Source: Hylemonella gracilis ATCC 19624 (lineage in GTDB: Bacteria; Pseudomonadota; Gammaproteobacteria; Burkholderiales; Burkholderiaceae_C). Taken from it: a stretch of 64,000 nt of DNA. The stretch is from positions 1 through 64,000 of the forward strand of contig NZ_AEGR01000060.1 in NCBI RefSeq assembly GCF_000211835.1, written 5' to 3'. The translations under genes and the position numbers were made by a program. This document shows, piece by piece, positions 1-64,000 of this stretch. Position 1 is the first letter of the stretch. Each line of letters opens with the position of its first letter. The notes beneath the pieces are model-generated. The model was not told where the DNA came from. It was given only the letters and a program-made list of their open reading frames with translations, and ran no database searches.

Positions 1-48
1 CAACGAGGCAACGAGGCAACGAGGCAACGAGGCAACGAGGCAACGAGG
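1..48. repeat. Tandem octamer repeat, six copies of caacgagg
   Basis: Six perfect head-to-tail copies of the 8-base unit caacgagg fill the first 48 bases; the array may continue to the left of the window. It stops ten bases before the start codon at 59 and each unit carries a GAGG, so it overlaps the place where the ribosome binding site must lie. A unit length that is not a multiple of three and perfect copy identity are what is expected of a slippage-prone simple repeat. Confidence 0.9.
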
Positions 49-58
49 AGCGCGCGGC

Positions 59-775
59 ATGAAACACATCGTCTTCTACCTGGACTTCATCTCCCCCTAT
101 GCCTGGCTGGCATTCGCGCAGCTGCCCCGGACTTTGCAGGGGCTGAGCTACAGCGTGAGTTACCGCCCCATGCTCCTGGGCGCCTTGATCAAACACCATC
201 AATCCAAGGCGCCCGCCGAGATCCCGGCCAAGCGCACCTGGACGTACCGGCACGTGCGGTGGCTGGCACACCAGCAGGGCGTGCCCTTGCAGATGCCGCA
301 AGAGCATCCCTTCAACCCGCTGCCCTTGCTGCGCCTGTCCGTCGCCTGCGGTCTGAGCGGCGGGGGCCCGGCCGCGGGCGGTGATCCGAACCGCCTGGTT
401 TGCGAGACCGTGTTCCAGCACGTTTGGCGCGACGGGCTCGATGCCAACGATCCCGCGCGCTTGTCGGCGCTGCGTGAGCAACTGATGGGCCCCGTGGCGG
501 CGCGGGGCGGTCCAGTGTTCACCCCCGAGGACGAGGCGGTGAAGAACCGCCTGCGTTCCAACACCGACGAGGCCGTGGCCATGGGCGCTTTTGGCGCGCC
601 AAGTTTTGTCGTCCAAGAGGGCGGAGGGCCGCGATTGTTTTGGGGGCTGGACAGTCTGCCCATGCTGCGCGCCTGCCTGGAAGGCGACCCTTGGTTCGAG
701 CGCGACGACACATCGCAGGCCTCCATGCCCGCGCGTTCGGCGCTGAGCGCTGCCGCCCCGCAACAGCAGCAATGA
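59..775 (+). CDS. 2-hydroxychromene-2-carboxylate isomerase family protein (DsbA/kappa-GST fold)
   Basis: The 238-residue product has the thioredoxin-like fold of the NahD/kappa glutathione transferase family. The N-terminal beta strand is followed by the DFISPY motif (Ser12 in the position of the glutathione-activating serine of NahD), and near the C-terminus there is the GAPSFVV cis-proline loop followed by FWGLDSLPML, the usual end of the family. These enzymes are cytosolic and use glutathione to isomerise chromene carboxylates in aromatic degradation, but many members sit outside such pathways, as here, where no ring-degrading gene is adjacent. The C-terminal 25 residues, Ala/Gln-rich, look like a disordered tail. 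The start ATG directly follows an octamer repeat that contains the only good Shine-Dalgarno bases. The family call is firm; the substrate is unknown. Confidence 0.85.
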   Translation: MKHIVFYLDFISPYAWLAFAQLPRTLQGLSYSVSYRPMLLGALIKHHQSKAPAEIPAKRTWTYRHVRWLAHQQGVPLQMPQEHPFNPLPLLRLSVACGLSGGGPAAGGDPNRLVCETVFQHVWRDGLDANDPARLSALREQLMGPVAARGGPVFTPEDEAVKNRLRSNTDEAVAMGAFGAPSFVVQEGGGPRLFWGLDSLPMLRACLEGDPWFERDDTSQASMPARSALSAAAPQQQQ

Positions 776-781
776 CACGGT

Positions 782-808
782 GATGACATCGCGGATGGCG
801 ATGTCATC
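782..808. repeat. Perfect 11-bp inverted repeat downstream of the isomerase gene
   Basis: The arms gatgacatcgc (782-792) and gcgatgtcatc (798-808) are exact reverse complements around a five-base loop. The hairpin begins six bases after the isomerase stop codon, where a terminator would be expected, but no run of T follows on either strand. It may be a factor-dependent terminator or a 3'-end stabilising hairpin. Confidence 0.6.
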
Positions 809-986
809 GGCCCCGTCCGCGAGAAAATGCGCGCAACGGCCCAGTATCTGTCCGCAATTTCAGGGGGAACCCTGAGTTTCACGGGTTAGTCCTAGCGGGG
901 TGTGTAAGAAGTCCGTCAGCCATCGCTCCAAGAATTCGTCAGCCTCCCCGTGCTGGGGATGTCACGCATCAACAAGGAGACAAGAC

Positions 987-2645
987 ATGGCTGCAACCCA
1001 GGCCGCAAGGCCGATGAGCCCCGAAGAGCGCAAGGTGATCTTTGCCTCTTCGCTGGGCACCGTTTTCGAGTGGTACGACTTCTACCTGTATGGCTCGCTC
1101 GCGGCCATCATCGCGAAGCAGTTCTTCAGCGGTCTGGATGCGGGCTCGGCCTTCATCTTCGCGCTGTTGGCCTTCGCTGCCGGTTTCATCGTGCGCCCCT
1201 TCGGCGCCATCGTGTTCGGCCGCCTGGGCGACATGATCGGTCGCAAGTACACCTTCCTGGTGACCATCCTGATCATGGGCCTGTCCACCTTCGTCGTGGG
1301 CATCTTGCCGAACTACGCCACCATCGGCGTGGCCGCTCCGGTCATCCTGATCATCCTGCGCTTGCTGCAGGGTCTGGCGCTCGGCGGTGAGTACGGCGGC
1401 GCGGCCACCTACGTGGCCGAGCACGCGCCCCATGGCAAGCGTGGCGCCTACACCTCCTGGATTCAAACCACCGCGACGCTGGGCTTGTTCCTGTCGCTGT
1501 TGGTGATCCTGGGCGTGCGTACCGCCACCGGTGAAGCCGCCTTCGCCGACTGGGCCTGGCGCATTCCCTTCCTGGTGTCCATCGTCCTGCTGGGCGTCTC
1601 GGTCTGGATTCGCCTGACGCTGAATGAATCCCCCGCCTTCCAAAAGATGAAGGCCGAGGGCAAGCACTCCAAGGCCCCGCTGACCGAGTCCTTCGGCCAG
1701 TGGAAGAACCTGAAGATCGTGATCCTGGCCCTGATCGGCTTGACCGCCGGCCAGGCCGTGGTCTGGTACACGGGCCAGTTCTACGCGCTGTTCTTCCTGA
1801 CGCAGCAGCTCAAGGTGGATGCCGTCACGGCCAACCTGCTGATCGCCGCCGCGTTGCTGATCGGCACGCCCTTCTTCGTGATCTTCGGCTCGCTGTCCGA
1901 CCGCATCGGCCGCAAGCCCATCATCATGGCGGGCTGCCTGCTGGCCGTGCTGACCTACTTCCCGGTGTTCCAGGCGCTGACCAAGGCCGCCAACCCTGAC
2001 CTGTACGCCGCCCAGCAGCAGAGCCACGTGGTGGTGGTCGCCGATCCGGGCGAGTGCTCCTTCCAGTTCAACCCCACGGGCACGGTGAAGTTCACCAGCT
2101 CCTGCGACATCGCCAAGCAGGTGCTCGCCGCCAGCTCCGTGAGCTATGACAACGAGGTCGCTCCCGCGGGCACGCCGGCCGTGATCAAGGTCGGTGACAA
2201 GGTCATCCAGGGCTACAGCGCCAAGGGCATCACTGCCGACGAAGTCAAGGCCAAGGACGCCGAGTTCAAGAAGGCCGTGGCCGACACGCTGAAGGAAGCG
2301 GGCTACCCGGCCAAGGCCGATCCGGCCAAGATGAACAAGATCATGATGGTCATCATCCTGGCCTACCTCGTGATCCTGGTCACCATGGTCTACGGCCCGA
2401 TCGCCGCCATGCTGGTGGAACTCTTCCCGACCCGCATCCGCTACACCTCCATGTCCCTGCCGTACCACATCGGCAACGGCTGGTTCGGCGGCCTGCTGCC
2501 CACCACGGCCTTCGCCATCGTGGCGCAGACCGGCAATATGTACAACGGCCTCTGGTACCCCATCATCATCGCCGCGATGACGCTGGTGATCGGCACGCTG
2601 TTCGTGCGTGAAACCAAGGACGTGGACATCTACGCCAACGACTGA
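987..2645 (+). CDS. MFS transporter, metabolite:H+ symporter (MHS) type, with large internal loop
   Basis: Inner-membrane proton symporter of 552 residues. The N-terminal GTVFEWYDFYLYG motif, the GRLGDMIGRKY loop and RLLQGLALGGEYGG are the signature of the MHS family (ShiA, ProP, KgtP relatives), which carry dicarboxylates, betaine or shikimate-type acids. The start is placed at 987 because aaggagacaag lies directly upstream. The protein is about 110 residues longer than the usual 430-440: between roughly residues 332 and 450 a hydrophilic block with two cysteines and a Lys/Ala-rich helix separates two membrane segments. The reading frame is open through it, so it is a real insertion. The substrate cannot be read from the sequence. 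Two hairpins follow the gene. Confidence 0.88.
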   Translation: MAATQAARPMSPEERKVIFASSLGTVFEWYDFYLYGSLAAIIAKQFFSGLDAGSAFIFALLAFAAGFIVRPFGAIVFGRLGDMIGRKYTFLVTILIMGLSTFVVGILPNYATIGVAAPVILIILRLLQGLALGGEYGGAATYVAEHAPHGKRGAYTSWIQTTATLGLFLSLLVILGVRTATGEAAFADWAWRIPFLVSIVLLGVSVWIRLTLNESPAFQKMKAEGKHSKAPLTESFGQWKNLKIVILALIGLTAGQAVVWYTGQFYALFFLTQQLKVDAVTANLLIAAALLIGTPFFVIFGSLSDRIGRKPIIMAGCLLAVLTYFPVFQALTKAANPDLYAAQQQSHVVVVADPGECSFQFNPTGTVKFTSSCDIAKQVLAASSVSYDNEVAPAGTPAVIKVGDKVIQGYSAKGITADEVKAKDAEFKKAVADTLKEAGYPAKADPAKMNKIMMVIILAYLVILVTMVYGPIAAMLVELFPTRIRYTSMSLPYHIGNGWFGGLLPTTAFAIVAQTGNMYNGLWYPIIIAAMTLVIGTLFVRETKDVDIYAND

Positions 2646-2676
2646 GGGGGTGACCATCCTCTGAGTCGATCCGCGG

Positions 2677-2738
2677 CCCCGGCGTCGCCGGGGTGGCCGA
2701 AGGCCTCTTCCTGTCCGGCGGGGGCCTTCTTCTTTTGT
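2677..2738 (+). terminator. Hairpins and T-rich tract after the MHS transporter gene
   Basis: A perfect hairpin ccccggc/gccgggg (2677-2693) is followed by a second one with arms aaggcc (2700-2705) and ggcctt (2723-2728) running into cttcttctttt. The second has the layout of a Rho-independent terminator, though its loop is long. Confidence 0.6.
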
Positions 2739-2759
2739 TGTTCAGGAAAGTGCAAGACC

Positions 2760-2939
2760 ATGTGGAAGATTGCTGTTGGCTTCGTCGTGTTCGCCGCCAT
2801 CGCTCTGTATTTCATCTCCGTCGCGGGTGACAAGGTGGACATGAGCGGTGAGAAGCACGGCGCGGATGCGGTGCATGCGCCGACACCCGCACCTGCTCCC
2901 GCGCTCACCTCCACGACGACGCCGCAACCGGCCAAGTGA
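2760..2939 (+). CDS. Small single-pass membrane peptide, 59 residues, unknown function
   Basis: A 59-residue product begins MWKIAVGFVVFAAIALYFIS, one N-terminal transmembrane helix, then a charged stretch with VDMSGEKHGAD and a Pro/Ala/Thr-rich tail ending PQPAK. The ATG is preceded at good distance by aggaaag, and the gene lies between two terminators, so it looks like its own small transcription unit. The N-in, C-out arrangement would leave the Pro-rich tail in the periplasm. I do not recognise a family, although short proteins of this shape occur behind transporters in related bacteria. Confidence 0.6.
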   Translation: MWKIAVGFVVFAAIALYFISVAGDKVDMSGEKHGADAVHAPTPAPAPALTSTTTPQPAK

Positions 2940-2970
2940 CCCCAGTTCGCGCACCTCGCGCGTCAGCCCC

Positions 2971-3000
2971 AGGCCTTCTTCGGAAGGCCTTTTTCTTTTT
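2971..3000 (+). terminator. Rho-independent terminator with UUCG loop
   Basis: The arms aggccttc and gaaggcct enclose a ttcg tetraloop and are followed by ttttcttttt: a textbook intrinsic terminator for the 59-residue peptide gene. Confidence 0.9.
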
Positions 3001-3150
3001 GGGGTGCATGGCTGTCAGGCAAATGACAGCATCGAAAGGCTTGTAATAAATCGTTAATGAAACCGGTTGCGCAGGATTTTTCATTCACACAGCTGATACA
3101 AACCGGGCCAGTCATTGCACCTGTGTTCCAGATTCAAGGAGGAGAGACAC

Positions 3151-4239
3151 ATGCTGGTGAAGCACTTGGTTTCGCGTTTGCGCCTGATGGGCGTGGTTTT
3201 GGCTGCGGCGGCGTTGGCTGCTTGCGGTGGGGGTGGGGGAGGCGGTGGTGGCGGTGGCGGTGGCGGTGATTCGACGGCCGCGGTCAATAACATCACGCTG
3301 CCCTACACGTCGACGCTGACGGCGGGTTCAGGCTACAAAGCTAACTACGTGTTCACCTTGCCCACCGGGGTGAACACCTTGTCGCTCAAGTTGTCGGGAG
3401 GTACGGGAAGTGTCACCATGTCGGCGACTGATTCCACGGGTGCCACCAAGTGCCCCGCTGTTACCAAGACTAGTTCAGAAGTTAGCTGCAATGTCAGTAG
3501 TCCTGCGAGTGGCAAATGGACAATGAGCATTTCCACTTCGAGTGCTATTAGCAATATTGGCATCTCGGTAACCTCGAATCCCACCGACGTCTCGTCTCTG
3601 CCTTACACCATCACGGGGTTGTCGGGTGCGGTTGATTCAGACACGCTCTACACCTTCACGGTGCCCGCTGGCACAGTCTCGGTTCAGGCTCAGCTTTCGA
3701 ACGGAACTGGGGCAACCGGGAATGCGGATCTGTATTTGATTGCGCCTAGCGGAAGCACCGGGGATCTGTGCATCTCGAACACGGCTGCCAGCAACGTTGA
3801 GTCCTGCTCTTTCAACAGTCCCGGTGGAACAGGGACGTGGATGGTTCAGGTGCACGGCACTGCTGCTTACAGCGGCGCAACGTTGTCCATAGCGACGGCC
3901 GGGACGACCGCCACGGGATACCCGTCGTTTACGTCCACGGTAGCTTCGGAAGCTGTTGACTCAACGTATGGTCCCGTGACTGGGGCGTTGGACTCCAATT
4001 CTGATGCCACCGTTATTTTGGGCGCTGGTGTTGCGTCGATGACGGCCACAATTTCGGGGGGGACCGGAAATGCGGACATCGTGATCTTCAACCCCGCCGG
4101 TAAGCCTGTTTGCAAGACCCGTGCCTCTGGCAATACCGACGCCTGCTCGATTCTTCAACCTGCGGCCGGGACGTGGACGGTTCGTTTGTTTGGTACGACG
4201 GCTTTTACTGGAGTGACTCTGCAGGTAACCAAGATCTAG
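3151..4239 (+). CDS. Lipoprotein with polyglycine linker and three pre-peptidase-like beta domains
   Basis: The 362-residue product starts at 3151, after a strong aggaggagag. Residues 1-28 form a lipoprotein signal ending LAAC, so it is probably anchored in the outer membrane. The mature N-terminus is a run of 14 glycines, then about 330 residues in three repeats of roughly 95-105, each beginning near LPYT/YPSFT and containing patterns such as GNADLYLIAPSG or GNADIVIFNPAG, a paired-cysteine segment, and a GTWMVQVHG/GTWTVRLFG ending. This is the beta-sandwich pattern of bacterial pre-peptidase C-terminal (PPC) domains, which are usually attached to secreted peptidases; here no catalytic domain is present. 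Base composition is visibly lower in GC than the neighbours. Function is unknown; adhesion or surface binding is only a guess. Confidence 0.75.
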   Translation: MLVKHLVSRLRLMGVVLAAAALAACGGGGGGGGGGGGGGDSTAAVNNITLPYTSTLTAGSGYKANYVFTLPTGVNTLSLKLSGGTGSVTMSATDSTGATKCPAVTKTSSEVSCNVSSPASGKWTMSISTSSAISNIGISVTSNPTDVSSLPYTITGLSGAVDSDTLYTFTVPAGTVSVQAQLSNGTGATGNADLYLIAPSGSTGDLCISNTAASNVESCSFNSPGGTGTWMVQVHGTAAYSGATLSIATAGTTATGYPSFTSTVASEAVDSTYGPVTGALDSNSDATVILGAGVASMTATISGGTGNADIVIFNPAGKPVCKTRASGNTDACSILQPAAGTWTVRLFGTTAFTGVTLQVTKI

Positions 4240-4272
4240 CATCAGTATTGATGCCTTGGGCAACGTAAGAAT

Positions 4273-4307
4273 AAAAAGAGCCTGCTCCCCAGCAGGCTCT
4301 TTTTTTA
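4273..4307 (+). terminator. Rho-independent terminator after the lipoprotein gene
   Basis: The arms agagcctgct and agcaggctct surround a cccc loop, with A residues before and seven T after, so it could work on both strands. It separates the lipoprotein gene from the UvrA gene. Confidence 0.93.
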
Positions 4308-4388
4308 TGGGCCAATGCCCAAGGGCTGCGCGCACGCCGCGCCCCCGCGCCCTAGAATGTTGGCCCCGAACATTCCACGGCCACCGTC

Positions 4389-7300
4389 ATGACCCAGGGC
4401 AGCACCGCAGGCAAGCAAGCAGAACACGCGCAGACGCAGGCGCCCCAACCAGGGAACCCAGAGCCGGAGCAGGGCCTGATCCGCATCCGCGGCGCACGCC
4501 AGCACAACCTCAAGAACCTGGACCTGGACATCCGCACCGGTGAGTTGACCGTGGTCACCGGGCCCAGCGGCTCGGGCAAGTCCAGCCTGGTGTTCGACAC
4601 GCTGTACGCCGAGGGGCAGCGCCGTTACGTCGAGACCTTCAGCGCCTACGCGCGCCAGTTCCTCGACCGCATGGACAAGCCGGCGGTGGACCGGGTGGAG
4701 GGCGTGCCGCCCGCCATCGCCATCGACCAGACCAACCCGGTGCGCAGCTCGCGCTCCACGGTCGGCACGATGACGGAGCTGAACGACCACCTCAAGCTCC
4801 TCTTCGCCCGCGCAGGTCAGCTGTTCGACCGCAAGACCGCGCTGCCCGTGCGGCACGACACGCCGGACTCGATCTATGCGCAATTGGTGGACAGAGCCAC
4901 CGCAGCCAGCGATCCTCGGCTGGTGCTGACCTTCCCCGTGGAATTGCCTGGCAACACCACCGCTCAGGAAGTCGAGCAATGGCTGTCCGCCAGCGGCTTC
5001 ACGCGCGTTCAGGCCGAGCGCGAAGTGGCCACGCCCAGTGGTCCCAGAAAAGTGCTGGACGTGGTGGCTGACCGCTTCCGCATGGGCAATACCGAACGCG
5101 CCCGTGTGGTCGAAGCCATCGAAGTCGCGCTCAAGCGGGGCGGCGGGCGGCTGAATGTGTATGCGGGTGGCGACGACAACATGGAGATATGGCGCTTCTC
5201 CTCCGGTCTGCACTGCCCCGAAAGCGATCTGCGCTACGCCGAGCCCATCCCCTCCATGTTCTCCTTCAACTCGGCGGTGGGCGCCTGCGACACCTGCCGG
5301 GGCTTCGGCCGTGTGATCGGCGTCGATTTCGGCCTGGTCATTCCCGATGAAAAACTGACGCTGCGTTCCGGGGCCATCAAGACGTTCCAGACCCCGGCCT
5401 GGGCCGAGTGCCAGGACGACCTGATGCGCCACGCCGAGGCGGCGGGCATTCCGCGCGACACGCCTTGGTACAAGCTGACGCAAGCACAAAAGGATTGGGT
5501 CATTGAAGGCGTGCCCGGCTTCAAGGAACGCAACTGGAACAAGCAGTGGTACGGCGTGCGCCGCTTCTTCGGCTACCTGGAGAGCAAGGCCTACAAGATG
5601 CACATCCGCGTGCTGCTGTCACGCTACCGCAGCTACACGCCCTGCACGGATTGCGGCGGTGCGCGTCTCAAGACCGAAAGCCTGTTGTGGCGCATCGGCA
5701 CGAAAGGAGACGCGGACGCGGTGCTGGCGCCGTCGTCGCGCCCTGCCACCTCGGGCGAGGGCAGCGCTCATGGGGGCCAGCATCGGGAACGCTTCATGCC
5801 GGTGGGCGTGGACTGGACGCGCGAGCAGTTGGAAGCCTTGCCAGGCCTGAGCCTGCATGACCTGATGCTGTTGCCGCTGGACAAACTGCGCGTGTTCTTC
5901 GCGCGCATCGCCGAACCCGCACTGGCCAGGCCCCAAGCCGATGCACGGGGCGAGGCGCCCGCCAAGAACAGCGGCGAAGCCCAGGCGCTGCGATTGCTCC
6001 ACGAGGAAATCAACACCCGCCTGAAGTACCTCTGCGACGTGGGCATCGGCTACCTCACGCTGGACCGCCAAAGCCGCACGCTCAGCGGCGGCGAGGTGCA
6101 GCGCATCAACCTGACCACGGCCCTGGGGACCTCGCTGGTCAATACCCTCTTCGTGCTGGACGAGCCCAGCATCGGCCTGCACCCGCGCGACATGCACCGC
6201 ATCATCGAGGCCATGCAGCGCCTGCGCGACGCGGGCAACACCTTGGTAGTGGTGGAGCACGACCCGGCCGTGATGTTCGCGGCCGACCGCATGATCGACA
6301 TGGGCCCTGGACCGGGCGAGCGGGGCGGGCAGATCGTCTTCGACGGCAGCACGGAAGACCTCAAGAACGCCGACACGCTGACGGGGGCTTACCTCGGCGC
6401 GCGCAAGCAGATCGGCATGGGCTTCAAGCGCATGGTGGCTGAGAACACGCCGCGCCTGATCCTGGAAGGCGCGCGCGAGCACAACCTCAGGAACGTGTCG
6501 GTGGAGATTCCCTTGCAGCGCCTGGTCTGCGTGACCGGCGTCTCGGGCTCGGGCAAGTCCACCCTGATCCAGGACGTGCTGGCCCCGGCGTTGATGCGCC
6601 ATTTCGGCCAGGCCACCGAGACGCCGGGCGCGCACGACCACCTGCTGGGCGCGGAGCAACTGGCGGGCGTGGTGTTCGTGGACCAATCGCCCATCGGCAA
6701 GACCGCGCGCTCCAACCCCGTGAGTTATGTCGGCGCCTGGGACACGATCCGCGAAATCTTCGCAAGCGCACCGTTGTCCCGGCAGCGCGGCTACACCGCC
6801 GCCAAGTTCAGCGCCAACAGCGGGGACGGCCGCTGCCCCACCTGCGGCGGCTCGGGCTTCGAGCATGTGGAGATGCAGTTCCTGAGCGACGTCTACCTGC
6901 GCTGCCCGGACTGCGACGGCAAGCGCTTCCGCCCGGAGATCTTGGAGGTCAAGATCGAACGCGGGGCCGATGGCGCCGCCGGCGGACTCAGAAGTCTCAA
7001 TGTGGCGGATGTGCTCGAGCTGACCGTCAGCGAAGCGGCCGAGCTGTTCAAGCACGACCGAGACGTGATCCGCGCCTTGCAGCCCATCGTGGACGTAGGC
7101 CTCGAATACCTGCGCCTGGGTCAGCCCGTGCCCACCTTGTCGGGCGGCGAGGCGCAGCGCCTCAAGCTGGCCGGCTTCCTGGCGGAGGCGGCGCGTGCCG
7201 CGGGCAGCCGCCAGTTCATCGCGAAGAAGGGCAGCCTGTTCCTGTTCGACGAGCCGACCACCGGCCTGCATTTCGACGACATCGCCAAGCTGATGCGCGC

Positions 7301-10298
7301 GCTGCGCAAGCTGTTGGATGCCGGGCATTCCCTGCTGGTCATCGAGCACAACCTGGACGTGATGCGCGCCAGCGACTGGCTGATTGACCTCGGCCCCGAG
7401 GGGGGCGAGGCCGGGGGTCAGATCGTGGCCGTGGGCACGCCGGAAGAGCTGCGCCAGCACCCGACCTCGCACACCGCGCGGGCACTGCGCGAGTACGCCC
7501 ATGCCATGGGCGAGGCGCACACGGCCCACGAAGGCGACGCGCGGCCTTACCTGAGTGCTTTCACGCCGGGCCGCAAGCCCGCCGCGAAGCGGGCGGAGGG
7601 CGCGGACAACGCGATCCGCATCGTCAACGCCAAGGAGCACAACCTCAAGAACCTGAGCGTGGACATCCCGCGCGGCAAGTTCAACGTGATCACAGGGGTG
7701 TCGGGCTCGGGCAAGTCCACCTTGGCCTTCGACATCCTGTTCAACGAGGGGCAGCGGCGTTACCTGGAAAGTCTGAACGCCTACGCGCGCAGCATCGTGC
7801 AGCCGGCGGGGCGGCCCGAGGTGGACGCGGTCTGGGGCATTCCGCCGACCGTGGCCATCGAGCAGCGCCTCTCGCGTGGCGGACGCAAGAGCACGGTGGG
7901 AACGACCACCGAGGTCTGGCACTTCCTGCGCCTGCTCTACGTCAAGCTGGGCGTCCAGCATTGCATCCACGATGGCGCGGCGGTGCAGCCGCAGACGGTG
8001 GAAAGCATCCTCGCGCAGCTGATGAAGCAGTTCAAGGGCCAGGAGATCGGCCTGCTCGCGCCCCTGGTGATGAACCGCAAGGGTGTCTACACCGAGCTGG
8101 CCGACTGGGCGCGCCCGCGCGGCTACACGCACCTGCGCGTGGACGGTGCCTTCCTGCCCACCACGGGCTTTCCGCGCATCGACCGTTTCAAGGAACACAC
8201 CATCGAACTGCCGGTCGCCAGCCTGACCGTGTCGACAGAGAACGAAGCCCTGCTGCGCGAGAAGCTGGCGACGGCGCTGGAGCACGGCAAGGGCGTGTTG
8301 CATGTGCTGAGCGAACTCGACGGCTTGGCCGAGGCGATGAAGAACGGCGGCAGCACAGCGGGCATCGGCCAGTTGCAGGTGTTCTCGACGCTGCGTGCCT
8401 GCCCGGTCTGCGCCACGTCTTACGCCGAGTTGGACCCGCGCCTCTTCTCCTACAACAGCAAGCATGGCTGGTGCCCCGACTGCGTGGGCACGGGCGTCAA
8501 GCTGACCAAGGACCAGCGCAAGGTGTTGGACGACTCCGTGCGCGACGAGAAGGAGCGGGGACGCGAACAGACCTTCGCCGAACCCGAGGTGGAGGACGTC
8601 GGTGACACAGCCTGCCCGAGCTGCGAAGGCACGCGCCTGAACGCGACCGCGCGGGCCGTCAAGTTCAGCGGCGTGGGCATCGCCGACATCGCCCGCCTGT
8701 CGGTCGACGACATACGGCGCTGGCTCGACACCTTGGCCTTGCAGGGGCGCATGACCCAGCGTGAGAACGACATCGCGCGCGACCTGATCCCCGAGATCAA
8801 GAGCCGCCTGGAATTCCTGGCGCAGGTGGGCCTGGGCTACCTCACGCTGGACCGGGGCGCACCGACCTTGAGCGGCGGCGAGGCCCAGCGCATCCGACTC
8901 GCCGCGCAACTGGGCAGTCACTTGCAAGGTGTTTGTTATGTGCTCGACGAGCCGACCATCGGCTTGCACGCGCGCGACAACCGCATCCTGCTCGACGCCC
9001 TGCACACCCTGAGCGAACGCGGCAACACCCTGGTCGTCGTGGAGCACGACGAAGACACCATCCGCCGCGCCGACCACGTGATCGACATTGGTCCCAGCGC
9101 GGGCAAGCGCGGCGGGCGTCTGGTCGCCCAAGGCAGCGTGAGCGACCTCACCCAGGCCGAGGATTCGCAGACCGGCCGCTATCTGCTGCATGCCATCCGG
9201 CATCCGCTGCAGCCGCGCCGGGCCGTGGGCGAAACCGGTTGGCTTTCGGTGACGGGCGCGAACCTCCACAACCTGCAATCCGTCGACGCCTTGTTACCAC
9301 TCCATCGCCTGGTGGCCGTCACGGGCGTCAGCGGTTCCGGTAAATCCACGCTGGCGCGGGACGTGCTGCTGGCCAACGTCGCGGCGGCGGTGGCGCAGCG
9401 CACGACCAAGGCGGGTCGTGATGCCCAGGGTCGGGGCGCGCATCCGGCCTGGAGCGGTTGTGCGTCCGTCGATGGCTGGCAGCAGATTGACCGGGTGCTG
9501 GAAGTGGACCAGACCCCCATCGGCAAGACGCCGCGTTCCTGCCCGGCCACTTACATTGGTTTTTGGGACACCATCCGCAAGCTCTACGCCGAGACGCTGG
9601 AAGCGAAGGCGCGCGGTTATGGGCCGGGGCGCTTCAGCTTCAACACCGGCGAAGGACGCTGCCCAACGTGTGAGGGCCAGGGCATGCGCACCATCGAGAT
9701 GAGCTTCCTGCCCGACGTGAAGGTGCCGTGTGAAAGCTGCCACGGCGCGCGCTTCAACCCCGAGACCCTGGCCGTGAGCTGGCGGGGCAAGAGCATCGGC
9801 GACGTGCTGCGCATGGAGATCGACGAGGCCGTGGATTTCTTCGCGTCCATGCCTTCCATCGCCCACCCGCTGCAACTGCTCAAGGACGTGGGCCTGGGCT
9901 ACCTCACGCTGGGCCAGCCTTCGCCGACCCTGAGCGGCGGCGAAGCGCAGCGCATCAAGCTGGTGACCGAACTCAGCAAGGTGCGCGACGACGTGACGCG
10001 GCGTGGCCAGAAGCCGCCGCACACGCTCTACGTGCTGGACGAACCCACCGTGGGCCTGCACATGGCCGACGTGGAAAAACTCATCCGCGTGCTGCACCGG
10101 CTGGTGGACGGTGGCCACAGCGTGGTCGTGATCGAACACGACCTCGACGTGATCGCCGAGGCCGACTGGATCATCGACCTCGGTCCCGAGGGCGGCGCCG
10201 GCGGTGGCCGCATCGTTGCCGCCGCGCCGCCGGAAGAGGTGGTGCGGCTGGGCACGCACACGGGGGTGGCGTTGGCACCGGTGCTGGCGCGGGGTTGA
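4389..10298 (+). CDS. uvrA: Tandem-duplicated excinuclease ABC subunit A (UvrA-UvrA fusion)
   Basis: DNA-damage recognition ATPase of nucleotide excision repair, in an unusual double-length form of 1969 residues (ordinary UvrA is about 940). The first copy runs from about residue 32 to 1040 and the second from about 1075 to the end. Each has two ABC modules: Walker A motifs at about residues 58, 720, 1103 and 1645 (all GxSGSGKS), and LSGGE signatures at about 565, 917, 1493 and 1847. Zinc-finger cysteine pairs (CPTCGG...CPDC and CPTCEG...CESC) occur in both copies, and each copy retains the region after the first Walker A that contacts UvrB in canonical UvrA. So one chain could form the equivalent of a UvrA dimer. 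No LexA-type box is seen upstream. Whether it replaces or accompanies a normal uvrA elsewhere cannot be told from this window. Confidence 0.93.
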
Positions 10299-10500
10299 GC
10301 CTCACGTCGTGTGCCTGTTGAATGAGCAAAGCCCGCCAGGCCAATGCCGGTGCGGCTTGCCGGACTTGTTCAGTGACTTGCCCACAAACTTAATCACGCT
10401 TGTTCTGGATAAGTGCGTGTCATCGTGGACTTGCCTGCGACGCAGCAACGGAGGATGACCCGGATTCCTTGACGTGAAGCCGGCTGCTTACCCAAGACAT

Positions 10501-10526
10501 GCGCCATCGGCATCCGCCGATGGCGC
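10501..10526. repeat. Inverted repeat between the convergent uvrA and MFS genes
   Basis: The 10-base arms gcgccatcgg and ccgatggcgc flank a six-base loop, just beyond the 3' end of the minus-strand MFS gene. No T-run follows on either strand, so it is a possible weak bidirectional terminator. The rest of 10299-10533 shows nothing recognisable. Confidence 0.55.
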
Positions 10527-10533
10527 TAGCGCG

Positions 10534-11739
10534 CTAAGCCGCGACGGTCCTGAGGCGTTCGGAATCCCGCGTGCCCAATAGGACCAGTGGCACCGCCACA
10601 GCATAGATCACGACCACCAGCAGCCAGATGGCGCCGGGCCAGTGTGACTGAACGCCGTAGTAAAAGGTCGAGAACGCGAGCGGGGCGACGATGGAGGCCA
10701 AGCTGACGGCCGACATCAAGACGCCTTGAAACTGGCCCTGCAGTTCGGCATCAACTTGGCGGCTTGCCAGCGCTTGCAAGGCTGGTGTACCGATGCTGCC
10801 CAGCGCGAAGAGCGGCATGACCGCAAAGACCATCCAGCCCTGGCGGAGAAAGGCCATGGCCGCCAGTGCGATACAGGCGCAGGCCATGCCTGTGAGTACC
10901 GCGCGGCGTTCGCCGAGCCAGCGGCTGGCCGGTCCTGGGAGCAGGGCCTGCACCACGGTCTGGCAGATGCCAAAAGCCCCGAGCGACAGACCGATCCAGA
11001 AGCCATTCCAGCCGAACGCATCCGCGCCCCACAGGGCCCAGCAGATGCCATAGGCCTCGCCCGTCGTGCTCAGAATGAAGAAGGTCAGGATGAGGGGCAG
11101 CAAGCGCTTTCGCGACAGTGCCCAGCGCAATGGCCTCAGCGGATTGAGGCTGCCGAGGTCGACGCGTGCCGAGCCGGGGCTGGCGTGACGCGACTCCGGC
11201 AGCATGAGGCAGGCGAGCAGGAAATTCAAAGCGTTCAGCGCGGCCGCGGCGAGGAAGGGGAGCCGCACCCAGTGGTCCCCGAGCGCACCGCCCAGCACTG
11301 GTCCGATGATGAAACCCGCGCCGAACATGGCATTGAACAGACCGAAACGGCGGGCGCGTGTTGCTTCTGGTGAGATGTCGGTGATGTACGCGGTGGCCAC
11401 CGACATGTTGGCGCTGGTCAGGCCCGCGAGGGCGCGTCCGAGCAGAAGCAGCCCGAGGCTGGGCGCGCACGCAAGCAGCAGGTAGTTGATGGTGGCTCCG
11501 GCCAGCGACAGCAGCATGACGGGGCGCCGGCCCAGCCGGTCGCTGAGTGCGCCGAGCACAGGCGCGAAGACGAACTGCATGGTCGCATACAGCGCAGCCA
11601 TGAGGCCGATGAAAGGCGCGACGTTGGCGGTTTGGGTGACGTCCCGCACCAGCGTTGGCAGGATGGGAAAGACAAGGCCGATGCCCATGGCATCCAGCGC
11701 GACGCAAAGGTAGATAACGAGAAGAGGACTGTGGTTCAT
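10534..11739 (-). CDS. MFS transporter, TetA-like drug:H+ antiporter (DHA1)
   Basis: Twelve-helix inner-membrane efflux protein of 401 residues. The N-terminus NHSPLLVIYLCVALDAMGIG and the DFGLVFPILP-type first helix are typical of TCR/Tet family pumps. Motif A GALSDRLGRRPVML follows helix 2 and the antiporter motif FGAGFIIGPVLGG lies in helix 5. The start at 11739 is chosen over upstream codons because aggaacg precedes it and the first helix begins immediately. No divergent tetR is present, so regulation is unknown. The family includes tetracycline pumps, but chromosomal members like this one usually have other, unidentified substrates, and resistance should not be inferred. The 225 bases upstream (11740-11964) contain no gene. 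Confidence 0.85.
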   Translation of the reverse strand: MNHSPLLVIYLCVALDAMGIGLVFPILPTLVRDVTQTANVAPFIGLMAALYATMQFVFAPVLGALSDRLGRRPVMLLSLAGATINYLLLACAPSLGLLLLGRALAGLTSANMSVATAYITDISPEATRARRFGLFNAMFGAGFIIGPVLGGALGDHWVRLPFLAAAALNALNFLLACLMLPESRHASPGSARVDLGSLNPLRPLRWALSRKRLLPLILTFFILSTTGEAYGICWALWGADAFGWNGFWIGLSLGAFGICQTVVQALLPGPASRWLGERRAVLTGMACACIALAAMAFLRQGWMVFAVMPLFALGSIGTPALQALASRQVDAELQGQFQGVLMSAVSLASIVAPLAFSTFYYGVQSHWPGAIWLLVVVIYAVAVPLVLLGTRDSERLRTVAA

Positions 11740-11964
11740 GGCGCGTTCCTGGTGTAGCGGGCAAGGCGTGGCAGGCACGGTTGCTAGCAACAGGTATCCG
11801 ACGGGATGTCGGGGGAAACGCTGGCCGACCCATGCTAGGCGCTGGGGGGCGTGTGCGCGACTGTCTGCCGGAGATGCTGGCTCAGGGGCCAGACATCGTG
11901 AATGCAGGCGGTCGTTTTTCGCGGTCTTCGGGTCGCAATTATCACATGCGTGCATCGTCTGGCC

Positions 11965-12522
11965 TCAGGCCAGCAGTTCATCCAGCCAGCGCCTTCCCTG
12001 CGGCCAGGCCCCCAGCTTGGCGTCCGAGCCCATGTGGCCCAGGGCCCCGGCCACTTCGAGGCGCGCGCCCCAGGCGTCGGCGAAGAAGCGCGCGCGGTCC
12101 AGCGTGACGCGCGGGTCATCGGTGCTGGTCACGACGGTGGTCTTGAACGGCAGGCTTCGCAGTGGCATGGGCGTGAAACCGATGGGGCCGGGCGGCCAGT
12201 TCGGGTCGTCCACGTCGCTGGGGCCGACCAGCAGGGCCGCGCGCACGGGCAAGGTGCGGCCGGGATGCAGGGTCGGCCAAGCCGCGGCCAGATGGTTCAC
12301 CAGGCTGATGGCGAGGGAATGGGCGACCAGCACGGCCGGCGTCGTGCGCGCAGCCAGCAGGTCGGCTAGCGTCCTCACCCATTCCTCCCGCGAGGGCGTG
12401 GTCCACTCGCGTTGCTGGACGCGTGAGAAACGGGACGGATCGGCGGCTTCCCAATGCGTCTGCCAGTGATCGGGGCCGGAGTTGCCACGGCCTGGCAGGA
12501 TGAGGACGGGAGCTTCGTACAT
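11965..12522 (-). CDS. RBBP9/YdeN family alpha/beta hydrolase
   Basis: A small 185-residue serine hydrolase. It opens with VLILPGRGNSGPDHWQTHWE, the conserved start of this family (the oxyanion-side LPGxGNS and the DHWQ motif). The nucleophile elbow reads VAHSLA, with Ser in the right place but Ala instead of the usual Gly two residues on. The late Asp (STDDPRV) and His (GALGHMGS) complete a Ser-Asp-His triad. Family members are soluble hydrolases with poorly defined substrates. It lies 23 bases downstream of the Bug-protein gene on the same strand, so the two are probably co-transcribed. Confidence 0.85.
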   Translation of the reverse strand: MYEAPVLILPGRGNSGPDHWQTHWEAADPSRFSRVQQREWTTPSREEWVRTLADLLAARTTPAVLVAHSLAISLVNHLAAAWPTLHPGRTLPVRAALLVGPSDVDDPNWPPGPIGFTPMPLRSLPFKTTVVTSTDDPRVTLDRARFFADAWGARLEVAGALGHMGSDAKLGAWPQGRRWLDELLA

Positions 12523-12545
12523 GCACGTGTCTCCGTGTCGCGGGC

Positions 12546-13559
12546 TCAGCCCTGCTCGCCCTTGATCCCCGTGGCCCTGACCACGGTCTCGAAATTGCGG
12601 TAGCTGCTGTCGAGCAAGGCGCCGAAGGCTGGACCCGGCTGGCCTTCGGCGTCGAACCCCAGTGTCGGCAGACGCTCGACGACGGAGGGGTGCCGCAGCG
12701 CCTGAACGATGCCAGCATGCAGGCGTGCGACGACCGCATCGGGCGTGCCGGCCGGCGCCAGCAAGCCTTGCCAGGTTTGGTGCGTGTAGCCCGGCGCGAT
12801 GCTCTCGGTCAGCGTCGGCACCGAGGGCAGCGCGGGCGCGCGCTGCGGGCTCGTGACCGCGATGCCGATCAGGGTGCCGGCCTGGATGTGGCTGAGCGCC
12901 GCCGCCATGGTGACCACGCCAGCCTGCAGCGTGCCGCCCAGCACGTCGTTGAGCAGGGGCGCGCCGCCGCGGTAGGGGATGTGTTCGGCGCTCACGCCCA
13001 GGCGGTGGTTCAGCGTCGCGCTGGTCAGGTGGTGCGCCGTGCCCCAGCCGGGCACGCCGATGTTGACCTTGCCGGTCTTGAGTGCGCGCAGGTAACCCGC
13101 CGGGTCGGTGAAGCCGGATTTGGGGTGCGTGACGAAAAGATTGCAGGAGGTGATGGCCAGCGTCACCGGCCGCAGGGTGGGCAGCAGCGGCTCCTGTCCG
13201 GCGACGCGCGCGACCGCGTCCGCCGCGACCAGGGTGTCATTGGTCAGCAGCAGGGTGTGGCCGTCGGGCGTGGACTGGGCCACGCGCTGGGAGCCGATGC
13301 GCGAGGCCGCGCCGCCGATGTTCTCGATCACCACCGGCACGCCCAGCACCTCGGACAGCGCGGGCGCCAGCGGGCGCGCGAACACGTCCACGCCGCCGCC
13401 AGCGGGAAAGGGCACGATCAGGCGCACGGGTTTGTCGGGTGCCGCCGCCAGGGTCGGTGCCGCGGCGAGTACCAGGGGGCTGGCCGCCAGGGCGGTCAGC
13501 AGGCGTCGGCGGCGAGTGTCCACGTTGGACGAGGGCAGGGAAAGGTCAAAGGCGGGCAT
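12546..13559 (-). CDS. Bug-family tripartite tricarboxylate transporter substrate-binding protein
   Basis: Periplasmic solute-binding protein of 337 residues. A Tat-like or long Sec signal (TRRRRLLTALAASPLVLAA) precedes KPVRLIVPFPAGGGVDVFARPLA, the diagnostic N-terminal strand and loop of Bug/TctC proteins, and the GVPVVIENIGGA and STPDGHTLLLTND motifs follow. Family members bind small carboxylates, amides or amino acids, and many in Burkholderiales are orphans with no membrane partner, as here: no TctA or TctB gene is nearby. The ligand is unknown. Confidence 0.9.
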   Translation of the reverse strand: MPAFDLSLPSSNVDTRRRRLLTALAASPLVLAAAPTLAAAPDKPVRLIVPFPAGGGVDVFARPLAPALSEVLGVPVVIENIGGAASRIGSQRVAQSTPDGHTLLLTNDTLVAADAVARVAGQEPLLPTLRPVTLAITSCNLFVTHPKSGFTDPAGYLRALKTGKVNIGVPGWGTAHHLTSATLNHRLGVSAEHIPYRGGAPLLNDVLGGTLQAGVVTMAAALSHIQAGTLIGIAVTSPQRAPALPSVPTLTESIAPGYTHQTWQGLLAPAGTPDAVVARLHAGIVQALRHPSVVERLPTLGFDAEGQPGPAFGALLDSSYRNFETVVRATGIKGEQG

Positions 13560-13735
13560 GGTCGGTCCAGAGACGGGTCAGGCAAAGAGGGCGCACTGTA
13601 GAGGCCTGACCGCCCTGAACCAAGCAATAAAAACTCATTAGCTTATGCAGCCGGTCCTGCACCGCTGGCCGAATGTGCGCCGCTGTTCCAGGGCGCGCTG
13701 CACGGACTTCGGTGCATGGACCATCGGGTGCTGGT

Positions 13736-14251
13736 TCAGCGCCCGGCAGCCAGCAGGTCCAGGTAGGCCCCTTGCACCAGTGACGCAGGCGCGATGCCCA
13801 GCGCCGCCATGATGTCCTGCGCTTCCTGCGTACCGGATGCATCCGCTTCGTGGTCGGCGAGCACGACTTCCAGTTCGAGGTAGTCGCCCAGGTCGACGAC
13901 CCGGTCCAGGTGCACCCGCGTGCGCCCGATCATGTAGAGCGTGCGCTGCTTGCGCACCCGGCCGATCTGGCCGTGCGCCAGCGTCAGGGCCTGCCGCAGT
14001 GTGTCGGGCTCCGCCGTCGGCGAACGGACGTAGGACGACGCCTTGGGACCCGCCTCGTCCGCGCGGTGGTAGTGGATGAGTTCGCCCGTGCCATCGCCGA
14101 AGTCACGCAGCTTCAGTCGGCCCGACGCGCATCGGAAGAAGGTGTCGTCTTGCGCGATCTCGGTGGGGCCGGAGGTGGCGAGGGGCGTGAGGCGGGTCAG
14201 GACCTGGGCGCGATCGGTCATCCGCACCTTGATTTCAATATTGCGTGCCAT
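13736..14251 (-). CDS. CYTH domain protein (class IV adenylate cyclase / thiamine triphosphatase-like)
   Basis: A 171-residue product beginning ARNIEIKVRM. This is the first strand of the CYTH triphosphate tunnel fold; the usual ExExK motif reads NIEIK here, so the first acidic residue is Asn. Later strands carry KLRDFGDGTGELIHYHR, RKQRTLYMIGRTRVHLD and YLELEVVL, supplying the alternating charged residues that line the tunnel. Members hydrolyse or cyclise triphosphates with metal ions; which activity applies is not visible. The start at 14251 lies two bases from the stop codon of the upstream AraC-type regulator gene, so the two are probably one transcript. Confidence 0.8.
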   Translation of the reverse strand: MARNIEIKVRMTDRAQVLTRLTPLATSGPTEIAQDDTFFRCASGRLKLRDFGDGTGELIHYHRADEAGPKASSYVRSPTAEPDTLRQALTLAHGQIGRVRKQRTLYMIGRTRVHLDRVVDLGDYLELEVVLADHEADASGTQEAQDIMAALGIAPASLVQGAYLDLLAAGR

Positions 14252-14253
14252 GT

Positions 14254-15396
14254 TCACGAGGGGCTGGTTGCGCTGTCGCGCGCGGGTGCGCGCGTGCCGG
14301 TGCCTGCCAGGGCCTTTCGGAGCCGTCCGGGTGCGACGCCGTAGCACTGCTGGAAGTGCCGGATGAAATGCGCGGCGTCGGAGAAACCGCATTCGAAGGC
14401 GATGTCGTTCACCGTCGAGTCGGTGGTGGTCAGGAGCCAGCGGCCATATTTCAGGCGCGAGTTCCGGTAGAACTCGGACGGTGAGGTGCCGGTCTCGGCG
14501 AGGAACACCCGCTCCAATTGCCGGCTGCTGGAATTCACCAGCTTGGCGATGACGCTGATTTCGAGCGGGATGGAGAGGTTCTTTTCCATCAGGATGACGG
14601 CCTGGCGCAACTTCTCGTTGTCGGCGGAGGCATAACCCAGCGCATGCCGGCGCGAGATGTGTGACGAGGAGCGCTGCGAGACCGTCATCTGGTGCACGAC
14701 CTTGGCGGCCCGGTCGGGGCCGCAATGGACGCGGATCAGCTCGGTGGCCAGTTCGATGATGGATACACCGCCCGCGCAGCTGATCCGCGGGCCGTCGAAC
14801 ACGTAGTCACAGTTCGTCGCGAAGCGCGCCTTGGGGAACATCCGCTTCCAGTCGTCCACGTGGAAAGGATGGATGCAAGCCAGCTGATCCTTCATCAGTC
14901 CCGCGCGCGCCAGCACGAAGGTGCCGGTGCAGATGCCGATGAGCGGAACGCTGGCTTCATCGGCCCGGCGTAGGAACGCCAGGTAATGCGGTTCCACGTC
15001 GTCCATGAAGGGCAGCAGGCCGCCGATGACGGCGATGTAGTCGAACTTCGTGCCCGAGTCCAACGCTTCCTGCACGGGGATCTCGACCCCGGAACTGGCG
15101 GTGATGCGGGTGCCGGGCAGGCCCAGCACGCTCCATGAGCAGCGCACTTGCCGGCTCTGGTCGCCGAGGTCGGCCGCATGGCGCAGCGCGTCGCACAGGC
15201 CCGCCAGCGACAGCAGGGGAAAACGCGGCCACAGCAGGATGCCGATGCGCAACTCCACGGCGTCGTCCGGCGGTGCCGACGTGGCCGTCGCCGTGTCCGG
15301 GCTCTGCGAACCGTCGAGGCGGTGGACCAGCTGCTTGCCAGCTTCCTTCCCGGGCGGCGGTGCGACACGCGTAGGGGTTTGCTTGGGATGTCGCAT
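14254..15396 (-). CDS. GlxA-type transcriptional regulator (DJ-1/PfpI-like domain plus AraC HTH)
   Basis: The 380-residue regulator has two domains. Residues about 48-225 form a DJ-1/PfpI-like sensor (ELRIGILLWPRFPLLSLAG), with the elbow IGICTGTFVLARAGL that keeps the cysteine. Residues about 265-365 are a C-terminal AraC double helix-turn-helix ending in the family motif VNDIAFECGFSDAAHFIRHF. Relatives such as GbdR and CdhR control catabolism of betaine, carnitine or amino compounds. It is divergent from the ABC transporter-amidase-oxidase genes starting at 15512, with a 115-base shared upstream region, and is the obvious candidate regulator of that set. Confidence 0.9.
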   Translation of the reverse strand: MRHPKQTPTRVAPPPGKEAGKQLVHRLDGSQSPDTATATSAPPDDAVELRIGILLWPRFPLLSLAGLCDALRHAADLGDQSRQVRCSWSVLGLPGTRITASSGVEIPVQEALDSGTKFDYIAVIGGLLPFMDDVEPHYLAFLRRADEASVPLIGICTGTFVLARAGLMKDQLACIHPFHVDDWKRMFPKARFATNCDYVFDGPRISCAGGVSIIELATELIRVHCGPDRAAKVVHQMTVSQRSSSHISRRHALGYASADNEKLRQAVILMEKNLSIPLEISVIAKLVNSSSRQLERVFLAETGTSPSEFYRNSRLKYGRWLLTTTDSTVNDIAFECGFSDAAHFIRHFQQCYGVAPGRLRKALAGTGTRAPARDSATSPS

Positions 15397-15511
15397 ACGT
15401 TCAATTTAGCAGACAGCGCCTACAACCGGGAAAACGGGGGGCAAACCTACGATGCGTTCACGCCTGCGCAGCGTCATTCACCAACCCCTCGTCTGATTTT
15501 CTGGAGTCGAT

Positions 15512-16381
15512 ATGAAGCACTTGTCTCTGGCGCGCATCCTGTGCGCGGTTCTTGGCGTCGCGCTGATCGCGCCATCGGTTCACGCCCAATCGGTTCCCCG
15601 GACCATCGAGCCGGGGCAACTCACCATCGCCTTCACCGGTGACATGCCGGGCACGGGTTACCAGGACGGCAGCATGATCGGCTACGACGGCGAAATCCTG
15701 CAACGGGTGGCGAACACGCTCAAGCTCAAGGTCAAGCCCGCGCTGATGGAGTGGTCGGGCACGATCGCCTCGGTGCAGACCGGGCGCGTGGATGTGATGG
15801 CGGGCACCATGGGGTGGACCGAGCAACGCGCGAAGATCATGACGCTGAGTGATCCGATCCACTATTTCAAGAACGGCATCATGCAGTCGTCCAAGACCGA
15901 CTGGTCGACCCTGAAGGAGCTGGAGGGGCGCAAGGTGGGCACCATCACCGGCTTCTCCTTTATCCCCGAGCTGCGCAAGATCAAGGGGCTGCAACTGAGC
16001 CAGTACGACACCTCCGATGCCGCCGTGCGCGATCTGCTGGCCGGTCGCATCGACGCCGTGATCGGCGATCCGCCGGTGGTGCAGTACGCCATCTCCCGCA
16101 ATCCGCAGTGGAAGCTGCGTTTCAACGCCTTCACCGACAACAACCCGGAATTCCCCTTGCTGACCGGCCTGGGCCAAGTGGTGTTCGGTCTGAGCAAGGA
16201 CAACCCCGAGCTCGCGGCCGCCGTGAATGCCGAGATCGCCAAGCTCTGGCAAAAGTGCGAGCTCAAGAAGATCGGCGAGCGCTACGGCCTGGTGCAGGAC
16301 GTCTGGTACATGCCGGTCGGCCAGAACTTCCGCGCTGGCGTGGATCGCCCCGCCGACTGGCGCCTGCCTTCCTGCCGCTGA
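15512..16381 (+). CDS. Polar amino-acid-type ABC transporter, periplasmic binding protein
   Basis: The 289-residue product has a Sec signal (LARILCAVLGVALIAPSVHAQ) and the type-2 binding-protein (SBP family 3) sequence LTIAFTGDMPG...GYDGEILQRVANTLKLKVK. The typical hinge and ligand motifs GRVDVMAGTMGWTEQRAKIM, LEGRKVGTITG and AGRIDAVIGDPP follow. It would capture an amino acid or related zwitterion and hand it to the permeases encoded downstream. It is the first gene of a seven-gene unit; ctggagtc precedes the ATG. The ligand is unknown, but the amidase and oxidase genes downstream suggest an amide- or amine-bearing compound. Confidence 0.9.
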   Translation: MKHLSLARILCAVLGVALIAPSVHAQSVPRTIEPGQLTIAFTGDMPGTGYQDGSMIGYDGEILQRVANTLKLKVKPALMEWSGTIASVQTGRVDVMAGTMGWTEQRAKIMTLSDPIHYFKNGIMQSSKTDWSTLKELEGRKVGTITGFSFIPELRKIKGLQLSQYDTSDAAVRDLLAGRIDAVIGDPPVVQYAISRNPQWKLRFNAFTDNNPEFPLLTGLGQVVFGLSKDNPELAAAVNAEIAKLWQKCELKKIGERYGLVQDVWYMPVGQNFRAGVDRPADWRLPSCR

Positions 16382-16416
16382 CAGGCACGGTGGTGCACGA
16401 CGTGAGGGACGACACG

Positions 16417-17291
<875 letters not shown>

Positions 17292-17295
<4 letters not shown>

Positions 17296-17951
17296 CGCAA
17301 ATGATGCACACCTTTTTGGGCATTTTGGCTGCCTTGGCCATGGGCGTGGCCACAGTCGTCCAGGTGACGCTGGGCGCCTTCCTGATCGCCTGCGTGCTGG
17401 GGCTGGCGCTGGCCGTGCTGCGGGTCTTCGGTCGCCACCGCCTGCCCCTGTGGCTGTTGTCGATCTACGTCGAGTGGATGCGCAATGTGCCGGCGCTGGC
17501 GCATCTGTTCCTGCTTTATTTTGGTCTGGCTGCAGTGGGTGTCCGGCTCTCACCGCTGTGCGCGGCTGTGACGGGCCTGGGCCTGGTGGGGGCGGCGGTA
17601 CTCTGCGACGTGTTCGCGGCCGGCTTGCGCTCGCTGCACATGGGACAGCGTGAAGCGGCACTGGCGGTCGGCCTGGCGCCGGGACAGGTGCTGCGTTTCG
17701 TGCTCGTGCCGCAGATGCTGCGCGTGACCTTTCCCTCCTTGACGAATTACGCCGTGGTGCTCATCAAGGACACCTCGATCGCGTCGGCCATCGCCGCGCC
17801 CGAAATCATGTTCCTCGCCCGCAACCTCGTGACATCGACTTTCGAGACCGTGCTGATCTACCTGGCGGCCATGCTGCTGTACGCGGCCCTGGTCTGGCCC
17901 GTGACCTGGGGGTTCCGACGGATCGAACTGCGCATGGAGGGCGTGCGATGA
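17292..17951 (+). CDS. Polar amino-acid-type ABC transporter permease 1
   Basis: A 219-residue membrane permease of the HisM/GlnP type with about five helices. It carries the EAA loop SLHMGQREAALAVGLAPGQVLRFVLVPQMLRV that docks to the ATPase, and the VLIKDTSIASAIAAPEI motif. Translation probably starts at GTG 17292, overlapping the ATPase stop by four bases; ATG codons at 17301 and 17304 are alternatives. It forms a heterodimer with the permease encoded next. Confidence 0.87.
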
Positions 17952-18634
17952 CGGCGTTTTTCCTGACCTATCTGGAGTACCTGCCCGACTGGTGGCCGCG
18001 GCTGCTGGACGGCGCGCTGGTGACGGCGAGCCTGTCACTGTTGGGTTTCGTGCTGGCCTTGGGGCTGGGGGCCTTGCTGCTGGTGCTGCAGCGCAGCGGC
18101 GTGAGACCTCTGGCGGCGCTGGCCCGGGGGTATGTGGTGGCCGTTCGAACGGTGCCGCTGCTGGCCCTGTTGCTGACTTTGTACTTCGCGCTTCCCGCGC
18201 TGGGACTGACGCTGCCCGGTTTTTGGGCCGGCGCCCTGGGCCTGGGGTTGCACGGTTCGGCCTACGTGGCCGAAATCCTGCGCGGTGGCCTGTTGTCGGT
18301 GCATCGTGGTCAGCGCGAGGCGGCACTGGCCGCGGGCCTGTCCCCGCTGCAGGTCTTTGTGTGCGTGGTATGGCCGCAGGCCTTGCGCGTCATGCTCGCG
18401 CCACTGCTCAATACCTACGTGACCTTGCTGAAAGACAGTTCCCTGTGCGCGTTGATTGCCACCGAAGAACTGATGTTGGCCGCGCGCGCCATCGCCAGCG
18501 AGTCGTTTCTCCCGCTGCACATCTTCCTGCTGGTCGGCGTGTTCTATTTCGCGATCGCGTTTCCCCTGTCCATGCTTTCTCGACTCATCGAGCGGCGCCT
18601 GCGTCGGGGTCGACGCACCCTGGGGGTGGCATGA
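17948..18634 (+). CDS. Polar amino-acid-type ABC transporter permease 2
   Basis: The 228-residue partner permease shows the same fold: an N-terminal helix after LPDWWPRLLDGALV, the EAA loop SVHRGQREAALAAGLSPLQVF and the helix NTYVTLLKDSSLCALIATEEL. Its ATG overlaps the previous stop as ATGA, indicating translational coupling and 1:1 synthesis of the two permeases. Confidence 0.88.
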   Translation: MTAFFLTYLEYLPDWWPRLLDGALVTASLSLLGFVLALGLGALLLVLQRSGVRPLAALARGYVVAVRTVPLLALLLTLYFALPALGLTLPGFWAGALGLGLHGSAYVAEILRGGLLSVHRGQREAALAAGLSPLQVFVCVVWPQALRVMLAPLLNTYVTLLKDSSLCALIATEELMLAARAIASESFLPLHIFLLVGVFYFAIAFPLSMLSRLIERRLRRGRRTLGVA

Positions 18635-18690
18635 GCCCCGCCTGGCAGCCCGAAAGAGTTCCCTCCGAAGCCACAGGCGAAGGTGCACCC

Positions 18691-20100
18691 ATGAATCCCG
18701 TTCTGTTCAATCCCGCCTTTGTCTCGATCGAGCAAGCCAAGGCGGCCATGGAGGCCGGTGAGCTCACCAGCGAGTTGTTGGTGGAACATCAACTGCAGCG
18801 CATCGAGCGATTCGATGCCAAGCTGCACGCCTTCGTCGATGTCTATGCCGACGAGGCGCGCGAGGCCGCACGCGCGATGGATGGCCTGCGCCGCGCGGGC
18901 ATCAGTCTTGGCCCCTTGCACGGTGTCACCGTGGCGGTGAAAGATCTGTTTGAGATCGACGGCAAGCCGATCACCAGCGGTTCGGTGGCGCAGCCCGCCA
19001 GGATCTCGACCACCACGGCCACGGTGGTGCAGCGTTTGCGATCCGCGGGGGCCATCGTGATCGGCAAGACCCACACGGTTGAATACGCCTTCGGAGGTTG
19101 GGGCACGAACGAAGTCATGGGCACGCCTTGGAACCCCTGGGATCTGCGCACGCACCGAATTCCGGGTGGCTCCAGCAGCGGGTCCGCGGTGGCTGTTGCC
19201 GCGGGCCTGGCCTGTGCGGCCATCGGCACCGACACCGGTGGCTCGGTGCGCATCCCCGCGGGCCTGTGCGGGCTGGTGGGATTGAAGACCACGCATGGTT
19301 TGATCAGCCGGCATGGCTTGATCGAACTCTGCCCCAGCCACGACACAGTTGGTCCCCTGGCGCGCACAGTCAGGGATTGCGCTTTGCTTCTGGACGTGAT
19401 GGCCGGTGCCGACCCGCGGGACGCCGTCTCGCAAGGAGCACCTGTGCGACAGATCGCGCCCGACCTGAAGGCCCTGCCGCGCGGCGCCCGGCTCTGGGTC
19501 TTGCCGACCGCGGAACGGGCGGGCGTGGAGGCCGCCGTGCTGGCCACCTACGACGAAGCCCTGGACGTGTTGCGGGGCATGGGGATGCAACTGGTCGAAC
19601 GGAATCTGCCCCAGTCCTGCGCCGAGTCCATGCGCATCGCGGGCCAATTGATGAGCGCCGAAGGGTACGCGCAACTCGGACCGCTGTTCGAGCGTTCCGA
19701 ACTGCGCTTCGACCCGAACATCCGGCGCCGCATTCTGCTGGGGAGTGGCATCAGCGCGCAGCAATACCAGGACCTCTTGCGTTCCCGGGACCGCGCACGC
19801 CGTGACATGTTGAACGCCATGGACGGCATCGACGCCTGCGTGTTTCCCACCAATGCCATCTCCGCCATTCCGGTGGCCGAGGTGGACGAACTCGCCACGC
19901 CCCTTTCGCGCTTCGGGCGCTTCGTCAATTTGATGAACCTGTGTGCCCTGGCCGTCCCGGCCGGGATGTCACCCGAGGGCATGCCGATATCCATCCAATT
20001 CATCGGTCGTTCCTGGGACGAACCCAAGGTGCTGCGCCTGGGTCTGGGGTTCGAGCAAGCCACCGCCTGGCATGGGCTGCGCCCTGTGGGTCTGGATTGA
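18691..20100 (+). CDS. Amidase (amidase signature family)
   Basis: Cytosolic amide hydrolase of 469 residues with a Ser-cisSer-Lys triad. Lys84 lies in VAVKDLFEIDG, cis-Ser161 in the GGSSSGSAVAVAAG segment and nucleophile Ser185 in TDTGGSVRIPAGLCG. Spacings match well-studied members. The start at 18691 has gaagg upstream; an ATG at 18631 that overlaps the permease stop as ATGA is a real alternative and would add 20 residues. Its place behind the transporter and before an amino acid oxidase suggests it releases an amino acid or ammonia from the imported compound. It is not GatA: the length and the absence of gatB/gatC argue against it. Confidence 0.88.
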   Translation: MNPVLFNPAFVSIEQAKAAMEAGELTSELLVEHQLQRIERFDAKLHAFVDVYADEAREAARAMDGLRRAGISLGPLHGVTVAVKDLFEIDGKPITSGSVAQPARISTTTATVVQRLRSAGAIVIGKTHTVEYAFGGWGTNEVMGTPWNPWDLRTHRIPGGSSSGSAVAVAAGLACAAIGTDTGGSVRIPAGLCGLVGLKTTHGLISRHGLIELCPSHDTVGPLARTVRDCALLLDVMAGADPRDAVSQGAPVRQIAPDLKALPRGARLWVLPTAERAGVEAAVLATYDEALDVLRGMGMQLVERNLPQSCAESMRIAGQLMSAEGYAQLGPLFERSELRFDPNIRRRILLGSGISAQQYQDLLRSRDRARRDMLNAMDGIDACVFPTNAISAIPVAEVDELATPLSRFGRFVNLMNLCALAVPAGMSPEGMPISIQFIGRSWDEPKVLRLGLGFEQATAWHGLRPVGLD

Positions 20101-20113
20101 GCACGAGGGCATC

Positions 20114-21373
20114 ATGAAAGTATGTGTGATCGGCGCCGGCATCGTCGGCTGCGCCACGGCCTACCAGCTTGCTTTGCAGGGGTGGGAGGTGCATCTGCTG
20201 GACCAGGCCCCGGGAGCGGGACGCGGTACCAGCTTCGCGAACGGGGCTCAACTCAGCTACAGCTACGTCGAGCCCCTGGCTTCTCCGGCGACCTTGCGGG
20301 GGCTGCCCGCGATGCTCTTGTCTTCCGATTCACCCTTGCGCTTGCGCCTGCGTGCCGATGTCCATCAGTGGACGTGGTGTCTGCGGTTCCTGCAAGCCTG
20401 CACCGCTCGGCAGTCGCGCCTGGGGACACGCGAATTGTTGCTGCTCGCTCAACTCAGCCGGGAGACCTTGGACAGCTGGATGGACCGGGAGGACTGGCGG
20501 TTTTCCTTTCAGCGCAATGGCAAGCTCGTGCTCTGTCCGGATGCGGAGTCCTTGCGCAGGCAGCAGGCGCAACTGCAGTTTCAATCGACGCTGGGTTGCC
20601 GGCAGACGCTGCTGACGCCGCAGGAATGCGTGGACCGGGAGCCCGCCTTGCGCACATCCATCGATCAGTTCGCGGGTGGCGTCTGGACCGCCGACGAATG
20701 CGTGGGCGATCCGCATGCCTTGAGCCTGGAAATGACAGGCAGCCTGCAGCGTCTGGGCGGACAAGTCCATTTCGACACGAGGGTGACGGGGTTCATCGTC
20801 ATAGGCGATCGCGTCGCTGCCGCGTTGACACCCGGTGGGGCTTTCGCCGCCGATGCGTTCGTGATCGCCAATGGCGTGGAGGCCCGCCGGCTGGCGGCGT
20901 CGGTCCGGGTCACGTTGCCGATCTATCCCATCAAAGGCTACAGCATCACCCTGCCCGTGCGTGCGTCGGACAAGGCACCCCGCGTCAGCGTGACCGATCT
21001 CGGGCGCAAGACCGTGTTCGCGCCGCTGGGCGGGCGTCTGCGTGTGGCGGCCATGGCCGAGTTGGTCGGGCATGACCTGTCCATCCCACCCGGACGCATC
21101 CAGCAAATGATGGACGCCGCACGCCAGATGTTCCCCGAGGCCTGCGAGTTCCAGGACCCGCAGCCGTGGGCGGGCTTGCGTCCCGCGACGCCGACCGCCG
21201 TGCCCATCATCGGGCAAAGAGGGCCCGCCAATCTCTACATCAACGCGGGTCATGGCGCCCTGGGTTTCACCTTGGCTGCGGGCAGTGCACAGGTCCTGGG
21301 GCGGCAGATGCTCGACGATTTGTCTGGCGGCGTTCTCCCGGAAAATTCGGCAGGGCGACAAGCCTGGGCGTGA
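20114..21373 (+). CDS. FAD-dependent D-amino acid dehydrogenase/oxidase (DadA-like)
   Basis: The 419-residue flavoprotein starts MKVCVIGAGIVGCATAYQLA, the dinucleotide-binding GxGxxG (Gly7, 9, 12). Downstream are the RGTSFANGAQLSYSYVEPLASP stretch characteristic of DadA, PIKGYSITLPV, and the C-terminal WAGLRPATPTAVPIIG...NLYINAGHGALGFTLAAGSA that closes the FAD site. DadA-type enzymes oxidatively deaminate D-amino acids and pass electrons to the respiratory chain. It starts 13 bases after the amidase gene, so the pair likely acts in sequence on one imported substrate. The substrate is inferred only. Confidence 0.88.
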   Translation: MKVCVIGAGIVGCATAYQLALQGWEVHLLDQAPGAGRGTSFANGAQLSYSYVEPLASPATLRGLPAMLLSSDSPLRLRLRADVHQWTWCLRFLQACTARQSRLGTRELLLLAQLSRETLDSWMDREDWRFSFQRNGKLVLCPDAESLRRQQAQLQFQSTLGCRQTLLTPQECVDREPALRTSIDQFAGGVWTADECVGDPHALSLEMTGSLQRLGGQVHFDTRVTGFIVIGDRVAAALTPGGAFAADAFVIANGVEARRLAASVRVTLPIYPIKGYSITLPVRASDKAPRVSVTDLGRKTVFAPLGGRLRVAAMAELVGHDLSIPPGRIQQMMDAARQMFPEACEFQDPQPWAGLRPATPTAVPIIGQRGPANLYINAGHGALGFTLAAGSAQVLGRQMLDDLSGGVLPENSAGRQAWA

Positions 21374-21532
21374 GGTGATGCGTGCATGGCGCGCGCGCTG
21401 GTGGCATTGCAGCGTGGTCGGGAAGTTTCGTCCGACACCTCCGCAAGCAGGGGATACTTCGCGCTCGTCTTTGAGGCCAGGCTGGGGCCGTCGTTGCGCT
21501 ACGATGCCAGCCAACATTGGTTTGAAGTTCCT

Positions 21533-22675
21533 ATGCCTGCCTTGCCGTCGCTTCGGTTCTGCTCCCTGGGTCTGATCGGCCTCTTGCTCCCGGCGTGCGT
21601 GTTCGCCGCCGACGTGCCACCGGTGCCGCTGAAACTCGATCCCGAATTGTCCGATCCCGGGCGCCCGGCCCGCGCGCGCGGCGAGCGTTACCGGGGATGG
21701 GTGATTGACGCGCTGATGCACACGGACTCCGGTGGCTTCAACGAAAGCAATTTGCCAGGCGTCTTGGAGAAATCCAAGGTCAGCGGTGCGGTCGTGATGC
21801 CCACCCCCAATGACGGCCTCAGCAACCGGGGCAGTGCCCTTGCCAGCACGGAGCAAAAGCTGCGGCTCGCAGGCCAGGCGCCAGATCAGGCTCGCATCCT
21901 GTGCGGCGGAGACTACCTGACCAATATGCTGGCAGACGCTCAGACTTTTGGCCGGGTGACCGACCTCCTGACCCAGCGGCTGCAGAGGCTCGCGCAAGAC
22001 CTGGACACCACACCCTGCCTGGGTGTGGGCGAGCTGGGCCTGATGCACTTCAACAAGTTGGGTGATCAGAACGTCGTCTACATCCGTCCTGATTTTCCTC
22101 CCCTGCTCGAGGTGGTCGACCAGGTAGGGCAACGAGGCGGCTGGATTCAGTTGCACGCCGAACCCCGTGATCCCGCAGGCAATGTCTCGCATCACGCCGA
22201 GTTGGCGCAGGCCTTGGCCTTGTGGACGGCGCGCCAGCCTCGCTTGCGCATCATGCTGTCGCACACGGGGATGACGTCCGCCGCCAACGCGCGGCTCATT
22301 CTGCAAAGCTATCCCCAGGTGACGATGTCGATCAAGCTCATGTCGGTCAATGCATCAGGCTGGCGACATCTCGAGCCCCTGCTGAATGCCGACGGCGACC
22401 TTTACGAAGACTGGGCCCAGCTGATGGAAGACATGCCCGATCGCTTCGTGATCGGCAGTGATGCCAAGTTCGGAGCCTCGCTGAAGCACAGCGCCGAAAG
22501 CGAGACCGCCTACCCCCAAATCATCAGCCGCTTCCGTCGCATGCTGGGCAGCCTGGAGCCCTCTGCCGCGCGCAAAATTGCCCAAGGCAATGCACGCCGC
22601 TTGTTCGGCTTTCCCCAGAGGAATTCTGCGCCGGACGCCAACGACGCAGAGGCCGAGATGGGCGCGGCGCGCTGA
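21533..22675 (+). CDS. Exported amidohydrolase-like TIM-barrel protein
   Basis: The 380-residue product begins with a signal peptide (LRFCSLGLIGLLLPACVFAAD; the Cys could also be a weak lipobox). It then shows an amidohydrolase-2-like pattern: RGWVIDALMHTDSGG, GVGELGLMHFNK, IQLHAEP, LRIMLSHTGM and RFVIGSDAKFGAS. The usual HxH near the first strand is not intact (ALMHTD has one His), so metal binding may differ from classic members. The start at 21533 is chosen because it places the signal peptide at the N-terminus. It lies 159 bases after the oxidase gene and may be the last gene of the unit, acting in the periplasm on the same substrate class. Confidence 0.7.
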   Translation: MPALPSLRFCSLGLIGLLLPACVFAADVPPVPLKLDPELSDPGRPARARGERYRGWVIDALMHTDSGGFNESNLPGVLEKSKVSGAVVMPTPNDGLSNRGSALASTEQKLRLAGQAPDQARILCGGDYLTNMLADAQTFGRVTDLLTQRLQRLAQDLDTTPCLGVGELGLMHFNKLGDQNVVYIRPDFPPLLEVVDQVGQRGGWIQLHAEPRDPAGNVSHHAELAQALALWTARQPRLRIMLSHTGMTSAANARLILQSYPQVTMSIKLMSVNASGWRHLEPLLNADGDLYEDWAQLMEDMPDRFVIGSDAKFGASLKHSAESETAYPQIISRFRRMLGSLEPSAARKIAQGNARRLFGFPQRNSAPDANDAEAEMGAAR

Positions 22676-22699
22676 CCCCTCGCCCCCTGGACGGAGTCT

Positions 22700-23617
22700 T
22701 CAGCGCGAGGTTGCGAGTCGTTCGCCCAGGAAATCCAACAAGGCCTTGAGCTTGGGTGCGACGTGGCGCGTGCGCGGGTACAGCGCCCAGGCATCACCGC
22801 TGTAGTTCGTTTGGAAGGTCCAGTCCGGCAGCACCGTAACGATGCGACCCTCGGCCAGTGCTTGCTCGGCGGTGAAGCGCGGCAGGCTGCCGATGCCCAG
22901 GTGCCGTAGCACGGCGTCCAGCCGCACGCCGGTGTTGTTGGCCGCGTAACGTCCGCGCACTTGCACGGTCGTGCTTTGCTCGCCACGGCGGAACTTCCAG
23001 CGGGAGTCACTGGGCTCCTCGCCCAGGTAAATGCAGTTGTGGGCCTTCAGATCCTGCGGCTGGGCAGGCACGCCGTGCGCCGCGAGGTACTCGGGTGTGG
23101 CGCACAGCAGATGGTCGATGCGCAGCAGGCGCCGCCCCATCAATCCGGGAGGCGGCTGGTCGGTGATGCGGATCGCCAGGTCGATCTGTTCGTCGTAGAG
23201 GTCCATGTAGCGGTCTTCCAGCCGCAGCAACACGTCCACCTGCGGGTAGCGCTCCAAGAACTCGGGCATGTGCGGGTGGACCAAGGCGCGCCCGATGGCC
23301 TTGGGCACGCTGACGCGCAAGGTCCCCCGAGGCTCTTCGCCTTGCCGGCCCGAGGCTTCGAGCGCGGCCTGCGCGGCATTCAGCATGTCGCGGCAGTGTT
23401 CAAAGACATCTTGTGCGTTTTCGCTCAGGCGCAGCTTGCGGGTGCTGCGCTGGAGCAGTCGCTGGCCCAGCGCTTTTTCCAGCCGAGCCACGGCGCGGCT
23501 GGCCGCCGAGGGCGTGACCGCCATCTGGCGGGCCGCTTCCGAGAAACTGCCGGTTTCGACCACACGGACGAACACCGCCATCTCGTTGAGCAGGTACTGC
23601 GCTTGATTTGTGCTCAT
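22700..23617 (-). CDS. LysR-family transcriptional regulator
   Basis: Residues 1-65 of 305 form the winged helix-turn-helix (MAVFVRVVETGSFSEAARQM, SRAVARLEKALGQRLL), followed by a substrate-binding effector domain with the DIAIRITDQPP pattern, here DLAIRITDQPPPG, of the DsdC/YhjC-like subgroup. It is divergent from the LysE-type exporter gene at 23708 with a 90-base shared region, so it probably activates that exporter in response to its substrate and represses itself. Confidence 0.92.
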   Translation of the reverse strand: MSTNQAQYLLNEMAVFVRVVETGSFSEAARQMAVTPSAASRAVARLEKALGQRLLQRSTRKLRLSENAQDVFEHCRDMLNAAQAALEASGRQGEEPRGTLRVSVPKAIGRALVHPHMPEFLERYPQVDVLLRLEDRYMDLYDEQIDLAIRITDQPPPGLMGRRLLRIDHLLCATPEYLAAHGVPAQPQDLKAHNCIYLGEEPSDSRWKFRRGEQSTTVQVRGRYAANNTGVRLDAVLRHLGIGSLPRFTAEQALAEGRIVTVLPDWTFQTNYSGDAWALYPRTRHVAPKLKALLDFLGERLATSR

Positions 23618-23707
23618 GAGGAATAAATGATTTGAGTCCGAACCGGATTATCAATTCGAACGCCTGCTTCTAGACTGCGTGCATCACTGTTTTACCCGGC
23701 GCTTGCC
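23618..23707. promoter_or_regulatory. Divergent LysR/LysE control region
   Basis: The 90 bases between two divergent start codons contain the interrupted palindrome tccg-aac-cgga (23637-23647) and the AT-rich stretch gattatcaattcgaa beside it. It must hold both promoters and the LysR binding site; no exact promoter boxes can be fixed by eye. Confidence 0.5.
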
Positions 23708-24373
23708 ATGAGTTTTGACACCTCTTTTGCTGCTTACTTTGTTTACGCCCCTGAGTTCTTGAGCCTGGCGCTGATCCACTTTCTGCTGGTGATGGCGCCT
23801 GGCGCTGATTTCGCCGTCGCGGTGCGCCAGAGCGTGCGCCATGGCCGCCGCGCGGGCATTTGCACGGCACTGGGTTTTGGTGCGGGCACCGCGCTTCACG
23901 TCGTCTATACCTTGCTCGGCGTGAGCGCCTTGATGCAGGCCACGCCCTGGTTGTTGGACATCGTGAAGTGGCTGGGCGCGGCTTATTTGCTTTACCTGGG
24001 CGTGATGTTCCTTCGCAGCCAGCCCATGGCCGTGGACCAAGCGCAGGCCGCGATGGATGCCAAGGTTCCCGATGCAGCGCAAAGCCTGCGCGCTTCTTTC
24101 TGGACCGGTTTCGTGACCAATGCGACCAACCCCAAGGCCACGCTGTTTTTCCTGGCGATGTTCACGACCCTGGTCAGCCCCGCGACACCACTGGCCGTCC
24201 AGGTGTTCTACGGGGTGTGGATGTGCGTGGTCATCGCGGCTTGGTTCAGCTTTGTGGCGACGGTCTTCACCAGCCCGCTGGTGCGCCAGCGCTTCGTGCG
24301 CAGCGGACACTGGTTGGAGCGCGCGATGGGACTGGTGCTGCTGGGGTTTGCCGCGCGCCTGTTGCTGGTCTGA
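23708..24373 (+). CDS. LysE/RhtB family amino acid exporter
   Basis: A 221-residue inner-membrane protein with about six helices. The first loop reads HFLLVMAPGADFAVAVRQSVRHGRRAG, the family signature (PGPD in most members, PGAD here). TGFVTNATNPKATLFFLAMF is the second conserved block. Members expel amino acids such as lysine, threonine or homoserine lactone. Regulation is likely by the divergent LysR protein. Confidence 0.9.
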   Translation: MSFDTSFAAYFVYAPEFLSLALIHFLLVMAPGADFAVAVRQSVRHGRRAGICTALGFGAGTALHVVYTLLGVSALMQATPWLLDIVKWLGAAYLLYLGVMFLRSQPMAVDQAQAAMDAKVPDAAQSLRASFWTGFVTNATNPKATLFFLAMFTTLVSPATPLAVQVFYGVWMCVVIAAWFSFVATVFTSPLVRQRFVRSGHWLERAMGLVLLGFAARLLLV

Positions 24374-24399
24374 GCGCGATCACCCGCTCAGAGGCGGAT

Positions 24400-24846
24400 T
24401 CAACTTTTCCGGCTGCGGGACGCTGCGGTCTTGGGTGCGGCGGGTGTCGCGGTTTTCCTGGAAGGAGAAACCTTCTTGGCGCTCACGCGAGACGAGCTGC
24501 GGGATGGGGCGGCCTTGCGTGCCGACAGTGCGGCCTCCAGGGCCAGCCGAGCCCAGGGCGTCATCAGCGCCGGAGATTCAAGTGCCTCGGCGGGCGGGGT
24601 CCAGTAGCTCATGACCACGATGGGCTTGCGCTCCGAGCCTGCGTAGACAAAGGGCTGGCCACCCGCATCGGCGAAGTGCTGCTGCGTGGCGTCGTTGGTC
24701 TTGAGGTAAAGCCGTCCGTCCACGATCAGTGCGATGAAGAGATCGTCCACGTACAGCCCCTGCCCGCCGAACATGCGCCTGGCACGTGCGCGGCCCAGCG
24801 GCGAGAACAGTTCGATGCAATGTTCGGCGAGTGCTTCGTGGGCCAT
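24400..24846 (-). CDS. TfoX N-terminal domain protein with basic tail
   Basis: Residues 1-108 of 148 match the TfoX N-terminal domain: HEALAEHCIELFSPLG, ARRMFGGQGLYVDDLFIALI and RLYLKTNDATQ. The last 40 residues are a Ser/Ala/Lys/Arg tail that is probably disordered and may bind nucleic acid. The C-terminal TfoX domain linked to competence regulation in gamma-proteobacteria is absent. The function of single-domain members is not established. Confidence 0.85.
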   Translation of the reverse strand: MAHEALAEHCIELFSPLGRARARRMFGGQGLYVDDLFIALIVDGRLYLKTNDATQQHFADAGGQPFVYAGSERKPIVVMSYWTPPAEALESPALMTPWARLALEAALSARKAAPSRSSSRVSAKKVSPSRKTATPAAPKTAASRSRKS

Positions 24847-24938
24847 GCGGCGAGGGCGAGTTGCAAGCTGACAGGGTGGGGCCGGGCGTGCGCACCTGGC
24901 CTGCGTGAAGACCGGTGCCTGGCGCGAGAATCACGCCC

Positions 24939-25268
24939 ATGATCCAGCGCATCATTCTGATCGAGCCCGAGGCGCCCGCCAAGCCCGCCCTGGGTGCGCC
25001 CTGCAATGGCTGCGGGCTGTGTTGCCTGCATGCGCCCTGTCCGCTGGGTGTGCTGGTTTCGCGGCGCTGGCATGGGGCCTGTGACGCACTGCGCTGGGAC
25101 GCGGCGCAGCGGTGTTACCAGTGCGGTCTGCTGGTTCCGGCGCGTGCGCGGCGCGGACCGCGCTGGTGGCGCGGAATGGTCCAAGCCCTGCTGCGCCGCT
25201 GGATCGCGGCGGGTCAGGGCTGTGACGCTGACGTCGTCGCGGAAAACATTCCTCCCGCAAGACGTTGA
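24939..25268 (+). CDS. Cysteine-rich protein with CxxCxxCC motif (YkgJ-like)
   Basis: A 109-residue soluble protein. Residues 21-34 read PCNGCGLCCLHAPC, giving C22, C25, C28, C29 and C34; further cysteines lie in GACDALRWD and CYQCG. This clustering resembles the YkgJ/CxxCxxCC zinc- or iron-chelating domain, although the protein is shorter than most. The C-terminus is basic. No partner gene is evident: the flanking genes are on the other strand. Function is unknown. Confidence 0.7.
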   Translation: MIQRIILIEPEAPAKPALGAPCNGCGLCCLHAPCPLGVLVSRRWHGACDALRWDAAQRCYQCGLLVPARARRGPRWWRGMVQALLRRWIAAGQGCDADVVAENIPPARR

Positions 25269-25351
25269 CTTGCAGGGCTGGCACATTGCCCAGTCGCTGG
25301 GTGCGCGATGTGCCGCTGTCCATTCAGGGCCGGGCGCCCCTCACTGCTCGA

Positions 25352-26152
25352 TCAAGAGCGGTGTTGAAGCAGTGCCTGCGCCAATTCCGTGAAGCCCGCG
25401 CCGCGCTCGCCAGCGGCCAGGTAACGCGGGCGGTGCGTCAACTCGGGCAGGAAGCGCGCGATGTTGGCCACGCCCACGCTGTGCCTGAATTGCTGGAACA
25501 TCAGCTGGTCGTTCGTCGAGTCACCGATATAGACCCACTGATCCAGTTCCTGGTCGAGTTCCCGGCCCAGCAGCTCACGCACGATCCAGCGCGCGCCACT
25601 CCATTTGTCGTGTGTGCCGATCCAGCCGTTGATGTGGATGCTGCTGACCGTGGCGTTCAAGCCCTCGGCCTGCATGAGGCGCACCGCATGGGCGATGGAC
25701 TCGGGCGGCAGCTGGGTGAATTCGCTGTGGTCGATGGCGATGTCGGTCTCGCGACCGGCGCTGTCCTGGGCGAGCATCGCGCCCGGGACCTCGCGCAGCA
25801 CGCGCTGCGCCACGGTTTGCAGGCGCTCGTGGTTGCGGCGGCGCGTGGCCTCGTCCTGCTGGTAAATCTTGCGCGTCCCACCGTCGACCCAGGCGGCCGA
25901 GCCGTTTTCCGCCACGATGGCCTGCACCGGCCAGCTGCGCGCATGCGGCGCGCTCCAGCCGATGGGGCGTCCCGTCACGGGAATGACCGAGATGCCCGCT
26001 TCGCGCAAGTCATCCAGTGCCTGTCGCGCGTCTGGCGTGATGGCGCCTTCGCTGGTCAGCGTGTCGTCGATGTCGGTCAACACACCGGTGATGCGGCGGC
26101 GTTCTTCGGCGGGCCAGGTGGGCAGGGCAAGCAGCGTGGGTAAGGCGGTCAT
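25352..26152 (-). CDS. HAD-IIB family phosphatase
   Basis: The 266-residue enzyme shows all four HAD motifs: the nucleophile loop VLTDIDDTLTSEG, motif II IPVTGRPIGW, the lysine in THDKWSGARW and the acidic GDSTNDQLMF. The Cof-type cap lies between motifs II and III. Related enzymes dephosphorylate sugar phosphates such as sucrose-6-phosphate or mannosyl-3-phosphoglycerate; no sugar-synthesis partner is adjacent, so the substrate is open. Confidence 0.85.
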   Translation of the reverse strand: MTALPTLLALPTWPAEERRRITGVLTDIDDTLTSEGAITPDARQALDDLREAGISVIPVTGRPIGWSAPHARSWPVQAIVAENGSAAWVDGGTRKIYQQDEATRRRNHERLQTVAQRVLREVPGAMLAQDSAGRETDIAIDHSEFTQLPPESIAHAVRLMQAEGLNATVSSIHINGWIGTHDKWSGARWIVRELLGRELDQELDQWVYIGDSTNDQLMFQQFRHSVGVANIARFLPELTHRPRYLAAGERGAGFTELAQALLQHRS

Positions 26153-26219
26153 GGGGATTCAGGGAGAATGCGCGGCAACATTATCCGGTCCACCCAGAGG
26201 CAAGAGGCGAGCGAGCGCG

Positions 26220-27098
26220 ATGGAAGCAATACACGGCGTCGCGCATGCGGTGCAGCACGAGGGGCTGCACCTGCATGTGTGGGAGAAATTCACCGGCAAC
26301 CCAGTGGGCAAGCCTGTGCTCGTGCTGGCCCACGGCTCGGCGACAGGCGGTCAAGAAAGCTTCGATCTGCAGGTGCCGGGTCAGCCCAGCTACAGCGCCA
26401 TGGAATTTTTCGCGCGCCAGGGTTTCGATGTGTTCGCGCTCGACGTGCGCGGTTTCGGCCGTTCCACCAAACCGGACGTGTTCTTGACGACCGAACAGGC
26501 CGCGAGCGATCTCGGCGCGGCGGTGGACCATGTGTGCGCCTTGCGTGACGTGGAACAGGTGCATCTGTTGGCTTGGTCCTGGGGCACGCAATACGGCGGG
26601 CAATTCGTGATGGCGCAGCCGCACAAGGTGGCGCGCTACGCCAGCTACGCCCAGATGCACGCCGACAGCCCCGACCTGAAGACACGCCGCCCCCGGCTGG
26701 CCGTCTTCCAGCGCAGTCCCTACATCCGCATCACCGAATCGGGCTGGAAGCTGCGTTTCCATTCACTGACACCGGACGACGTGAACGACCCGGCCGTGAT
26801 GGACGCCTTTGCCCGCGCCGCCGTGGCGGTCGAGGACAAATCGCCCACCGGGCCGCAGATCGACGTGCTCACCCGTCTGCCTCTGGTGGACCCGCACCGC
26901 ATCACCGTGCCCACGCTGATGGTCCACGGCGAATACGACGACGTGGCCGACACCCAGGGCCTGTTGCCCTTCTTCGCGGCCCTGCCCCACCCAGACAAGC
27001 AATACGTCGTGGTGCCCGAGGGTGGGCACATGCTGCATCTGCAGCAAGGTCATCGGCGTTTACAGCGGGTGCTGGCATCCTGGTTCACGATGTCCTGA
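26220..27098 (+). CDS. Alpha/beta hydrolase
   Basis: The 292-residue product has the oxyanion loop LAHGSATGGQESF, a nucleophile elbow AWSWGTQYGG (Ser with Trp on either side rather than GxSxG), the acid in VHGEYDDVAD and the base in EGGHMLHLQ. There is no signal peptide. The family covers esterases, lactonases and C-C hydrolases; the sequence does not say which. It is divergent from the HAD phosphatase gene by 67 bases. Confidence 0.82.
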   Translation: MEAIHGVAHAVQHEGLHLHVWEKFTGNPVGKPVLVLAHGSATGGQESFDLQVPGQPSYSAMEFFARQGFDVFALDVRGFGRSTKPDVFLTTEQAASDLGAAVDHVCALRDVEQVHLLAWSWGTQYGGQFVMAQPHKVARYASYAQMHADSPDLKTRRPRLAVFQRSPYIRITESGWKLRFHSLTPDDVNDPAVMDAFARAAVAVEDKSPTGPQIDVLTRLPLVDPHRITVPTLMVHGEYDDVADTQGLLPFFAALPHPDKQYVVVPEGGHMLHLQQGHRRLQRVLASWFTMS

Positions 27099-27146
27099 AA
27101 TCTCTTGCGTCTGTCGTCCGCCAGGCGTGCCCCGTGCCAGTACGCC

Positions 27147-27178
27147 GAAAAAGGAAAGCCCCGGCAGGTGCCGGGGCT
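27147..27178 (-). terminator. Rho-independent terminator for the SIMPL-domain gene
   Basis: The 10-base arms agccccggca and tgccggggct (27157-27178) form a strong hairpin. Read on the minus strand it runs into ttcctttttc, so it ends the minus-strand transcript from 28019; it may also slow the convergent plus-strand hydrolase transcript. Confidence 0.8.
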
Positions 27179-27269
27179 CCGTGAAAGACCTTCAGCAGTC
27201 CCAAAACAAAAATGATCAGGCCTTGAAACCTCGCCCTAGCCGAGACCAAGGGTGGCCTCGCTCCGGGTG

Positions 27270-28019
27270 TCAGCGCAGCCGGACCGGCGCCTTGCCGTCG
27301 GCCAGCAGGGTGGCGGTGACGTGCAGGGTGACGGTGGTCGTGCCCCCCTCGGTCGGCAGGGGCATGCTCTCGCTGGCCATGTCAGCGCCCTTGGCCATGG
27401 CCAGGGCCCGCATCGGACGGGGCATGGCCTGCGACTGGTCCAAGGCCAGGGTCTGGATGCGGTATTGCGAGAAACCGAAGGCGGCGGCGGTCGCGCGGGC
27501 CTTTTGCTCCACGCTTTGCGCCAATTCGGCGATCAGACGGTCCCGCGCCTTGTCGTGCGCGGCGGACGACAGCGAGAAGTCGACCGACTGGATGCGCATC
27601 TCGCGGCTGAGGTCCGAGCTCAAGGCCCCCAGTTCGGCGAAGTTGCGCGATTGCAGCACGATGCTGCCGCTCACGGTCCAGCGCGGGGTCTTGCCCTTGG
27701 CGTCGTAGATGGGTTGCGTGGTCACGCCGCCCAGCCGGGCTTCGACGCCGGCGGTCTTCTGTGCCTGGGCCAGCGCTTCGTTCAGACGTGCCAGCACGCG
27801 CTGCGTGAGCGCCCGGGTGTCTTCGCCATCTTCGGAGGTGCCGAGCATGACATGCATGCGGTCGTTGTCCACTTCCACCGACGATTGCGCGTCCAGGCTG
27901 ATCGTGGTCGCGGACGCGGGGTTGGGCAAGAACAGCTGTGCCTGGGCCGGGACGCAAAGCAAGGCGATCGAGAGAGCTGCGACAAAGGCAGAGCCAGTGG
28001 ACAAGACGCGGGTTTTCAT
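27270..28019 (-). CDS. SIMPL (DUF541) domain periplasmic protein
   Basis: Of 249 residues, the first 28 form a Sec signal ending VPAQAQ. The rest shows the SIMPL pattern: ATTISLDAQSSVEVDNDRMHVMLGTSED with a helical ALTQRVLARLNEALAQAQKTAG, then WTVSGSIVLQSRNFAELGAL and a final strand region TTTVTLHVTATLL. These periplasmic or outer-membrane proteins have been linked to stress survival but have no assigned activity. The start at 28019 follows aggagg at good distance. Confidence 0.87.
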   Translation of the reverse strand: MKTRVLSTGSAFVAALSIALLCVPAQAQLFLPNPASATTISLDAQSSVEVDNDRMHVMLGTSEDGEDTRALTQRVLARLNEALAQAQKTAGVEARLGGVTTQPIYDAKGKTPRWTVSGSIVLQSRNFAELGALSSDLSREMRIQSVDFSLSSAAHDKARDRLIAELAQSVEQKARATAAAFGFSQYRIQTLALDQSQAMPRPMRALAMAKGADMASESMPLPTEGGTTTVTLHVTATLLADGKAPVRLR

Positions 28020-28135
28020 GGGGGTTCCTCCTGGAATCGTGCGGATGGGTGAAGTGGGCGCTGGAGCTGGGGGTATCGCAGCGCGATGCGGACGCACTCA
28101 ACGCGCCCGCATCATGGCATCGCTTCGTGACGCTG

Positions 28136-29776
<1,641 letters not shown>

Positions 29777-29785
29777 GGGCGGGTT

Positions 29786-29816
29786 CCGGAAAAAGGAAAA
29801 GCAGGCCGGGCCTGCT
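29786..29816 (-). terminator. Rho-independent terminator after the enamidase gene
   Basis: The arms agcaggc/gcctgct (29800-29816) with a three-base loop are followed on the minus strand by tttcctttttcc. This ends the fpr-tetR-enamidase transcript just before the prfC start. Confidence 0.85.
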
Positions 29817-29871
29817 GGAGCGCCGATTTTATCGGCGCGGCCGCATGCCCGTCCCGGTGCCGTGCCCCGAT

Positions 29872-31068
29872 TCAGTGCGCGCCGACCACCACCGGAATTT
29901 CCGTGGCCGGTGGCGTGTTGCGGCTACGGCCGCAGCGCACGATGCCGTCGATCATCACCATGCCGATGCCGGGGATGTCGCCGAGCTGCACGCTTTCGAG
30001 CAGGGTCTTGCCAGCGGTGTGTTGCGCGCGGTCCATGAACACGAAATCGGCCGCGCGGCCGACTTCGACCAGGCCGCAGTTCAACTGGCGCATGCGCGCC
30101 GTGTTGCCAGTGGCGAAGCCGAACACCACCTCGGCCGGGATATTGGCGAAGCTGGAGATCAGCGCGATCATTCGCAGCATGCCCAACGGCTGCACACCCG
30201 AGCCCGCCGGGCCGTCGGTGCCCAGGATCACGCGGTGCGGGCATTTGAGCTCGATGGCCGCGCGCGCGGCTTCGATCGCGATCTTCTCGTTGCCGTTGTG
30301 CACGATCTCGATGGCGCGGGTGGACTTTTCGCACAGTTCGCACACGTGCTTCCACGGCAGCGAGGTGTGGCCACCGTTGATGTGGCCGATGACGTCGGCG
30401 TCCGCTTCCAGCACCACATCCTTGTCGATCAGGCCCGAGCCGGGAATCGACGGGCCACCTGTGTGGATGGTGCTCTGGATGCCGTGCTTGCGGGCCCAGG
30501 CGACCATTTGCTTGGCTTCCTCGCCGGCCTTGACCGAGCCCAGGCCCACTTCGCCCAGCAGCTTCACGCCGGCGTCGGCCAGGTCCTTGAAATCCTGCTC
30601 GGTCATGCCTTTTTCGATGACTGGCGCACCGGCGATCACCTTCACGCCGCCGGGGCGGAAGTTGTCGAAGGCGCGCTGCGCGGTGATGGCCAGTGCCTTC
30701 AGGCCGACGATGTCCTTGGGGCGGCCGGGCAGGTGCACTTCGCCGGCGGAGATCATGGTGGTCACGCCGCCGTTCATGGTGGAGTCGATCCAGCCGATCT
30801 GGTTTTGCCGTGGTGTCCAGTCGCCGAAGACGGGGTGCACGTGGCTGTCGATCAGGCCGGGCGCCAGGCAGGTGCCGCGCGCGTCCACCACCGTGGTCGC
30901 GCCCTCGGTGTCGCAATCCTTGGCTTTGCCGACGGCGGTGATCAGGCCGTCATGCACCACGATGGTGTCGGCATCGAGGATGGGGCGGTCGATGTCGCCC
31001 GACAGCAACAGGCCAATGTTGCGGATGACGACCTTGCCCGATTTGCCGGTGGCTGCAGCTTCTGCCAT
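29872..31068 (-). CDS. ena: Enamidase (1,4,5,6-tetrahydro-6-oxonicotinate hydrolase)
   Basis: Metal-dependent amidohydrolase of 398 residues, close in length to the enamidase of Eubacterium barkeri, which opens tetrahydro-6-oxonicotinate to 2-formylglutarate and ammonia. The HxH motif is His76/His78 in LIDSHVHPVFGDW; further likely ligands are Lys180 or a nearby acid, His202 (TIHTGG), His229 (VIGHINGG) and Asp285 (LGTDGPAG), consistent with a two-metal site. There is no signal peptide. The start at 31068 follows aggag. It is the last gene of a minus-strand unit with a TetR regulator and ferredoxin-NADP reductase, divergent from the 6-hydroxynicotinate reductase gene, which supports this specific function over a generic imidazolonepropionase-like hydrolase. 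Confidence 0.85.
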   Translation of the reverse strand: MAEAAATGKSGKVVIRNIGLLLSGDIDRPILDADTIVVHDGLITAVGKAKDCDTEGATTVVDARGTCLAPGLIDSHVHPVFGDWTPRQNQIGWIDSTMNGGVTTMISAGEVHLPGRPKDIVGLKALAITAQRAFDNFRPGGVKVIAGAPVIEKGMTEQDFKDLADAGVKLLGEVGLGSVKAGEEAKQMVAWARKHGIQSTIHTGGPSIPGSGLIDKDVVLEADADVIGHINGGHTSLPWKHVCELCEKSTRAIEIVHNGNEKIAIEAARAAIELKCPHRVILGTDGPAGSGVQPLGMLRMIALISSFANIPAEVVFGFATGNTARMRQLNCGLVEVGRAADFVFMDRAQHTAGKTLLESVQLGDIPGIGMVMIDGIVRCGRSRNTPPATEIPVVVGAH

Positions 31069-31123
31069 GGGAACTCCTGGTTTCGTGGGGGACTGGTAGC
31101 GGACAGTCGCTGGCGCACGGAGG

Positions 31124-31828
31124 CTAAGCAGCAGCTCGACCGGTCGAATGGACCTTGCGCAGCACGGTGTCCAGGACGAAGGCCTTCCAATGCGCGACCG
31201 CCTCGGGCAAGGCAATGTCCTCGCCCAGGAAGCTGCTCAGCGTGTAACGGTTGGACATGTGGAAATAGCCGCTTGCGGCGATCAGCAGGTACAGGTCGCG
31301 CGCCGAGACATCCTTGCGGAAGATGCCCCGCGTGGCGCCGTTTTCAAGGATCTGCGCCAGCAGCGAGATCAGCTGCGACGAGTACTCGCGCGCCCGGCTC
31401 GATTTGCCGATGTGCTTGCCCTTGTGCAGGTTCTCGGTGTTGAGCAGGGTGACGAACTCCGGATGCGCGCGGTAGTAGTCCATCACGAAGTGCGTCATCC
31501 GGGTGAGCGCTTCCACCGGCTGGTCGACGTCGAGGTCCAGTTCGGCCTCGGCCTCGTTCATGCGGCGGTAGATTTCCTCGATGACCTGGATGTACAAGCC
31601 TTCCTTGCTGCCGAAGTAGTAATAGATCATCCGGTCGTACGACTTCGCCAGGCGCGAGATTTTCTCGACGCTGCCGCCGTCGTAACCGTGCTTGGAGAAG
31701 ACCTTGATTGCCGCGCGCAGGATGCTGTCACGGGTGTTCTGCGCGTTCTGCTCGCGCACGCCCGTGCCGCGGCGCGCGGCGACGGGGGTCTTGGGCTTGC
31801 GCGCCGAGGTGGTTTTGGACGTGGCCAT
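31124..31828 (-). CDS. TetR/AcrR-family regulator of the nicotinate cluster
   Basis: The 234-residue protein has a basic Ala/Lys/Thr-rich leader, then the helix-turn-helix from about residue 27: NTRDSILRAAIKVFSKHGYDGGSVEKIS...YYYFGSKEGLY. The C-terminal ligand domain is of the TetR_C type with VMDYYRAHPEF and a long Ser/Arg-rich helix. It lies between the ferredoxin reductase and enamidase genes. A GTG at 31846 overlaps the reductase stop as GTGA and could be the start instead of ATG 31828. It most likely represses both arms of the cluster through the divergent region near 32.7 kb, with a pathway intermediate as inducer; this is inferred. Confidence 0.85.
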   Translation of the reverse strand: MATSKTTSARKPKTPVAARRGTGVREQNAQNTRDSILRAAIKVFSKHGYDGGSVEKISRLAKSYDRMIYYYFGSKEGLYIQVIEEIYRRMNEAEAELDLDVDQPVEALTRMTHFVMDYYRAHPEFVTLLNTENLHKGKHIGKSSRAREYSSQLISLLAQILENGATRGIFRKDVSARDLYLLIAASGYFHMSNRYTLSSFLGEDIALPEAVAHWKAFVLDTVLRKVHSTGRAAA

Positions 31829-31842
31829 CGACGGGCGTTCCG

Positions 31843-32616
31843 TCACTTCTCGACGAAGGCGCGCTCGATCACGAAGTCACCGGGCGTGGTGGTGTTGCCT
31901 TCGACGAAGCCGCGCTCTTCCAGCATGGCCTTCAGGTCGGTCAGCATGCCCGGGCTGCCGCAGATCATCACGCGGTCGTCCTCTCGCTTGAGTGGCGGCA
32001 GGCTCAGGTCGGAGAACAGCTTGCCGGACGTGATGAGGTCGGTGACCCGGCCCATGTTGCGGTAGGGCTCGCGCGTGACGGTGGGGTAATACAGCAGCTT
32101 CTGGCGGACCATTTCGCCCAGGAACTCGTGCTGCGGCAAATGGTCCGTCATGAGGTCGTGGTAGGCCAGTTCGTCCACCTGGCGCACGCCATGCACCAGG
32201 ATGACTTGTTCGAAGCGTTCGTAGGTCTCGGGGTCGCGGACGACGCTCAGGAAGGGCGCCAGCCCAGTTCCGGTGGACAGCATGTACAGGCGCTTGCCAG
32301 GCAGCAGGTAGTCGATCAGCAGCGTGCCGGTCGGCTTCTTGCCGACGATGAGGGTGTCGCCCACCTTGATGTGCTGCAGCCGCGAGGTGAGCGGGCCTTC
32401 CTCCACCTTGATGCTGAGGAACTCAAGGTGTTCCTCGTAGTTGGCGCTGGCGATGCTGTAGGCGCGCAGCAGCGGCTTGTCGTTGACGCGCAGGCCAATC
32501 ATGGTGAAGTGACCATTGGAGAAGCGCAGCGCCGGGTCGCGCGTGGTGGTGAAGGAAAACAGTCTGTCGGTCCAGTGGTGCACGCTCAGCACGCGCTCCT
32601 CATTGAATGCGCTCAT
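31843..32616 (-). CDS. fpr: Ferredoxin--NADP+ reductase
   Basis: Flavoprotein of 257 residues that moves electrons between NADPH and ferredoxin or flavodoxin. The FAD motif is LLRAYSIASANYEEHLEF, the pyrophosphate/NADP motif MLSTGTGLAPFLSVV, and the C-terminus IERAFVEK is the usual end of the bacterial Fpr group. It is the first gene of the minus-strand arm, directly opposite 6-hydroxynicotinate reductase, whose studied relative is a ferredoxin-dependent flavin/iron-sulfur enzyme. So it probably feeds that enzyme. No ferredoxin gene is present in the window; one encoded elsewhere must be used. Confidence 0.92.
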   Translation of the reverse strand: MSAFNEERVLSVHHWTDRLFSFTTTRDPALRFSNGHFTMIGLRVNDKPLLRAYSIASANYEEHLEFLSIKVEEGPLTSRLQHIKVGDTLIVGKKPTGTLLIDYLLPGKRLYMLSTGTGLAPFLSVVRDPETYERFEQVILVHGVRQVDELAYHDLMTDHLPQHEFLGEMVRQKLLYYPTVTREPYRNMGRVTDLITSGKLFSDLSLPPLKREDDRVMICGSPGMLTDLKAMLEERGFVEGNTTTPGDFVIERAFVEK

Positions 32617-32845
32617 GGGTTCAGTTTGAAGTTTTCAAGGATGGATGAATCGGGATGCCTTGTTTTGGGGCTGCGCGGCGCGCCAAAAGCGGGCGTGAAA
32701 ACAGAGTTGCATGCGAGCATTGGATGCGCTACATTGAAAAACAAATGTAGTGAACACAACATTTTTATTTGGCAAATGCTACACAGAATGAAGCGGTCGC
32801 ACAAGCTCGGAATTCGAGCGGCGACCGTCTCGCGGAACCGCTGAA
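32617..32845. promoter_or_regulatory. Divergent control region of the nicotinate cluster
   Basis: The 229 bases between fpr and the reductase gene include the most AT-rich patch of the neighbourhood (about 32730-32785). It holds an inverted repeat ctacatt (32729-32735) / aatgtag (32744-32750) with an eight-base spacer of mostly A, and a related element caaatgctac at 32773-32782. Both arms of the cluster must start here. The repeat is a plausible TetR operator; promoter boxes cannot be placed with confidence. Confidence 0.6.
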
Positions 32846-34516
32846 ATGACCGAACACACCAAGACGGACGGGCTTCCCGACGCCGATTCTTCCACACTGC
32901 CGCAGGCGCTCGGGCATGCCCGGCCTCGCAGCGAGCGCATGGGCGGCGACAAGGTCGAGTGCAACGCCTGTCCGGTGCTTTGCCAGATTTCCGACGGTCG
33001 TTGCGGGGCCTGTGACCGCTATGCGAACCAGGGTGGCGTGCTGGTGCGAGTGGACCCGGTCGTGGTGCTGCGGCGCACGCTGGCGCGGGAGGACGCGAGT
33101 CTGGTGCCCTTCGCTGGACGCAGCCGGGGTGAACTGGCGGCCCGGGAGGCCGAGCCGCGGACGGCGGCGTCTGGCGAGCCCGTGACGGCGGTTGACGTGG
33201 CTGATGCCGTGACACCCGCGTGGAATGGCGACTTGTTGCGGGCGGAGGATGTCTTCGTCACTGGCGTCGGGTCTTCCACCACTTATCCCGACTACAAGCC
33301 GGCGCCCTTCATCGTGTCATCCAAGGTCCGTGACGTGGACATGGTGACCGTGGTCACCGAGGGCATCTTCAGCTACTGCAGTTTCAAGGTGAAGATCGAT
33401 ACCGACCGCTTTCTCGGCGCCGAGCAGGCCAATGTGCGCTGCAAGGGCGAGGTGGTCGGCCACGTGACCACCGCCGAATACGGCTCGCAGATGCTGTCGC
33501 TGGGCGGCGTCCATCACCTGACCGGTGGCAGCAAGAAGGAAGGTCGCATCACCGCCGAGGTGATGCGGGAGCTGGGCAACCGCCAGGCGGTGGAGTTGAC
33601 CATCGACGGTGGCGCGCAGCTCGTCATCGAAGCGGGCAAGGCGCCCATCGTCAACGGCGTGCAGGAGCAACGCATGCGCGTGGGCTGCGGCTCGGCGGCG
33701 GTCGGCATCTTCGCGCAGCAGTTCGCGGGCCTCGCGGACGAAGTGGTGGTGGTGGACGACCACATCACCGGCGTGCTGACGGAGCACCAGGCGGGTCGCT
33801 GCCTGGACATGCCGCGCTCGGGCATCCAGATGCGCGGTCGCAAATCGACGCCGGGCCGCTATTTCCAGGTGGCCAATCCGGGCACGGGCTGGGGTGGCAC
33901 CGACATCGCTGATCCGCTGTCCATCATCGAAGGCTGGGACGAGGGCGTCGCGCGGCCAGGCCTGCGGTTGCTGATGACATCAACCACCGGCGAGCATGCC
34001 TCGTGGTACGTGCTCGACGATGCGCTCAGGCCGGTGGAGCAGGCCATGCCACCCGAGGTGCGAGCCATCGTGGAGCGCATCGGCGCGAACTGCGAGCCAT
34101 CGTTGTGCACGGTGCTGTTCCTGGGCGGCGCGGGCGGCTCCTTGCGGGCCGGCGTGACCGAGAACCCGGTGCTGCTCACGCGTGCCATCAAGCGGGCTCT
34201 GGTCAACGTCACCTGTGGCGGCGCGCCGGCTTATGTGTGGCCCGGCGGCGGCATCACGGTGATGGTCGACGTGACGCGGATGCCGGCCAACAGCTTCGGC
34301 ACCGTGCCCACGCCGGCCATCGTCGCGCCCATCGAATTCAGCATGCGGCTGGCCGACTACCAGGCCCTCGGTGGCCACATGGATTACGTGCGCGATCTGC
34401 GCGAGGTGCTGCGCAGCGGCGCGTGGCACAACGATGGCGCGCCCATGTCGCTGCAATGGGCGCCTGGCGGCGGAGGCAACCCCTGGCCGCTGGTCAACGG
34501 TCCTCAATTGGGCTGA
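32846..34516 (+). CDS. hnr: 6-hydroxynicotinate reductase
   Basis: The 556-residue iron-sulfur protein is called from its match in character to 6-hydroxynicotinate reductase of Eubacterium barkeri, which reduces 6-hydroxynicotinate to 1,4,5,6-tetrahydro-6-oxonicotinate with reduced ferredoxin and carries a covalent flavin. An N-terminal cluster motif VECNACPVLCQISDGRCGAC gives C39, C42, C46, C53 and C56. The remainder is rich in Gly loops (FVTGVGSSTTYPDYKPAPF, LGGVHHLTGGSKKEG, VWPGGGITVMVDV). Enamidase, which uses the product, is encoded opposite, and nicotinate dehydrogenase, which makes the substrate, is encoded at the end of the same strand run. A ring-opening barbiturase-type hydrolase was considered and dropped because of the Cys motif. 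Confidence 0.82.
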   Translation: MTEHTKTDGLPDADSSTLPQALGHARPRSERMGGDKVECNACPVLCQISDGRCGACDRYANQGGVLVRVDPVVVLRRTLAREDASLVPFAGRSRGELAAREAEPRTAASGEPVTAVDVADAVTPAWNGDLLRAEDVFVTGVGSSTTYPDYKPAPFIVSSKVRDVDMVTVVTEGIFSYCSFKVKIDTDRFLGAEQANVRCKGEVVGHVTTAEYGSQMLSLGGVHHLTGGSKKEGRITAEVMRELGNRQAVELTIDGGAQLVIEAGKAPIVNGVQEQRMRVGCGSAAVGIFAQQFAGLADEVVVVDDHITGVLTEHQAGRCLDMPRSGIQMRGRKSTPGRYFQVANPGTGWGGTDIADPLSIIEGWDEGVARPGLRLLMTSTTGEHASWYVLDDALRPVEQAMPPEVRAIVERIGANCEPSLCTVLFLGGAGGSLRAGVTENPVLLTRAIKRALVNVTCGGAPAYVWPGGGITVMVDVTRMPANSFGTVPTPAIVAPIEFSMRLADYQALGGHMDYVRDLREVLRSGAWHNDGAPMSLQWAPGGGGNPWPLVNGPQLG

Positions 34517-34531
34517 ACGGGAGCGACCACC

Positions 34532-35497
34532 ATGCCCGCGCAGCGCTCACTTCTGTCTGACGGGCGCTGGCATTTTCAGCATGGTCCGATCGACATCGTG
34601 ATTGGCGCGCAAGCCCGCGATGCATGGGGCGAGCGCGCCGTTGCCGACGCGCACGAGGCGGCCTGGCGGCGCTTCGTGCCGCTGCTGGATGAATTGGTGG
34701 GTGAACTGCCCCTGCTCCGACGGCCGATCGAAGTCGATGCGGAACCGCAAGCCTGTCCCATGGCGGGCATCGTCGCGCGTCGCATGTGGCATGCCTGCGC
34801 GCCGTTTCGCGCCCCCTTCATCACGCCCATGGCCGCGGTGGCCGGCGCGGTGGCGCAGGAACTGATCGCCTGCTACCAGCGTGAAGGCATCGCGCGCGCC
34901 TGGGTCAATAACGGCGGTGACATCGCGCTGCATCTGGCCCCGGGCGCCTCGGCGCGCATCGGCTTGTATGCGGATATCGCTCGCCTGACGGCGCGTGAAG
35001 CCTTGCGCGGCGTGTCCGTGGACGGCCAGTTCGAGGTGACGCACGCCATGCCGGTGCGCGGCGTGGCGACGAGCGGCTGGCGCGGTCGCAGCTTCTCGCT
35101 GGGCATCGCCGACAGCGTGACGGTGCTGGCCGACACGGCCGCCGCCGCCGACGCGGCCGCCACCGTCATCGCCAATGCGGTGGACGTGGACGACGCGGCC
35201 ATCGTGCGACAGCCCGCGAACGAGCTTCGCGACGACAGTGATCTCGGCGCGATGCCCGTCACGGTGGACGTGCCGCCGCTGGCGCCGCGGCGCGTGACCG
35301 AGGCGCTGGCGGCCGGGCTGCGTCGCGCCGGTGCGCTCCAGGCGGCAGGGCGGATCGCCGGCGCGATCCTGGTGTGCCAGGGCCAGGTGCGCGTGACGGA
35401 AGGTGGACTTGGCGGCACGGCACCGGGTGTCTCGGCGCTGGTTCTGGGTGCTGAAGCTGGCTCGGTATTTGCTAGAACTGGTTCAGTGTTTGCTTAA
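34532..35497 (+). CDS. UPF0280 / ApbE-like family protein
   Basis: The 321-residue protein belongs to UPF0280, which shares the fold of the flavin transferase ApbE. Visible blocks are PMAAVAGAVAQELIACYQREG, AWVNNGGDIALHL, GVATSGWRGRSFSLGIADSVTVLA and ADAAATVIANAVDVDD, the order seen in ApbE-type proteins (a Gly-Asp loop and an Asp/Thr metal site). It begins 15 bases after the 6-hydroxynicotinate reductase stop. Since the studied reductase has covalently bound flavin, a role in flavin attachment or insertion is attractive, but it is inference from context; UPF0280 proteins have no proven activity that I know of. Confidence 0.8.
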   Translation: MPAQRSLLSDGRWHFQHGPIDIVIGAQARDAWGERAVADAHEAAWRRFVPLLDELVGELPLLRRPIEVDAEPQACPMAGIVARRMWHACAPFRAPFITPMAAVAGAVAQELIACYQREGIARAWVNNGGDIALHLAPGASARIGLYADIARLTAREALRGVSVDGQFEVTHAMPVRGVATSGWRGRSFSLGIADSVTVLADTAAAADAAATVIANAVDVDDAAIVRQPANELRDDSDLGAMPVTVDVPPLAPRRVTEALAAGLRRAGALQAAGRIAGAILVCQGQVRVTEGGLGGTAPGVSALVLGAEAGSVFARTGSVFA

Positions 35498-35533
35498 CGA
35501 AATGCATGGAGTTCTTTCCATGGTGCACAACCC

Positions 35534-36178
35534 ATGATCGAGATACGACGCATCGCCACGCAGGTGGAGGAAATCCGCCACGAGTTCGGACCGCCAGCCG
35601 CGCAGCCGCTGCTACGCGGCGCGATCAGCGTCGTGCTCACCAATCCATACGCGGGTCGCTACGAGCCCGACATCCTGCCGATGATGGACGCACTGCAGGA
35701 CGTCGGCGTGGACATGGCGCGCCGCCTGCTCGTGACCATGGCGGTGCCGAAGGAGCGCATCGGCACCTACGGCAAGGGAGCCATCGTCGGTGAGCGGGGT
35801 GAGCTGGAACATGGCGCGCTCTGGCACGTGCCCGGTGGCTACGCCATGCGCGAGCTGCTGGGCTGGAAGGGCGATCGCGCGCAGTACCAGGCGGGCGCCA
35901 TCACCGAGAAGAAGACGGGGCAGCCCGGCAACGCACTGGCCATCGTGCCTTCGACCAAGAAAGTCGGCCCGCCCGGCGTGACGCTGGACGTGCCGCTCAC
36001 CAACATCAATGCGGCTTACGTGCGTGGACAGTTCGATGCGATGGAAGTCCGCGTGCCCGGCTCGCCGCTGCCGGATGAGGTGGTTTACATCCTCGCGATG
36101 ACCACGGGCTATCGCGTGCATGAGCGTGTGGGTGGCTTGCGGGCCGAGAACATCGCGTTATGGGACGGTCAGCGCTGA
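35534..36178 (+). CDS. PF06684 (DUF1185, 'amino acid synthesis') family protein, copy 1
   Basis: A 214-residue cytosolic protein of the family whose first structure, from Bordetella, showed a variant chorismate-mutase-like fold without known activity. Conserved blocks shared with the next gene are NPYAGRY, TYGKGAIVGERGELEHGALWHVP (split by a few substitutions in the second copy), TLDVPLTNINAAYVRGQFDAMEVRV and HERVGGL. The start at 35534 lies 36 bases after the UPF0280 gene. Its position between reductase and transporter genes suggests a role in nicotinate ring catabolism, perhaps after ring opening; this is inferred only. Confidence 0.82.
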   Translation: MIEIRRIATQVEEIRHEFGPPAAQPLLRGAISVVLTNPYAGRYEPDILPMMDALQDVGVDMARRLLVTMAVPKERIGTYGKGAIVGERGELEHGALWHVPGGYAMRELLGWKGDRAQYQAGAITEKKTGQPGNALAIVPSTKKVGPPGVTLDVPLTNINAAYVRGQFDAMEVRVPGSPLPDEVVYILAMTTGYRVHERVGGLRAENIALWDGQR

Positions 36179-36219
36179 GCGCGGACTCGACGACACGGAC
36201 ACAGGAGCAGCAGATTCCA

Positions 36220-36804
36220 ATGAGCGCCAACATTCGCAAGATCGTCGTCCAGGTGGACGAAACCCGCGTCGAAATGGGCAAACCCATCGACCCGCCCACG
36301 CGCCGCGCGCTGGCCATGGCGGTCATCGCCAATCCGTACGCTGGTAGCTACTCCGAAAACCTTGACCAGTTGATTGCCATCGGTGAAGAACTCGGCGGCT
36401 TGCTGGGTGACAAGTGTGTCAAGGCACTCGGCATCGAGCCCGGCCAGGCCCAAAGCTACGGCAAGGCCGCGATCGTGGGCGAGGCCGGTGAACTCGAACA
36501 CGCCGCCGCCATCCTCCATCCCAAGCTGGGCGCGCCGCTGCGCGTGGCGGTCGAAAAGGGAGCGGCGCTCGTGCCGTCCGCCAAGAAGCGTGGTGGCATG
36601 GGCACAGCCATCGACGTGCCGCTGGGCCACAAGGACGCGGCCTTCGTGCGCAGCCATTTCGATGCCATGGAGGCACGCGTGTCGGACGCGCCGCGCGCCA
36701 ACGAAATCGTGGTCGCCGTGGTCGTGACGGACAGCGGCCGGCCGCTGCCGCGCATCGGCGGTCTGCAGGTCCACGAGATCAAGGGGCAGGACGGATTGCG
36801 CTGA
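36220..36804 (+). CDS. PF06684 (DUF1185, 'amino acid synthesis') family protein, copy 2
   Basis: The 194-residue paralogue of the preceding gene keeps NPYAGSY, SYGKAAIVGEAGELEHAAAILHP, AIDVPLGHKDAAFVRSHFDAMEARV and RIGGLQVHEI, at roughly one-third identity by eye. It lacks the extra segment of about 15 residues that copy 1 has in the middle. The start at 36220 follows acaggagcag. Two diverged copies in tandem point to a hetero-oligomer or to two successive reactions. Confidence 0.82.
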   Translation: MSANIRKIVVQVDETRVEMGKPIDPPTRRALAMAVIANPYAGSYSENLDQLIAIGEELGGLLGDKCVKALGIEPGQAQSYGKAAIVGEAGELEHAAAILHPKLGAPLRVAVEKGAALVPSAKKRGGMGTAIDVPLGHKDAAFVRSHFDAMEARVSDAPRANEIVVAVVVTDSGRPLPRIGGLQVHEIKGQDGLR

Positions 36805-36884
36805 GCGCGCCCGTGTCTCCGCCTGTTCCGTCGAACGAATCCTTACACCCCTTCCTCAACCCCAAGCCAGCCAGGAGCCCTTCC

Positions 36885-38096
36885 ATGAACATCAAGAAGC
36901 CTCTGAACCTCGCAGTCCGCTGGGCGGCGCTTGCCGCCGCCACGGCGGCGCTGTCGGCGCATGCCCAGATCAAGATCGGCGAGATCAACAGCTACAAGGC
37001 GCAGCCTGCCTTCCTCGAGCCGTACAAGAAGGGCATGGAGCTGGCCGTCGAGCAGATCAACGCCAAGGGCGGCGTGCTCGGCAAGAAGATCGAGATCATC
37101 AGCCGCGACGACAACGCCAATCCGGGTGACATGGTGCGCGCGGCCGAGGAACTGGTCTCGCGCGAGAAGGTGGACCTTCTCGCAGGCGCCTTCCTCTCGC
37201 ACACCGGCATGGCGCTGGCCGATTTCGCCAAGCAGAAGAAGGTGTTTTATCTCGCGGGCGAGCCGCTGACCGACAAGATGACCTGGCAAGGTGGCAATCA
37301 GTACACCTTCCGCCTGCGTCCCGGTACCTTCATGCAGGCCGCGATGCTCGTGCCGGAGGCGGTGAAGCTCAAGAAGAAGCGCTGGGCCGTTGTCTACCCT
37401 AACTACGAATATGGGCAGTCCGCTGTCGCGGCATTCAAGACCCTGCTGAAGGCCGCGCAGCCCGACGTCGAGTTCATCGCCGAGCAGGCGACGCCGCTGG
37501 GCAAGATCGAGGCCGGTCCGGTGGTGCAGGCCCTGGCTGATGCCAAGCCCGACGCCATCTTCAACGTGCTCTTCGGCGCCGACCTTTCCAAGTTCGTGCG
37601 TGAAGGCAACACCCGCGGCCTGTTCGAAGGCCGGGCGGTGGTGAGCGTGCTGACCGGCGAGCCCGAGTACCTCGACCCGCTGAAGGATGAAGCGCCCAAC
37701 GGCTGGCTGGTCACCGGTTATCCGTGGAACGGCGTGAGCATCCCCGCGCACAAGGCCTTCCTCGACGCCTACCAGGCCAAGTTCAAGGACTATCCGCGCC
37801 TGGGCTCGGTGGTGGGCTACAGCATGATCATGGCGGCCGCGGCCGGCCTTGAAAAGGCCAAGAGCACGGATTCCGACAAGCTCGTCGCAGCCTTCAAGGG
37901 CCTGCAGTTCGACTCGCCGTTCGGCAAGGTCACCTTCCGCCCGGAAGACCACCAGTCCACCATGGGCGCATTCGTCGGCAAGACGAAGAACGAAGGCGGC
38001 AAGGGCGTGATGGTCGACTATGTCTATTACGACGGCGCCGACGCACGCTTCCAGCCGTCGGCCGCCGACGTGAAGAAGTCACGCGCCGCCGACTGA
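36885..38096 (+). CDS. LIV-type ABC transporter, periplasmic binding protein
   Basis: Receptor of 403 residues. The Sec signal MNIKKPLNLAVRWAALAAA ends at SAHAQ, followed by the type-1 binding fold: IKIGEINSYKAQPAFLEPYKKGMELA, KKIEIISRDDNANPGDMVRAAEEL and RWAVVYPNYEYGQSAVAAFK. This family was defined by branched amino acid binding proteins, but many members bind aromatic acids. Encoded between nicotinate-catabolic enzymes and followed by its membrane and ATPase partners, it most likely binds nicotinate or a related pyridine. aggagccc precedes the chosen ATG. Confidence 0.88.
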   Translation: MNIKKPLNLAVRWAALAAATAALSAHAQIKIGEINSYKAQPAFLEPYKKGMELAVEQINAKGGVLGKKIEIISRDDNANPGDMVRAAEELVSREKVDLLAGAFLSHTGMALADFAKQKKVFYLAGEPLTDKMTWQGGNQYTFRLRPGTFMQAAMLVPEAVKLKKKRWAVVYPNYEYGQSAVAAFKTLLKAAQPDVEFIAEQATPLGKIEAGPVVQALADAKPDAIFNVLFGADLSKFVREGNTRGLFEGRAVVSVLTGEPEYLDPLKDEAPNGWLVTGYPWNGVSIPAHKAFLDAYQAKFKDYPRLGSVVGYSMIMAAAAGLEKAKSTDSDKLVAAFKGLQFDSPFGKVTFRPEDHQSTMGAFVGKTKNEGGKGVMVDYVYYDGADARFQPSAADVKKSRAAD

Positions 38097-38168
38097 TCCG
38101 TCCCGCCACCGCCGCGCCCGGGCGCTCCCCGAGCGCGGCGGTGTTCTCCTACGCCCACGGATGCCCGC

Positions 38169-40070
38169 ATGAGTTTTTCCGGTTTCGTCGTCCAGTTGCT
38201 CAATGGCTTGGCCAGCGCGTCGTCGCTGTTCCTGGTGGCGGCTGGCCTGTCGCTGATCTTCGGTGTCACCCGCATCGTCAACTTCGCGCATGGCTCCTTC
38301 TTCATGGTGGGCATCTATGTCGCCTACTCGTTGGTCGACAAGTTCGCCGACAGCCTGGGCTTCTGGCCTGCGCTGGTGGTGGCGGCGCTGGTCGTTGGCG
38401 CGCTCGGCGCGCTGATCGAAATCCTGCTGCTGCGGCGCATCTACAAGGCGCCCGAGCTGTTTCAATTGCTGGCCACCTTCGCGCTGGTGCTGGTGATCAA
38501 GGACGTGGTGCTTTACCTCTGGGGCCCGGACGAACTGCTGGGGCCGCGCGCGCCGGGTTTGCGCGGCGCGGTGACCATCCTCGGACGGCAGTTCCCCGCG
38601 TATGACCTGTTCCTCATCGTCGTTGGGCCAGTGGTGCTCGGCCTGGTGTGGCTGCTGCTGACGCGCACGCGCTTCGGCACGCTGGTGCGCGCGGCCACGC
38701 AAGACCGTGAAATGGTGAGCGCGCTGGGCGTCAACCAAGCCTGGCTGTTCACGGCCGTGTTCGCGCTGGGAGCCTTCCTGGCCGGCCTGGGCGGCGCGCT
38801 GCAACTGCCGCGCGAACCCGCCACGCTGGAGATGGACCTGCACACCATTGGCGCGGCCTTTGTCGTGGTGGTGGTCGGGGGCATGGGTTCGCTGCCCGGT
38901 GCCTATGTCGCCGCGCTGCTCATCGCCGAGATCAAGGCGGTGTGCATCTGGCTCGGCGTCGTGGATCTGTTCGGGTTGCAGATTTCGTTTTCCAAACTCA
39001 CGCTGGTCGTGGATTTCCTGGTGATGGCGGCCGTGCTCGTGTGGCGCCCCTGGGGCCTGATGGGCAAGCCGCAGGCCGCGAGCCGTTATGTCGGCATGCA
39101 GGAGGAACCCCTGCGCCGTCCGGGCCCCGCTTACCTCACTGCGGCGGTCGTCTTCGCGCTGGCGCTGGTGGCCGTGCCCGTGCTCGCGCCCGACTCCCCG
39201 TACACGCTGGTGCTGCTGATCGACTTGCTGATCGCCGCGCTGTTCGCGGCCAGTTTGCACTTCATCATGGGACCGGCGGGCATGCATTCCTTCGGCCACT
39301 CGGCCTACTTCGGGCTGGGGGCTTACGGAGCGGCCCTGCTGGTGCGCGCCAGCGGTCTGCCGATGGAGGTGGCGCTCATCGTCGCGCCCGTGGCGGCAGC
39401 GCTCGGCGCGCTGGTGTTCGGCTGGTTCGCGGTGCGTCTCTCGGGCGTGTACCTGGCCATGCTCACGCTGGCCTTCTCGCAGATCACCTGGGGCATCACC
39501 TACCAGTGGGACAGCTTCACCGGTGGTAGTAACGGTTTGACCGGTGTCTGGCCATCGGACTGGCTGTCCGACAAGCGCGCCTATTACTGGGTCACCTTGG
39601 CGCTTGTGGGCATCGGCGTGTGGTGGCTGCGGCGCGTGCTGTTCTCGCCCTTCGGCTACGCGCTGCGCGCGGGGCGCGACTCGGCGCTGCGCGCCGACGC
39701 GATCGGCATCGACGCCAAGCGCATGCAGTGGACGGCCTTTGTCGTAGCCGGGGCGGTGGCCGGCCTGGCGGGCGCGCTGTTCGCGTTCTCCAAAGGCAGC
39801 ATTTCGCCCGAGAGCCTGTCGGTGAGCAAGTCGGTGGATGGTCTGGTCATGGTGCTGCTTGGCGGCATCCAGACCCTCGCGGGACCGGTGGTGGGCGCGT
39901 TCACATTCACCTGGCTGCATGACACCGTGGCCCGCAACACGGATTACTGGCGCGCCATGCTCGGCGCCATCATCCTCATCTTGGTGCTGCTTTTCCCGCA
40001 GGGCCTCGCCGGCTTCGCGAAGCAGGCGTTCGACAGACTCCGTGGCCGCGGCGCGGAGGTGAAGTCATGA
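38169..40070 (+). CDS. LIV-type ABC transporter, fused LivH-LivM permease
   Basis: A 633-residue inner-membrane protein in which the two permeases are one chain. The LivH half (about 1-300) begins LLNGLASASSLFLVAAGLSL with GVTRIVNFAHGSFFMVG. The LivM half (about 310-620) carries HFIMGPAGMHSFGHSAYFGLGAYGA and the EAA-type loop GRDSALRADAIGIDAKRMQW. Usually these are separate genes; the joining segment here follows PWGLMGKPQAAS. The stop overlaps the ATPase start as ATGA. Confidence 0.92.
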   Translation: MSFSGFVVQLLNGLASASSLFLVAAGLSLIFGVTRIVNFAHGSFFMVGIYVAYSLVDKFADSLGFWPALVVAALVVGALGALIEILLLRRIYKAPELFQLLATFALVLVIKDVVLYLWGPDELLGPRAPGLRGAVTILGRQFPAYDLFLIVVGPVVLGLVWLLLTRTRFGTLVRAATQDREMVSALGVNQAWLFTAVFALGAFLAGLGGALQLPREPATLEMDLHTIGAAFVVVVVGGMGSLPGAYVAALLIAEIKAVCIWLGVVDLFGLQISFSKLTLVVDFLVMAAVLVWRPWGLMGKPQAASRYVGMQEEPLRRPGPAYLTAAVVFALALVAVPVLAPDSPYTLVLLIDLLIAALFAASLHFIMGPAGMHSFGHSAYFGLGAYGAALLVRASGLPMEVALIVAPVAAALGALVFGWFAVRLSGVYLAMLTLAFSQITWGITYQWDSFTGGSNGLTGVWPSDWLSDKRAYYWVTLALVGIGVWWLRRVLFSPFGYALRAGRDSALRADAIGIDAKRMQWTAFVVAGAVAGLAGALFAFSKGSISPESLSVSKSVDGLVMVLLGGIQTLAGPVVGAFTFTWLHDTVARNTDYWRAMLGAIILILVLLFPQGLAGFAKQAFDRLRGRGAEVKS

Positions 40071-40843
40071 GCAGCACGAAACCCCTGCTGCAGGTCAGCA
40101 ACCTGGGCAAATCCTTCGGCGGCGTGAAGGCCGTGGACGGTATCCACTTCAACCTCGCAGCCGGCGAACTGCTGGCGCTCATCGGTCCCAACGGCGCGGG
40201 CAAGACGACGACCTTCAACATGGTCAACGGCCAGCTGCCAGCCGACCAGGGTTCCATCCGCCTGGGCGGGGAGGAGCTCGTGGGCCGCAAGCCGCGCGAC
40301 ATCTGGCGACTCGGCGTGGGCCGCACCTTCCAGATCGCCGAGACCTTTGCTTCGCTGACCGTGGTGGAGAACGTGCAGATGGCGCTGCTGTCGCATGACC
40401 GCCAGCTGTTTTCGATGTGGCGCCGCGCTGCCGACTACCGGCGCGACGACGCGCTGAATCTGCTCGACCAGGTGGGCATGAAGTCGCAGGCCGACCGGCC
40501 TTGCAGCGTGCTCGCCTACGGCGACGTCAAGCGCGTGGAACTCGCCATCGCGATGGCCAACGCGCCCAAGCTGCTGCTGATGGACGAGCCCACGGCCGGC
40601 ATGGCGCCCAAGGAACGCAATGAACTGATGGCGCTCACCAAGCAGCTGGTGGTGAGCCGTGGCATGGCGGTGCTCTTCACCGAGCACAGCATGGACGTGG
40701 TGTTCGCCTATGCTGACCGCATGATCGTGCTGGCGCGCGGTCGACTCATCGCCGAAGGCAAGCCGCTCGACATCCGCGACCATCCGAAGGTGCAGGAGGT
40801 TTACTTCGGCACCGGCAAGACCTTCGAAAAGGAGGCCGCATGA
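40067..40843 (+). CDS. LIV-type ABC transporter ATP-binding protein, LivG type
   Basis: The 258-residue ATPase has Walker A GPNGAGKTT, LivG-type GVGRTFQIAETFASLTVVENVQ, Walker B LLLMDEPTAGMAPKE and the switch His in FTEHSMDVVF. The signature region reads LAYGDVKRVELAIAMA rather than the common LSYGQQR-like form. Both ends overlap neighbouring genes by four bases, so the transporter genes are translationally coupled. Confidence 0.92.
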   Translation: MSSTKPLLQVSNLGKSFGGVKAVDGIHFNLAAGELLALIGPNGAGKTTTFNMVNGQLPADQGSIRLGGEELVGRKPRDIWRLGVGRTFQIAETFASLTVVENVQMALLSHDRQLFSMWRRAADYRRDDALNLLDQVGMKSQADRPCSVLAYGDVKRVELAIAMANAPKLLLMDEPTAGMAPKERNELMALTKQLVVSRGMAVLFTEHSMDVVFAYADRMIVLARGRLIAEGKPLDIRDHPKVQEVYFGTGKTFEKEAA

Positions 40844-41568
40844 ACGACGTCCTGCTCAAGGCCAAAGGCCTCGCGGCCTGGTATGGCGCCGCGCAAATCC
40901 TGTTCGACGTCGACCTCGAAGTGCGGCGCGGGGAAGTCGTTGCGCTCATGGGGCGCAACGGCGCGGGCAAATCCACCACGCTCAAGGCCCTCATCGGCAT
41001 GCTGGCACGCCGCCGCGGCTCGATCGAATTCATGGGCCATGACATTTCTCGTGGTGAACCGCACCATGCCGCGCGTCTGGGCCTCGGTTTCGTGCCGGAA
41101 GACCGCCGCGTGTTCACCGACCTCACGGTGATGGAAAACCTCGAAGTTGGCAGGCAGGCCGCGCGCCGCTGGCCCGATGGCAGCGACGCGCCGCTGTGGG
41201 TGGCCGAACGCCTGTTCAAGCTCTTCCCCAACCTCGGTGAAATGCCCGGCCGTCCTGGCGGCCGCATGAGCGGCGGCGAGCAGCAGATGCTCACCGTCGC
41301 GCGCACGCTCATGGGCAACCCCTTCCTCGTGCTGCTCGACGAGCCGTCCGAGGGCGTGGCGCCGGTCATCGTGGAGCAGATGGCGCAGATGATCCTCGAG
41401 CTCAAGTCGCAGGGCGTGAGCATCCTGCTGTCCGAGCAGAACATGCATTTCGCGGAGCTGGTGTCCGACCGGGCCTACGTGCTCGAGAAAGGCCAGATCC
41501 GCCACGAGGCCCCGATGACCGAGCTCGCCGCCAACGAGGAAGTGCGGCGGGCCTACCTCAGCGTCTGA
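40840..41568 (+). CDS. LIV-type ABC transporter ATP-binding protein, LivF type
   Basis: Second ATPase, 242 residues: GRNGAGKST, GLGFVPEDRRVFTDLTVMENLEVG (the LivF hallmark), signature MSGGEQQMLTVARTL, Walker B FLVLLDEPSEGVAPV and SEQNMHFA. It pairs with the LivG-type subunit. Its stop codon is at 41566-41568 and the nicotinamidase gene starts 29 bases later. Confidence 0.92.
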   Translation: MNDVLLKAKGLAAWYGAAQILFDVDLEVRRGEVVALMGRNGAGKSTTLKALIGMLARRRGSIEFMGHDISRGEPHHAARLGLGFVPEDRRVFTDLTVMENLEVGRQAARRWPDGSDAPLWVAERLFKLFPNLGEMPGRPGGRMSGGEQQMLTVARTLMGNPFLVLLDEPSEGVAPVIVEQMAQMILELKSQGVSILLSEQNMHFAELVSDRAYVLEKGQIRHEAPMTELAANEEVRRAYLSV

Positions 41569-41597
41569 TGGTTTTCTTCAACCCAGGAGCACACAGC

Positions 41598-42335
41598 ATG
41601 GATACCCCGAATCTGATGAATCGCAGAAACCTGATCAAGGCCGCGGCCGCGCTGGGCGCGGTCGGTGGTCTCGGCGTGGCGGCGCCACTGATGGCCGCGG
41701 GCAAGATCAAACCCAAGGCCAATTCGGCGCTGATCGTGGTCGATGTGCAGAACTGCTTCGTCGACGGCGGCACGCTGCCGGTCAAGGGCGGCGCGGACGT
41801 GGTGCCTGTCATCAACGCCATGGCACCCGCCTTCGAGAACATCGTCGTCACGCAGGATTGGCACACCGAAGGCCATGCCTCGTTCGCGAGCACCTATGGC
41901 GGCAAGAAACCGTTCGAGACCACCAAGCTGTCCTACGGCTCCCAGGTGCTCTGGCCTGACCACTGCGTGCAGGGAACCGACGACGCCGCGCTGCACAGCG
42001 GCCTGAAACTGCCGACGGCGCAGCTCATCATCCGCAAGGGATTCCACAAGAGCGTGGACAGCTATTCCGCCTTCGAGGAGGCCGACCGCAAGACCACCAC
42101 GGGCCTGGCGGGCTACCTCAAGGCGCGGGGCATCAAGACCGTGTTCGTCACCGGTCTGGCCACCGACTTCTGCGTGGCCTGGACCGCGATGGACGCGCGC
42201 AAACTCGGCTTCGAGGTCTACGTGATCGAGGACGCGACGCGCGCGATCGACCTCAACGGTTCGCTCGCCGCGGCCTGGAAGCAGATGCAGGCCCAAGGCG
42301 TCAAGCGCATACAGTCTGCCGACATCGCAGTCTGA
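41598..42335 (+). CDS. Nicotinamidase with twin-arginine signal
   Basis: The 245-residue isochorismatase-fold hydrolase converts nicotinamide to nicotinate and ammonia. The catalytic triad is Asp49 (LIVVDVQNCF), Lys147 (IIRKGFHKSVDSYSAF) and Cys192 (LATDFCVAW). The metal site is Asp87, His89, His93 (DWHTEGHASF) and His122. All match PncA. Unlike the cytosolic PncA, it has an N-terminal export signal: Arg9-Arg10 in NRRNLIKAAAALGAVGGLG, a Tat pattern, with cleavage plausible near LMAAG. The start at 41598 follows ccaggagc. Periplasmic action just upstream of a nicotinate importer makes sense and would spare cytosolic NAD recycling. Confidence 0.88.
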   Translation: MDTPNLMNRRNLIKAAAALGAVGGLGVAAPLMAAGKIKPKANSALIVVDVQNCFVDGGTLPVKGGADVVPVINAMAPAFENIVVTQDWHTEGHASFASTYGGKKPFETTKLSYGSQVLWPDHCVQGTDDAALHSGLKLPTAQLIIRKGFHKSVDSYSAFEEADRKTTTGLAGYLKARGIKTVFVTGLATDFCVAWTAMDARKLGFEVYVIEDATRAIDLNGSLAAAWKQMQAQGVKRIQSADIAV

Positions 42336-42358
42336 ACGCGGGCCTGGCGTTTCTTGCG

Positions 42359-42859
42359 ATGCACGCCCCGTCACCGCCCTCACTCAGGCTGTGCGTCAAT
42401 GGCGCGGTGCATGAGGTGGGGGTCGCGCCCACCGCGCCGCTGCTCGCGGTGCTGCGCAACGACCTGGGGCTCAACGGTCCCAAGTACGGCTGTGGCCTGG
42501 GCGAGTGTGGCGCCTGCACTGTGTTGATCGACGGCGTGGCGGCACGCGCCTGCGTCATTCCCGCCGGTGGCGTGGTGGGGCGGGAGATCACCTCGCTCGA
42601 AGGCCTGGGCACGCGCGCCATGCCGCACCCCGTGCAGCGGGCCTTCATCGATGAGCAGGCAGCGCAATGCGGCTACTGCCTCAACGGCATGGTCATGATG
42701 GCGGCGGCGCTGCTGGCGCGCGACCCGTGTGCCGATGAGGCCGCGATCCGCCGGGAACTGTCGGGCAATCTGTGCCGCTGCGGCACGCATGTGGAAATCG
42801 TGCGCGCCGTGCTGAGGGCGGCAACCAACGTCGCACCATCCGGAGCTCACACGCCATGA
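42359..42859 (+). CDS. nicA: Nicotinate dehydrogenase small subunit, [2Fe-2S] protein (NicA-like)
   Basis: The 166-residue electron-transfer subunit of a molybdenum hydroxylase. The plant-type [2Fe-2S] ligands are C45, C50, C53 and C65 (KYGCGLGECGACTVL and RAC). The second cluster is bound by C104, C107, C139 and C141 (QCGYCLNGM, NLCRCGTH). It takes electrons from the molybdopterin subunit encoded next, whose start overlaps this stop as ATGA. No separate FAD subunit gene exists, which fits the NicAB type of Pseudomonas putida rather than the clostridial NdhFSLM type. Confidence 0.92.
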   Translation: MHAPSPPSLRLCVNGAVHEVGVAPTAPLLAVLRNDLGLNGPKYGCGLGECGACTVLIDGVAARACVIPAGGVVGREITSLEGLGTRAMPHPVQRAFIDEQAAQCGYCLNGMVMMAAALLARDPCADEAAIRRELSGNLCRCGTHVEIVRAVLRAATNVAPSGAHTP

Positions 42860-45800
42860 CGCGCCGCGCCGATGCGCCGTTGACGCGCGCCGACTTTCAC
42901 GCAGCACGCGGTGTCCTGCTGGTCACCCGCCATCCACCGCCTCCGCCCGTGCCGGTGCCCGGGCAGCCGGCCGCCGTGCCGGCCAATCCGGCCGAGGGCG
43001 TCGAAATCCTTGTGGCAGTGTGGGACGACGGCAGCGTGACAGCGCTCCATGGACACGTGGACCTGGGCACCGGTATTCGCACGGCGCTCACGCAGATCGT
43101 GGCCGAAGAGCTGGACGTGCCGATGGACCGGGTGAACATGGTGCTGGGCGATACCACGCGCGCGCCCAACCAGGGCGCGACCATCGCGAGCGCGTCGATC
43201 CAGATCCATGCGGTGCCGCTCAGGCTGGCGGCTGCGCAGGCGCGGCACTGGCTGCTCGCGCGAGCCGCGGCGCGGCTGCAGGTCGATGTCGCTGGCCTGG
43301 CGGTGCGGGAGGGCGTCGTGCACGACGCGGCCGGCGGGCGCTCGATCACCTACGGTGAACTGGTGGGTGGGGATCATGTCGAGTTGAGTCTGGACCCGGG
43401 TACGCCCGTCAAGCTGCCCGCCGACTACACGCTCGTCGGCACCCGCGCGCCGCGTGTGGACCTGGTGGCCAAGGCCACCGGTGAACTGGTCTTCGTGCAT
43501 GACATGCGCGTGCCCGGCATGCTGCATGGCCGTGTCGTGCGGCCGCCGTACGCGGGCGCTGACCATGGGGACTTCATCGGCAACACGCTCGAGTCGGTGG
43601 ACGAATCGTCGATCGCGCATATTCCGGGCATCCGCGCGGTGGTGGTGATCCGCGATTTCGTCGGTGTCGTGGCCGAGCGCGAGGAAGATGCCGAGCAGGC
43701 CATGCGCGAACTGCGCGTCGCCTGGAGATCCTGGCCGGGTCTGCCGCCGCTGGACGACCTCGCGCAGGCGCTGCGCACCCAGCCTTCCACGCCGCGGCGG
43801 CTGGTGGACGAGGGCGACGTCGACGCGGCGCTCGCGGGTGCGGCGCAGGCCATGCCGCGCACCTACGTCTGGCCATATCAGATGCATGCCTCGCTCGGTC
43901 CGTCGTGCGCGGTGGCCGACTGGCGCGCGGACGGCGAAGGCGGCGCGGCGCGCATGACCGTGTGGGCCGGCACGCAGAACCCGCACGTGCTGCGCGCCGA
44001 CCTCGCGCGCCTGATGGGCATGCCCGACCTTTCGATCGACCTGATCCGCATGGAAGCCGCGGGCTGCTACGGTCGCAATTGTGCGGACGACGTCGCCGCG
44101 GACGCCGCGCTGCTGTCGCGCGCTGCGGGCGCGCCGGTGCGGGTGCAGCTCACGCGTGAGCAGGAAAACGCCTGGGAACCCAAGGGCGCGGCGCAGCTGA
44201 TGCAGGTGCGCGGCGGACTCAACGCGGACGGATCGATCGCGGCCTATGACTTCGAGACCTCCTATCCCTCCAATGGTGCGCCCACGCTGGCCTTGCTGCT
44301 CACGCGCGTCATCGAGCCGCTGGCGCAGGCCTATGAGATGGGTGACCGCACGGCGCGCCCGCCCTACACGCTGGACAACCTGCGCGTCACGGTCAACGAC
44401 ATGGCGCCCATCGTGCGCGCATCCTGGCTGCGCGGCGTGTCCGCCCTGCCCAACAGCTTTGCGCACGAGTCCTACTTCGACGAACTGGCCACCGCCGCGG
44501 GTGAAGATCCGGTGGCTTTCCGCCTGCGGCATTTGCAGGACGCGCGCGCGGCGGAGCTGGTGCGTGCCACGGCCGAGCGCGCGGGCTGGCGTGTGCATAC
44601 CGGGCCGAAGCAGGGGCCGCAGGCAGGTGGTGAGGGCGACATCGTCAGCGGCCAGGGCTTCGCCTATGCGCGCTACGTGCACAGCAAATGGCCAGGCTTC
44701 GGCGCCGCCTGGGCCGCGTGGGTGGCCGACGTGGACGTCAACCGCAGAACCGGCGAAGTACAGGTCCGGCGCGTGGTGGTGGGACATGATGCGGGCCTGC
44801 TCATCAATCCGGCGGGCGTCGAGCACCAGGTGCACGGCAATGTGCTGCAGACGACGAGCCGTGCGCTCAAGGAACAGGTCGGCTTCACCGCCGGCGAGCG
44901 CCCGCCCGCGCAGTCGGCGCGCACGGTGCCCGTGCCGCAGGCGCCGCCGGTGCAGAACCTCGAATGGGGCGCTTACCCGATCCTGAGTTTTCGCGACGTG
45001 CCGGTGATTGAGGTCTTGCACATGCCGAGGCCGGACGAACCTTCGCTCGGTGCCGGTGAATCGGCGTCGGTGCCTGGCACGGCGGCTATCGCCAACGCCA
45101 TCTTCGACGCGACGGGCGTGCGTCTGCGTCAGCCGCCGTTCACGCCGGAGACGGTGCGTGCGGCGCTGCAGTCTTCCGTTGAGCCGCAAGGCGGTGACGC
45201 GGGCGCGCAGGCGCGGCCGGCGCCTTGGCCGGCCTCGGGCGGGACTGGAACCGAGACTCGTTGGCCATGGGGCGCGATGCCGCCCCGAACGCGGGGCTGG
45301 CTGGCGCGAGGGCTGACGATGACGGCGGGCGTGCTCGGGCTCGGTGCGGCACTGCTCGGCTGGCGGCCGGCCATCGCGCCGGTGGCGCCGTCAACTTCTT
45401 CACCCTACAGCGCTGCCACGCTGGAAAAGGGCCGCCGGCTCGCCGCTGCCGGCGACTGCGCGGTCTGCCACACGCAGTCGGGCGGCACGGTCAACGCCGG
45501 AGGGCGCGCCCTGCGCACGCCTTTCGGCACGATCTACAGCACCAATCTCACACCCGACGTCGAGACGGGCATCGGTCTGTGGTCCTTCAGCGCCTTCCAG
45601 CGCGCGATGCGTGCAGGCATTTCCCGCGATGGCCGTCACCTCTACCCGGCGTTTCCGTACACCGCGTTCGCGAAGACGAGCGACGAGGACCTGGAGGCGC
45701 TGTACGCCTACCTGATGGCGCAGCCCGCCGCGCGCGCCCCCACGCCAGCGCCGGAGCTGACTTTTCCCTTCAACGTGCGTCCCCTGATGGCGGCCTGGAA

Positions 45801-46596
45801 CGGCCTGTTCCATGACCCCGCGCCCTACCAGCCCGTGACGACGCAGACGCCCGAATGGAACCGGGGCGCCTACCTCGTCAATGGCCTCGGGCACTGCAGT
45901 GCCTGCCATACGCCGCGCAATGCCTTCGGTGCCGAAAAATCCGGCGAACCCGCCTGGTTGTCCGGCGCGTTCATTGATGGCTGGGAAGCTCCAGCGCTCA
46001 CCGCGCTGTCGCGCGCGCCGATGCCCTGGACGAGGGAGGATCTCTATGCCTACCTGCGCCAAGGCTACAGCCGCAACCATGGCACGGCCTCGGGGCCGAT
46101 GGCACCGGTGATCGAGGGCTTGCAGGCCCTGCCGGACGCCGACATTCGCGCGATGGCGACCTACCTCGCTTCGTTCAATGTTCCGGCGGCCGGAGAGTCT
46201 GGTTCAACGCCCGCGCCTCACGCTGAGGCATGGGTGGCCGCGGCGCAAACCGCTGCGCCACCGCCTGGTGCCGGGCAGCGGATCTTTGACGGCGCCTGCG
46301 CGGCCTGTCACCACGATGGCGACGGCCCCCGACTGCTGGGCGTCAATGTTCCGCTCGCGCTCAATACCAATCTGCACAGCGACCGTCCGGACAATCTGCT
46401 GCGCGTGATCCTCGATGGCATCCGCGAACCGGCCACGCGCGACATCGGGTTCATGCCGGGATTCCGCCATGCGTTCAGTGATGCGCAGCTCGCCGAACTG
46501 GCTGGGTACATGCGCGCGCGTTTCGCGCCGGACAAACCGGTCTGGCGCGATTTGCCGGCGCAGGTGGCCCGGCTGCGTCAACTGCCCCCGCACTGA
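42856..46596 (+). CDS. nicB: Nicotinate dehydrogenase large subunit: molybdopterin domain, membrane anchor and three cytochrome c domains (NicB-like)
   Basis: The 1246-residue protein hydroxylates nicotinate at C6 with water and sends electrons to the respiratory chain. Residues 1-800 are the molybdenum-binding part of the xanthine dehydrogenase family (HGHVDLGTGIRTALTQIVAEEL, GDTTRAPNQGATIASASIQ, active-site Glu735 in LGAGESASVPGTAAIAN). A short hydrophobic helix at about 820-836 follows. The C-terminal 400 residues hold three c-type haem motifs: C868-C871-H872, C1014-C1017-H1018 and C1148-C1151-H1152. The helix would place the haem domains in the periplasm and the Mo domain in the cytoplasm. 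The domain order matches NicB of P. putida. No molybdenum-insertion (XdhC-like) gene is in the window. Confidence 0.92.
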   Translation: MTRRADAPLTRADFHAARGVLLVTRHPPPPPVPVPGQPAAVPANPAEGVEILVAVWDDGSVTALHGHVDLGTGIRTALTQIVAEELDVPMDRVNMVLGDTTRAPNQGATIASASIQIHAVPLRLAAAQARHWLLARAAARLQVDVAGLAVREGVVHDAAGGRSITYGELVGGDHVELSLDPGTPVKLPADYTLVGTRAPRVDLVAKATGELVFVHDMRVPGMLHGRVVRPPYAGADHGDFIGNTLESVDESSIAHIPGIRAVVVIRDFVGVVAEREEDAEQAMRELRVAWRSWPGLPPLDDLAQALRTQPSTPRRLVDEGDVDAALAGAAQAMPRTYVWPYQMHASLGPSCAVADWRADGEGGAARMTVWAGTQNPHVLRADLARLMGMPDLSIDLIRMEAAGCYGRNCADDVAADAALLSRAAGAPVRVQLTREQENAWEPKGAAQLMQVRGGLNADGSIAAYDFETSYPSNGAPTLALLLTRVIEPLAQAYEMGDRTARPPYTLDNLRVTVNDMAPIVRASWLRGVSALPNSFAHESYFDELATAAGEDPVAFRLRHLQDARAAELVRATAERAGWRVHTGPKQGPQAGGEGDIVSGQGFAYARYVHSKWPGFGAAWAAWVADVDVNRRTGEVQVRRVVVGHDAGLLINPAGVEHQVHGNVLQTTSRALKEQVGFTAGERPPAQSARTVPVPQAPPVQNLEWGAYPILSFRDVPVIEVLHMPRPDEPSLGAGESASVPGTAAIANAIFDATGVRLRQPPFTPETVRAALQSSVEPQGGDAGAQARPAPWPASGGTGTETRWPWGAMPPRTRGWLARGLTMTAGVLGLGAALLGWRPAIAPVAPSTSSPYSAATLEKGRRLAAAGDCAVCHTQSGGTVNAGGRALRTPFGTIYSTNLTPDVETGIGLWSFSAFQRAMRAGISRDGRHLYPAFPYTAFAKTSDEDLEALYAYLMAQPAARAPTPAPELTFPFNVRPLMAAWNGLFHDPAPYQPVTTQTPEWNRGAYLVNGLGHCSACHTPRNAFGAEKSGEPAWLSGAFIDGWEAPALTALSRAPMPWTREDLYAYLRQGYSRNHGTASGPMAPVIEGLQALPDADIRAMATYLASFNVPAAGESGSTPAPHAEAWVAAAQTAAPPPGAGQRIFDGACAACHHDGDGPRLLGVNVPLALNTNLHSDRPDNLLRVILDGIREPATRDIGFMPGFRHAFSDAQLAELAGYMRARFAPDKPVWRDLPAQVARLRQLPPH

Positions 46597-46604
46597 CGCC
46601 GCGC

Positions 46605-47033
46605 TCAACGCTCCGGTGCCTTGTCCTGTACTTGCGCGTGCAGCGCCGCGATCACGTCGCGCACGGTCTTGCGCGCGTCCGCTGGCAGCGCTTGGTAGCG
46701 CTTGAGCATTTCGCGGTCCTGCATGGACAGTTCACCCCAAGGCGAGGCTGGTTCGCGCACGGCGCGCGTGCCGCCGCTGTCGAGGCCAAAGCGCAACTCG
46801 TCAGGGCTCACTTGCAGCCAGTCGGCCAAAGCTCGCAACTTGTCCTGCATCGGGATGGACACGCCCAGCAGCCAGTTGCGCGCGGTGTGCGGGGTGATGC
46901 TGCGGCCCCAGTAACGCAGATTGAACTCGTTGGCCACGACCGTCGGCGAGACCTTGATTCCGGCGGCGGCGAGGGCTTGTCGCAGGCGGGACGCAAAGGC
47001 CTGGGCTTCGGTGGCGTGTGGAGTGGGGGCCAT
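46605..47033 (-). CDS. XRE-family helix-turn-helix regulator
   Basis: The 142-residue DNA-binding protein has its HTH in the N-terminal half: FASRLRQALAAAGIKVSPTVVANEFN, ITPHTARNWLLGVSIPMQDKLRALADWLQVSPDELRF. A C-terminal helical part (MQDREMLKRYQALPADARKTVRDVIAAL) may dimerise. It converges on nicB with eight bases between stops, so it is probably not part of that operon. Targets are unknown. The 124 bases upstream (47034-47157) are notably AT-rich and hold promoters for this gene and the globin gene. Confidence 0.8.
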   Translation of the reverse strand: MAPTPHATEAQAFASRLRQALAAAGIKVSPTVVANEFNLRYWGRSITPHTARNWLLGVSIPMQDKLRALADWLQVSPDELRFGLDSGGTRAVREPASPWGELSMQDREMLKRYQALPADARKTVRDVIAALHAQVQDKAPER

Positions 47034-47157
47034 GCCGCGAAAGGTAGGAGCAAGGCCGTTCAGAAAATCTATTTTTAATCACAAAAATTGTTAGAGTTGA
47101 TCAATAATTCATGACGGACATTCAGGGGCGACGCAGCGATGTAGTTTTGGAGGGAAT

Positions 47158-47757
47158 ATGGCGGTGGGCGAAACATGTCAGAGTCAGGGCGCTCCGGGTG
47201 GGGGTCTCTGGCACGCACAACTGCCCGCCATGAGGGACCTGGAAGAACGAGAAGTGCGGCGCATACGTGAGACCCTGTCCGCGCGACTGCCTCGCTGGCA
47301 GCCCAGCCCGCAGGTTCGGCAGGCCGTGGCCCGGGCGATACGGGAGGCCGGTGACCGGCTGCTGCACGATTTTTACGCGATGCTGCGCTCCCGCGTGGAC
47401 CTGGATGGCCTGATGCCTCACCCAGCACGCCGACACCTGCATGGCTTGGTTTGGCGCTGGCTTGCGCGGGTGACGCGCGCCGAACAACCTTGGTTGGATA
47501 CCGCCTCCAGTGATCTTTTGCGACGCATCGGTGAACTTTGTGGGCACCACCGGGTGCCCATGGACATGGTGTCCGTGGGCATTTCACAGTTCGGTCATGG
47601 GCTCACGATGCAACTCACCGACGCAACTTTGAAGCGCACGGACATGCTGGCGGCCGGGCATTACATCGGCAGCCTGACCCAGCTGGCCCAAGAACGGCTG
47701 ACCCGGGCCGTTTTCCGTTGGAGAGAGGGCGAAGCGTTCCCGCGCAACGCCGTTTAA
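47158..47757 (+). CDS. Stand-alone globin-coupled-sensor type domain protein
   Basis: The 199-residue all-helical protein resembles the sensor globin domain of globin-coupled diguanylate cyclases. It has DRLLHDFYAMLRSRVDLDGLM, a HLHGLVWRWLARVT helix, and IGELCGHHRVPMDMVSVGISQFGHGL, which fits the family pattern IGxxHxR(I)GxP with the proximal haem His at the second His of GHH. Nothing follows it in the chain, so there is no output domain. Oxygen sensing is possible but unproven. ggagggaat precedes the start. Confidence 0.55.
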   Translation: MAVGETCQSQGAPGGGLWHAQLPAMRDLEEREVRRIRETLSARLPRWQPSPQVRQAVARAIREAGDRLLHDFYAMLRSRVDLDGLMPHPARRHLHGLVWRWLARVTRAEQPWLDTASSDLLRRIGELCGHHRVPMDMVSVGISQFGHGLTMQLTDATLKRTDMLAAGHYIGSLTQLAQERLTRAVFRWREGEAFPRNAV

Positions 47758-47798
47758 GCCGGATGGCATCGTTTCGTGCGCGCGTTACAATCTGCAGC

Positions 47799-47897
47799 GT
47801 TCGAGGAGCGTTGCAGCCCTTGCGCCTGTCCCGCAGGCCCAGAGGTGAGGCTCGAACCCCAGGGCGGCAGGCCCTGCCTTCCAACTGCGCTCACCCA
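47799..47897 (+). promoter_or_regulatory. SAH riboswitch upstream of ahcY
   Basis: Conserved pieces of the S-adenosylhomocysteine riboswitch occur in order: gaggagcgttgcag (47803-47816), ccc...aggctcga about 35-50 bases later, and the terminal ctgcgctcaccc (47885-47896), whose gcgct pairs back to agcg(t) near the start. The element ends 78 bases before ahcY. It turns on the SAH hydrolase gene when its substrate accumulates, and this is the usual place for it in betaproteobacteria. Confidence 0.88.
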
Positions 47898-47974
47898 CCG
47901 GTCGTCGTGGTGTGAGGTCTTCCCCGCGCGCGGCGGCTCCGGTGGTGTTCAACCGCTACAGCCTTGGAGTTCCC

Positions 47975-49401
<1,427 letters not shown>

Positions 49402-49402
<1 letters not shown>

Positions 49403-50157
49403 TGCGCATCGACCAGCTTCTGGTCCAGCGCCAACTCGCCAGCACCCGCTCCCAGGCCCAGCGCCTGATCGCGGGTGGGGTGGAGTGGCTGCACGGGGAT
49501 GCGTGGAAACGCGTCGTCAAGAACGGTGACGAGGTGCCGGACAGCGCGGAGTTGCGCCTGCTCGACGACGCCGAAGCACGGTATGTTTCGCGGGGCGGCC
49601 TCAAGCTGGAGGCCGCGCTCCGGCATGTGCGCATGTCGGTGCAAGGGCTGAACTGTCTCGATGTGGGGCAGTCCACCGGCGGTTTCACCGATTGCCTGTT
49701 GAAGGCCGGCGCGGCGCGGGTGGTGGGGCTGGACGTGGGGCAGGCGCAGTTGCACGCGCAGCTGCGCGAAGACCCGCGCGTGCTTTGCATTGAGGGGCTC
49801 AATGCGCGGGACGCAGCTGCCGTTGCGCAGGCCATGGACGGTGAGGCGCCGGAGGGAGGTTTTGACCTCCTTGTGGCAGACCTGTCCTTCATTTCGCAGA
49901 CCCTGGTGCTGCCGGCAGTGGTGCCATGGCTCAAGAGTGGCGGGCATCTGCTGACCCTGGTGAAGCCGCAATTCGAGTTGCAGCCGGGGCAGGTGGGCAA
50001 GGGTGGCATCGTGCGCGATGCCGCGTTCTACCCCTTGATTGAGCAGCGTCTGCGTGATACCTGCGCGTCCCTGGGGCTGGCCGTGCAAGACTGGTTAGAC
50101 TCCCCCGTCGAAGGCGGGGACGGGAACCATGAATTTTTCATCCACGCGATCAAATGA
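49402..50157 (+). CDS. tlyA: TlyA family rRNA 2'-O-methyltransferase
   Basis: Of 251 residues, 1-60 are an S4 RNA-binding domain (MRIDQLLVQRQLASTRSQAQ, RLIAGG, then VKNGDEVPDSAELRL). The rest is an FtsJ-like Rossmann methylase with the SAM motif LNCLDVGQSTGGFTDCLLKAGA, VVGLDVG, and the catalytic-side DLLVADLSFIS and TLVKPQFEL. Family members are SAM-dependent 2'-O-methylases of ribosomal RNA. The start codon shares one base with the ahcY stop (TGATG), so translation is coupled. Placement between ahcY and metF is common in this group of bacteria. Confidence 0.9.
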
Positions 50158-50167
50158 AGAGGCCCTG

Positions 50168-51007
50168 ATGAGCCCGCAACAATTTCCTCTGAGCATCGAG
50201 TTCTTCCCGCCCAAGACGCCCGAGGGCGTGGAGAAGCTGCGCGCCGTGCGCCAGCAGCTGTATGCGCTGAAGCCCGAGTTCTGCTCGGTCACCTACGGCG
50301 CGGGTGGCTCCACGCAGGAGGGCACATTTGCCGCCGTGAAAGAAATCCTGGCCGAGGGCCGGGACGCGGCGTCGCACATTTCCTGCATTGGCGCCACCCA
50401 GGCCACCATGCGCGAGAACCTGGCGGCGCTGAAGGCCATGGGGGTGAAGCGCCTGGTCACGCTGCGTGGTGATTTGCCCAGCGGGTATGGTGCCGGGGGC
50501 GAGTTCCACTACGCCAGCGATCTGGTGGCGTTCATCCGCGCCGAAATGGGCGATCACTTTCACATCGAAGTCGCGGCCTATCCCGAGGTGCATCCGCAGG
50601 CCCGCTCGCCCGAGGCCGATCTGCAGGCTTTCGTGGCCAAGGTGAAGGCGGGCGCGGATTCGGCCATCACCCAGTACTTCTACAACGCCGATGCCTACTT
50701 CCGCTTTGTGGAAGACGCCGACGCGCTGGGCGTGACCGTGCCCATTGTGCCGGGCATCATGCCCATCACCAGTTCCACACAGCTCATGCGCTTCAGCGAC
50801 GCCTGCGGCGCGGAGATCCCGCGGTGGGTGCGCTTGCGCCTGCAGGCCTATGGTGATGACACGGCCAGCATCAAGGCGTTTGGGCTGGATGTGGTGACTG
50901 CCTTGTGCGAACAGCTGCGCGCCGGTGGCGCGCCCGCCTTGCATTTCTACAGCATGAACCAGAGCGCGGCCACGCTGGAGATCACTCAGCGGCTGGGTCT
51001 GATCTAA
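50168..51007 (+). CDS. metF: 5,10-methylenetetrahydrofolate reductase
   Basis: FAD-dependent enzyme of 279 residues that makes 5-methyltetrahydrofolate for methionine synthesis. The N-terminus PLSIEFFPPKTPEGVEKLR with Glu in EFFPPK, the CSVTYGAGGSTQEGT loop and LVTLRGDLPSGYG are diagnostic; ADSAITQYFYNADAYFRF and PGIMPITS follow. The start at 50168 lies ten bases after the preceding stop. It closes the SAH-riboswitch transcript and links homocysteine release with its remethylation. Confidence 0.96.
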   Translation: MSPQQFPLSIEFFPPKTPEGVEKLRAVRQQLYALKPEFCSVTYGAGGSTQEGTFAAVKEILAEGRDAASHISCIGATQATMRENLAALKAMGVKRLVTLRGDLPSGYGAGGEFHYASDLVAFIRAEMGDHFHIEVAAYPEVHPQARSPEADLQAFVAKVKAGADSAITQYFYNADAYFRFVEDADALGVTVPIVPGIMPITSSTQLMRFSDACGAEIPRWVRLRLQAYGDDTASIKAFGLDVVTALCEQLRAGGAPALHFYSMNQSAATLEITQRLGLI

Positions 51008-51069
51008 GGCTGCCGCGCATCCCGGCCCGGCAAGACGGCGATGCACTGACTCTGTTGAGGGTGTCAGTC

Positions 51070-51951
51070 TCAGTGCGCTGTGCTTTCAAGCGTGTAAGCG
51101 GCGTTGCGGTCCTGTCCCAGCAACTCAACGAGTTGGGGCAAGGCAGATTTCAAGGCGCCTTGCAGGGTGTGCGGAGGATTGACGATGAACATGCCGCTGG
51201 CAGGCAAGCCGGTGGCGTCTTTGCCCGATTTGACGGTCAGCGTGGCGTGCAGCCAGGGCTTGCCCGCCTGGTTGGACAGGGTCCGCAGGCGCCGCGGCAG
51301 CTCATGGGCCTCCGGGCGCGGAATGATGGGATGCCAAATGGCATAACAGCCGGTCGCGAAACGCTTCAACCCATCTGCGAGCAGGCCGGCCACGCGTGCA
51401 TAGTCGGTTTTGATTTCGTAGCTCGGGTCGCACAGCAGCAGGGCGCGGCGTGAGGGTGGCGGCAGAAATTGGTTCACGCAACCGAAGCCGTCTTCCCTCA
51501 GCACGGCAATCTGTCGCTCCGCGTTCAGTTGGGCGATGTTGGCCGCCAGTGCCTTACCGTCGGTCGGATGCAGCTCAAAAAGCTTGAGCCGGTCCTGCTC
51601 GCGCAGCAGGCGATGCAGGACGAAGGGGGAGCCTGGGTAGACCTTGGGGGTGCTGGATTGCGCATAAGCCGCGCCCGGATTGAACTCACCAATCAGTGCC
51701 AAGTAATGCCGAAAAATTTCCGGGAGTGAGTCCACGCCAACATTCATCAGTTTGGCAATGCCGAAGGCAGCCTCGCCACTGGTTTGGGCGTAATCCCCAT
51801 CCAGTCGGTACAAGCCCGCCCCGGCATGGGTGTCGATCACCGTGAGCGCGGTCTCTTTCTGGGTCAAATGACGCGTGATCGCGATCAAGATGCTGTGTTT
51901 GAGGACGTCGGCGTGGTTGCCGGCATGGAAGGCGTGGCGGTAGCTGAACAT
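51070..51951 (-). CDS. rlmJ: 23S rRNA (adenine(2030)-N6)-methyltransferase
   Basis: The 293-residue enzyme methylates A2030 of 23S rRNA. The N-terminus MFSYRHAFHAGNHADVLKHS is the RlmJ hallmark. SAM-binding residues lie in DTHAGAGLYRL, and the helical insertion and GYAIWHPI-type block (GCYAIWHPIIPR) follow. The catalytic motif reads DPSYE, where the Escherichia coli enzyme has DPPYE; Asp and Tyr are kept. The ATG at 51951 gives the usual N-terminus. It is divergent from rplM. Confidence 0.93.
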   Translation of the reverse strand: MFSYRHAFHAGNHADVLKHSILIAITRHLTQKETALTVIDTHAGAGLYRLDGDYAQTSGEAAFGIAKLMNVGVDSLPEIFRHYLALIGEFNPGAAYAQSSTPKVYPGSPFVLHRLLREQDRLKLFELHPTDGKALAANIAQLNAERQIAVLREDGFGCVNQFLPPPSRRALLLCDPSYEIKTDYARVAGLLADGLKRFATGCYAIWHPIIPRPEAHELPRRLRTLSNQAGKPWLHATLTVKSGKDATGLPASGMFIVNPPHTLQGALKSALPQLVELLGQDRNAAYTLESTAH

Positions 51952-51988
51952 GGCCACCCGATGTTAACTGCCTGGCGCTCTCGGAATT

Positions 51989-52174
51989 TGTATAATGGCA
52001 GGCTTCGCAGCGCTTTTGTGGCCCCGCGGCGAAGGCTGTCGATGCAAAGCCTGCGCACCTCAAGGTGTTCATGTTGACGCATCGGCTCAGACATCACCAC
52101 CTAAGAGGCTCCCGAAAGAGGAGCACCGACCGTGGAAAAGGGCCCGCCAAACCATCCTCCAAGAGAGAAAACTC
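51989..52174 (+). promoter_or_regulatory. rplM promoter (-10) and structured 5' leader
   Basis: A perfect -10 box tataat lies at 51991-51996; no convincing -35 is seen. The transcript leader of about 170 bases can fold: gcaggcttcgc (51998-52008) pairs with gcaaagcctgc (52044-52054) with one mismatch, and gctcc/ggagc (52108-52124) form a smaller stem before the ribosome site aagagag. In E. coli the rplM-rpsI operon is autoregulated by L13, so this leader is a candidate for the same control. Confidence 0.5.
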
Positions 52175-52603
52175 ATGACTACGTTCAGCGCCAAGCCCGC
52201 TGACGTGACGCACGAGTGGTTTGTGATTGACGCCACCGATAAGGTGCTCGGACGTGTCGCCAGCGAAGTGGCACTCCGTCTGCGCGGCAAGCACAAGGCC
52301 ATTTACACGCCTCACGTCGATACCGGTGATTTCATTGTTGTCATCAACGCTGCAAAGCTGAAGGTGACCGGCACGAAGTCGCTCGACAAGATTTATTACC
52401 GTCACTCGGGCTACCCGGGCGGCATCACCGCCACCAACTTCCGTGATTCGCAGGCCAAGCATCCTGGCCGCGCGCTCGAGAAGGCCGTCAAGGGCATGCT
52501 GCCCAAGGGCCCGCTGGGCTACGCCATGATCAAGAAGCTCAAGGTCTATGGCGGCGCCGAGCATCCGCACAGCGCGCAGCAACCCAAGCCGCTGGCCATC
52601 TGA
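52175..52603 (+). CDS. rplM: Large ribosomal subunit protein L13
   Basis: The 142-residue product has the standard L13 length. Blocks include [48 protein letters not shown] and [21 protein letters not shown]. The start is at the ATG after caagagag. It is transcribed together with rpsI, 11 bases downstream. Confidence 0.98.
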
Positions 52604-52614
52604 AGGAGTCCGAA

Positions 52615-53007
52615 ATGATTGGTGAATGGAACAATGGCACGGGCCGTCGCAAGTCCAGCGTCGCGCGCGTGTTCCTGAAGAAGGGCTCCGGCAAGATCAC
52701 GGTCAATGGCAAGGACATCGCCGAGTACTTCGGCCGTGAAACCTCCATCATGATCGCGAAGCAGCCCCTGGTGCTGACCAACCATGTCGAGACCTTCGAC
52801 ATCCAGGTCAATGTGCACGGCGGCGGCGAATCCGGCCAAGCTGGCGCGACGCGTCACGGCATCACCCGTGCGCTGATCGACTATGACGCGGCGCTGAAGC
52901 CCGCCTTGTCGCAAGCTGGTTTCGTGACGCGCGATGCGCGCGAAGTCGAGCGCAAGAAGGTCGGTCTGCACTCCGCGCGTCGTCGCAAGCAGTTCAGCAA
53001 GCGCTGA
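52615..53007 (+). CDS. rpsI: Small ribosomal subunit protein S9
   Basis: The 130-residue product is full length, from [21 protein letters not shown] to the invariant C-terminus KQFSKR that reaches the ribosomal P site. gaaggagtc precedes its ATG. Confidence 0.98.
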
Positions 53008-53174
53008 TCCGCATCGTGTCCTGCCTATGCCCCCATCCCTATGTGGGGTTGGCGTCGGTGGGAACATGATGAGCGCAGTTGTCAGAGCCGTATGCCCATG
53101 GATGATCTCGTCTCCACAGTGGATGTCGGGGTCGGTCATGCGTGTGTCATGAGCCTGACAATCTGTTGCAATCT

Positions 53175-53212
53175 AAAGGCCGCCCGGGCTTCGATCCGGC
53201 GGCCTTTTTCTT
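53175..53212 (+). terminator. Rho-independent terminator before the DUF6776-like gene
   Basis: The arms aaaggccgcc (53175-53184) and ggcggccttt (53198-53207), extended inward by cgg/ccg, are followed by a T-rich stretch. It lies 167 bases after rpsI. The bases between show no open frame with coding character. Confidence 0.88.
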
Positions 53213-53238
53213 TGCGCGGCTGCTAGACTTTTCCCCCT

Positions 53239-53979
53239 ATGCGAATGCGTCTGCTACTTCGGCGTCTGACGGTGAGCGCACCGCGCATGTCCGTGCGCAG
53301 CTCACTGCCCTGGCCTCTGCGTTGGGTGATTGCCGCTGTGACGTTCGGCTTCTGCGCCGCCATCGGCCTGTGGGCTTTCGAGTTCGGTCGCGACATCGCT
53401 GGCATCGAAGGCGGCAGCGCGGGCTACGTGGAGAAACTGGAGCAGCAGCTCTCCGAGTTGCGCGGCCAAGCCCGCTCCATGAAAGACGAGCGTGACGAGG
53501 CGCTGGCCAAGGCGAACACGGCCTCCACCCTGATGGCGGCCGAGCAGGCCGCTCAGGAGCGTCTGTCCGAACTCAACAGGCAGCTGGAGGCGGATAATCA
53601 GCGCTTGCGCGATGATCTGGGTTTCTTCGAGCGTCTGATCCCAACGGAAGGCGGGTCTGAATCTCTCGCGATTCGCGGACTGCAAGCCGTCGTGCAGCAA
53701 GACGGTCAGGGGCAGCAGGTCAAATGGCAGGTGCTGGTGATTCAGCCCCAGAAAAACGCGCGGGAGTTCAGCGGTCAGTTGGAAGTTCAGTTCATCGGCG
53801 TGCAGTCAGGGCGGCCGTGGTCGGCGCCCTTGCCGCAAGGTCCGCAGCCTATCCGCTTGCGTCAATACGCACGCGCCGAGGGAACCTTCCAATTGCCTCC
53901 AGACACCGAGATCAGGAGCATTAGCGCGAAGGTCATGCAGGGCGACGCGGTGCGCGCGGAGCAGTCAGTCAAGTTGTAA
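53239..53979 (+). CDS. Membrane-anchored coiled-coil protein (DUF6776-like)
   Basis: The 246-residue product has a basic N-terminus and one transmembrane helix (about residues 29-48, WVIAAVTFGFCAAIGLWAFE), then a coiled coil of about 85 residues (KLEQQLSELRGQARSMKDERDEALAK onward), and a C-terminal beta domain (QGQQVKWQVLVIQPQKNAREF, EVQFIGVQSGR). This layout and the position beside a bactofilin gene are typical of the DUF6776 family in betaproteobacteria. It probably spans the periplasm or cytoplasm as a scaffold next to the bactofilin; function is not established. Confidence 0.75.
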   Translation: MRMRLLLRRLTVSAPRMSVRSSLPWPLRWVIAAVTFGFCAAIGLWAFEFGRDIAGIEGGSAGYVEKLEQQLSELRGQARSMKDERDEALAKANTASTLMAAEQAAQERLSELNRQLEADNQRLRDDLGFFERLIPTEGGSESLAIRGLQAVVQQDGQGQQVKWQVLVIQPQKNAREFSGQLEVQFIGVQSGRPWSAPLPQGPQPIRLRQYARAEGTFQLPPDTEIRSISAKVMQGDAVRAEQSVKL

Positions 53980-54049
53980 TCTGAATTAGCAAGGATGTGG
54001 CCGCGCGGTGCGCGTCTCATGCCGAGTTTCTGAGTAGAAAGTTGTTCCC

Positions 54050-54448
54050 ATGTTCAGCAAGCAAAAACCCCCGGCCATCCGCAGCTTGATTGCCGACGGA
54101 AATCACATCGAAGGTCATGTGCACTTTCGCGACGGTCTGCGCGTGGACGGCACCATCGTCGGCAACGTGCGTGCCCGCGAGGAAGACAGCAGCATCCTGG
54201 TGATCTCTGAAACCGCGTCCATCCTCGGCGAGGTGCACGCGGATCACGTGATCGTCAACGGCACGATCAAGGGCCCGGTCTATGCCCGTCAGATGCTGGA
54301 GCTGCAGCCCAAGGCGCGCATCGAAGGCGATGTGTTCTACACCGCCCTGGAAATGCACCAGGGGGCGATCATCGCCGGCCTGCTGCGTCCCACGCCCTCC
54401 ATGCTCGAAGACAAGCCTGCCCTCAAGCTGGCCGCCACCGGCAACTGA
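54050..54448 (+). CDS. Bactofilin (polymer-forming cytoskeletal protein)
   Basis: Of 132 residues, about 18-110 form the bactofilin beta-helix: short hexad-like repeats IEGHVHFRDGLRVDGTIVGN, ILGEVHADHVIVNGTIKGPV and QPKARIEGDVFYTALEM. Flanking tails are short and disordered. Bactofilins polymerise without nucleotide and organise cell-wall enzymes. The M23 peptidase encoded nearby (57.8-59.2 kb) is a typical functional partner elsewhere. Confidence 0.93.
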   Translation: MFSKQKPPAIRSLIADGNHIEGHVHFRDGLRVDGTIVGNVRAREEDSSILVISETASILGEVHADHVIVNGTIKGPVYARQMLELQPKARIEGDVFYTALEMHQGAIIAGLLRPTPSMLEDKPALKLAATGN

Positions 54449-54617
54449 GCCGCTGGCATCTGAGTGATCGGTTCCTGCTGAGCGCAGGCCACCGCGCACA
54501 GCCTCGGAAGGCTTCGCCAGCGGTGTGGGTTTGCGTCTCGGGCGCCGCCGGGAGTGATCGTTGGGTGTACCATCTCAGCCCTGTTACTGAACAACTTCCT
54601 GTCTGAAGGAGTTTTCC

Positions 54618-54995
54618 ATGAGCGCTGTTGCCGAATCCGTCCAAACCGATGCCGTGAGCGAGATGCCCGCGCCGATCCTCTTCACCGACAGCGCGGCGGC
54701 CAAAGTCGCTGATCTGATCGCCGAGGAAGGCAATCCGGATTTGAAGCTGCGCGTATTCGTCCAGGGTGGCGGTTGTTCCGGCTTCCAGTACGGCTTCACC
54801 TTCGACGAAGTGGCCAACGAAGACGACACCACGATGACCAAGAACGGTGTGTCCCTGCTGATCGATGCGATGAGCTACCAGTACCTGGTGGGGGCCGAGA
54901 TCGATTACAAGGAAGACCTGCAAGGCGCGCAGTTCGTGATCAAGAATCCGAACGCCACCACCACCTGCGGTTGCGGATCGAGCTTCTCCGCGTGA
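54618..54995 (+). CDS. erpA: Iron-sulfur cluster insertion protein ErpA
   Basis: A-type cluster carrier of 125 residues. The three conserved cysteines are C53 ([12 protein letters not shown]) and C117/C119 ([11 protein letters not shown] at the C-terminus). ErpA passes [4Fe-4S] or [2Fe-2S] clusters to apo-enzymes. The N-terminal 17 residues are a variable extension. gaaggagt precedes the start; the 169 bases upstream have no gene. Confidence 0.95.
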
Positions 54996-55023
54996 GTACC
55001 CCCCCCCGCCGCTGACATGCAAG

Positions 55024-55050
55024 GCCACCTCCGGGTGGCTTTTTGCTTTT
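55024..55050 (+). terminator. Rho-independent terminator after erpA
   Basis: gccacc-tccg-ggtggc forms a hairpin directly followed by ttttt and a further T-rich stretch, 28 bases after the erpA stop. Confidence 0.85.
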
Positions 55051-55096
55051 GGCTCGATGGCGCAGCGGCTTCTCTCCTTTTCCTGGTTTTAACTCC

Positions 55097-56536
55097 ATGA
55101 GCACTGTCACTCCTGCTGCCGCTCCCAAGGAAGCGGAACTGCGCGCCCTGCTGTGGCTGGTGGCGGTGGGGTTCTTCATGCAGACGCTGGATGCCACCAT
55201 CGTCAATACCGCGCTGCCCGCGATGGCACGGAGCTTGGGTGAAAGCCCCTTGCGCATGCAGTCCGTGGTCGTGGCCTATTCGCTGACCATGGCGATGTTG
55301 ATCCCGGCCTCAGGTTGGCTGGCGGACCGCTTTGGATTGCGCCCGGTGTTCCTGAGCGCCATCGTGCTCTTTTCCGCCGGATCGCTGCTGTGCGCGATGG
55401 CCAACAGCCTGAGTCTGTTGGTGGCCGCGCGCGTGCTGCAAGGTCTGGGCGGGGCGCTGCTGCTGCCGGTGGGCCGGCTCGCGGTGCTCAAGACCTTCCC
55501 GCGCGAGCGCTTTCTGCAAGCCATGAGCTTCGTGGCCATTCCTGGGCTCATCGGCCCGCTGATCGGCCCCACGCTGGGCGGCTGGATCGTGGAGGCGGCG
55601 ACCTGGCACTGGATTTTCTTGATCAATTTGCCCGTGGGCCTGCTCGGCGGTCTGGCGACCTTGCGCTATATGCCCGTGGAGCGCAACGCGGCATTGGCCG
55701 GTTTCGATTTGACCGGCTACCTCCTGCTGGCTTTCGGGATGGTGACCCTTTCCCTTGCGCTGGACGGCCTCTCCGGCTTGGGTCTGCGCCAAGCCGGTGT
55801 GCTGGTCTTGATGATCTTCGGTCTGGCCAGTCTGACGGCTTATTGGATGCACGCCTTGCGCCACCCCGACCCGCTGTTTTCTCCCCACCTGTTTGGCGTG
55901 GCCTCCTTGCGCATAGGGCTGCTGGGCAATCTGTTCTCGCGCCTGGGCAGCGCTTGCATGCCCTTGATGATTCCGCTGCTGATGCAGGTCACGATGGGCT
56001 ACTCGCCCTTGCAGGCGGGTTTGATGATGCTGCCCGTCACCCTCGCGAGCATGGTGATGAAGCGCCCCGGCACTTGGCTGCTCACGCGTTTCGGTTACCG
56101 CCGTGTGCTCGTGTGCAACACCTTGCTGGTTGGCCTGGCGACCGCAAGTTTCGCGATGACCACCCTCGACCAACCTGTGTGGCTGCGCGTGGTCCAACTC
56201 ATGGCGTTTGGCGCGGTCAACTCCATGCAGTTCACGGCCATGAACACACTCACCCTCAAGGATTTGGGCCCCGCCATGGCCAGCAGTGGCAACAGTCTGC
56301 TGTCGATGGTGCAGATGCTGGCCATGGGCATGGGTGTGGCCGCCGCAGGGGCTGTGCTGGCGGCGTTCACCGGCTATTTCGGCCCCGTGGAAGCAGCGGC
56401 TGCCCTGCCGGCGTTTCGCGGTACTTTCGTCTGCATGGGGCTCATCACCATCGCCTCGGCGGCGATCTTCTGGCAGCTGTCTGACTTGGAAGCGCCCGCT
56501 GCCCGGGCCCGGCACGAACCTGCGGAGATGGAGTAG
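55097..56536 (+). CDS. MFS transporter, DHA2 family (14-helix, MdtD-like)
   Basis: A 479-residue inner-membrane drug:H+ antiporter-type protein. The first helix holds FFMQTLDATIVNTALPAMA (DHA2 motif D1), then SGWLADRFGLRPVFL (motif A) and the motif-C-like IPGLIGPLIGPTLGGWIVEAATWHWIFLIN split over helices 5 and 6, very like E. coli MdtD. The start at 55097 is favoured because it yields the normal short N-terminus. Substrates are unknown. It stands between erpA and anmK as an accessory gene in an otherwise conserved block. Confidence 0.9.
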   Translation: MSTVTPAAAPKEAELRALLWLVAVGFFMQTLDATIVNTALPAMARSLGESPLRMQSVVVAYSLTMAMLIPASGWLADRFGLRPVFLSAIVLFSAGSLLCAMANSLSLLVAARVLQGLGGALLLPVGRLAVLKTFPRERFLQAMSFVAIPGLIGPLIGPTLGGWIVEAATWHWIFLINLPVGLLGGLATLRYMPVERNAALAGFDLTGYLLLAFGMVTLSLALDGLSGLGLRQAGVLVLMIFGLASLTAYWMHALRHPDPLFSPHLFGVASLRIGLLGNLFSRLGSACMPLMIPLLMQVTMGYSPLQAGLMMLPVTLASMVMKRPGTWLLTRFGYRRVLVCNTLLVGLATASFAMTTLDQPVWLRVVQLMAFGAVNSMQFTAMNTLTLKDLGPAMASSGNSLLSMVQMLAMGMGVAAAGAVLAAFTGYFGPVEAAAALPAFRGTFVCMGLITIASAAIFWQLSDLEAPAARARHEPAEME

Positions 56537-56591
56537 GGGCGCATGCGCTGAGCGCCTAGGTGCCACGGAGTGTTTCCCGAGGGCGGGGGCG

Positions 56592-57734
56592 TCAAACCGG
56601 GTAAATGGCCCCCAGCACGCGCGCATGCCGCGCACCGGTGACACGCGTGACATTGCCAGTTTCACCGGCCAAGCATTGACGCGCCAGCCAGGCAAAAGCC
56701 GCTGCTTCCACCTGGAGGGGCGGTAGGCCCGCGGATTGCGTGCTGGTGACGGTCGTTCCGGGCAGTCGGTCACGTAGACGCCGCATGAGGTCGTCGTTCA
56801 ACGCGCCGCCACCACAAACGTACAGGGTATGGCAGGCTGGTGCATGTCGCCGCAGATCCGTGGCGCAGGTGAGTGCCGTCAGCTCGCTCAAGGTCGCTTG
56901 CACATCCACGGGCGCGATCTGCGGATGTCGTGCCAGCCGCGACCGCAGCCAATCGGCATGGAACAGGTCGCGGCCCGTGCTTTTCGGGGGGGCGAGCCGG
57001 AAAAAGGGTTCGTCCAGCAGATCCCGCAGCAAGGCATCGTGGACTTGTCCGCTGGCGGCCCAGCGACCCCCAGCGTCATAAGGCTGGCCTTGATGCAACT
57101 GACACCAGGCGTCGAGCAGGGCATTGCCTGGCCCGCAGTCGAACCCTCCCACGGTGTCGGCCTCCAGCAGGCTGAGGTTGCTCATGCCGCCAATATTGAG
57201 CACCGCCACCGACTCACCAGAATCAGGTGCTGGGCCAAAAACCGCGCGATGGAAAGCCGGCACCAGCGGTGCGCCCTGCCCCCCCGCGGCGACGTCACGG
57301 CTGCGGAAGTCCGCCACCACCGTGATGCCCGTCAGTTCGACCAGCAGCGCTGGGTTGTTGAGTTGCAGGGTGTAGCCCGTGCCGCCGGCGCCTTCGTGAC
57401 GGGAGCCGGGTTGATGGCGCACGGTCTGGCCATGCGCGCCGATGGCCCGCACCGCTGTCGGGGCCACACCAGAGCGCTGCAACAAGTCTTCCACCACGGC
57501 TGCGTAGACCCGCACCAAGCGGTTCGCGGCCAATGCGGCACGGTGTAGTTCATCCCGTCCTTCGGGGGTGTTCAGCGCGAGCAACTCGGCGGCCAGCGCA
57601 TCGGGCAGCGGGTGCGCCGCGTGGTGCAAGACGCGAACCGCGTTCTTGCCGGGTTGGGCCGTGATCTCGGCCAGCACGCCGTCCACGCCGTCGAGCGAAG
57701 TGCCTGACATCAGGCCGATGAACAGAGAACTCAT
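56592..57734 (-). CDS. anmK: Anhydro-N-acetylmuramic acid kinase
   Basis: Cell-wall recycling kinase of 380 residues that opens and phosphorylates anhydro-MurNAc. ATP-binding GLMSGTSLDGVDGVLAE starts the protein; IGAHGQTVRH, VVADFRSRDVAAGGQGAPLVPAFH, NIGGMSNLSLL and FDCGPGNALLDAW are conserved. The start at 57734 gives the canonical N-terminus. It lies 22 bases downstream of an M23 peptidase gene on the same strand, so murein turnover and salvage are probably co-expressed. Confidence 0.95.
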   Translation of the reverse strand: MSSLFIGLMSGTSLDGVDGVLAEITAQPGKNAVRVLHHAAHPLPDALAAELLALNTPEGRDELHRAALAANRLVRVYAAVVEDLLQRSGVAPTAVRAIGAHGQTVRHQPGSRHEGAGGTGYTLQLNNPALLVELTGITVVADFRSRDVAAGGQGAPLVPAFHRAVFGPAPDSGESVAVLNIGGMSNLSLLEADTVGGFDCGPGNALLDAWCQLHQGQPYDAGGRWAASGQVHDALLRDLLDEPFFRLAPPKSTGRDLFHADWLRSRLARHPQIAPVDVQATLSELTALTCATDLRRHAPACHTLYVCGGGALNDDLMRRLRDRLPGTTVTSTQSAGLPPLQVEAAAFAWLARQCLAGETGNVTRVTGARHARVLGAIYPV

Positions 57735-57756
57735 GAGAAGAAAGTGGCAGTTGGGC

Positions 57757-59241
57757 TCAACGCGAGGCCAGCAGCTGGGCGGAAGCCAATTGCCGACGGG
57801 CCTGTAGCGCGACTTGATCGAAGGCGGGCCGGTTCGCCGCGGACACCGGCGGCGCCGCTTCACTGCGGCGCACGATCAGCAGCGGGTTCTGGTGCTGACC
57901 GTTGATGCGGAACTCGTAATGCAGGTGCGGGCCCGTGGCCCAGCCGGTGGCGCCACTGGCCGCGAGGGTCTGGCCTTGCGCGATGCGCTGGCCATGCCGC
58001 ACCAAGATGCGACTGAGGTGAGCGTACAGAGTCTGGTGTCCGTTGCGGTGCCGCAGGATCACCACCTTGCCGTAGCCGCCTTGCTCGCCCGCGAATTCCA
58101 CCACCCCGTCGCCCACGGCCCGCACCGGCGTGCCGATGGGTGCGGCGTAGTCCACGCCAAGGTGCGCGCGCCAGGTCTTGAGGATGGGATGAAAGCGCAT
58201 GCGAAAACCACTGGTCACGCGCGAGAAGGCCAGTGGCGACGCCAGGTAAGCGCGCTTGAGGCTTTGGCCGTCCAGGCTGTAGTAACCGCTGCGTCCGTTG
58301 GTCTGGGTCGGCTGTCCCACGACGAGCAGCTCCGGCTGGTCAGTGTTCGGCTCGGTGAACCAGACCGCCTGGTAGGCCTTGCCGGCATTGATGAACTCGG
58401 CGCTCAGCACCCGGCCCGCGCGCAGAGGCTCCCCGTCGCCCTCCAGCATTTCATAGACCACGGCGTAGCGATCGCCCTCTCGAAGGTCGCTGTGGAAGTC
58501 GATGTCGGCGGAGAAGATTTCCGCCAGCTGCACGGCCACGGCGTCTGGAATCCCGGCCTGATCGGTCGAGGCGAAGAGCGAGCTGTCGATGACGCCGCTG
58601 GCCATGCGCAGCGAGGCCGTGAGCATGGCTTTTTCCAGGCGGGAGCTGAAGCCATCGCCTGATCGCTCGATGATCAGGCGCTCGAAGCTGCCATCGTCGC
58701 TGGGGCTCCAGCGCGCGGTCAACTTCAGCAAGGTATTGCGTTCGCTGGCTTCCACGCTCAGCAGTCGGCCCGTGCGTCCCAGCAGGTGACGGTGCGTGAG
58801 GATGTCCCGTTTCAGAAAGGCGGCGGCTTGCGTGTCGTGAATGCCCAGGCGGTGCAGCAGGCCTTCGGCCGTGTCTTGGGCCCGCGACAGCTCGGAGCGA
58901 TAAACGCTGAAACGGTGCCCGTCAACCCGTTGCGAAGGGCCCGCTGTCGACTCGTCAAGGGGCGCTGGCGCAGGGGCTGCAAAGGGCGAGACAAAAGGCA
59001 GGGCTTGGACTTCGGCGGTGACCTGCTGCACGGGCAGCCGAGCCGGATCAGGTGCCAAGGACACCACCACCGCCGCCACCGCGTAAGCACCAGCGCCCAG
59101 ACCCAGCGCGGCCAGGCTCACCGCGAGGGCCACTGGCGCCCAGCGCCGCTGCGAGTCTTGCGTCCAACGGCCGCGCGTCAGCCGCGCGCGGGCACGCAAG
59201 GAACGCGGTAGGCGCTGGAGCATGGAGAGCAGGACGGACAT
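57757..59241 (-). CDS. M23-family murein endopeptidase, membrane-anchored
   Basis: The 494-residue product has a basic cytoplasmic N-terminus and one anchor helix (about 35-62), a periplasmic region with OapA/LysM-like character around RSELSRAQDTAEGLLHRLGI and DIDFHSDLREGDRYAVVYE, and a C-terminal LytM/M23 domain. The zinc ligands are visible: His and Asp in RAHLGVDYAAP, and the HLH of GPHLHYEFRING. This is the MepM/YebA type that cleaves D,D crosslinks. All ligands are intact, so it should be an active enzyme rather than an EnvC-like activator. Confidence 0.92.
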   Translation of the reverse strand: MSVLLSMLQRLPRSLRARARLTRGRWTQDSQRRWAPVALAVSLAALGLGAGAYAVAAVVVSLAPDPARLPVQQVTAEVQALPFVSPFAAPAPAPLDESTAGPSQRVDGHRFSVYRSELSRAQDTAEGLLHRLGIHDTQAAAFLKRDILTHRHLLGRTGRLLSVEASERNTLLKLTARWSPSDDGSFERLIIERSGDGFSSRLEKAMLTASLRMASGVIDSSLFASTDQAGIPDAVAVQLAEIFSADIDFHSDLREGDRYAVVYEMLEGDGEPLRAGRVLSAEFINAGKAYQAVWFTEPNTDQPELLVVGQPTQTNGRSGYYSLDGQSLKRAYLASPLAFSRVTSGFRMRFHPILKTWRAHLGVDYAAPIGTPVRAVGDGVVEFAGEQGGYGKVVILRHRNGHQTLYAHLSRILVRHGQRIAQGQTLAASGATGWATGPHLHYEFRINGQHQNPLLIVRRSEAAPPVSAANRPAFDQVALQARRQLASAQLLASR

Positions 59242-59562
59242 CGGGGACGCAATGACTGGACGAGGGCTATGGGATGGTTGCCATTAAATGGTCGCTATTG
59301 GATGCGGATGCGGATGCGTACGACTAGGCCGGATGGGCAGGCGCGTTTGCAGAAGCTCGCAAAGGTCGGGCCGGTCTCTGACCGGCGCGGTCGATCCGGC
59401 TCCGGGGTGCCGCCGCCAGGCTGAGGCGCGAGCGTGCGGCACGTAAAATCGGCCGCTTCGACGGTCTGCCCTTTTTCCATTCTCGGGCCCGCCGTCGCGA
59501 GCTCCAGTTTGGCGCGCGACGAGTATATCGGTCCCTTTGGAACGGGCTGTAGAAAAATCCTT
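59242..59562. other. 321-base divergent intergenic region between the M23 peptidase gene and tyrS
   Basis: No gene is seen. It must carry promoters for both flanking genes. It contains a short tandem ggatgcggatgcggatgcg (59298-59316) and a perfect hairpin gccggtc-tct-gaccggc (59370-59386) without a T-run. An attenuator or T-box-like element for tyrS was looked for and not found. Confidence 0.5.
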
Positions 59563-60810
59563 ATGAACACCTCCTCTCCCGCTGCTCCCTTTCCCGTCAC
59601 CGACCGCGTGCGCGAAGCTTTGGCCGTGACCCGGCGCGGCTGCGAGGAGCTGATTCCCGAGGATGACTGGGTCAAGAAGCTGTCCCGGTCCGAGGCCACG
59701 CATACCCCGCTGCGCATCAAGCTGGGCTTGGATCCCACCGCGCCGGACATCCACCTGGGCCACACCGTGGTGCTCAACAAGCTGCGCCAACTCCAGGACC
59801 TGGGGCACCAGGTCATCTTCCTGATCGGCGATTTCACCAGCCTGATCGGCGACCCCTCGGGCCGCAACAGCACGCGTCCGCCGCTCACGTCGGAGCAGAT
59901 CAAGGCCAACGCCGAGACCTATTACAAGCAGGCCAGCCTGGTGCTGGACCCGCAACGCACCGAGATCCGCTACAACAGCGAATGGTGCCTGCCCTTGGGC
60001 AGCATGGGCATGATCCAGCTCGCCGCCAAGTACACGGTGGCGCGCATGATGGAGCGCGACGATTTCACCAAGCGCTACCAGGCGGGCACCCCCATCAGCG
60101 TGCATGAATTCCTCTACCCGCTGATGCAGGGCTATGACTCGGTGGCGCTCAAGTCCGACCTGGAACTCGGCGGCACCGACCAGAAATTCAACCTGCTCAT
60201 GGGCCGCCACCTGCAGCAGGAGCATGGCCAAGAGCCCCAGTGCATCCTGACCATGCCCTTGCTCGTCGGCCTGGACGGCGTGGACAAGATGTCCAAGAGC
60301 AAGCACAACTACATTGGCATCAGCGAAGACGCCAACACCATGTACGCCAAGGTGCTGTCCATCAGCGACGTGCTGATGTGGGACTGGTACACCTTGCTGT
60401 CCTTCAAGTCCTTGGCCGAGATTGCCGCGCTGAAAAAGGAAGTGGAAGCCGGTCGCAATCCCAAGGACGCCAAGGTGGCCCTGGCCAAGGAAATCACCAC
60501 GCGCTTTCACGGCGCGGCGGCAGCCGAAGCCGCGGAGCAGGACTTCATCAACCGCAGCAAGGGCGGCATCCCCGACGAGGTGGAGGAACAGACCCTGGCG
60601 CTCGAAGGCGGCGCGCCCGTGGGCATCGCAGCCTTGCTCAAGCAGGCGGGGCTTGTGGCCTCGTCTGGCGAAGGCAACCGCCTGATCGACGGCGGCGGCG
60701 TGCGCGTGGATGGCAATACCGTCAGCGACAAGGGCTTGAAACTCGGCGCCGGGGTGTATGTGCTGCAGGTCGGCAAGCGCAAGTTCAAGAAGGTCACGCT
60801 GAGCGCGTGA
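59563..60810 (+). CDS. tyrS: Tyrosyl-tRNA synthetase
   Basis: Class I synthetase of 415 residues of the TyrRZ-like type. The HIGH motif appears as HLGH (64-67, in [12 protein letters not shown]) and KMSKS at about 242-246 ([12 protein letters not shown]). A C-terminal S4 domain reads [21 protein letters not shown]. The start is the ATG at 59563; upstream in-frame codons lack a ribosome site. Confidence 0.97.
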
Positions 60811-60900
60811 TGAGGTTTCGGGTGTCCTGGGCCATTGCGGCGCCTCTGCAAACCATGGCCGCGCCGGGAACAGGACCTCGCTTCATATAATCGCGCCCCC

Positions 60901-61245
60901 ATGGAACGCATGCGCCGACTGACCTCACTGGCTCGCTGGACAGCGATCTGGATGACCCTGTCCGTCGTTCTGTCGATGGTGTCGCCGCTGCTGAAGCCCG
61001 CGGGGCTGAGCATGGTCTGCACCGCCTCCGGCGGCGTGAGCCTGGTCGATCAGGACGGTGATGGCGGTTCCCCCGTCTCTCATTGCCCCATCTGCTGCCA
61101 GGCTGCAGCGCCAGCGCCCAGCTGGGCCCTGCTGCCCGCGCCCATCGCGTCCCTGGCCTATGCCCTCACGCCCGCCCGAGCGGCGGTGCTGGCGTATTTG
61201 ACGGCGCCGCCGCTGCCGTCGCGCGGACCGCCCCTGATTTCCTGA
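60901..61245 (+). CDS. DUF2946-like small membrane protein with HCPICC motif
   Basis: The 114-residue product has an N-terminal helix (about 10-35), then a short loop with SHCPICCQAAAP, and a second hydrophobic segment ALLPAPIASLAYALTPA. The HCxxC-type motif after a hydrophobic N-terminus is characteristic of DUF2946 proteins, often encoded beside TonB-dependent receptors and PepSY proteins in metal or haem uptake. Its position 93 bases before such a receptor gene fits. The binding role of the cysteines is inferred. Confidence 0.72.
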   Translation: MERMRRLTSLARWTAIWMTLSVVLSMVSPLLKPAGLSMVCTASGGVSLVDQDGDGGSPVSHCPICCQAAAPAPSWALLPAPIASLAYALTPARAAVLAYLTAPPLPSRGPPLIS

Positions 61246-61338
61246 AAACCCGCGCCCCCTCCCGGGCGCCTTCTCGCCGCTCCCGTCCACCCCACGTGGA
61301 CAGGGTCCGGCTGGTCTCGTTTTACTGGAAATTCACCC

Positions 61339-63441
61339 ATGTCTCGCTCTCATTCAGCCCCCCACCGGGCTGCCCCTGTCACATCCCCCGCGCGCGCGCG
61401 TGCACCGTTCAACCTTCGCCACACCGGGCCTCTGACGCCGGTGGCCATCGCCATCCTGGCCTGTCTGATCAGCGATGCGGCGAGCGCCCAGCCCAGCACC
61501 CCGCAGTCCACCGCCCTGACTTTGGGGGAGATCGTGGTGTCGGCGCCAGGCGGCGCGCTGGAGACCGAGCAGGTCCCCACTTCGGTCAATGTCCTGCCGC
61601 AGGAGCGTATCGAGGGGCAACCGGTGGCCAACAACTGGCAGTTGTTCGAAATGGTGCCCGGGGTCATGCTGACCCAGTTCAACCAGGGCACCACCTCCGG
61701 CAAATTCTCGATGCGAGGTTTCAATGGAGAAGGCGAGATCAATGCCGTGAAACTGCTGATCGATGGCGTGCCCAGCAACAGCAACGACGGCAACATGCCT
61801 TACATCGACCTCGCGCCTTCTCTGGACATCGAGTCCATCGAGCTCGTGCGCGGCACCAATGACCCCCGCTACGGCTTGCACAACATCGCGGGCAACGCCA
61901 ACATCGTCACGCGCATGGGCGGCGACTACCGCCGCGTGCGTGCGACGGTGGGCAGCTTCAACACCCAGGAAGTGCAAGCGGCCATCGGCGTGGACAGCGG
62001 CGCCTTGACGCAAAACCTGGCCATCATTGGCCGTCAGTCCGATGGTCATCGCGAGCATTCGGATTCAGACGCCTTGGGTTTCTCCGGCAAGTGGTTCCTG
62101 CACAGCGAGGATGGTCAAGGTCAGATCGGTTTGATCGCCCGCCACCACCGCGCGAATGCTGAAGAGGCGGGTTACCTCACCAAGGCCCAGGCCAAGAACG
62201 ACCCGGATCAGTCACCCAGCTACAACGCCACCGACGAGGACGAGCGGCGCATGACCCAGTTGGCCTTGCAGGCCGAGCGCCAGATCAGCGAACGTCTGCA
62301 GCTCAAGGGTCAGGTCTACTCCAACCAGATCTACGACCACCGCTACGTGCGCTTCTCCGCTTCCGCGTCGCAACAAGAGCGTTTGGTGGACGAAGATCAT
62401 GTGGGTCTCTCGGCCACCGCCACCTATGCCTTGGGCCAGACCGCGCTGGGCGAGGTGCAACTCTCGGGCGGCGTTGACACGGAGCGGCAGGACAATCGCA
62501 GCGAACGCTACAACACCGTCGCTCAAGTGCGAACCTCGCAGACCCGTGACCAACAGTTCGACTTCAACACGGTGGGTGCCTTCGCGCAGGCCAGCGTCAA
62601 GCCCACCCCCCAACTCACGCTGACGCCCGCCTTGCGCGTGGACCGAATCTCGGGTGACTACACCAACCAGCTGACGGGTGCGCGCTACGACATGAATGAC
62701 TACGGGCTGATTCCTCAGCCCAAGTTCGGCGCGGTCTACGTGTACTCCGAGCCCCTGATCTTTTATGGCAACGTTGGACGCAGCTTCCAGGTCGGCGTGG
62801 GCACTGGCTCGTACAAGGTGAATCAGTCCCGCGATCTGGAGCCATCGATCAACGACGGCTGGGAGACCGGGGTGAAGTTCAGGCCCCTGTCATCGATGAA
62901 CGGACGCTTCGCCGTCTGGCGTCAGGTCGCGAGCAACGAGGCCGTGCGCAAGCTCAACGATCCCTCCAATGCGTCAGAGAACATCGGGAGCACGCGCCGC
63001 GAAGGGGTGGACCTGGAACTCAATGCCCGCCCCAACCGTGACCTGGGCCTTTGGTTCTCGCTCACCGCGCAACGCGCTGAAATCGTGCGGGCCGCTTCCA
63101 ACGCCAGCAACACGGAGGGCAAGGAGCTCGACCACGTGCCTCACCTGATTTCCGGCTTGGGTGTGGATCACCAGGTGACGCCTGCTCTGAGCTGGTCGGC
63201 CTGGGTCAACAGCCAGTCGGACTACTACATCGAGAAAACCAACAGCACGCCCAAGTACGGCGGCTACACCTTGCTGAACGCCTCGGTGTCCTACCAGTTC
63301 AGCCCCAAGGTCGCGCTCGAAGTTCAGGGCCGCAACCTGACGGACCGCTACTACGAGTACGTGTGGCATGACGGCACCCAAAGCCTGCACGCACCAGGCG
63401 CGCCGCGCAGCGTCTACGCCCTCTTGAACGTCAGCCTCTGA
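61339..63441 (+). CDS. TonB-dependent outer-membrane receptor
   Basis: A 700-residue receptor with an unusually long leader: about 35 residues of polar, Pro/Ala/Arg-rich sequence precede the hydrophobic signal core TPVAIAILACLISDAASAQ. The TonB-box-like LTLGEIVVSAPG and plug domain follow (QVPTSVNVLPQERIEG, GKFSMRGFNGEGEINAVKLLIDG, SIELVRGTNDPRYG), then a 22-strand barrel ending in NLTDRYYEYVWHDGT...VYALLNVSL. The end residue is Leu rather than the usual Phe. The ligand is unknown: siderophore, haem and copper complexes are all possible. Its stop overlaps the next start by one base. Confidence 0.88.
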   Translation: MSRSHSAPHRAAPVTSPARARAPFNLRHTGPLTPVAIAILACLISDAASAQPSTPQSTALTLGEIVVSAPGGALETEQVPTSVNVLPQERIEGQPVANNWQLFEMVPGVMLTQFNQGTTSGKFSMRGFNGEGEINAVKLLIDGVPSNSNDGNMPYIDLAPSLDIESIELVRGTNDPRYGLHNIAGNANIVTRMGGDYRRVRATVGSFNTQEVQAAIGVDSGALTQNLAIIGRQSDGHREHSDSDALGFSGKWFLHSEDGQGQIGLIARHHRANAEEAGYLTKAQAKNDPDQSPSYNATDEDERRMTQLALQAERQISERLQLKGQVYSNQIYDHRYVRFSASASQQERLVDEDHVGLSATATYALGQTALGEVQLSGGVDTERQDNRSERYNTVAQVRTSQTRDQQFDFNTVGAFAQASVKPTPQLTLTPALRVDRISGDYTNQLTGARYDMNDYGLIPQPKFGAVYVYSEPLIFYGNVGRSFQVGVGTGSYKVNQSRDLEPSINDGWETGVKFRPLSSMNGRFAVWRQVASNEAVRKLNDPSNASENIGSTRREGVDLELNARPNRDLGLWFSLTAQRAEIVRAASNASNTEGKELDHVPHLISGLGVDHQVTPALSWSAWVNSQSDYYIEKTNSTPKYGGYTLLNASVSYQFSPKVALEVQGRNLTDRYYEYVWHDGTQSLHAPGAPRSVYALLNVSL

Positions 63442-64000
63442 TGGACAAGGCGCGACTGCGCAAGCGTTGGCTAGCGCTGCATCTGTGGATCGGTCTGCCG
63501 CTCGGCGCCTTGCTGGCGCTGCTGGGCGTGACTGGCAGCGCCTTGGTCTTCTACCTGGAGCTGGATCGCTGGCTCAATCCCGCGATCCAGGTGCCAGTAC
63601 GAACCGAGGCCGCACCGGCTGGGGCGCAGGTGTCACCCCAACAGGTGCTGCAGCGACTGCGCACGGCCTACCCGGACCTGACCGGTCCGTGGCGCATCGA
63701 ATTGCCCGACGGTGCGAGCAGTCCCGTGATGGTGCGCTACCAGCGGCCGCCCGAGCGCGCAGGCAGGGCGTTCGCGCCCCGCATGGTCACCCTCAATCCC
63801 CAGACCTTGGAGATCACCAGCGATCGCTATTGGGGTGACTTCCTCGCGACGTGGCTCTATGACCTGCACTACACCCTGCTGTGGGACGGTGTGGGGCGCA
63901 CGGTCGTGGGCTGGTTGGGCGTGGCGATGGTGTTGTCCCTGCTCAGCGGCTTGTGGTTGTGGTGGCCCAGCCGCCAGCGCCTGGGCGCGGCCTTGCGGCC
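63441..64000 (+). CDS. PepSY-associated transmembrane protein (partial, runs off the right edge)
   Basis: The first 186 residues are present. MDKARLRKRWLALHLWIGLPLGALLALLGVTGSALVFYLELD is the first cytoplasmic-side helix pair element of the PepSY_TM family, shown here in shorter motifs: LHLWIGLPLG, GSALVFYLE. A periplasmic PepSY-like region follows with GDFLATWLYDLHYTLL and a second helix GWLGVAMVLSLLSGLWLWWPS. Such proteins go with TonB-dependent receptors in iron or copper uptake and may act as ferric reductases. Translation is coupled to the receptor gene (TGATG). Confidence 0.87.
   Translation, partial: MDKARLRKRWLALHLWIGLPLGALLALLGVTGSALVFYLELDRWLNPAIQVPVRTEAAPAGAQVSPQQVLQRLRTAYPDLTGPWRIELPDGASSPVMVRYQRPPERAGRAFAPRMVTLNPQTLEITSDRYWGDFLATWLYDLHYTLLWDGVGRTVVGWLGVAMVLSLLSGLWLWWPSRQRLGAALR

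Follow-up and report, generated by a model that had tools for sequence, protein, structure and literature searches.

Pairing of 6-hydroxynicotinate reductase with a UPF0280 protein in a predicted nicotinamide and nicotinate catabolic island of Hylemonella gracilis

The window, by which we mean the whole 64,000-nucleotide stretch of H. gracilis DNA analysed here (positions 1-64000 of contig C56), carries a gene island that was, with high probability, horizontally acquired for the catabolism of nicotinamide and nicotinate by a route of the Azorhizobium caulinodans type. The route is already known. What our analysis adds is the pairing of 6-hydroxynicotinate reductase (Hnr) with a protein of the UPF0280 family, an exchangeable entry dehydrogenase, Tat-like signals on the nicotinamidase, a candidate operator and a comparison of the site that the island occupies.

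From gene content, order and conservation, which can be read directly, we infer a scheme in which a nicotinamidase exported through the Tat pathway would deamidate nicotinamide outside the cytoplasm, and nicotinate would be taken up by an ABC transporter. NicAB would then convert nicotinate to 6-hydroxynicotinate, passing electrons via its cytochromes to the respiratory chain, and Hnr, supplied with electrons from NADPH through an FNR-type protein, would make tetrahydro-6-oxonicotinate from 6-hydroxynicotinate. Enamidase would turn this product into 2-formylglutarate and ammonia, the carbon would continue via glutarate and glutaryl-CoA, and a TetR regulator would govern both divergent transcripts.

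Results

The island and its site

The genome comprises 3.62 Mb on 115 contigs and is 99.55% complete. Between prfC (28136-29776, minus strand) and ahcY (47912-49402, plus strand) lies an insert of 18 kb whose minus-strand genes encode the enamidase, the TetR-family protein and the FNR-type reductase, and whose plus strand carries hnr, the UPF0280 gene, two AA_synth genes, the four genes of the ABC transporter, the nicotinamidase gene, nicA and nicB, in that order; a small HTH gene (46605-47033, minus strand) follows nicB. Throughout the island genes GC3 is 0.80-0.90, which is coding-like. Family matches and reading frames recovered every gene named in a preliminary description of this DNA close to where it had been placed, as well as the divergent arrangement about a 229-bp region (32617-32845) between fnr and hnr. 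That description had missed the UPF0280 protein, both AA_synth proteins and the type of the transporter, which is a four-gene ABC system of the branched-chain type.

We compared the site with 24 relatives of the same genus, 20 of which have prfC and ahcY, whole or partial, on one contig. The gap between the two genes is at most 2.6 kb in 18 of these 20; it is 24.0 kb in G400 and 7.8 kb in G404. DNA homology to nine island-free relatives ends at 29741-29807 and resumes at 47779-47880, and the DNA of G400 matches the island at about 92-95%. Within the genus Hnr was found in 2 of 25 genomes, namely the window genome and G400, several of the others being incomplete. Because prfC and ahcY are separated by almost nothing in most congeners, the interval is a variable site, at which the island was either gained here or lost elsewhere.

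A scan of contigs yielded 340 confirmed Hnr relatives, of which the best 80, mostly from Burkholderiales such as Acidovorax, Variovorax and Polaromonas, were compared. At an identity of at least 40%, these 80 loci hold hnr in 80, UPF0280 in 80, the AA_synth genes in 80 and 79, enamidase in 78, TetR in 78, FNR in 77, the transporter ATPases in 76 and 74, and NicA in 75; NicB is present in 66 and nicotinamidase in 48, many loci ending before the right-hand genes. Since the genes recur together, and in a conserved order, in these best 80 of the 340 relatives, the arrangement of the island is not due to chance.

The 6-hydroxynicotinate reductase and its UPF0280 partner

The hnr gene (32846-34516, plus strand) encodes a protein that matches neither a Pfam nor an NCBIfam family at E <= 0.001. 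Its probable identity rests on homologues in PLSDB, where a relative is found in 26 plasmid records, many of them annotated as 6-hydroxynicotinate reductase, and on the gene cluster of PMC3511419, a paper that gives the Hnr of strain SG-6C as 42% identical to that of Eubacterium barkeri. Four cysteines (C39, C42, C46 and C56) are conserved in 108 of 109 sequences, and their spacing would suit an iron-sulphur cluster. A profile search of the PDB returned nothing for Hnr at E <= 0.1, and its predicted model (pLDDT 71.9) gave no PDB fold match at E <= 0.001; a weak likeness to the barrel of the glycine-cleavage T-protein lies below threshold (Pfam E 0.008; 1woo, Foldseek E 0.28).

Directly downstream, at 34532-35497 on the plus strand, is the gene for a UPF0280 (DUF375) protein, which scores 387.1 bits against the family model NF003322 (cut-off 290). 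Scanning 398 Pseudomonadota genomes, we found an Hnr match in 33, strong in 32, and NF003322 exceeds its cut-off in exactly those 32 genomes, which span 16 genera. In all 32 the UPF0280 gene lies no more than 0.5 kb downstream of hnr on the same strand. These counts leave out G147 (Hnr, E 2.8e-4) and G293 and G373 (UPF0280 under the cut-off). Among the control genomes, UPF0280 matches appeared in M. jannaschii and M. acetivorans only, both under the cut-off.

The pairing also persists when other parts of the pathway change. The entry dehydrogenase is exchangeable: 17 hnr regions of 20 kb all contain both Hnr and UPF0280, yet the dehydrogenase is of the NicB type in eight (three of which end before the cytochrome part) and of a three-part xanthine-dehydrogenase type, in which the FAD subunit stands apart and the 2Fe-2S and molybdopterin domains are fused, in another eight; one region has no entry dehydrogenase in view. 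The FAD-containing type would need no cytochromes. MarR genes are common in these regions, TetR occurs in 3 of the 17 and FNR in 5, of which two are cut at the edge.

Next to the UPF0280 gene stand two genes for AA_synth proteins, at 35534-36178 (PF06684, E 3.4e-62) and 36160-36804 (PF06684, E 7.6e-72; 2QTP, E 1.6e-84), both on the plus strand. PF06684 occurs in 59 of the 398 genomes. Among the 32 strong-Hnr genomes it is present in 31, G139 being the one that lacks it, and it is present in 28 others. Since it is found in these 28 genomes outside the strong-Hnr set, AA_synth is not specific to Hnr, and we rejected a link between the two.

Could UPF0280 simply travel with hnr in an operon and have no functional link to it? 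Linkage by itself can yield such co-occurrence, the NF003322 profile may have been built from just such neighbours of hnr, and AA_synth, encoded in the same operon, turned out to be unspecific. We nevertheless consider this unlikely, given that UPF0280 adjoins hnr in every strong-Hnr genome and passes the cut-off in no other of the 398, that the pairing holds across 16 genera and exchanged entry dehydrogenases, and that AA_synth, by comparison, occurs in 31 of the 32.

What, then, might UPF0280 do? Its predicted model (pLDDT 90.0) has the ApbE fold, matching 2o34, FmnB and ApbE at E <= 0.001 with TMq of 0.36-0.49, and its profile finds E. coli Ftp at E 5e-5 with a probability of 67.5. Relative to Ftp, the serine of TSG and the aspartate of ADA are kept, and the stretch with E. 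coli SHVIDP is missing. Ser181 and Asp207 are invariant in 38 sequences; a histidine falls within the region of the ApbE histidine in 5 of 37 readable sequences, at two differing positions, and is therefore not conserved. As PMC12052999 describes it, the conserved ApbE triad is Asp-Ser-His, in which the histidine is the general base.

An ordinary ApbE-type FMN transferase, flavinylating Hnr or another protein of the island, would have the fold and two of the three triad residues that we see, and PMC12052999 provides the precedent of an ApbE and its target reductase that are both cytosolic. Against this doubtful alternative stand the shortened histidine stretch with its scattered histidines, the absence of an [ST]GAT motif from all 17 proteins scanned, Hnr included, and a score of 16.6 bits against Pfam ApbE, below the cut-off of 25.6. 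We hypothesise that UPF0280, rather than acting as a standard FMN transferase, serves Hnr as a partner in cofactor handling or as a subunit. A bolder reading, which we hold with moderate confidence, is that UPF0280 is a dedicated and catalytically altered ApbE-fold protein that either loads flavin or another cofactor into Hnr or is itself an Hnr subunit, and that Hnr and UPF0280 make up the fixed core of reductive pyridine catabolism, with varying hydroxylases and uptake genes plugged into it. The literature that we searched contained no mention of UPF0280.

Enzymes of the proposed route

Genes for nicotinate dehydrogenase, Hnr and enamidase lie together in this one cluster. The enamidase (ena, 29872-31068, minus strand; Amidohydro_1) matches the E. 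barkeri enamidase 2VUN at E 3.2e-108 over residues 60-439 of the long open reading frame, the homology extending over the full length of 2VUN, and the ATG start agrees with that of the congener G400. The motifs HVH, GEVGLG, HTGG and HINGG are identical in the two proteins, as is the aspartate after the VILG/VIFG strand, and we take the HxH, Glu, His and Asp positions to be the metal ligands. Enamidase opens the ring of tetrahydro-oxonicotinate, releasing ammonia.

The FNR-type NADPH reductase (31843-32616, minus strand; FAD_binding_6 and NAD_binding_1), the likely electron supply for Hnr, scores 155.7 bits against the ferredoxin--NADP(+) reductase model PRK10926, below its cut-off of 390, and the island holds no ferredoxin gene.

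The dehydrogenase consists of a 2Fe-2S subunit, NicA (42359-42859, plus strand), with two 2Fe-2S domains (Fer2 and Fer2_2), and a molybdopterin subunit fused to three cytochrome c domains, NicB (42856-46596, plus strand; 1246 aa), which matches MoCoBD_1, MoCoBD_2 and cytochrome c families and has CxxCH at 868, 1014 and 1148 and GAGE at 732. The nearest solved relative of the cytochrome part of NicB is the cytochrome subunit of the aldehyde dehydrogenase 8gy3, and that of the molybdopterin part is the large subunit of 8gy3, with the chains of the E. barkeri nicotinate dehydrogenase ranking lower. Aldehyde dehydrogenase comes out best because the structure matches listed include no cytochrome-linked NicB; with such best solved relatives, the assignment of nicotinate as substrate rests on genomic context.

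The nicotinamidase (41568-42335, plus strand) scores 181.7 bits against PRK11609 (cut-off 174). Its start resembles a Tat signal, with 19.5 bits for TIGR01409 (cut-off 16.7) and 22.4 for Pfam TAT_signal, just below the cut-off of 22.7. Searching 97 loci gave 44 nicotinamidase reading frames, 41 of which begin with a Tat-like signal, a call made by eye from the motif alone at the protein start (twin arginines ahead of a hydrophobic stretch); L073, L131 and L122 have none. If exported, such an enzyme would spare the cell's own nicotinamide. Among the literature matches listed, no title or abstract names a periplasmic or Tat-dependent nicotinamidase.

The transporter genes, all on the plus strand, encode a branched-chain-type substrate-binding protein (36813-38096; Peripla_BP_6), fused permeases (38169-40070; BPD_transp_2 in two stretches) and two ATPases assigned by family match, one LivG-like (40067-40843) and one LivF/UrtE-like (40840-41568); the substrate would be nicotinate.

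For the later steps we turned to the rest of the genome. It has a gcdH matching the solved Burkholderia-type glutaryl-CoA dehydrogenase (listed 3eom) at E 1.8e-222, with a CoA-transferase family III gene directly after it, a succinate-semialdehyde-type dehydrogenase over the cut-off of the SSADH model, and two COX1 terminal oxidase genes. The genes of a glutarate branch are thus present, and would play their part in the nicotinate route.

It is very improbable that the main substrate is another N-heterocycle or derivative, such as 6-chloronicotinate, and not nicotinate itself: the strain of PMC3511419 is described as channelling 6-chloronicotinate into the same route, and the best NicB matches are aldehyde dehydrogenase structures, but a nicotinamidase over its cut-off lies within the operon and in 48 of the best 80 loci, and a nicotinate phosphoribosyltransferase gene adjoins nicB in L119.

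A candidate operator

The TetR-family protein (31124-31846, minus strand; TetR_N and TetR_C_29) is probably the regulator of the island. Across 76 fnr-hnr intergenic regions, the window included, ATGTAG occurs 180 times on either strand, against a mean of 5.4 and a largest value of 10 in 50 first-order Markov shuffles, and at least two copies are present in 67 of the 76 regions, against a mean of 0.14 in the shuffles; the loci are related, so that these statistics overstate independence. The density of the motif is 6.3 per kb between fnr and hnr and 0.23 in the flanks. In the window alone, the three matches to ATGTAGYG are not significant, since 11 of 100 shuffles reach three. Comparison across loci therefore carries the proposal that the region holds a conserved operator candidate, which in the window would be the putative TetR operator CTACATT-N-AATGTAG with an overlapping second inverted repeat (32727-32764).

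Discussion

The Pseudomonas putida nic cluster has a cytochrome-linked dehydrogenase of the NicA/NicB type, as does the island. Unlike that cluster, the H. gracilis genome shows no close NicC orthologue among the best 4 of its 13 FAD_binding_3 matches, which are a 4-hydroxybenzoate 3-monooxygenase, a phenol 2-monooxygenase, a protein like 3-hydroxybenzoate-6-monooxygenase that stays under the cut-off, and a UbiH-type protein. The third of these lies no nearer to NicC than to other monooxygenases. L003, the sole NicC-like candidate among the four, was rejected as NicC, a vanillate 1-hydroxylase (222.9 bits) outscoring the solved NicC entries (204 and 201.8 bits). The further suggestion that the bacterium avoids oxygenases altogether may hold at most within this pathway, as the genome encodes the 4-hydroxybenzoate and phenol monooxygenases just named.

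The fermentation of E. barkeri shares the Hnr and enamidase steps, with an enamidase homologous to 2VUN, but employs another nicotinate dehydrogenase where the island has NicAB with cytochromes. E. barkeri also handles 2-formylglutarate with other downstream enzymes.

The closest precedent is the homologous cluster reported in 2012 (PMC3511419) for A. caulinodans (AZC_2804-2790), B. japonicum, R. palustris HaA2 and strain SG-6C, which represents the same tetrahydro-6-oxonicotinate and glutarate route in an aerobe. That paper traces the route through tetrahydro-oxonicotinate in Azorhizobium, an aerobe, back to Kitts 1989/1992, and it and PMC9304392 both give the reduction of 6-hydroxynicotinate to tetrahydro-oxonicotinate for E. 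barkeri and Azorhizobium. Cytochrome-linked hydroxylation, reduction of 6-hydroxynicotinate and hydrolytic ring opening, as first proposed for this DNA, remain the best reading of the sequence. The combination of an aerobic NicAB with reductive ring opening is not new, because the chemistry has been in print since 1989-1992 and the genes since 2012. Compared with the cluster as PMC3511419 presents it, the present locus belongs to a Burkholderiales relative and includes a TetR gene, a gene of the FNR type that runs divergently to hnr and, within the operon, a nicotinamidase with a Tat-like signal.

Reductive opening of nicotinate in aerobes is thus no surprise, and Comamonadaceae-type bacteria commonly have it. 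Should the link between UPF0280 and Hnr hold, an uncharacterised family (PDB 2o34), of which two methanogens also gave matches, would gain its first function open to testing, and there would be a way in to a pyridine-ring reductase that lacks any relative of solved structure.

Occupancy of the prfC-ahcY site

In the same-genus relative G404, we found the site between prfC and ahcY to be occupied by another catabolic cargo (locus L165:3161-10646). Its genes encode an FAD monooxygenase and two alpha/beta hydrolases, together with a TctC receptor protein and a ring-opening dioxygenase of the LigB type, for which gallate dioxygenase is the nearest solved structure. The congener G400, which carries the 6-hydroxynicotinate reductase (hnr) island at this site, encodes a 1448-aa protein between prfC and the enamidase gene (locus L161:2951-7297). 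This protein has a GxxGxGKT-like P-loop close to its N-terminal start, and searches against Pfam and PADLOC returned no match. Adjoining its gene is a 152-aa ORF that, judged by eye only, looks like a small ParE-like toxin. At the right end of the site in the window, an HTH gene and ahcY flank a 199-aa reading frame (47158-47757, forward strand), for which neither Pfam nor NCBIfam gave a match at E <= 0.001.

Hnr loci of other bacteria

Relatives of Hnr are encoded on 26 PLSDB plasmids (records H1-H26), 12 of them from Sulfitobacter, going by organism name, and 23 predicted to be non-mobilizable. Several loci carry a second ABC substrate-binding protein (e.g. L010:19669-20841), whose gene has nicA on one side and the ATPase or nicotinamidase genes on the other. 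In the alphaproteobacterial-type cluster of locus L119, a nicotinate phosphoribosyltransferase gene (L119:14932-16236) directly follows nicB, an arrangement that ties degradation to NAD salvage.
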